Of a DNA stretch of 20,212 nucleotides, positions 1-20,212 are shown piece after piece; the stretch's first letter is position 1; each line of letters opens with the position of its first letter. This DNA is from a virus. The translations under genes were made by a program, and so were the position numbers. The stretch lies in IMG/VR virus record IMGVR_UViG_3300008267_000525, positions 1 through 20,212 of that record, one strand, 5' to 3'. The notes beneath the pieces are model-generated. The model had not been told where the DNA came from, ran no database searches, and saw only the letters and a list, made by a program, of their open reading frames with translations.

Positions 1-1
1 C

Positions 2-61
2 ACCATTCCTGATTCCCAAGGTCAGGCAGTTGTAACATACCTTCTTGATAAACCTGAATGA
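2..61 (+). CDS. C-terminal tail of a gene entering from upstream (partial)
   Basis: Frame 2 is open from the window edge to a TGA at 59-61 and reads as 19 plausible residues ending in LLDKPE. It could be the end of an upstream gene, because the amino acid mix looks protein-like and genes here are otherwise closely packed. The open run is too short to be decisive, since 19 codons without a stop arise easily by chance. The tail overlaps the 5' arm of the RNA candidate at 28-164, so one of the two readings may be wrong, or the RNA may fold over the stop codon. Confidence 0.35.
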   Translation, partial: TIPDSQGQAVVTYLLDKPE

Positions 62-164
62 TCACAGGTCAAGGTAATGCTATGTTTATCATAGATATAC
101 ACAACGGACTTTATAAGTCTAAACTAGGTTAGAGAGCGATCTCTTATAACCAAGTGTTACAACT
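28..164 (+). ncRNA. candidate multi-helix structured RNA 1
   Basis: A perfect 10-bp inverted repeat (28-37 AGTTGTAACA with 155-164 TGTTACAACT) closes a 137-nt segment. Directly next to it TACCTT 38-43 pairs with AAGGTA 71-76, enclosing ACCTG 52-56/CAGGT 65-69. Three more hairpins follow: CTATG 80-84/CATAG 90-94, GACTT 107-111/AAGTC 115-119, and GGTTAGAGA 127-135 with TCTCT 140-144 and AACC 148-151, capped by a GCGA (GNRA-type) tetraloop and carrying a TAT bulge. Almost every part is accounted for by a multibranch fold. No known class (tRNA, group I intron, hammerhead) is matched. The + strand is assumed from gene direction. Function unknown. Confidence 0.4.
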
Positions 165-196
165 GAGTGCAGAGGGGTATTTAACTATTAACCTGA

Positions 197-216
197 TTAA
201 AACTTATGATTATGAA
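197..216 (+). repeat. conserved translation-start leader, copy 1
   Basis: TTAAAACTTATGATTATGAA here is identical to 5754-5773. It spans the start of the gene at 206 and includes two in-frame ATGs (ATG ATT ATG). Shorter forms of the same leader occur before 1025, 1214, 1545 and 3280. It replaces a Shine-Dalgarno sequence, as expected for A-rich Bacteroidota initiation regions. Confidence 0.6.
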
Positions 217-592
217 CCATTATGAAATTAACAAAGCTATTGAATTAGCTAAAGTATGGAATATGACTCCACAAGAAAGAGAGTTATATTATTACAAACA
301 ATCCCACAGACCAGAGAATAAAGAGTTTAATGATAAACCACATGACACTGGTTGGTATGGTACTAGAAGAAGAACTAGACCTTGGGATAACTGTTGGTTT
401 AGTAATAAACCACATATTATTAATCTTACTGTAGATGATGCAGTAAAAAAGTATCCGGATTATATCTTGTGGTGCTATAATAATCTTAATATTAAATGGT
501 CAGTTCATACTATTAAACTCATAGAATCTATTGTTACTTCACCTAAAAGAATGACAATGGAAGAATTTATGGAGATTAAAAGTATGTTATGA
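206..592 (+). CDS. small protein with ExoX-like C-terminal motif, unknown function
   Basis: 128 residues. The N-terminal half is rich in Arg, Trp and Tyr. Residues about 73-105 (DAVKKYPDYILWCYNN and following) resemble the short C-terminal motif of exodeoxyribonuclease-X-like and related small phage proteins, in which 'dpsYlrWl' follows a 'tleev' helix. That resemblance is by eye only, and no nuclease active site (DEDD) is present, so I do not call it a nuclease. The gene stands alone between two structured intergenic regions and starts within the conserved leader with ATG ATT ATG; either ATG could be used. A CCGG occurs at 455. Confidence 0.75.
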   Translation: MIMNHYEINKAIELAKVWNMTPQERELYYYKQSHRPENKEFNDKPHDTGWYGTRRRTRPWDNCWFSNKPHIINLTVDDAVKKYPDYILWCYNNLNIKWSVHTIKLIESIVTSPKRMTMEEFMEIKSML

Positions 593-604
593 TTTGTTAT
601 TCTT

Positions 605-723
605 ACCAAGTATAAAGTGAGGCAAAATCCGGAAACCTCTTAGAGTATAGTTAGACTGCAGATAACTGCTATATGCTCACATACGATAAAATCTGCTGAA
701 GTGAAGGTGTCAGCATACTTGGT
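605..723 (+). ncRNA. candidate structured RNA 2
   Basis: ACCAAGTAT 605-613 pairs perfectly with ATACTTGGT 715-723, closing 119 nt in a gap without genes. Immediately inside, GCTGA 695-699 pairs with TCAGC 710-714, abutting the closing helix. Further possible helices are GAGG 619-622/CCTC 636-639, GCAG 658-661/CTGC 666-669 with an ATAA loop, GTGAG 617-621/CTCAC 676-680 and GCAGAT 658-663/ATCTGC 691-696. Some exclude each other or cross, so a pseudoknot or a switch is possible. It does not resemble a tRNA or a complete group I intron core. Function and strand are inferred. Confidence 0.35.
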
Positions 724-734
724 TTATTTCTTAA

Positions 735-791
735 GTACACAGTAACGCGGTCAACTTGTGAGTGGGTGTGGTTAAAACTCTCACTGTGTGC
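735..791 (+). ncRNA. long hairpin before the lipoprotein gene
   Basis: GTACACAGT 735-743 pairs with ACTGTGTGC 783-791 (9 bp, one G-T), with a possible inner helix GAGT 760-763/ACTC 777-780. The 3' arm is followed by CTTTTATTTTG, so it could act as a weak terminator of the preceding RNA or as a 5' leader structure of the gene at 822. It begins 12 nt after the closing helix of RNA 2. Confidence 0.3.
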
Positions 792-821
792 TTTTATTTT
801 GTAACCCCTTAAACCCTTAAT

Positions 822-995
822 ATGAAAAATGTAATTATTGTAATCAAAGGATTAGCAATTGGAATGTGTATTATGTTATTACTATTACTTGTATCTTGTC
901 AGGCATCAAAGACTTGTCACGGTAATGGTAGAAAATATCACGTGGATAGATCTGTCCGCAAAGCACAGTCAAGACCATATGCTTATAGATATTAA
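822..995 (+). CDS. small predicted lipoprotein (57 aa)
   Basis: A short gene reading M-K-N-V-I-I... with a hydrophobic stretch (residues about 10-25) ending in LVSC, a good lipobox with Cys26 as the lipidated residue. The mature part is about 32 residues, basic, and rich in Arg, Lys and Tyr. It is preceded by an A-rich leader (CCCTTAATATG). Lipidation would place it in the inner or outer membrane. The residues after the Cys (QASK) are not the acidic export signal described for surface lipoproteins of Bacteroidota, so a periplasm-facing location is more likely. Small phage lipoproteins are often involved in superinfection exclusion or receptor masking; that role is only an inference. Confidence 0.65.
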   Translation: MKNVIIVIKGLAIGMCIMLLLLLVSCQASKTCHGNGRKYHVDRSVRKAQSRPYAYRY

Positions 996-1024
996 TTAAT
1001 CAGTAACCTTTAAAACCTTATAGT

Positions 1025-1207
1025 ATGATTGCACAGCAAATGATTGACCAGATTAGAGAGCTTAACAAGTATTTAAGCCGGAAAGAATTAGAAGAGCAAT
1101 ATTATGTTGCTCTTTATAAGTTAGATACAGTGGAGTTAACTCAACTCCGGGATTCATTATTACTTGAATCCACAGTATTTGTGAGACAACCTGATTTTGA
1201 AATTTAA
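1025..1207 (+). CDS. small unknown protein, coiled-coil-like
   Basis: 60 residues, charged, probably a helical hairpin (residues about 4-50 are helix-favouring, with heptad-like Leu/Ile spacing). There is no signal peptide, membrane segment or recognised motif. The start lies behind TTTAAAACCTTATAGTATG, a variant of the recurring leader. It is followed six bases later by the gene at 1214, so the two are probably co-transcribed. Codons 19 and 42 are CGG preceded by C, examples of the CCGG bias described in the findings. Confidence 0.65.
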   Translation: MIAQQMIDQIRELNKYLSRKELEEQYYVALYKLDTVELTQLRDSLLLESTVFVRQPDFEI

Positions 1208-1213
1208 AAACAA

Positions 1214-1471
1214 ATGATTATGAAAGAGCTTCAGGAAAAGCTAGATTTTTGGAACAACCTTAGAGATGAAGTTGTATTGGGTGATGTTCCAGCAGATTTG
1301 AAATATCAAATGCTATCAGATATTGAATATCAGATAGTAGTTATAGAAGATCAATTAGACAAGTTGATGCAGAATAACACAATTAATGCTATGACACTTA
1401 CATTAATAGCATTTTGTGGTGCAATTACCGGTCTATTTGGTTATGCTTTAACAGTAAAGTATTTAGTATAG
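1214..1471 (+). CDS. coiled-coil protein with C-terminal membrane anchor
   Basis: 85 residues. Residues 3-52 are a charged helix likely to form a coiled coil; residues about 60-82 are one hydrophobic, Gly-containing transmembrane segment close to the C terminus, giving a tail-anchored topology with the coiled coil probably in the cytoplasm. The start is ATG ATT ATG, as in three other genes here, and the second ATG at 1220 may be the true one. A candidate RNA pseudoknot follows the stop codon. Function unknown. Confidence 0.65.
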   Translation: MIMKELQEKLDFWNNLRDEVVLGDVPADLKYQMLSDIEYQIVVIEDQLDKLMQNNTINAMTLTLIAFCGAITGLFGYALTVKYLV

Positions 1472-1476
1472 TTGCG

Positions 1477-1522
1477 TACACCTCCAACCGCAGTGGACAG
1501 ACAAAAGGTGTAATAGTCTGTC
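1477..1522 (+). ncRNA. candidate H-type pseudoknot
   Basis: Two perfect 7-bp helices interleave: TACACCT 1477-1483 with AGGTGTA 1506-1512, and GACAGAC 1496-1502 with GTCTGTC 1516-1522. The loops are 12, 3 and 3 nt, a geometry allowing a classical pseudoknot. TTATTTATT follows. It lies between the stop at 1471 and the start at 1545, so it could be a leader element or riboswitch-like control of the 1545 gene. If only the second helix forms, it could act as a terminator. Confidence 0.4.
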
Positions 1523-1544
1523 TTATTTATTAACTAAAAAATGT

Positions 1545-1766
1545 ATGATTATGAGATTAGTAAGTTTTATTATGTATGTAAGTATAGGATTAGTAGTATT
1601 ACTTTTTCTAGAAGGTATGACAACGTTAGGTTCTGCTTTTGAATTTGAAAATTATTCAGTACTTGGATATATATTTCAAGCACTATTAGTTACAATTACA
1701 GTTTGTATAAGTGTAACTATATGGCATGATGAGCAGAGACAACAAGAGTTTAAACTAAAAAGGTAA
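1545..1766 (+). CDS. small two-span membrane protein
   Basis: 73 residues with two hydrophobic segments (about 5-23 and 39-60) joined by a short polar, acidic loop, and a charged C-terminal tail (HDEQRQQEFKLKR) predicted to be cytoplasmic. It starts with ATG ATT ATG behind an A-rich leader. The next gene begins three bases after the stop, so the two are in one operon. No family recognised. Confidence 0.65.
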   Translation: MIMRLVSFIMYVSIGLVVLLFLEGMTTLGSAFEFENYSVLGYIFQALLVTITVCISVTIWHDEQRQQEFKLKR

Positions 1767-1768
1767 TT

Positions 1769-2098
1769 ATGAAATGGTTCAGGAATTTATTTAAGAAAAA
1801 GAAAAAGTCTTATCCACAGGATAACAAGTTTTACCTCTGTATTATTGATGAGAATGGTCAGCAGTTGCACCAAAATCTAGGTATTACAGAAGAAAGAGCA
1901 GAACAGCTAACAAAACTATGTATTGATTCATATCAAAACAATGAGTTGTTATACAAGTGCCTTGATAATTTAGTCAAAGGATGTGTACATACCAATGAAA
2001 TTGTGTTTGCTACTATGGTTATGCATAAGGTAATAGACCGGTTTAATGCTAAGAATAGATTAGAGGACTTAATGAAAAACATGTTTAACAATGACTAA
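1769..2098 (+). CDS. unknown protein with basic N terminus
   Basis: 109 residues. The first 14 residues (MKWFRNLFKKKKKS) form a short, strongly basic amphipathic helix of the kind that can lie on a membrane surface or bind nucleic acid. The rest is soluble and helical, with three Cys. It follows a two-span membrane protein by three bases and overlaps the next gene by eight (ATG at 2091), which shows translational coupling. No known family. Confidence 0.65.
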   Translation: MKWFRNLFKKKKKSYPQDNKFYLCIIDENGQQLHQNLGITEERAEQLTKLCIDSYQNNELLYKCLDNLVKGCVHTNEIVFATMVMHKVIDRFNAKNRLEDLMKNMFNND

Positions 2099-2309
2099 GG
2101 ATTTAATTACTTCAGTACTTGGGTTTGACCTTAAGGCTGATATCAGAGATGAAACAGATCAGTTAATACCTGTTGGTATTAAGAAAACTATCTATCCAGC
2201 AGTTATGATGGAAAGACTTAACTACCGGATTGTAGACAAAAGTTTCTTTACTCACTATAATGAAGCTCTCATAGCTAAAATAAGAGACTTCAGAAGATTA
2301 AATGACTAG
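2091..2309 (+). CDS. small unknown protein
   Basis: 72 residues, soluble, mixed charge, with no recognised motif. The start overlaps the end of the preceding gene and the stop is two bases before the next ATG, so it is the middle of a coupled three-gene group (1769-2740). A CCGG lies at 2225 and supplies an unusual CGG arginine codon. Confidence 0.6.
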   Translation: MTKDLITSVLGFDLKADIRDETDQLIPVGIKKTIYPAVMMERLNYRIVDKSFFTHYNEALIAKIRDFRRLND

Positions 2310-2311
2310 TT

Positions 2312-2740
2312 ATGAGCAAGAAAATACATTTAGAACTTGAAGAAACAGATTTGTATAATGCTCTAAAGCAAATGATTAATCATCCAAATGCAGAAGAGAT
2401 AACTAAGTTATTAACTCCATTCATTGGCACTAGTCCTGATTGTACAAAATGGTTATTTAAGCTACTGTATGGCAAAAAACTTCCGGATGTAATTCCTGTA
2501 GGTACAATATGTCTTACTCATGTTAATAATCTAAGCTATGACATCAATAAACCAAAGACATTAGAGTCTGATTTATCTGATAACAATGGTATGATTGCTT
2601 GTACTATCAAGGAGTTTAGAGGTTTTCATGACTGGAAACATTATGAAGTTGAGTCTCTTGCTATTGATGCACAAGGTGAGCAAAAGGTATTTACTAGTTA
2701 TCTAATGGCTGATACATTAGAGATTATGGAAGAGTTTTAA
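2312..2740 (+). CDS. unknown protein, possible SH3-like C-terminal domain
   Basis: 142 residues. The N-terminal 60 residues are helical and acidic. Residues about 70-130 contain a beta-rich pattern ('IPVGTICLTHVNNL', then 'MIACTIKEFRGFHDWKHYEVESL') like the small barrel domains common in phage accessory proteins; a similar pattern occurs in the product of the gene at 8627. This is a visual judgement and gives no function. It is the last gene before the terminator at about 2783. Confidence 0.65.
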   Translation: MSKKIHLELEETDLYNALKQMINHPNAEEITKLLTPFIGTSPDCTKWLFKLLYGKKLPDVIPVGTICLTHVNNLSYDINKPKTLESDLSDNNGMIACTIKEFRGFHDWKHYEVESLAIDAQGEQKVFTSYLMADTLEIMEEF

Positions 2741-2782
2741 GATAGTATATCTGTGGATATGCTTTTCCTGACCAAATGATAC

Positions 2783-2812
2783 GGGGGCAGCAATGTCCCC
2801 TTTTCATTGTTT
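2783..2812 (+). terminator. rho-independent terminator 1
   Basis: GGGGGC 2783-2788 pairs with GTCCCC 2795-2800 (6 bp, one G-T), loop AGCAAT, followed by TTTTCATTGTTT. The T run is interrupted. The stem bases match those of terminator 2. It ends the 1769-2740 gene group. Confidence 0.75.
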
Positions 2813-2896
2813 AGCTATATAGTACAAGAATTTGTAATGTTGTGTAATTGGTATTCTTAAGAATAGTTTACATTTACTAAACTTTATGAATTTAAA

Positions 2897-3166
2897 ATGC
2901 TCTATCAACTGCCTAATGGCAAGGTAATATTTCTAACCATAGAACAATACTTAGATCTTACTGATGAAGATGAGCAATACCTTATGTCCTTAGATGCAGG
3001 AGAGTATGCATTAAATCCTTTTTTAGAATCAGCTGTTCTTCAGAACACAAAAGAAAAATATTATGACTTTGATTATCTACCAGATGATGAAAGTTGTGAT
3101 GACATTATATCAGATGATATTCCATTTGATGATATAATAGACCTTACGGGCCCACTGGATATATAA
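2897..3166 (+). CDS. acidic small protein, unknown function
   Basis: 89 residues, strongly acidic: the C-terminal third (from about residue 55) has some 13 Asp/Glu and almost no Lys/Arg. The N terminus 'LPNGKVIFLTIEQYLDLTDEDEQYLMS' has the look of a conserved beta-hairpin plus helix. Acidic phage proteins of this size are often DNA mimics or bind a host protein, but nothing here proves that. It has its own space between terminator 1 and the 3280 gene, and its stop codon lies inside the folded element at 3162-3226. Confidence 0.7.
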   Translation: MLYQLPNGKVIFLTIEQYLDLTDEDEQYLMSLDAGEYALNPFLESAVLQNTKEKYYDFDYLPDDESCDDIISDDIPFDDIIDLTGPLDI

Positions 3167-3226
3167 TACCGGAATTGCAATAAAGGTATTTACAACTTAT
3201 TACTAGACTGAGTGACTGGTATTATA
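3162..3226 (+). ncRNA. candidate folded element with two alternative hairpins
   Basis: TATAATACC 3162-3170 pairs with GGTATTATA 3218-3226 (9 bp). Its inner six bases AATACC 3165-3170 (overlapping the stop codon of the preceding gene) can instead pair with GGTATT at 3185-3190. The two pairings exclude each other, so the element could be a switch, or it may simply be a fold in the leader of the 3280 gene, which starts 54 bases downstream. Confidence 0.3.
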
Positions 3227-3279
3227 GTATTCTACTCAAAACATCTATTTATTTTATTAATTATTTAAAACTTAAAGTT

Positions 3280-3750
3280 ATGAATTCAAAAGTTCTAGTT
3301 GTAGCTGATGCTACTACAAATGCAGTTATTAATGTATCTACTAACAATCCTGAATGGGGTTATGTAAAATTACAACAAGCAAAAACAGTTGTAGATGACA
3401 ATGGTTTCTTAAGAAGAACAGTATTAACATCTTTAATTCAAGCTCCTGTAGCTATTTTACAGGAAATGAAGTATTATGGTGGACAAATTCTTCCAGGAAC
3501 ATTAGTGATTGAAGAGTCTTTGGAGCCTTTTAACAAAAAGAATCCAGAACGTGATCTTAAGATTGCAGGTAAAACTGGAATTGTATGTAGATTAGATGAT
3601 CAGCCTATTTACCGTAGAGTAAGATATACTGAGAATCCGGATGCAGTTAACAAAACTATTCAGCATACTAATGTTGAAGAGTTGCGTGAAGCATATAATG
3701 CACAATCTGCATCAACAGGAGTTAAACCTAATGGAGATTTTGCTATCTAA
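3280..3750 (+). CDS. unknown conserved-looking phage protein, own transcription unit
   Basis: 156 residues, soluble, beta-rich in the middle (residues about 25-110), with short conserved-looking stretches (NPEWGYVKL, PERDLKIAGKTGIVC, QPIYRR). It is preceded by TATTTAAAACTTAAAGTTATG, a strong version of the recurring leader, and followed at once by the best-formed early terminator, so it is probably expressed as a short and possibly abundant transcript. It uses several CGT arginine codons, unlike most neighbours, which fits high expression. The overall impression is of a nucleic-acid-binding or scaffold protein, but I cannot name the family. Confidence 0.75.
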   Translation: MNSKVLVVADATTNAVINVSTNNPEWGYVKLQQAKTVVDDNGFLRRTVLTSLIQAPVAILQEMKYYGGQILPGTLVIEESLEPFNKKNPERDLKIAGKTGIVCRLDDQPIYRRVRYTENPDAVNKTIQHTNVEELREAYNAQSASTGVKPNGDFAI

Positions 3751-3770
3751 TTAAGGGTTAGATTATCATA

Positions 3771-3800
3771 GGGGGCGGGAAACTGTCCCCTTTTTTATTT
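3771..3800 (+). terminator. rho-independent terminator 2
   Basis: GGGGGC 3771-3776 pairs with GTCCCC 3785-3790 (one G-T), loop of eight, followed directly by TTTTTTATTT. It is a strong classical terminator behind the 3280 gene, with the same stem as terminator 1. Confidence 0.85.
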
Positions 3801-3811
3801 ATGATTTAAAA

Positions 3812-4303
3812 ATGTATAACAAAATGGAAAAGCTAAAACAAGATGTAAAAAATTATCAGTTATCTGCAGGTAGAATGTACATGCAGTATGAAACTGACGG
3901 GTATTCACAATACCAAAATTATTTATACAAAAGAGCACTATATGGTCTAGATGCTCTGACACAACAAGAATTGGCTACTATGTGTAGTAAGAAGAAACAA
4001 AGAATAGTTAATGTTTATAAGAGAGCACAGATTGTACTTAACAAGTTTAAACAACAAGTTACAGTGCAATATACTAACTTTATATTCAAGACTTTGTTTC
4101 CCAAAAGTCCTCTCACAGAGCTATTACTAGCTGATACTGAGACTGATGACAAGTTCAAGAATACTTTAACTTTTAAAGATTTAGGTATAAATAAAGAACA
4201 AATTATTAGTATCTTTATGGCTGAAGGTATCCTTCCTAAAAACTTTTTAAGTTTAGATAAGGATCCAAACCAATTACCAAGACTTAAAAACCAAAGAGTA
4301 TGA
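3812..4303 (+). CDS. unknown helical, basic protein
   Basis: 163 residues, Lys-rich and helical, with a central basic stretch (MCSKKKQRIVNVYKRAQ, residues about 57-73) that could bind nucleic acid. It is the first gene after terminator 2, so it should open the long 3.8-13.1 kb transcription unit. A second in-frame ATG at 3824 (MEKLKQD) could be the real start. It overlaps the next gene by four bases (ATGA). Confidence 0.7.
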   Translation: MYNKMEKLKQDVKNYQLSAGRMYMQYETDGYSQYQNYLYKRALYGLDALTQQELATMCSKKKQRIVNVYKRAQIVLNKFKQQVTVQYTNFIFKTLFPKSPLTELLLADTETDDKFKNTLTFKDLGINKEQIISIFMAEGILPKNFLSLDKDPNQLPRLKNQRV

Positions 4304-4632
4304 GAACATTTTATGATAGAAGAGCAGGTGAAAAACCTGGATACAGATCTAGCTTAGAAACTGTAGAAGGAAAAATGATTTGGAAAACAAAAACTCACTG
4401 GCTTATTTATGTAGATCCTGATGATTACTATAGTTCAGCTATGAGCTTTATACACGGTGAAGATAGATATCACACAACTCTTATTGGATACATTGTTATT
4501 CCAAAAGGTGTGATAATTCACAGTTGTTATTTAGCTACAGGTTTCTGGGATGGTCTTAAAGCTTTATTTAGAAGTGGAGAGACTCCTGCAGTAACTAAGA
4601 CTAAAGGTGAATTTCCTGAAGAGCTTTTGTGA
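4300..4632 (+). CDS. unknown small protein
   Basis: 110 residues, rich in aromatic residues, with one moderately hydrophobic stretch (about 74-95) that is too short and polar for a confident membrane segment. It starts in an ATGA overlap with the preceding gene and its stop shares a base with the next start (TGATG), so it is translationally coupled on both sides. No family recognised. Confidence 0.65.
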   Translation: MRTFYDRRAGEKPGYRSSLETVEGKMIWKTKTHWLIYVDPDDYYSSAMSFIHGEDRYHTTLIGYIVIPKGVIIHSCYLATGFWDGLKALFRSGETPAVTKTKGEFPEELL

Positions 4633-4925
4633 TGCCAAAGCATGATGCAATATTTGAGGAAATATGTTTTTATAGTGAATACTTACAGAAATCTCTAGTT
4701 GATAAACTACAGATATTCTGGGTAGATAGCACTAATACATATCAGATAGTCCCCGTCAAAGAAGGCGGGGCTGTATCATATGAAGTTTTTAAAGTGACTA
4801 ATGTGCGTGAAGTATTAATCTTTAAGTCTAAGAAGAAAGCTATGCAGTATGTAGTAACACAGTTATTCACTGAATTATTTGATTATGAACAAGAATTTAC
4901 CAGAGATTCCGGGCTTCCTTTCTGA
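4632..4925 (+). CDS. unknown small protein
   Basis: 97 residues from the ATG at 4632; a GTG one codon upstream is less likely because the ATG sits in a typical TGATG overlap. Soluble, with a Lys-rich helix (SKKKAMQYVVTQLF) near the C terminus. The coding sequence contains an unexpected GC-rich hairpin (CCCCGTC 4751-4757/GGCGGGG 4764-4770). Its 3' end overlaps the next gene by 41 bases, long for this genome. Confidence 0.65.
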   Translation: MPKHDAIFEEICFYSEYLQKSLVDKLQIFWVDSTNTYQIVPVKEGGAVSYEVFKVTNVREVLIFKSKKKAMQYVVTQLFTELFDYEQEFTRDSGLPF

Positions 4926-5127
4926 TCATATACTTACACTTAGAGGATATGAAGGTTGGTGGAGATCTAGGTTTTCAACTCTTGAAATACATGCTAGTGG
5001 TTCAGGTTATAGGATTACACATGATGATGCACATCCTTTTAAAGGTGCTTACTATGACACATTAGAAGAAGCAGTTTATCATGTTAGGTATAGAGCAATA
5101 ACTAATTTTCTAGGAGATGAGTATTAG
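4885..5127 (+). CDS. unknown small protein, tandem paralogue A
   Basis: 80 residues from the ATG at 4885; the sequence TTGATTATG before it resembles the double-start leader but begins with TTG. It shares a pattern with the following gene: PGF near the N terminus, a W..F/W...F core, and a C-terminal helix TLEEAVYHVRYRAITNF matching TIHDAMDYIRHQAIINF. The two therefore look like an old tandem duplication. Function unknown; the size and overlap suggest a small phage accessory protein. Confidence 0.65.
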   Translation: MNKNLPEIPGFLSDHILTLRGYEGWWRSRFSTLEIHASGSGYRITHDDAHPFKGAYYDTLEEAVYHVRYRAITNFLGDEY

Positions 5128-5347
5128 AAATTATCCAGGATTTAAATGGTACCCTTTTCCAAAAGCAGATGGAAATATATATGATACTTGGGAAGCACAG
5201 TTTACTAAGGCTAATGTTATATCTATTGAAGGTAATTTTTATGCCAATATAAAAGATATAAGAGGTCATATAATGCATGCAACTATTCATGATGCTATGG
5301 ATTATATTAGACATCAAGCAATAATTAACTTTTTTGATGAAGACTAA
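5117..5347 (+). CDS. unknown small protein, tandem paralogue B
   Basis: 76 residues, the diverged partner of the gene at 4885 (shared PGF, aromatic core, and a C-terminal '...A..Y.R..AI.NF..ED' helix). It overlaps both neighbours by about 11 bases. The final FDED is acidic, as is GDEY of the partner. No known family. Confidence 0.65.
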   Translation: MSIRNYPGFKWYPFPKADGNIYDTWEAQFTKANVISIEGNFYANIKDIRGHIMHATIHDAMDYIRHQAIINFFDED

Positions 5348-5741
5348 GATATGTGATGGATGTGGGTTAGAAAGACCCATATGGAAGAGTAGTGGAACCG
5401 GGGGACTAAAGCTATGTAAAAACTGCTGGAGTTGCCACAAAAGCGGAGATACTGAACAGAAACCAACAAATTCTGCTATCCCCCGTGTTTCTGCTAAAAG
5501 AGCTAAGAAAGATGCGGAGTATAGTAAGTTAAGACAAAGGTATCTTACAGAGAATCCACTATGTGTTATTAAAGTAGCCGGTTGTGCTAATGGTGCAACT
5601 GATATACACCATACAAGAGCTGGTAAAGATAGAGATGTATATTACCTTGTACAGAGTACTTGGTTAGCAGTTTGTAGAAACTGTCATGATTGGGTGCATA
5701 GTCACCCGGAAGAAGCCCGCACAATGGGTTGGTTAAAATAA
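5337..5741 (+). CDS. HNH endonuclease with N-terminal zinc ribbon
   Basis: 134 residues from the ATG at 5337 (a TTG codon before it is less likely). Residues 6-30 hold two CxxC pairs (C6-C9, C27-C30), a zinc ribbon. Residues 76-121 form the HNH fold: C76...C83, the IHH at 90-92 with the catalytic His, then C113-xx-C116-H117 and H121. Such enzymes cut or nick double-stranded DNA. In phages they are packaging-related, mobile, or recombination nucleases. The gene is embedded by overlap in the operon, which suggests a resident gene rather than a recent insertion. Confidence 0.8.
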   Translation: MKTKICDGCGLERPIWKSSGTGGLKLCKNCWSCHKSGDTEQKPTNSAIPRVSAKRAKKDAEYSKLRQRYLTENPLCVIKVAGCANGATDIHHTRAGKDRDVYYLVQSTWLAVCRNCHDWVHSHPEEARTMGWLK

Positions 5742-5753
5742 TTTATTAATGAT

Positions 5754-5773
5754 TTAAAACTTATGATTATGAA
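5754..5773 (+). repeat. conserved translation-start leader, copy 2
   Basis: A 20-base exact copy of 197-216, again placed so that it contains the ATG ATT ATG double start, here of the ParB-like gene. It follows a 21-base gap after the HNH gene. Confidence 0.6.
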
Positions 5774-6524
5774 AACAGAATTAAAAGATGCCTTAGCATT
5801 ACTTAGAAAAATTAAATTCAGTAAAGACTACAAAAAGTTTGCTTTCCTTGAGATTAATAGAATAACTGACACAGAGCATATCCAAAAGATGATTGCTAGT
5901 GTTAGAAATATGGGTGTAATAAGACCTGTAATATGTGTTAGAGTAACATTTGTTGATGGTAAATCTCAGTTATATGTTATTGACGGTCAGCACTTGTTTA
6001 AGAGTCTTATGTCAGAAGATCTAGAAATACCTTATGTAGTAATTGATGTTAAAGATAAGATTGACATGGTGCATAAAATGGCTATGTTAAACAATTCATC
6101 TAAGTCTTGGACATTGCTTAATTATGTTAATGCATTTAAAATGCACCTTAGAGATTACTATCTATTAGATGAACTAAGAGTTATGTATAACATTGAACCT
6201 TTAATGTTGGCTACAATATGTACTAATGGTACTGAGTCTTCAATCTCTGGTTCAAGATTAATAAAATCTGGTGAGTTTAAAATTACTAATCCGCAAGCTC
6301 AAGAAATGGCAAAAGCATTCAATGATTTCTTTTTGAAGATTGGTAGAGCAGATAGATGGGTTAAGCATCACTTTTTACAAGTATTCTTGAGAGCTTGGGG
6401 TACATATGATCACCAACAGTCTTTAGATAATCTTAATAAACATATTGCTACTATTAAGGCTATGAGTGATACTAGTGCTGCAGAAGCTTTTATAAGCAAA
6501 AACATATTTAATCTAACAAAATGA
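5763..6524 (+). CDS. ParB-like N-terminal-domain protein
   Basis: 253 residues. Residues about 27-95 match the ParB/Srx fold: a 'plan' strand, a helix, VIRPVICVRV, then the signature LYVIDGQHLFKSL (residues 70-82, DGQH at 74-77) corresponding to IIDGHHR of ParB-like proteins. 'MLNNSSKSWTLLNYVNAF' (109-125) is the usual follow-on helix pair. ParB-type domains bind CTP and DNA in partition proteins; phage relatives include nucleases and DNA-modification partners. The arginine found in GERR-type boxes is not evident, so the catalytic type is uncertain. It overlaps the SF2 helicase gene by four bases, suggesting joint action. Confidence 0.8.
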   Translation: MIMKTELKDALALLRKIKFSKDYKKFAFLEINRITDTEHIQKMIASVRNMGVIRPVICVRVTFVDGKSQLYVIDGQHLFKSLMSEDLEIPYVVIDVKDKIDMVHKMAMLNNSSKSWTLLNYVNAFKMHLRDYYLLDELRVMYNIEPLMLATICTNGTESSISGSRLIKSGEFKITNPQAQEMAKAFNDFFLKIGRADRWVKHHFLQVFLRAWGTYDHQQSLDNLNKHIATIKAMSDTSAAEAFISKNIFNLTK

Positions 6525-7618
6525 CAAAAGATAGACAAGACATACAAATGGAAGCTTTAGCTGCTACTGATGGGAAAAGACTCTCATCAGTAGTGCTTGG
6601 AACTGGTGTGGGTAAAACTCTTGTAGGCCTAACACATATGGATAGAAACTCTACACCATTGATGAAATGTCTTGTAGTTGCACCTAAGAAAGCTATATTT
6701 CAATCCTGGAAAGATGATGCTGTTAAGTTTGATAAACATCATCTACTAGGCAGAATAGTTTTTACTACTTATCTAAGCTTAAATAAGCATGATCCTAAAG
6801 ATTATGATGTTGTTTATCTTGATGAGATGCATAGTCTACTAGACAGTCACCGGGGATTCTTGCAGTTATTCAAAGGCAAGATACTTGGTCTAACGGGTAC
6901 TCCACCAAAGAGAGACTATTCAGAGAAAGGTAAGCTAGTGCAAGAGTTTTGTCCTGTAGTATTTACATTTAAGGCAGATGATGCCATAGAAAACGGAATA
7001 CTGAATGATTATAAGATTGTTGTGCATGAGCTGAGACTAAGCAAAGAAAAGAACTATCAAGTTACTATGAAGAATAAAACATATATGACAGATGAAGAAT
7101 CTAATTATGTTTATTGGTCTAGAAGACTTGATGTTGGCTCCGGCAGTTTGCATATGCTCAGAGTTATGAGAATGAAAGCTCTTATGGAATACCCTACTAA
7201 AGAAAAGTATGCTAAGTTATTATTTGACAGCATAGAAAGTAAGTGTATTCTATTTGCTAATACTCAAGCTCAGGCAGATAAGTTATGTAATCATAGCTAT
7301 CACAGCAACAATCCTAAATCAGAAGAGAACTTACTTAAGTTTAAAGATGGAGAGATTACCAAACTATCTACTGTTCTACAGTTGAATGAGGGTGTGAATA
7401 TACCTAATCTTAGACAAGGTATTATTATGCATGCATATGGTAATGAGAGAAAAGCTGCTCAAAGGATTGGCCGGTTACTCCGGTTAAATCCAGATGATAA
7501 AGCTATTGTTCACATACTATGTTATATGGATACAGTAGATGAAAAGTGGGTAAAAGAAGCATTGGAAGGATTTGACCAGACTAAAATTATGTGGAAAAAT
7601 TTCAATGTTAGTGTTTAA
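6521..7618 (+). CDS. superfamily 2 DNA helicase / translocase
   Basis: 365 residues, compact. Motif I (Walker A) GTGVGKT 27-33; motif II DEMH 101-104 after VVYL; motif III GLTGTP 123-128; motif IV-like ILFANTQAQ about 243-251; motif V NEGVNIP 289-295; motif VI QRIGRLLR 314-321 with the arginine finger. This is a complete SF2 core of the UvsW/SSL2/SNF2-like kind seen in phage replication modules, probably branch migration, R-loop removal or origin handling. It lies directly behind a ParB-like gene and ahead of clpS. Three CCGG sites occur, two nine bases apart at 7471 and 7480. Confidence 0.9.
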   Translation: MTKDRQDIQMEALAATDGKRLSSVVLGTGVGKTLVGLTHMDRNSTPLMKCLVVAPKKAIFQSWKDDAVKFDKHHLLGRIVFTTYLSLNKHDPKDYDVVYLDEMHSLLDSHRGFLQLFKGKILGLTGTPPKRDYSEKGKLVQEFCPVVFTFKADDAIENGILNDYKIVVHELRLSKEKNYQVTMKNKTYMTDEESNYVYWSRRLDVGSGSLHMLRVMRMKALMEYPTKEKYAKLLFDSIESKCILFANTQAQADKLCNHSYHSNNPKSEENLLKFKDGEITKLSTVLQLNEGVNIPNLRQGIIMHAYGNERKAAQRIGRLLRLNPDDKAIVHILCYMDTVDEKWVKEALEGFDQTKIMWKNFNVSV

Positions 7619-7635
7619 TTTATTATCTTAATGGT

Positions 7636-7890
7636 ATGGAAGAGACCAAAACACACAGATTAGTAATTTACAATGATGATGTAAATTCATACCAGTATAT
7701 CATGGCTAGCTTGATTAGGTTCTGTAAACATGAGCCTCTTCAAGCTGAGCAATGTGCTTTATTAGCACATATGACCGGAAAATGTCAAGTTAAATCAGGA
7801 GATTTCTTGGAAATGTTTGATTTAAAGAATAAATTTGATGACTTAGACATTAACACAGAAATTCAAGAGTATGCAGGTAATTTGCATTGA
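7636..7890 (+). CDS. clpS: ClpS-like adaptor (N-degron recognition)
   Basis: 84 residues covering almost the whole ClpS core. The substrate-pocket signature YNDD is at residues 12-15 (N13, D14, D15), followed by the first helix. LLAHMTGK (42-49) corresponds to the LAVHYQGK region of E. coli ClpS, with H45 at the pocket His and GK conserved. A C-terminal 'LDINTEIQ' matches the last strand of the family. ClpS delivers proteins with N-degrons to the Clp unfoldase/ClpP protease. The E. coli gate residue Met40 aligns with Tyr19, so specificity may differ. A phage-made ClpS could redirect or block host proteolysis. The family call is strong; the role in infection is inferred. Confidence 0.85.
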   Translation: MEETKTHRLVIYNDDVNSYQYIMASLIRFCKHEPLQAEQCALLAHMTGKCQVKSGDFLEMFDLKNKFDDLDINTEIQEYAGNLH

Positions 7891-7910
7891 TGATTTTTTT
7901 TGTATATTTG
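7881..7910 (+). promoter_or_regulatory. Bacteroidota-type promoter for the GIY-YIG gene
   Basis: TTTG (7881-7884), 18 bases, then TATATTTG (7903-7910) fits the Bacteroidota consensus TTTG/TAnnTTTG. It begins inside the end of clpS. Transcription should start about 4 bases after the -7 box, at or beside the ATG at 7914, giving a leaderless or almost leaderless message. Confidence 0.65.
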
Positions 7911-7913
7911 TGT

Positions 7914-8633
7914 ATGAAAAAGTTTTTTATATACACTCTAGAGGATCCAATTAGTTTAAAGATAAGATACATAGGATTAACTTCAAAAAAATTAAGTGTA
8001 AGATTATCTGGCCATTGTGCAAGCTTAGAAAAAAGTAAATCACATAAAACAAATTGGATTAAAAAACTTATTGTTCAAGGTAGAAAACCAATAATTAAAG
8101 AATTAGATATTGCATATTCATTAGAAGAAGCTTGTGAGCTTGAAATTTATTGGATTGACCAATTTAAACAATGGGGTTTTGATTTAACAAATGCTACTAT
8201 AGGTGGTGAGGGTGTGATTGGATATAAATATGATAAAGAAATGTATAAGGTTCTTGCACAAAAATTATCTAAACCAATTTTACAGTATGACATAAAAGGT
8301 AACTTTATTAAAAAATGGAATTCTATACTTGATGCAGCTAAATACTTTAATTGTGGATCAACTGCTATAAGACATGCTCTAGTAGACTATAAAAGAACAA
8401 GTAATAATTTTTTTTGGAGATACTATGAAAAAGATTATCCTGAAAAAATAAATGTTAGTGTTCTTTCTGGAAATGTAATTCCGTTAAAAGTATATGATAT
8501 TGTTTTAGATATAACAACTACATATATGTCAAAACAAGAAGCTTTTGCTACAGTTGGAAGACCTAGTAATTATAGCAAATATGTTAATAAAGATAAGTAC
8601 TTTAAAAAAAGATATAAATTTATGTTATGCTAA
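7914..8633 (+). CDS. GIY-YIG homing-type endonuclease with NUMOD-like repeats
   Basis: 239 residues from the ATG at 7914; an ATG at 7890 gives a longer N terminus that lies over the promoter and is less likely. The GIY-YIG domain is residues about 4-85: FIY 5-7, RYIG 18-21, candidate catalytic R30, metal-binding E77 (ELEIYWI). Residues about 121-170 (PILQYDIKGNFIKKW..., AAKYF...AIRHAL...F-W-R-Y) form a NUMOD1/IENR1 DNA-binding repeat, and 190-235 a second, weaker one. This is the design of free-standing phage homing endonucleases. The gene is more AT-rich than its neighbours, has its own promoter, and contains no CCGG. It was probably inserted between clpS and the 8627 gene. Confidence 0.88.
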   Translation: MKKFFIYTLEDPISLKIRYIGLTSKKLSVRLSGHCASLEKSKSHKTNWIKKLIVQGRKPIIKELDIAYSLEEACELEIYWIDQFKQWGFDLTNATIGGEGVIGYKYDKEMYKVLAQKLSKPILQYDIKGNFIKKWNSILDAAKYFNCGSTAIRHALVDYKRTSNNFFWRYYEKDYPEKINVSVLSGNVIPLKVYDIVLDITTTYMSKQEAFATVGRPSNYSKYVNKDKYFKKRYKFMLC

Positions 8634-8896
8634 AAGTAATATGTATTGATGCCAGTAACAAGCCTAAAAGAATATCACCATATGAGTGGTTAACTGAAGG
8701 TAAAGTGTATACAGTAATTGAAGTTGCAAGAATGAGTTTACAACAAAATAGATTTGGTTATAGACTCAAAGAAGCGCAACTATCAGAACAATCATTTCCT
8801 TATGAGTATTACAGTGCTGATAGATTTGCTCCTTATGTTACTTTAGAAGCAATAGAAGCAGAACATTTTCAAGAAGCAGATTTAGAAACAGTTTAA
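8627..8896 (+). CDS. small conserved-looking phage protein, SH3-like
   Basis: 89 residues: KVICIDASNKP, then GKVYTVIEVA, then EYYSADRFAPY. This short beta-rich pattern ('cIDnS...GK.Ytv...yy..RF.P') recurs in small phage proteins, probably an SH3-like barrel, with no known function. It overlaps the GIY-YIG gene by seven bases, so the insertion left the start of this gene intact or supplied it. Confidence 0.7.
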   Translation: MLKVICIDASNKPKRISPYEWLTEGKVYTVIEVARMSLQQNRFGYRLKEAQLSEQSFPYEYYSADRFAPYVTLEAIEAEHFQEADLETV

Positions 8897-8909
8897 ATTT
8901 TAAAAGTTT

Positions 8910-9086
8910 ATGGAAAAGCAGTTAGGTTTTCTGGCTGTATTGGTATATATTTATATCATTGCATCCCAGGTATTTATGGCTTACTTTTGGTATCTATGGT
9001 CTCAGGATCACGGATTCTTAAGTACAGTATTTATTGGTCCTATAGTAGGAGAAATTAAAGGATTATTGTTCCCATTTTTTATTTAG
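8910..9086 (+). CDS. small two-span membrane protein (58 aa)
   Basis: A short gene with an ATG at 8910 and TAG at 9084-9086, filling the space before 9090. Two hydrophobic segments (about 5-30 and 36-57) flank a short polar loop (SQDHG); the second contains a GP-Gly pattern and ends PFFI. The topology suggests an inner-membrane protein with both ends on the same side. Small phage membrane proteins often modify entry or lysis; nothing more specific can be said. Confidence 0.65.
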   Translation: MEKQLGFLAVLVYIYIIASQVFMAYFWYLWSQDHGFLSTVFIGPIVGEIKGLLFPFFI

Positions 9087-9089
9087 CAT

Positions 9090-9539
9090 ATGGAGTATAC
9101 TTATGAAGATGTGCTGGTGCAATGTGAGTTAGTTAAGAATCTTCTTAAGGAGGGTAAGAACAGAAGAAGTATGGATAGAAGAAACTATCTCATTGCACTT
9201 ATGTATTACAAGTTTCATAAGACTGAAGTTGCTATAGCTAATGTTTTTGATATGAAGAGAGAGACAGTAACTTCTGCAAAGTTTCATCCGTATCAATTAC
9301 TAGAATATAGTGATATTAGTTTTATTGCTAATGTAAATGATATTATGATTCAGTTTCCTTATGAGTTTCCTAACCATAAGGCAGGACAAGCTGATAAAAG
9401 ATATACAGCAGTTATAACTCACTTTGACAAAGATGTTAAAAAAAAGCTAAAAAGTTATATGGAGTTTAAAGGTATATCAAGAATAGATATGGCAGTTAAA
9501 GATTTAGTAATTAAAGCCTTAAGATTATGGGAAGAATGA
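9090..9539 (+). CDS. predicted DNA-binding regulator (HTH plus C-terminal domain)
   Basis: 149 residues. Residues about 30-66 (RRNYLIALMYY..., then AIANVFDMKRETVTSAKFHP) form a convincing helix-turn-helix of the DnaA-C-terminal/sigma-like type: a recognition helix after a tight turn. The C-terminal 45 residues (YTAVITHFDKDVKKKLKSYMEFKGISR...AVKDLVIKAL) have a strand-helix-helix layout as in ribbon-helix-helix dimerisation or DNA-binding domains. It is likely a small phage transcription regulator, a candidate to control this gene block. The gene at 9536 overlaps its stop codon (ATGA). Confidence 0.7.
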   Translation: MEYTYEDVLVQCELVKNLLKEGKNRRSMDRRNYLIALMYYKFHKTEVAIANVFDMKRETVTSAKFHPYQLLEYSDISFIANVNDIMIQFPYEFPNHKAGQADKRYTAVITHFDKDVKKKLKSYMEFKGISRIDMAVKDLVIKALRLWEE

Positions 9540-9787
9540 AAGAATTTTGTATAGATTTGATTAATGCAAATGGTGGTATACCAGAAGGTATTACTATAGC
9601 TGATGTAGCTAGAATGAAAGAGTTAGACATGTATAATTGGGAAGAGTATGAAAGACGGCAAGAGAAACTCAGATTACAACAAATTGAATCTGCAAATCCA
9701 AGAGAGATTGCAAAGAAGATTGAAGCTGAAAGAGAATTTTCTAAAACAACCGGTGAAGGAAAAGCCGGAGAAAACAGTAAACAATGA
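9536..9787 (+). CDS. small charged protein, unknown
   Basis: 83 residues from the ATG at 9536 in an ATGA overlap; an ATG at 9527 would add three residues. The N terminus is a helix-turn segment (LINANGGIPEGITIADVARMKELD), followed by a long, very charged helix (about 35-65) and a polar tail. The regulator-like context and composition suggest a partner for the upstream HTH protein, but no family is recognised. It contains two CCGG sites 15 bases apart and the only CGG arginine codon of the window (9655) not preceded by C. Confidence 0.6.
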   Translation: MKEFCIDLINANGGIPEGITIADVARMKELDMYNWEEYERRQEKLRLQQIESANPREIAKKIEAEREFSKTTGEGKAGENSKQ

Positions 9788-9999
9788 AGAAGGGGACTAG
9801 AACTTGGATATTATGGTATATGGTATTTATGCATGTACTTGCTGTAATCGGTAGTACAGGTATTGCAGTATATATGCAGCTATGTTATCCTGGAGTATGG
9901 AATTGGATTTTACTAATGGTTATATCATTTATAAATTACATATTCCTTGACAGCATGTTTAAATTAATTGATAGAATTATTAAAAGAAGAAGCAGATGA
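9784..9999 (+). CDS. small two-span membrane protein (71 aa)
   Basis: Two hydrophobic segments (about 8-29 and 40-57) with a basic C-terminal tail (IDRIIKRRSR), predicted to stay in the cytoplasm. It overlaps both neighbours by four bases (ATGA), so its production is coupled to the secreted protein that follows. Unknown family. Confidence 0.65.
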   Translation: MKKGTRTWILWYMVFMHVLAVIGSTGIAVYMQLCYPGVWNWILLMVISFINYIFLDSMFKLIDRIIKRRSR

Positions 10000-10409
10000 A
10001 AAAGTTATTTTTATTATTAGTGTTGTCAGCAAGTACAGCACATTCACAAATTGTTGTTAAAGAAGCAACAAAAGATAGTACAGTATGGTATAGTAAACTT
10101 ACAGGTTTACCTAAACTAATACATTTTTATGGTACAGATTCAGATAGATATACATTATTCTATAAGAATCTTGAATACCAGTATATTACTGATGTTGATT
10201 ATATATCATTAGGGTCAAAAGAAAGCACAATAGAGTTCTTTACAATTCTTAAAACAACATTAGAAGAAAAGAAAGAGGTTAACTTTGATTTAGATGGTAA
10301 GACATGGTTCCTAAAGACTGGATCTAAAATGGCTATGATGTCTAGCTCAGGTACTAGTTTTTATCTTACTGAAAAGAATCTAACTAACATACTTGAAGCA
10401 TTGCAGTAA
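9996..10409 (+). CDS. secreted/periplasmic protein, unknown
   Basis: 137 residues with a clear signal peptide: MKK, hydrophobic core 4-10, then SASTAHS with probable cleavage after S17 (A-H-S|Q). The mature protein of about 120 residues is beta-rich, has no Cys, and carries no lipobox. An exported phage protein outside a lysis cassette suggests modification of the host envelope or periplasm. It sits between two small membrane proteins in overlapping order, consistent with a common envelope task. Confidence 0.7.
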   Translation: MKKLFLLLVLSASTAHSQIVVKEATKDSTVWYSKLTGLPKLIHFYGTDSDRYTLFYKNLEYQYITDVDYISLGSKESTIEFFTILKTTLEEKKEVNFDLDGKTWFLKTGSKMAMMSSSGTSFYLTEKNLTNILEALQ

Positions 10410-10604
10410 TTGAAACACTTTATTAAATATCTCATAGTTTGGATAAGCCAAAACTTAGCCATGCCTTTTTGGACTGTAGGTCACATACATTTGATGACTA
10501 CAGTTTATGAAGATGCTATTGAGATTATAGCTTCCTGCGGTATGAACTTAATAGTTGCCGCAGGATTTTTTATTGATTACTTTGACCAAAGAAAAAATAA
10601 ATAA
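10410..10604 (+). CDS. small membrane protein, TTG start
   Basis: 64 residues if translation starts at the TTG directly after the preceding TAA. The following residues K-H-F-I-K-Y-L-I-V-W and the fixed position favour that start over an internal ATG at about residue 18. Hydrophobic segments are about 5-22 and 37-56, with a charged DYFDQRKNK end. Third membrane protein of the 8.9-10.6 kb group. Confidence 0.5.
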   Translation: MKHFIKYLIVWISQNLAMPFWTVGHIHLMTTVYEDAIEIIASCGMNLIVAAGFFIDYFDQRKNK

Positions 10605-10605
10605 G

Positions 10606-10824
10606 ATGAAACAGACAGCAGTAGAGTGGTTGGTTAGTCAGATAGACAATCCAAAAACATTAGAATGGTTAAAAGAAGAAATTAAACAAGCCAAAGAATT
10701 GGAAAAGATGCAGCATCAAGAAACCTTTAATCAAGCAAGGTTGGTAAAAACATTTGAAAAAGATATGCCACTAATTTGGGATTCATGGTATCAATATTAT
10801 AACATAACCTTTAAATCAGAATAA
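10606..10824 (+). CDS. small KQTAVEWL-type phage protein, unknown
   Basis: 72 residues from the ATG at 10606; a longer frame begins upstream with TTG and would cover the previous gene. The start MKQTAVEWL, with a following charged helix (LKEEIKQAKELEKMQ), is a pattern I recognise from many small proteins of phages infecting Bacteroidota, for which no function is known to me. It ends 'KSE' in a 17-base sequence repeated at the end of the next gene. Confidence 0.75.
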   Translation: MKQTAVEWLVSQIDNPKTLEWLKEEIKQAKELEKMQHQETFNQARLVKTFEKDMPLIWDSWYQYYNITFKSE

Positions 10825-10828
10825 GATG
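10812..10828 (+). repeat. 17-bp gene-junction repeat, copy 1
   Basis: TAAATCAGAATAAGATG, covering the last codons (KSE-stop) of one gene and the ATG of the next. Exact copy at 11161-11177. Confidence 0.6.
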
Positions 10829-11173
10829 AAAAGCAAAGTGATACCAATTCCAATATATGGTGGTAAGCTCATAGCTATTGTTTCTAAAGATATAAATCTT
10901 ATAGCAAAAAAGTACAAGCAGATTGTTGATGCATCAAACTATGGAGCATTTACATTTAAAGATGACTCTCAATACAGAACCTATATTATGGTGCTTGAAG
11001 ATGGTTGGAGATCAAATGTAGTGCATGAATTAGTACATGTAGTTAATTATATTTACCTTGACTGTGCAATGCAATTAGACAGAAATAATGATGAACCACA
11101 AGCTTATCTGATGGGATGGTTATATCATGAGATTGATAAATTTTTAAAAGAAGTAGAAACTAAATCAGAATAA
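10826..11173 (+). CDS. small HExxH metallopeptidase-like protein
   Basis: 115 residues. HELVH at 67-71 gives two zinc-ligand His and the catalytic Glu. A downstream Glu in NDEPQAYLMGWL (E90) is well placed as the third ligand, as in minimal zincin phage proteins. There is no signal peptide, so it should act in the cytoplasm. Whether it cleaves host, head or regulatory proteins is unknown; the zinc-site pattern is convincing, but activity is inferred. Confidence 0.75.
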   Translation: MKSKVIPIPIYGGKLIAIVSKDINLIAKKYKQIVDASNYGAFTFKDDSQYRTYIMVLEDGWRSNVVHELVHVVNYIYLDCAMQLDRNNDEPQAYLMGWLYHEIDKFLKEVETKSE

Positions 11174-11177
11174 GATG
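11161..11177 (+). repeat. 17-bp gene-junction repeat, copy 2
   Basis: TAAATCAGAATAAGATG again spans KSE-stop. Here the ATG it contains opens only a very short frame, and the real next gene starts at the following ATG (11179). Confidence 0.6.
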
Positions 11178-11178
11178 T

Positions 11179-11457
11179 ATGACACTTAGAGATACAGAAC
11201 TTATAGGTAAGAAGCTTGTAAAGTATGGATTCTATAGATCTAATACAGATCATCAAGATTATAGGCTTCCTAATGTTGAGGGTGCTATAAATATATACTT
11301 TAAGAAATTTGGACAAGTTTGGGTTGCTTCAATATTTCATGATATAGATTTTCATACTAAAGTTAAATTTGAAGGTCATCAAGCTGTATTTACTCCAGAA
11401 TGGGTGGTAGAAGAACATAAGAAGTTACAAGCAATGTTTAAATTTTTAAGATCATGA
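11179..11457 (+). CDS. unknown small protein, tandem paralogue C
   Basis: 92 residues. The N terminus MTLRDTELIGKKLVKYGFYR aligns with MTLKEKKASIKKLEKFGFIR of the next gene, and both have an aromatic beta-rich middle and end in a helix, so the two arose by tandem duplication. Unknown family. It overlaps the partner by four bases (ATGA). Confidence 0.65.
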   Translation: MTLRDTELIGKKLVKYGFYRSNTDHQDYRLPNVEGAINIYFKKFGQVWVASIFHDIDFHTKVKFEGHQAVFTPEWVVEEHKKLQAMFKFLRS

Positions 11458-11744
11458 CATTAAAAGAGAAAAAAGCTTCTATAAAAAAACTAGAGAAGTT
11501 TGGGTTTATAAGATGCCGTGGTAATGATTACTCTTTTTTATATTACTATAATGACATTGAGATAATGTATAGTTATTTTCAAAGAAATAGTAAGGATACT
11601 TATATTTTTAGAGTAGACATTTTCTTTCCTGCTGGTTTTGAACTTAAATTTGGAGAAATTTTTTATGTAGAAAGTATTGATCCTGAAGCTATGTTAGACT
11701 TTGTTAAGAAAATGGCTGCAGCTGTGGAATTTATTATAACATAA
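11454..11744 (+). CDS. unknown small protein, tandem paralogue D
   Basis: 96 residues, partner of the 11179 gene (shared 'MTL....KKL.K.GF.R' start, then alternating aromatic strands). Probably an alpha/beta fold of about 90 residues. No function known. Confidence 0.65.
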   Translation: MTLKEKKASIKKLEKFGFIRCRGNDYSFLYYYNDIEIMYSYFQRNSKDTYIFRVDIFFPAGFELKFGEIFYVESIDPEAMLDFVKKMAAAVEFIIT

Positions 11745-11755
11745 CAATTAATAAC

Positions 11756-11989
11756 ATGATAAAAATGGGAGAAATTATTTTAAAATTTGACTCTATAGAA
11801 GAGGCAGAAGATGCTAGAACAGCATTAGATGGTTATAAATGGAAACTTGCTATGTGGGACTTAGATCAGCATTTAAGATCTGAACTTAAGTACAATGAAA
11901 AAATATCTGGAGAAACAGATGCTGCTTATGATGCGGTTAGAGAAAAGATCCGGGAGATCTTGGAAAGTTACAATTTAAACTTAGAATAA
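11756..11989 (+). CDS. conserved small phage protein, unknown function
   Basis: 77 residues; ATG at 11756, with another at 11765. The pattern 'ALDGYKWKLAMWDLDQHLRSELKY...YDAVREKIREIL..YNLNL' belongs to a widespread small phage protein family whose function is not known to me. It is helical and rich in Trp. The stop overlaps the ATG of the 31-residue gene that follows (TAATG). A CCGG lies at 11950. Confidence 0.75.
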   Translation: MIKMGEIILKFDSIEEAEDARTALDGYKWKLAMWDLDQHLRSELKYNEKISGETDAAYDAVREKIREILESYNLNLE

Positions 11990-12084
11990 TGACAATAGTA
12001 ATATTTACAGTAATTGTATTAGTAGCATTTGTTCTTATAGTATTTCCATTATGGGATAATGATGACAATAACTGGGATCAGTAA
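11989..12084 (+). CDS. 31-residue single-span membrane peptide
   Basis: A very short frame exactly bridging two genes by TAATG overlaps at both ends (11987-11991 and 12082-12086). It has one hydrophobic segment (residues 3-22) and an acidic/Asn tail (WDNDDNNWDQ). The perfect overlap on both sides is the main argument that it is real. Confidence 0.6.
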   Translation: MTIVIFTVIVLVAFVLIVFPLWDNDDNNWDQ

Positions 12085-12494
12085 TGGGTAAAAGAGAAGA
12101 TAAAGAGCTAAGTAAACTTTGTGTAGCTATTTGTTCTGATCATTATGAGCTGTTAAAAAATGTGGATCCTAATATGAGTTATACTTTTAACTTATATGCC
12201 AACGGACCTTATCAAGGAGACTATAGAAAGTTTATGTTTTATGGTGAGTTAAAGCTTAATAAAATCTTAGGTTTAATTACTGCTGAAGAAGTAGAAAATG
12301 TATTCAATATGATGGTATCAGAAGATAAGGATAACTTCTATATTGTGGTACAGATAGTTAAACACTATATGAAAGAAAGACATGCTAAGTTTGGAGCTTT
12401 AATGGACTATAAAGGCTATGATCATGCCCGGCAAAATTATTCACAAGAAGTATTAAATCCAACAGATTTCTTACTTAAACTAGTAAACAAATGA
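12084..12494 (+). CDS. unknown soluble protein
   Basis: 136 residues, mixed helical, with some aromatic-rich strands in the first half (YTFNLYANGPYQGDYRKFMFYGELKL) and helices after. There is no motif I recognise. It is coupled by overlaps to both neighbours (TAATG before, ATGA after). Confidence 0.65.
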   Translation: MGKREDKELSKLCVAICSDHYELLKNVDPNMSYTFNLYANGPYQGDYRKFMFYGELKLNKILGLITAEEVENVFNMMVSEDKDNFYIVVQIVKHYMKERHAKFGALMDYKGYDHARQNYSQEVLNPTDFLLKLVNK

Positions 12495-12742
12495 CAGAAG
12501 AAGAATTAATAGATTTAGGATTTGATCAGGTGCACATAGCAGATGCAGATAGTCAGAATGGATATGATTATTATTTTTATCAAAAAGAAGTTTGTGACAA
12601 TATAGTTCTATATACCACAGATAGTATAGATGTTAAAGATAATAGTTGGGCAGTTAGATGTTGGGATATACCAGCAATTAGAATAACTACAAAAGAGCAT
12701 TTTATGCAGTTTGTAGAAATGATTAATAATATAACTTGTTAG
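12491..12742 (+). CDS. unknown small acidic protein
   Basis: 83 residues, acidic, predicted alpha/beta (LIDLGF start, then alternating strands, then a C-terminal helix). The 'G(F)..... YDYYFYQKEV......I' layout is distantly like paralogues C and D, and could be a third member of that family; this is a weak visual similarity. Confidence 0.6.
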   Translation: MTEEELIDLGFDQVHIADADSQNGYDYYFYQKEVCDNIVLYTTDSIDVKDNSWAVRCWDIPAIRITTKEHFMQFVEMINNITC

Positions 12743-12743
12743 C

Positions 12744-13118
12744 ATGTTATCAGTAAAATTAGTTAAGCAAGATGGTAAGTTGACATATCCTGATGATAAA
12801 TCTAGGTTAGCTTATCAAATCTTTTTGGATAAACTTCCAGAAGGACAGAAAGTAGAAATGTATATTGGTTTAGCAGATGCTGACCACAGTATTGCACAAT
12901 TGGCAAAAGTGCATGCATGTATAAGAGAATTAGCCAAAGAATCTGGCTATACTTTTGAAGAAATGAAAGTGCTGATTAAAGAAAGATCCGGCTTATGTTA
13001 TGACGGAGGAGATGCAACATTTTGCAAATCTTTTGCAGACTGTAGTAAAGATGAATTAGCTTTAGCTATTGAAGCTTGTGTAGAAGTAGGTAAGTTATAT
13101 AATATTAATCTAGCTTAG
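12744..13118 (+). CDS. possible NinB-like recombination protein
   Basis: 124 residues. The central 'AQLAKVHACIRELAKESGYTFEEMKVLIKERSGLC' (51-85) has the layout of the NinB/ORF-type core, in which an 'sxxQnaxxhaxixxia' helix is followed by a basic segment, and the C terminus 'CKSFADCSKDELALAIEACVEVG' fits the helical end. NinB assists RecF/RecA-type recombination in lambda. The match is by eye, and other small nucleic-acid-binding proteins are possible. It converges with the minus-strand gene, overlapping its end by 14 bases. Confidence 0.55.
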   Translation: MLSVKLVKQDGKLTYPDDKSRLAYQIFLDKLPEGQKVEMYIGLADADHSIAQLAKVHACIRELAKESGYTFEEMKVLIKERSGLCYDGGDATFCKSFADCSKDELALAIEACVEVGKLYNINLA

Positions 13119-13416
13119 GTGCTACATAACCTTCATCACCAGGCTCAAGTACTTCTTTTTCTACAAACAATTCTTTAGTTTTAGCAACTTGTTCTATTTC
13201 AGCTAGTAATAAAGACATTGTGTAAAAAGATCTTTGAGCTTCATCCATGTCTTTGTATTCTTTGTTAAGAATTTCTTTGATATAGGCATCTTTATCATCA
13301 GCTGTTATTTGAGTAACAAGATGAAACAAAACAGATTTAACCATTAAGTAATAGTTTTTGTTGACTTTTACTTCAATGATTGCATCATCTTTTAGTTCTT
13401 TAACTTTTATCGCCAT
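13105..13416 (-). CDS. minus-strand unknown phage protein
   Basis: 103 residues from the ATG at 13416; the longer frame to 13434 needs TTG. It is a regular protein: a beta N terminus (IKVKELKDDAIIEVKVNKNYYLMVK), a helical middle (EAQRSFYTMSLLLAEIEQ), and an unusual C-terminal PGDEGYVAPKLD. I recall similar short proteins from other phages of Bacteroidota, but no function. It is the only real minus-strand gene of the window, convergent with 12744 and back to back with ung, so it must have a separate promoter and perhaps separate timing. Confidence 0.75.
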   Translation of the reverse strand: MAIKVKELKDDAIIEVKVNKNYYLMVKSVLFHLVTQITADDKDAYIKEILNKEYKDMDEAQRSFYTMSLLLAEIEQVAKTKELFVEKEVLEPGDEGYVAPKLD

Positions 13417-13431
13417 TGTGTTAGTTTTAAA

Positions 13432-13439
13432 CAAAAATA
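13432..13439 (-). promoter_or_regulatory. possible -7 box for the minus-strand gene
   Basis: Read on the minus strand, TATTTTTG fits TAnnTTTG and would start transcription about 12 bases before the ATG at 13416. No good TTTG is found at the right distance, so this is tentative. Confidence 0.3.
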
Positions 13440-13447
13440 AATAAAAT

Positions 13448-14161
13448 ATGAATCAGAAACTAGATTTAGAGGAAATTAAAGATAAGCTATATGCTAGATT
13501 AGAAGACTCAGGGTGGTCAACAAAACTAAGAAGTTTTATATACAGTACAGAGTTTGATAAAATTATTACTGAGTTAGCTAGGCTATCTATGGATGGTAGA
13601 AGATTTACTCCGCCATTAAAACAAATGTTTAGAGCATTTGAGGTATGTCCTGTAAATGAAGTTAAAGTAATTATAGTAGGGCAAGATCCGTATCCTCAAT
13701 TAGGTGTTGCTGATGGAATAGCATTTAGTTGTAGCAACACTAAAGAGTTACAACCTAGTCTTAGATATTTACTAGATGAAATAAACAGAACTGTTTATAA
13801 TGGACATCCTGGAAGTCTTGATACAGATTTAACAAGATGGGCAGAACAAGGTATACTATTAGTTAATACTGCTCTTACAACTACAGTAGGTAAGATAGGG
13901 CAGCATTACAATATATGGAAACCGTTTTTAGCTTACCTGTTTGATTATTTAACATGGAATGAAACAGGACTTGTATATGTATATATGGGTAAACAAGCTC
14001 AAGAATGGTCTGAAGCAGTTAATGATAACAACTATAAGTTTTTTGTTAGCCATCCTGCCAGTGCTGCATATAATCAGCAGGAGAGATGGAACTCAGATAA
14101 CCTATTTGTTAAGATTAATGAAGTTGTAGAAAAACAATTTAATGCAAAAATTACTTGGTAA
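13448..14161 (+). CDS. ung: uracil-DNA glycosylase, family 1
   Basis: 237 residues. The catalytic motif GQDPYP is at 78-83 (D80 activates water; the usual final His is Pro, as in some family members), followed by GVADGIAFS. LLVNTALT (137-144) carries the uracil-binding Asn140, and SHPAS (201-205) the catalytic His202 loop. It removes uracil from DNA by cutting the N-glycosidic bond. In the replication block it would protect AT-rich phage DNA from deamination and dUTP incorporation. It is back to back with the minus-strand gene, so its promoter must lie in or before 13417-13447. Confidence 0.93.
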   Translation: MNQKLDLEEIKDKLYARLEDSGWSTKLRSFIYSTEFDKIITELARLSMDGRRFTPPLKQMFRAFEVCPVNEVKVIIVGQDPYPQLGVADGIAFSCSNTKELQPSLRYLLDEINRTVYNGHPGSLDTDLTRWAEQGILLVNTALTTTVGKIGQHYNIWKPFLAYLFDYLTWNETGLVYVYMGKQAQEWSEAVNDNNYKFFVSHPASAAYNQQERWNSDNLFVKINEVVEKQFNAKITW

Positions 14162-14751
14162 TGACAGAGATATTTCAAAGGTTGATAAAAGAGAACCTTA
14201 CACCAAACACTTACTATGTTTTGCATTGTATAAGAGAAAAAATAGTACCCTATAATTATGTCAATAAAGAACTTGAGTGCAAAAGGCTGCAACAAGATCA
14301 TTGGATAGATGAAAACTTGCAACTTACAAGTAAAAGTCTTATCTTTATGGAGGAAATTAACGGGTTCTTTAAGAGAACTAAAAAGAAAACACTCAGAGAT
14401 TTAATGGGAGATGGCTTCCTAGAGAAGATACAGGAATATGTAGAAATATTTCCTAATAGGAAACTTAACTCTGGTAAATATGCTAGGGTTAATCCCAAGA
14501 ATCTTGAAGGTGCTTTTAAATGGTTCTTTGAGAATTATGATTATGACTGGGAGACAATCCTAAAAGCTACTGAAAAATATGTTGATGAATTTAGTGTTAG
14601 AAATTATGAGTATATGAGAAACTCTCAGTATTTCATAAGGAGACAGAATCTAGATAAGACATTTGAATCTGATCTAGCAACATATTGTCAGTTATTAAAT
14701 ACAACCCTTGATGGAGAAGGTGGTTCTTATTTTAAAGAAAAAGTGGTATGA
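14161..14751 (+). CDS. probable helicase-loader-like replication protein
   Basis: 196 residues from the ATG in a TAATG overlap with ung. The N terminus (about 1-60) looks like a winged-helix domain; the C-terminal half (IQEYVEIFPN..., ARVNPKNLEGAFKWFFENYDYDWETILKATEKYVDEF...YMRNSQYFI) is helical with many aromatic residues, like the DnaD-type or loader domains found just before phage DnaB genes. Position (one small gene before DnaB) and shape suggest a primosome or helicase-loading role. No motif proves this; the assignment is contextual. Confidence 0.5.
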   Translation: MTEIFQRLIKENLTPNTYYVLHCIREKIVPYNYVNKELECKRLQQDHWIDENLQLTSKSLIFMEEINGFFKRTKKKTLRDLMGDGFLEKIQEYVEIFPNRKLNSGKYARVNPKNLEGAFKWFFENYDYDWETILKATEKYVDEFSVRNYEYMRNSQYFIRRQNLDKTFESDLATYCQLLNTTLDGEGGSYFKEKVV

Positions 14752-14924
14752 TAAAAGGAATTTTAATAGTTGTAGCAATATTAGGAAGCATCATAGGTTA
14801 TTGCATAGTAGATTTATTTATTGTTGCAATACCTTTTTGGAAGTATTTCCTTATAGAATTTGTAATAACATTATTACATGAAGTTTACAATCAAACAAAA
14901 ATTAAATTAACAACAAATCTTTAA
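14748..14924 (+). CDS. small membrane protein (58 aa)
   Basis: The ATG at 14748 overlaps the preceding stop (ATGA) and the stop at 14922-14924 is four bases before dnaB. One long hydrophobic segment (about 3-29), a second weaker one (33-45), and a basic tail. An integral membrane protein inside a replication operon is unusual; it may anchor replication to the membrane or be an unrelated accessory protein. Confidence 0.6.
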   Translation: MIKGILIVVAILGSIIGYCIVDLFIVAIPFWKYFLIEFVITLLHEVYNQTKIKLTTNL

Positions 14925-14928
14925 TACA

Positions 14929-15930
14929 ATGGCAGAATTATTTAATGGAGCCAGGCCTTTGCTGCCTGTAAGTGAAAGAGACTCTCTAAGAAAAGCAATC
15001 CTTAAGATGAAAGGCAGGAGAAATGGAGATATTAAATCTCTAAAAAGTGCTTGGCCCAAATTTAATGATGCTTTTTGTGATGGATTAGAATGGAGAACTA
15101 TCACCGTAGTTGGTGCTAGACCTGGAACAGGTAAAACTTTATTCTTAGAACAGTTATTTAGTGATATAATAGATCACAATCCTGATCAAGAATTTAGAAT
15201 ACTTAAGTTTCAGTTTGAGATGGTAGATGAAACTAGTGGAGTAAGAAAACTTAGTTTAGAAACCGGTGCTGATTACAATACATTAATGAGTAAAGATGGA
15301 GTGAAGGTAGATAAAGCAATCTATGACAAGTGTGTTGAATACTATGAGAAATCTGCTGAGCATGATCTTACTAGAGTTTTGTATGACACTTGTAATGTTG
15401 ATGAAATGTGTGCAACTATTCATTATGAAATGGAAAAGTTTAAAAAACCAGATGGAACATATATGAATATGCTTGTTGGTATAGATCACTCAACATTATT
15501 TGCAAAAGCAAAATCACAAAAGGATGACTTTGAGATGCTCTCAGCATTAGGCAAGGCACTCACTATGATGAAAAAAAACTATCCAGTGGCTTTTGTAGTG
15601 TTAAGTCAGCTTAACAGAAACATAGATAATGTAGAGAGGCAGAGAGATGGAGAGTATGGAAATTATGTATTGGATTCAGATATTTATGGGTCAGATGCTT
15701 TATTGCAGCATGCGGATGTAGTCTTAGGTATAAATAAACCTTCTCTAAGAAAAATAAGACAGTATGGTCCTGATAGATATATTATAAATGATGAAGACTT
15801 GTTAGTCTTTCATTTTCTAAAATCTAGAAATGGTACCACAAGGATGAGCTTCTTTAAGCTAGACAGAACAATCATGAGGATTGTAGAGGTAGCTACTCCA
15901 GCACAAGCAACAAAAAAAGCATCAATTTAA
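14929..15930 (+). CDS. dnaB: DnaB-type replicative helicase (C-terminal domain only)
   Basis: 333 residues. RecA-like core: Walker A GARPGTGKT 62-70; H2 region FQFEM 95-99; Walker B MLVGIDH 181-187; H3 SQLNR 226-230; and HADVVLGINKP, then LKSRNGTT near 302-309 with the H4/arginine-finger region. Bacterial DnaB is about 470 residues with an N-terminal primase-binding domain; here only a 45-residue basic segment precedes the ATPase core, so that domain is missing. It should form a hexamer unwinding DNA 5' to 3' at the fork. Its partners are probably the primase at 18080 and the protein at 14161. Confidence 0.9.
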   Translation: MAELFNGARPLLPVSERDSLRKAILKMKGRRNGDIKSLKSAWPKFNDAFCDGLEWRTITVVGARPGTGKTLFLEQLFSDIIDHNPDQEFRILKFQFEMVDETSGVRKLSLETGADYNTLMSKDGVKVDKAIYDKCVEYYEKSAEHDLTRVLYDTCNVDEMCATIHYEMEKFKKPDGTYMNMLVGIDHSTLFAKAKSQKDDFEMLSALGKALTMMKKNYPVAFVVLSQLNRNIDNVERQRDGEYGNYVLDSDIYGSDALLQHADVVLGINKPSLRKIRQYGPDRYIINDEDLLVFHFLKSRNGTTRMSFFKLDRTIMRIVEVATPAQATKKASI

Positions 15931-15944
15931 AATGTAAATAGAGT

Positions 15945-16598
15945 ATGAGAAAAGAAAAAGAAAAAGAGTTTTTTGCAGTACACTTGGAGACTTTCAGAGC
16001 TCATAGTATAGCAGATCCTAATTTTGTTATTAAGACAGCTTACTTTGTAAAAGGTCAAGCAGAAAGGCAATTTCAGCTTTTTGAGTCTGAAATAATTAAG
16101 GGAACTGACATATACATAGAGTTCTATGATAATGTTAAAGATGAAAAGGATGTTCTGGTTGATATTGTGCCATTCAATTCTGATAGACAATTATTTAAGT
16201 ACAGAAGCAATCCGTATTTTAGAGAAGAGTATGAAATAAAAGAAGGTGTAAACTATAAAGGTGAGCCTTATAAACTTTATACTATTCCTGTAACTGAATT
16301 GAGGGCTATTCTTAAAGATGGTACTGAAATACCATATACTGTATATCAGAAAAGAAAAGATACTGGTGAACCTAAAAAGGAAGAGACTAAGTTACCAAGA
16401 CTACAACAGTCTTTGTTTCCTGATTTTGAGGCAGAAGCTGGTTCTGATTTAAAAGTAGAAGATAATGTAGAGATTGCTGATGCACCTTTGAGTGAAGTAA
16501 CTATTAGAGATTTAGCAGCAATTATGCTAATGGAGCCAGTAAGTGCTAAGCCTTGGCTGAATGATTTAATTAAAAAACATACAAAAAGTGAAATATGA
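15945..16598 (+). CDS. unknown replication-block protein with possible clamp-binding motif
   Basis: 217 residues. The N-terminal 135 residues are alpha/beta without a recognised motif. A linker (about 136-180) contains LQQSLFPDF; QQSLF at 154-158 matches the QxxLF type of beta-clamp-binding peptide. The C-terminal helix 'VTIRDLAAIMLMEPVSAKPWLNDLIKK' (about 184-213) looks conserved. It lies between dnaB and the Sak4-like gene, with ATGA overlap to the latter, so it probably works at the fork or in recombination. Function unknown. Confidence 0.7.
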   Translation: MRKEKEKEFFAVHLETFRAHSIADPNFVIKTAYFVKGQAERQFQLFESEIIKGTDIYIEFYDNVKDEKDVLVDIVPFNSDRQLFKYRSNPYFREEYEIKEGVNYKGEPYKLYTIPVTELRAILKDGTEIPYTVYQKRKDTGEPKKEETKLPRLQQSLFPDFEAEAGSDLKVEDNVEIADAPLSEVTIRDLAAIMLMEPVSAKPWLNDLIKKHTKSEI

Positions 16599-17320
16599 GT
16601 ATAGTACTTCCAACAAGTAAAGTAAAGGCAAGTCAGGTTAATCCAAAGAGATTACTGATTTATTCAAAGCCAAAGACAGGTAAGACAACTGCATTTGCAG
16701 GATTAGAAAACAATCTGATTATAGATTTAGAAAATGGTTCTGATTATGTAGATGCTCTTAAGATTAAAGTTAGCAATCTTCAGGAGCTATTAGATGCCGG
16801 TAAAGCAATCAAAGAAGCAGGTAAACCCTATAAGTATGTTACTATAGATACTGTGACTGCATTAGAGTCTATGATTATGCCGCTTGCCATTAAGCTGTAT
16901 AAGAATACTCCAATGGGTAAAAGTTTCAGTGGTGATACTGTTTCTACATTGCCAAACGGTGCTGGATATTTATATATCCGTGAAGCATTCTTCCAGGTTT
17001 TAGATTTTATTGATACCTTAGCACCCCACATTATTTTATCTGGTCACATTAAAGACAAGGTGGTTGATGATAAGGGTGAGATGGTTATGTCTGCAAACAT
17101 TGATTTGACAGGTAAAATCAAATCTTTAATCTGTGCAAATGCTGATGCAATTGGTTATATGTATAGAAAAGGAAACAAAACTATTTTAAGTTTCAAAACT
17201 AGTGAAGAAGTAACTTGCGGTGCAAGACCAGATCATTTGAGAAATCAAGAGATAGTAATTACAGATTCAGAGAGTGGAGTTTTAACAACTTCATGGGACA
17301 AAGTATTCATTAATAATTAA
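16595..17320 (+). CDS. Sak4-like RecA-fold ATPase
   Basis: 241 residues. Walker A SKPKTGKT 24-31, a short beta with LIIDLENGS, Walker B YVTIDT 81-86, then GHIKDK and TGKIKSLICANADAIGYMYRKG. This matches the AAA/RecA-like single-domain ATPases of the Sak4 group, which anneal or exchange single strands together with a phage SSB. The next gene is indeed SSB-like. In phages of this kind it serves recombination-dependent replication and repair. Confidence 0.85.
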   Translation: MSIVLPTSKVKASQVNPKRLLIYSKPKTGKTTAFAGLENNLIIDLENGSDYVDALKIKVSNLQELLDAGKAIKEAGKPYKYVTIDTVTALESMIMPLAIKLYKNTPMGKSFSGDTVSTLPNGAGYLYIREAFFQVLDFIDTLAPHIILSGHIKDKVVDDKGEMVMSANIDLTGKIKSLICANADAIGYMYRKGNKTILSFKTSEEVTCGARPDHLRNQEIVITDSESGVLTTSWDKVFINN

Positions 17321-17331
17321 AATAAATAACA

Positions 17332-18018
17332 ATGGGATTAAGTACAAAAGACCTAGTAACAAGTGGAGGCGGAGGGCTTCCTAAAACAATTTCACCTGGA
17401 AACAACAGACTTAAAATTAACAAGCTAGAGCTTGAAGATTTTAGTTTTATTGAAGGTGCAAAGCATTTGCTTTTACATGTAGAAACAGAGCCAATTGAAG
17501 GTTTTGAAGGTTTCTGGATTGATAAAGACAATGAAAGTTTAGGAAAACATGCTGGTCAAGTAGGTAAAGTAAAAGCAAGTATGTATGCTTTTGCTGATGG
17601 TGTTACTAAAGGTGGAATTAAGATTGAGAGAGATAGATCTTTGATGATATTTCTTAAAAGTCTGTGCAACAACCTAGGTATTTCTAGTTGGTTTGATAGC
17701 CAAGATGATTTACATGCTACTATTGATGACTTTGTAATTGCTTTCAACAAATCTGCACCGTTTAAAGATATATATCTAGACTTCTGTGTTGCTGGTAGAG
17801 AGTATATTGATAAGAATGGTTATACTAATTATAACTTGTATCTTCCAAAAGCAGAAAAAGGCAAGTATGCTTATGGTAGTACTAAAGATGGTAAAGTAAT
17901 GACTTTTAATGAAAGTATTCACTTAAAGAAACAAGAAGTACAAGAAGTTAAAAACTTTGGAGATGATGATGATTTAACTATCCCAAGGAAGACTTCTACT
18001 GATTTCAGCTTAGACTAA
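17332..18018 (+). CDS. single-stranded DNA-binding-like protein
   Basis: 228 residues. A Gly-rich N terminus, a beta-rich core about 20-195 with aromatic positions suited to an OB fold, and an acidic C-terminal tail (GDDDDLTIPRKTSTDFSLD) ending in a hydrophobic-acidic tip, as in SSB and T7 gp2.5, which use the tail to contact partners. It lies 11 bases after the Sak4-like gene and is followed by a strong terminator, the usual Sak4-SSB pair. The fold itself is inferred. Confidence 0.7.
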   Translation: MGLSTKDLVTSGGGGLPKTISPGNNRLKINKLELEDFSFIEGAKHLLLHVETEPIEGFEGFWIDKDNESLGKHAGQVGKVKASMYAFADGVTKGGIKIERDRSLMIFLKSLCNNLGISSWFDSQDDLHATIDDFVIAFNKSAPFKDIYLDFCVAGREYIDKNGYTNYNLYLPKAEKGKYAYGSTKDGKVMTFNESIHLKKQEVQEVKNFGDDDDLTIPRKTSTDFSLD

Positions 18019-18033
18019 TTAAACTAGTCAAGA

Positions 18034-18068
18034 GGGGTCAGTTAATACTTCTGGCCCCTTTTTTATTT
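18034..18068 (+). terminator. rho-independent terminator 3
   Basis: GGGGTCAG 18034-18041 pairs with CTGGCCCC 18051-18058 (8 bp, one T-G), loop TTAATACTT, followed by TTTTTTATTT. A strong terminator closing the ung-to-SSB unit and separating it from the primase gene. Confidence 0.92.
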
Positions 18069-18079
18069 AATTATGTGTT

Positions 18080-19060
18080 ATGATTTCAACCAAAGGACTG
18101 ATATCTGATATAAAAGATGTACCGGATGAATGGATTTATGAATATTATTTAAACCTAAAAGAAAAACTTACAGGTCAAGATATAAAAATGCTTTCTGCAT
18201 TTAACTCAAAGGATAAAGTTCCTTCTATGTTTGTGTATTTTGATGTGGTATCTAATAGATATAAGCACAAAGATTTTTCTTCTGGTAATCAAGGTAGCTC
18301 ATGGAATTTAATTCAACAGTTGTATAACCTGACTCCAGGTGATGCAGCTAAGAAAATAATGAATGACTATCAAGCATATCTTAAAAACAATACAGTAGTT
18401 GAGAAGAGAGAGATAGTAATACATGACAAATTTAAGGTTGTGGATTATGAGATGAGGCACTGGAATAATTTAGATAAAGATTACTGGACAGGTTTTAAGA
18501 TTGGATCTAGTATACTTGATAGATATAATGTTGTTCCTTTAGATTTCTTTACAATGGAGAAAACAGAAACAGATGGTACTATGACTTCATTTGTGTTTAA
18601 GAAACCATATACTTATGGTTATTTTAGAGATGATGGGAGTTTATACAAAATTTACATGCCCAGGGTACCAGATAAGAAATTTATAAAGGTTGAGAATTAT
18701 ATCCAAGGTATGGATCAGCTTAAGTATGAAAGTAAATATCTACTGATTACTTCTTCTCTTAAAGATCTAATGTGTTTTAATAGACTAGGTATAAATAATA
18801 TTGAAGCAATTGCTCCGGACAGTGAGAATACTATGATAGGTGAAAGAGCTATGAGTGAGTTTGTAAGACATTATCAAAAGATTATTGTTCTGTTTGATAA
18901 TGATGAGCCGGGGATTAAAGCAGCTGAAAGATATAAGCAAATGTATGGATTTAATTATATTGTCCTGCCTATGGAGAAAGATCTTTCAGATTCTGTTAAG
19001 CTACATGGTATAGATAAAGTAAGAGATATATTATTTCCACTATTAAAACAAGTATTATGA
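18080..19060 (+). CDS. Toprim primase (DnaG-like), degenerate zinc domain
   Basis: 326 residues. Residues about 38-85 follow the fold of the DnaG zinc domain (KVPSMFVYFD...YKHKDFSSGNQGSSWNLIQQLYNLT) but have none of its zinc-binding Cys/His set. Residues about 220-320 are a Toprim domain: LLITSSLKD (221-229), then VLFDNDEPG (270-278, D273 and D275), then KDLSD. At the acidic position usual in EGxxD there is Ser (S225). It synthesises RNA primers for the DnaB fork. It heads the unit after terminator 3. The missing Glu and zinc ligands may be a lineage feature. Confidence 0.85.
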   Translation: MISTKGLISDIKDVPDEWIYEYYLNLKEKLTGQDIKMLSAFNSKDKVPSMFVYFDVVSNRYKHKDFSSGNQGSSWNLIQQLYNLTPGDAAKKIMNDYQAYLKNNTVVEKREIVIHDKFKVVDYEMRHWNNLDKDYWTGFKIGSSILDRYNVVPLDFFTMEKTETDGTMTSFVFKKPYTYGYFRDDGSLYKIYMPRVPDKKFIKVENYIQGMDQLKYESKYLLITSSLKDLMCFNRLGINNIEAIAPDSENTMIGERAMSEFVRHYQKIIVLFDNDEPGIKAAERYKQMYGFNYIVLPMEKDLSDSVKLHGIDKVRDILFPLLKQVL

Positions 19061-19482
19061 GTTGGTTATATGAAGGAAGACCTTTTAATGATAGCATGAT
19101 TCCAGATGGAGCTGTTGGATTTGTGTATGAGATGGAAGCTGTTATCAATGGAAAGTCTGTAAGATATGTAGGTAAAAAGAACTTTTACTCTGTTACAAAA
19201 AAGAAGTTTGGTAAAAAAGCTATGGCTAATGTAACAGATAAAAGAACTAAAAAGTATGAGACTGTTACTAAACCTAGCTATCAAAACTACTACAGTAGTA
19301 ATGCAGTTCTTAAAGAAGCTCACAAAGCTGGTGTAAAGATTAAAAGATTTATGGTCAAGATATGTTTTTCCAAGATGGAACTTACATATTATGAAACTAA
19401 ATATCAGTTTGTTAGAGAGGTTCTTGAAAAAGAAGAATTCCTAAATGGGAATATCTTAGGTAGGTTTTATAAAATCAAATAG
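19057..19482 (+). CDS. SegE-type GIY-YIG endonuclease
   Basis: 141 residues. GFVYE 21-25 and RYVGKKNF 36-43 are the GIY and YIG parts; SYQNYYSSN (74-82), E113 in YYETKY and NGNILGRFYK (130-139) complete the pattern of the phage SegE-like GIY-YIG family. Such enzymes cut related phage DNA and spread by gene conversion. It starts four bases inside the primase gene end (ATGA), so it is well integrated in the operon, unlike the promoter-carrying nuclease at 7914. Confidence 0.8.
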   Translation: MSWLYEGRPFNDSMIPDGAVGFVYEMEAVINGKSVRYVGKKNFYSVTKKKFGKKAMANVTDKRTKKYETVTKPSYQNYYSSNAVLKEAHKAGVKIKRFMVKICFSKMELTYYETKYQFVREVLEKEEFLNGNILGRFYKIK

Positions 19483-19484
19483 TT

Positions 19485-19889
19485 ATGACAGAAAATGAAT
19501 TGACAGGCCTTCTTCTTAAGTTGGCTGATTTAGGTATTACTGGTGTTAAAGTATTATATGATGGAGCAGGAGATTCTGGAGCCATAGAATGGATAGGTTA
19601 TACAAAAGAACCTTGTGAAACTCCAGAAGATGTAAATGATAATGTGAATGATTGGGAAAATGATTGGGTATTAGCAAAAATTTCTGCAGATGCCCATAAT
19701 ACAATTGAAAACTTTGCACAAGACAAACTTCTTGATGAAATAGAAGATTGGTGGAATAATGAAGGTGGTTGGGGAGAGTTGTGTATTTGTGTTCCTTCAG
19801 GTAAGTATATTATTAATAATCACATAAGAATTACTGAGACTGAAGATTATTTTTATGATGGTAATTTGTTAGATAAAGTAGAAGAATAA
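19485..19889 (+). CDS. DUF6878-like protein, unknown function
   Basis: 134 residues. The motif 'VLYDGAGDSGAIEWIG' (23-38), IENFA helix (74-78), NNEGGWGEL (91-99) and NNHIRI (111-116) is the layout of the DUF6878 family, common in phages and plasmids. Acidic, probably a small alpha/beta protein. Role unknown. It shares the TAATG junction with the DUF6915-like gene, a pairing worth noting. Confidence 0.75.
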   Translation: MTENELTGLLLKLADLGITGVKVLYDGAGDSGAIEWIGYTKEPCETPEDVNDNVNDWENDWVLAKISADAHNTIENFAQDKLLDEIEDWWNNEGGWGELCICVPSGKYIINNHIRITETEDYFYDGNLLDKVEE

Positions 19890-20212
19890 TGGCACATCCT
19901 TTATCACATTGTAAAAGCTCAGTAAAAAAATGGGGAGGTCAAGTATCTGATTATCAAGCAATTCATGAGTGGTTTGATGAAACTAAGGCTTGGATTGGAC
20001 ATAGTAAGCATAGAATGTTCCGTCATCACAGTGAAGGTATATTTGAATGTGAGAAAAGATTTGGTATAACAATTACCAACTCTGACGGCAAAGATGTATA
20101 TGTCCGCTACATAGGTGAACAGCATGTAAAGGAAGATTGCAATGGTTATATTCCAAGTGCAAAAGAATGGGTGGATAATCTTGAGACACCTACATTATGG
20201 ATGATTAAAACA
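19889..20212 (+). CDS. DUF6915-like protein (partial at window end)
   Basis: Open from ATG 19889 to the window edge, 108 codons. MAHPLSHCKSSVKKWGG..., then IHEWFDETKAW (residues about 25-35), RHHSEGIFECEKRFGITITNSDG, then VRYIGEQHVKEDCNGYIPS are hallmarks of DUF6915, a family of phage and bacterial proteins with many conserved His and acidic residues that could bind metal. The function is unknown. Only the last few residues are probably missing. Confidence 0.82.
   Translation, partial: MAHPLSHCKSSVKKWGGQVSDYQAIHEWFDETKAWIGHSKHRMFRHHSEGIFECEKRFGITITNSDGKDVYVRYIGEQHVKEDCNGYIPSAKEWVDNLETPTLWMIKT

Follow-up and report, generated by a model that had tools for sequence, protein, structure and literature searches.

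Gene content and relatives of the window

The window analyzed here, the whole 20,212-nt stretch of viral DNA, itself carries replication genes only. On its plus strand, positions 13448 to 14161 hold a gene for a predicted family-1 uracil-DNA glycosylase (UDG), a similarity-based assignment (Pfam UDG, 7e-10; best E value of 6.8e-23 against PDB uracil-DNA glycosylase chains), which shows GQDPYP in place of GQDPYH and HPASAAY in place of the HPSP-type motif. In the accessible part of PMC7886860, UDG is listed among the nucleotide-metabolism enzymes. A Sak4-like AAA_24 gene on the same strand (16595 to 17320; Pfam AAA_24, 5.8e-27; Sak4-like in PHROG) served as the marker for gathering and ordering relatives, and the clade that includes the window, within the Crassvirales, comprises 105 loci. 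The capsid and ring evidence for this affiliation comes from a 115.9-kb relative (G001), with matches to Crass_capsid (1e-30), CrAss_Ring_1 and CrAss_Ring_2 that identify it as a member of the Crassvirales. Another relative, found through a contig search, is a phage-like contig inside a Caenarcanum MAG. The FCL-2 terminase, taken as a background set, matched only itself (2 loci).

CCGG counts in a CpG-poor sequence

Exact counting over the window gives 29 CCGG sites among 88 CpG, spread without strand from position 455 to 18911 (flank tables). The initial annotation had all 29 positions right, and its description of CpG as scarce holds, with 88 replacing a by-eye total of about 100. Among the words it used for comparison, GCGC and CGCG do occur once each, while GGCC is found 8 rather than about 7 times. 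CCGG reaches 2.42 times the expectation from base composition and ranks first among the 256 tetramers, and the two null models that had been proposed for this excess gave opposite answers. A second-order Markov model expects 31.8 CCGG against the 29 observed, whereas 300 synonymous codon shuffles give 11.6 +/- 3.0 against 28. The Markov model shows no excess because the signal sits in the trinucleotides CCG and CGG, and we rejected it as sole verdict on CCGG since the codon shuffle still gives a clear excess.

The motif occurs in all three codon phases (9 as NNC-CGG, 8 as CCG-G, where 7 had been reported, and 11 as NCC-GG), and nine of the ten in-frame CGG codons are indeed preceded by C. These phases, together with the strand symmetry described below, bear out the earlier proposal of a pressure on DNA rather than on protein or codon choice. 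The first 7.8 kb of the window do hold 19 of the 29 sites (p 0.004), yet CpG in general is crowded into the same stretch (49/88, p 0.001), so the clustering is not a property of CCGG. The excess also extends beyond the window: G001 has 189 CCGG (2.15x), with 26–38 in each of six 16–20 kb pieces, and values fall in more distant members of the clade (0.92x in G003 and 0.94x in G009).

CpG depletion graded by the neighboring base

The larger fact is the missing CpG, above all TCG/CGA, rather than the enriched CCGG. From position 1 to 20212, and without strand, CpG stands at 0.18 of its expectation according to counts and the model fit below. On each strand, depletion depends on which base precedes the C of the CpG, in the order T < A ≤ G << C, with observed/expected ratios of 0.01 for both TCG and CGA, 0.12 for both ACG and CGT, 0.16 for GCG and 0.18 for CGC, and 0.80 for CCG and 0.59 for CGG. 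The two strands are thus alike, although the genes of the window lie mostly on the plus strand. Most of the surviving CpG steps are in a CCG/CGG context according to the flank tables, and CCGC/GCGG (0.69) and CCGT/ACGG (0.53) are spared as well. Non-palindromic words such as ACGA/TCGT (0.01) and GCGA/TCGC (0.04) are as scarce as the palindromes ACGT (0.05) and TCGA (0.00), and GATC, CATG, CTAG and GTAC remain at 0.79–1.13. When C before and G after CpG are cross-tabulated, the window gives 29/21/27/11 (odds ratio 0.56) and G001 an odds ratio of 1.07; therefore, both flanks act independently.

We compared three models on 15 clade data sets: a log-additive half-site model, an additive-rate model with losses per strand, and a uniform CpG loss. 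The four-parameter half-site product, with fitted window factors of about 1.6 for C, 0.4 for G, 0.3 for A and 0.03 for T that multiply across both strands, fits the window without any CCGG term (deviance 5.8 on 6 d.f.), and does so for G001 (8.4) and G002 (4.2) with the same degrees of freedom. Additive rates give 25, 78 and 98, respectively, and uniform loss 230–1278. The half-site model is better than the additive-rate model in 14/15 sets, G011 being the exception, but is formally rejected (deviance > 12.6) in six of them (G008, G009, G011, G013, G017 and G019). A flank interaction (p < 0.05), equivalent to an extra CCGG factor, appears in 5/15 sets (x3.6 in G011; x1.5–2.3 in G008, G013, G014 and G021), and a CCGG-specific component may thus exist in some sub-lineages; it is absent in the window and nine other sets, among them G001, G002, G003, G006, G016, G017 and G018.

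Throughout the 105 clade loci CpG lies at 0.07–0.43 of expectation, and the context that has lost least in 104 of them is CCG/CGG. CCGG is at least 0.9 in 102 loci and above composition in 101. The ranking of contexts varies, with TCG/CGA lowest in 82 loci and GCG lowest instead in G013, G014 and G021.

Probable selection on double-stranded DNA and its alternatives

In the window, CCGG does not stand as an independent motif but is mainly what CpG loss has left behind. The explanation that we favor, with a probability of roughly 0.6, is a selection on double-stranded DNA against NCG from which CCG is exempt, so that the CCGG excess would be the surviving corner of a genome-wide CpG avoidance. 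Every NCG, on either strand, is depleted by a factor set by N, and in the window the factors of both strands multiply; each would thus carry a small and independent fitness cost, and CpG would be lost by selection and not by hypermutation. CCG half-sites are free or slightly favored and, as CCGG carries two of them, it stays at or above roughly the neutral level, whereas TCGA disappears. The putative agent in the infected cell would target the CpG of double-stranded DNA, with a 5′-neighbor preference against C, and might be an enzyme, from either host or phage, that modifies or damages DNA at CpG. Plain exemption predicts a CCGG level of 1x, whereas the window group shows 2.1–2.4x, which leaves a mild positive preference for CCG unaccounted for.

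One alternative, which we regard as quite unlikely, is that CpG cytosines methylated by a host or phage methylase decay to TpG and CpA, with CCG less methylated or less prone to decay, so that CCGG survives. The specificity of the loss for CpG and the mild rise of TpG and CpA (1.17 each in the window) are in agreement with such a decay, but its expected mutational trace is missing. Among 769 gene pairs, unique by exact sequence and hence not fully independent, we compared four-fold sites at CpG with matched non-CpG ones. Changed sites are commoner at depleted CpG (80/97 and 41/59 against 832/1717 and 769/1412), yet the transition share is 83/121 (0.69) in depleted contexts and 1096/1601 (0.68) at non-CpG sites, and it is not raised in the spared contexts either (62/90 and 185/301). 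A faster turnover with an unchanged transition share disfavors methyl-cytosine decay. Raw exchanges at CCGG in close relatives (35 transitions and 28 transversions, many of them C-A/G-T) point the same way, although these have codon constraint mixed in and were superseded by the four-fold-site counts. The per-strand additive rates that decay predicts fit worse in all sets but one, and the C5-methylase family PF00145 was found in 0/12 and 0/10 phage records, which include fragments. The least probable of the readings is that CCGG itself is selected, be it as a phage modification, protein-binding or very-short-patch-repair motif, as the initial annotation had suggested. Its prevalence across the clade and the extra factor in five data sets would favor this idea, against which stand the independent flanks in the window and other sets, the sparing of CCGC and CCGT, a CCGG conservation in close relatives (0.60) no better than that of other tetramers (0.53–0.73), and the lack of any wider flank consensus, by eye, around the 29 sites. 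Searches of phage relatives for C5-, N4-, Dam- and D12-methylases and for Vsr homologues were equally negative (Vsr, PF03852, in 0/13 records).

Avoidance of restriction sites, where several host systems with CpG-containing sites other than CCGG would have shaped the sequence, also seems unlikely. Related phages indicate that CpG loss can accompany it, since GATC, GGCC and CTAG are likewise missing from crAss001 (CpG 0.03) and FpV4 (0.02), and GGCC is down to 0.33 in G001. However, palindromes in the window are not hit beyond non-palindromic NCGN words, the palindromes GATC, CATG, CTAG and GTAC are near normal, and the 587 CpG retained by G001 would be too many for escape if all were efficiently cut. 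Phage and host oligonucleotide signatures frequently agree, and the phage could simply copy a CpG-poor host, but we find this very improbable: two plasmids of freshwater Bacteroidota, which may not resemble the hosts of this phage, have normal CpG (Emticicia 0.83 and Runella 1.11, 20 kb each), and FpV4 (0.02) and 6H (1.05) differ in CpG despite both infecting Flavobacterium psychrophilum.

The proposed selection on double-stranded DNA partly resembles several known phenomena. As in phage palindrome avoidance, a short motif is depleted by selection on both strands, but here it is a dinucleotide with graded and independent flanks. Vertebrate-type 5-methylcytosine decay also involves CpG loss with some TpG/CpA gain, but the present case has no transition excess, no C5-methylase found in the phages, and flank effects of about 50-fold. 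ZAP-type CpG suppression in vertebrate RNA viruses is a selection against CpG itself rather than a mutational process, as proposed here, but we deal with both DNA strands of a bacterial virus, with CCG exempt. The phages crAss001, DAC15, cr116 and FpV4, all from the Crassvirales or related to them, also carry UDG and have CpG at 0.02–0.10, but they have lost all CpG contexts, CCG included, and GATC is near absent from crAss001, cr116 and FpV4. The literature searched yielded no account of crAss-like phages being depleted in CpG, and the accessible part of PMC6235969 mentions neither restriction, CpG nor methyl.

A possible link to uracil-DNA glycosylase

Across Crassvirales and related phages, CpG depletion occurs in 20/21 records with a phage UDG and 0/19 without it, in lineages that are not independent, which we take as a lead. 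UDG could be part of the same biology as the putative CpG-directed agent. A rather doubtful extension is that, in UDG-bearing Crassvirales and their relatives, an enzyme attacks double-stranded CpG cytosines while sparing CCG, either as a host defense or as a phage weapon against host DNA. The defense could be, for example, a CpG-directed cytosine deaminase, the resulting uracils being repaired by the phage UDG; with the weapon, the phage would destroy host DNA while kept safe by the purge of its own CpG. If true, motif purging would provide self/non-self discrimination without modified bases.

The oligonucleotides that phages avoid are commonly interpreted as a catalog of restriction sites, and neither CCGG nor any spared motif should be taken as enriched per se. 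What we describe is a quantitative rule, with one factor per NCG half-site, which agrees with selection acting on double-stranded DNA but not with decay of methyl-cytosine, and which co-occurs with one phage gene in the phages surveyed. The cultured crAss001, DAC15 and FpV4 show CpG loss, so the link with UDG is testable; if causal, it would point to a CpG-directed DNA attack in Bacteroidota phage infections.

CpG loss across the clade

Loss of CpG in this group of phages is graded by the 5′ neighbour of the cytosine, symmetric between the strands, present at every codon phase and clade-wide. The window, 20.2 kb long, is a virus record from an environmental clade of Crassvirales, with genes for a ParB-like protein, a ResIII helicase, GIY-YIG and HNH endonucleases, a uracil-DNA glycosylase (UDG; 13448..14161, plus strand), DnaB, a Sak4-like AAA_24 protein and a Toprim primase. 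A 115.9-kb relative (G001), whose Sak4 is 98% identical to that of the window, carries crassvirus capsid and ring proteins, and the named relatives are gut Crassvirales (Sak4 identity 33-51%).

The clade survey took in 105 loci no shorter than 6 kb, some of them near-duplicates, with observed/expected CpG of 0.07-0.43, reaching 0.3 or more in three (L185, L192 and L193). The best-kept context was CCG/CGG in 104 of them and the lowest TCG/CGA in 82, with CCGG at 0.9 or above in 102. Outside the clade, 24 of 28 loci showed CpG values of 0.58-1.00, the depleted four being L113 (0.20), L118 (0.10), L227 (0.37) and L235 (0.17), and CCG was the best-kept context in just nine. L113 (G023:C2, 27,194 bases) is a Crassvirales-like contig, probably of a phage that was mis-binned into a Candidatus Caenarcanum bioreactoricola MAG. 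CCG is likewise spared in the non-clade, UDG-bearing lemur-gut phage Dulem virus 41 (65000-80000; CpG 0.45, CCG/CGG 1.04, 54 CCGG or 2.27x). Unlike the window clade, crAss001, FpV4 and FPSV-S29 have also lost all or nearly all GATC, GGCC and CTAG, which looks like broad restriction avoidance.

A half-site model of the CCGG excess

The initial annotation, which read 29 CCGG as an enrichment, was exact in every position and in its single GCGC and CGCG; GGCC occurs 8 times rather than about 7, and CpG 88 rather than about 100. CCGG stands at 2.42 times base composition, first of 256 tetramers, and TCG and CGA have two copies each (ratio 0.01), far below composition. The first 7.8 kb (1-7800), with small genes of unknown function, is CpG-denser (49/88). 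A synonymous-codon shuffle kept the excess (28 observed, 11.6 expected), with 9 vs 0.8, 8 vs 6.1 and 11 vs 4.7 by phase; the claimed all-phase excess thus holds as a point estimate in all three, but the middle one is not significant. A second-order Markov model, in contrast, expected 31.8 against the 29 found. Both results are right, because the tetramer does not itself carry the signal, which lies in its component trinucleotides CCG and CGG.

We modelled each CpG as two half-sites (NCG read on each strand), with one factor per half-site, so that their product predicts the ten symmetric NCGN classes. Factors in G001 were C 1.46, G 0.42, A 0.30 and T 0.052. Deviance was 8.4 for the product (6 d.f.), 78 for two-strand additive loss rates and 1224 for uniform loss; the window gave 5.8, 25 and 230. 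Since the product fits the window, CCGG there requires no separate explanation. The product fitted better than additive rates in 14 of 15 clade sets (all except G011), and was itself rejected at 5% in six (G008, G009, G011, G013, G017, G019). An extra CCGG factor was significant in five: G008 (1.5), G011 (3.6), G014 (2.0) and the close kin G013 (1.9) and G021 (2.3). The palindrome is therefore somewhat favoured in some sub-lineages. In one of these (L149, L159, L161, L162, L183, G013, G021), with CCGG odds ratios of 1.9-18, GCG/CGC is nearly lost (0.00-0.06).

Probable selection rather than cytosine decay

Decay of methylated cytosine would be a familiar route to CpG loss, and was examined at four-fold sites of 769 gene pairs (86-97% identical, 472 kb). 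Depleted-context CpGs had changed in 80/97 cases (third-position G) and 41/59 (third-position C), against 832/1717 and 769/1412 matched non-CpG sites. Were decay strong enough to deplete CpG ten- to fifty-fold, the share of transitions would be expected to rise by a multiple, but it was unmoved: 53/80 and 30/41 in depleted contexts, 559/832 and 537/769 in controls. At spared CpGs transitions made up 62/90 and 185/301 of the changes, the second share being lower than in the NCC|H control (561/798), and the pair G001-G002 alone showed the same picture with few counts. The shares argue against decay, and selection is strongly suggested.

Machinery for modification or very-short-patch repair, as the initial annotation had envisaged, was sought in records several of which are fragments, so each absence holds just for what was searched. 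C5-methylases were found in 0/12 and 0/10 phage records (the sole match lay within the MAG itself), N4/N6 methylases, Dam and Vsr each in 0/13, and D12 methylases in 0/11. A Pfam scan of the G001 ORFs of 90 to 1500 aa, which are 100 of the 102 of at least 90 aa, returned no methylase family. For 48 of the G001 proteins (L084, alignment A3), PADLOC gave candidate matches to PbeA models, plus one to a type IV model of a methyl-directed, restriction-like kind.

Association with uracil-DNA glycosylase

UDG was searched for in whole records with a Pfam model, the window protein and a six-row alignment, and in a few through tblastn listings. With CpG computed on 8-120 kb per record and a threshold of 0.55 chosen after the values were seen, 20 of 21 UDG-bearing records fell below it (0.02-0.50), against 0/19 UDG-less records of at least 90 kb (0.58-1.00). 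The exception, MT835476 (GC 0.49, CpG 1.75), has a more distant UDG. The exact-test p of 3e-10 overstates the evidence, because the lineages are related. Per locus, CpG was below 0.6 in 85 of 88 UDG-bearing cases and below 0.3 in 63; L314 (0.69), L349 (0.70) and L344 (0.67) lay above. The Caenarcanum-MAG contig carries a UDG, as do the Flavobacterium phages FpV4 (0.02) and FPSV-S29 (0.05); 6H (1.05) and FCL-2 (0.94) lack it, and differ too in genome size and kind. Two fragments count against the association: G022 (47.6 kb, CpG 0.24), where neither window protein nor alignment found a UDG, and the 12.4-kb record behind L227 (0.37), where the window protein found none.

Sak4 of the window clade is ~50% identical to that of UDG-less gut Suoliviridae and ~37% to that of UDG-bearing Steigviridae; judged by this protein the clade appears nearer the former, yet its CpG loss is common with the latter. 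The window UDG reads GQDPYP and retains the HP motif, and keeps Tyr and Asn residues that presumably confer uracil specificity. In the homologue of Cellulophaga phage phi14:2 (L297:161-871), GKEPY and EDP replace the usual GQDPY and HP, and the enzyme may be inactive; CpG in this phage (0.50) is the mildest loss among the named Steigviridae examined.

A possible agent

The agent of selection would recognise NCG in double-stranded DNA, on either strand, while tolerating CCG; such a mechanism leaves unaccounted for that CCGG is mildly above neutrality in the window group. More speculatively, the agent could be a CpG-directed attack on cytosine, from host or phage, in which UDG might act as repair partner or effector.

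Follow-up and report, generated by a model that had tools for sequence, protein, structure and literature searches.

ClpS without an N-terminal extension in a lineage of crAss-like phages

In this study we have examined a 20,212-nucleotide stretch of viral DNA (IMG/VR record IMGVR_UViG_3300008267_000525), called the window below, and found that it encodes a phage ClpS in which the residues that bind the α-amino group of N-degrons are intact. The open reading frame occupies positions 7636–7890 of the plus strand, exactly where the first-pass annotation of this DNA had placed it, and runs from an ATG to a TGA over 84 amino acids. Residues 3–63 match the Pfam ClpS profile PF02617 with 45.9 bits (E 4.9e-12; cut-off 23 bits), and every sequence in a 36-member alignment of phage relatives with bacterial homologues matches the profile as well. 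The comparison of a predicted structure with ClpS, which the first-pass annotation had suggested as a check, was favourable: the AlphaFold2 model has a pLDDT of 92.2 and a pTM of 0.81, and its closest folds in the PDB are all ClpS. The top 38 Foldseek matches are ClpS or ClpS-containing chains, and VIA-align superposes the model on M. smegmatis ClpS over 77 residues (Z 14.2, 1.4 Å), the next fold being ribosomal L7/L12 at Z 9.5. PHROGs holds no family that matches the protein, and its best score against the NCBIfam ClpS equivalogs, 18.9 bits, falls below the cut-off of 107, so that phage annotation based on these libraries would probably overlook it. The features discussed here are collected in Table 1.

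Table 1. Positions of the phage clpS, its pocket and motif residues and its neighbours in the window
Feature	Positions	Strand	Basis or remark
ParB-like protein	5763..6524	+	PHROG 12305, E 6.7e-12; Pfam ParB_N slightly under its cut-off
SF2 helicase (ResIII/Helicase_C), directly ahead of clpS	6521..7618	+	Pfam, PHROG
ClpS adaptor core, without N-terminal extension	7636..7890	+	Pfam PF02617, AlphaFold2, PDB ClpS
Asn13-Asp14-Asp15 (NDD), predicted binding of the N-degron α-amino group	7672..7680	+	Counterpart of E. coli N34-D35-D36
Tyr19, at the position of the E. coli Met40 gate	7690..7692	+	Alignment
Ala41, equivalent of E. coli Met62	7756..7758	+	Alignment
Ala44-His45, equivalents of E. coli Val65-His66	7765..7770	+	Alignment
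Gly48-Lys49 motif, beginning of strand 2	7777..7782	+	Alignment, AlphaFold2 model
Start of the usual downstream gene (MQVICID), overlapping the clpS end and interrupted by a homing endonuclease	7871..7891	+	Sequence
Complete copy of this conserved gene (MLKVICIDASNKP...)	8627..8896	+	Sequence

From the NDD, His45 and Gly-Lys motifs the protein had been described as a near-complete ClpS. This is right for the core, where the motifs are present, but the unstructured N-terminal extension (NTE) of the E. coli type, which is used in delivery, is absent: the Asn of NDD stands at position 13, and in the structural alignment residue 1 of the phage protein corresponds to residue 22–23 of E. coli ClpS. 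Of 90 viral entries (80 loci and 10 repeats, with 47 distinct proteins counting that of the window), 89 have their nearest ATG 12 residues ahead of this Asn and the remaining one has it 13 residues ahead. In the Bacteroidota homologues the ATG lies 24–42 residues before the Asn, mostly 24–31 (77/80), and 3 have no suitable ATG. Could the phage protein begin further upstream? In the window, none of the eight in-frame codons between the upstream TAG and the ATG at 7636 is ATG, GTG or TTG, and in 43 viral entries a stop codon just upstream leaves no alternative start, which excludes a longer ClpS in these cases; the remaining entries have possible upstream starts, mostly overlapping the helicase gene. 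The extension lies outside the Pfam domain, and membership of the ClpS family thus stands, while the label of delivery adaptor is weakened. In E. coli, ClpA grips the NTE in its channel and delivery is inhibited when NTE entry is blocked (PMC9663308), and without the NTE, ClpS is itself no longer degraded by ClpAP in vivo (PMC12974527). In plastid ClpS1 the core has an important part in the interaction with ClpC1 (PMC7966870). The proposal that the phage protein speeds the destruction of host proteins through N-degron delivery is weakened accordingly, since the part that E. coli ClpS uses for delivery is missing.

Asn13, Asp14, Asp15 and His45 are near-invariant among the relatives of the window ClpS. 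In a comparison of 47 distinct copies from phages and 79 from bacteria, the Asn and the first Asp of NDD never vary, and the second Asp is found in 85% of the phage and 92% of the bacterial copies. Tyr19 does occupy the position of the E. coli Met gate, as the first-pass annotation stated; the large change of gate that this seemed to imply is not borne out, as the position is Phe in 98% of the Bacteroidota homologues, and Tyr (61%) or Phe (38%) in the phages. Because the relevant bacteria carry Phe and not Met, Tyr19 is a mild change, and we have rejected a Met-to-Tyr specificity switch in the form in which it was put forward. The contrast between phages and bacteria is larger at position 44, where phages have Ala (80%) or Thr (12%) and bacteria Val or Ile. 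Position 41 is Ala in 100% of the phage copies and Thr, Ala or Ser in bacteria. It is possible that the small residues at positions 41 and 44 make the phage pocket wider.

The phage clpS is a conserved gene under purifying selection, with a median pairwise dN/dS of 0.24 over 801 pairs. An initial search of genome contigs with the single ClpS protein gave no match; among viral contigs the single-protein search found 10 relatives and an alignment search 268, of which the best 80 were kept (47 distinct proteins, as above). ClpS was present in all ten long contigs tested. Of eight long contigs of close relatives (87–123 kb), six carry TerL and portal genes akin to the cr52_1 genes of Crassvirales, the TerL with about 26–27% identity to Crassvirales and E values down to 5e-37. 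TerL and portal lie outside the window, and this evidence comes from the contigs of its relatives; the replication genes of the window itself keep the cr52_1 order around DnaB, a Sak4-like ATPase and primase. In an annotated phage collection the ClpS query matched three uncultured megaphages only, so the Crassvirales records in that collection hold no ClpS detectable at that sensitivity. The closest bacterial homologues are Bacteroidota ClpS (39–57% identity), and a tree built from 91 core sequences groups the phage proteins among them in one clade (support 100/99); the tree rests on 79 columns and many of its other forks are unresolved. These relationships would be explained by a single, ancient acquisition of clpS by the crAss-like lineage from a Bacteroidota host, after which nothing but the folded core was retained.

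The ParB-like/SF2-helicase pair reported ahead of clpS is there, both genes being matched by Pfam or PHROG profiles, and in one relative (L010) no ParB-like gene was seen upstream of the helicase. ClpS follows the helicase by 3–42 bp in 77 of 79 related viral helicase loci, a count that covers the closest matches, that is the 80 relatives kept. Of the two loci without a complete ClpS, one is cut off within the gene by the end of its contig and the other, L264, has no ClpS directly after the helicase. On the downstream side, a GIY-YIG/NUMOD1 homing endonuclease (7887–8633) is inserted in the window at about codon 7–8 of the next gene; L003 and L010 do not have this insertion after clpS. The window encodes another GIY-YIG endonuclease at 19057–19482, which is SegE-like (Pfam PF19835, E 1.5e-19). 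The phage-specific C-terminal tail of ClpS (YAGNLH or YESYMH) looks conserved among the phages. We did not retain it as a functional element of ClpS, because the next gene begins within the codons of the tail (in L003, ATG CAG GTG ATT TGC ATT GAT), and this overlap can account for the conservation.

With which protease might the phage ClpS work? The affinity of the protein and the crAss-like genes suggest a Bacteroidota host, and 195 of the 198 Bacteroidota genomes sampled have ClpS. Typing of the Clp_N unfoldases in two host-type genomes gave one ClpB and two proteins of 857–867 amino acids, with scores under the cut-offs for both ClpB and ClpA, which we read as ClpC-like; only 1 of 41 genomes gave a match that passed the cut-off for ClpA. 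As to a protease or unfoldase partner encoded by the phage, the contigs of relatives, which may be incomplete, showed no Clp_N protein in eight and no ClpP in ten; any partner is for this reason probably that of the host. E. coli ClpS contacts ClpA through E82 and K84 (PMC12493166). Neither contact is recognisable in Bacteroidota or phage ClpS, where the alignment register of helix 3 is ambiguous, and this speaks against the presumed docking on ClpC.

ClpS has been published for jumbo phages (PMC7824862, PMC6102473) and is annotated in PA5oct, GAP32, CBB, Phosso and others. The first impression that it is not a common phage gene needs to be narrowed to this extent, although for the crAss-like clade we found no report in a literature search that covered part of the journals. 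The phage gene is thus already known from jumbo phages, and it is the crAss-like form without the extension for which no report was found. The ClpS proteins of PA5oct, Phosso, SCTP-2 and Atu_ph07 are likewise phage-encoded, but of proteobacterial-type sequence, and those of PA5oct, Phosso and SCTP-2 retain the extension, with the Asn at 26–27, unlike the window protein. A ClpS-like protein of Vibrio phage 2.275.O starts 12 residues before the Asn, as in the window, but has a proteobacterial-type core and a long C-terminal extension; it has apparently lost the N-terminal extension independently. The megaphage proteins (LR745206, LR756504, LR756502) share the Bacteroidota-type signature with the window protein but keep 26–29 residues before the Asn; the N-terminal extension is retained in the 630–640 kb megaphages, and the two megaphage proteins included in the tree do not group with the crAss-like clade. 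Chromosomal Bacteroidota ClpS (Flavobacterium, Cytophagales) has the signature C.H...QAEQC...GKC.VK.G, NDD and the His in common with the phage form, but about 12–18 extra residues before the core and no phage C-terminal tail. E. coli ClpS shares the fold (Z 13.4) and the N-degron residues, and differs in its 25-residue NTE, its Met gate, its identity of about 14% and its partner, which is ClpA where that of the phage protein is presumed to be ClpC-like. Proteins of GAP32, CBB and XbC2 (Mimasvirus) annotated as ATP-dependent (Clp) protease with a ClpS domain have a long additional N-terminal part and no NDD motif, and may be unable to bind N-degrons. In a record named Acinetobacter phage MD-2021a, clpS and clpA stand side by side and are of bacterial type; the record may include host DNA.

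What would such a protein do in the infected cell? Judging from its residues and predicted fold, the phage ClpS would grip the free N-terminus of N-degron proteins, and its probable docking site, like that of host ClpS, is the N-domain of the ClpC-like unfoldase of the host. If the E. coli findings apply, hand-over of substrates would be poor without the flexible extension that ClpA pulls, and the protein itself would be long-lived. By shielding N-degron proteins and filling the adaptor site, such a competitor may lower or redirect ClpS-dependent breakdown by the host during infection. The retained grip residues and the missing extension together make a long-lived competitor the most likely role. 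We put forward, tentatively and at somewhat less than an even chance, a stable N-degron-binding and ClpC-docking modulator or decoy. The first-pass annotation had offered both faster destruction of host proteins and a block of the host Clp pathway; interference with that pathway fits better than delivery. That the tail-less ClpS of the crAss-like lineage is an anti-adaptor, which binds N-degrons and ClpC without hand-over and so blocks the N-degron pathway, seems to us rather doubtful. MgtC and acetylated HspQ, which keep ClpS from serving the Clp protease (PMC7966870), would be parallels to the phage protein in function only; they are unrelated to it in sequence and target ClpS or its substrate, whereas the phage protein would replace ClpS.

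We favour the decoy or modulator over a delivery adaptor, in which the phage ClpS would carry selected proteins of host or phage to the ClpCP of the host and a short N-terminus would be enough for ClpC. Such delivery, which Iyer et al. proposed for jumbo phage ClpS (PMC7824862), is a credible but unlikely role here. The intact core and N-degron residues speak for it, and the small residues at positions 41 and 44 could broaden the range of residues bound. Moreover, it is for E. coli ClpAP, and not for Bacteroidota ClpC, that the NTE is known to be needed; with the latter a short-tailed ClpS might deliver, and in PA5oct, Phosso, SCTP-2 and the megaphages, where the extension is present, delivery is plausible. 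Against this, the extension that the E. coli unfoldase pulls is gone from essentially all related phage copies and kept by the bacterial homologues. The close spacing of clpS behind the helicase gene would also suit a role independent of Clp, with the ClpS fold capping or chaperoning the free N-terminus of the helicase or of another phage protein. Yet this synteny may reflect only co-expression, no fusions were seen, and the preserved NDD and His point to N-degron binding, which makes a partnership of this kind improbable. Lastly, L264, with a helicase and no ClpS, would be expected if clpS were a weakly constrained passenger of no important function, but the low dN/dS and the retention of the gene at nearly all helicase loci and in every long contig leave this very improbable.

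To our knowledge, the part of the bacterial N-degron pathway in phage infection has hardly been studied. If the phage ClpS blocks the host Clp machinery rather than feeding it, it would act as a dominant-negative N-recognin of natural origin, with which the virus counters this pathway. The protein would also provide a test of the need for the extension beyond E. coli ClpAP. Since many related crAss-like contigs have retained the gene, any such effect would be wider than the oddity of a single phage.
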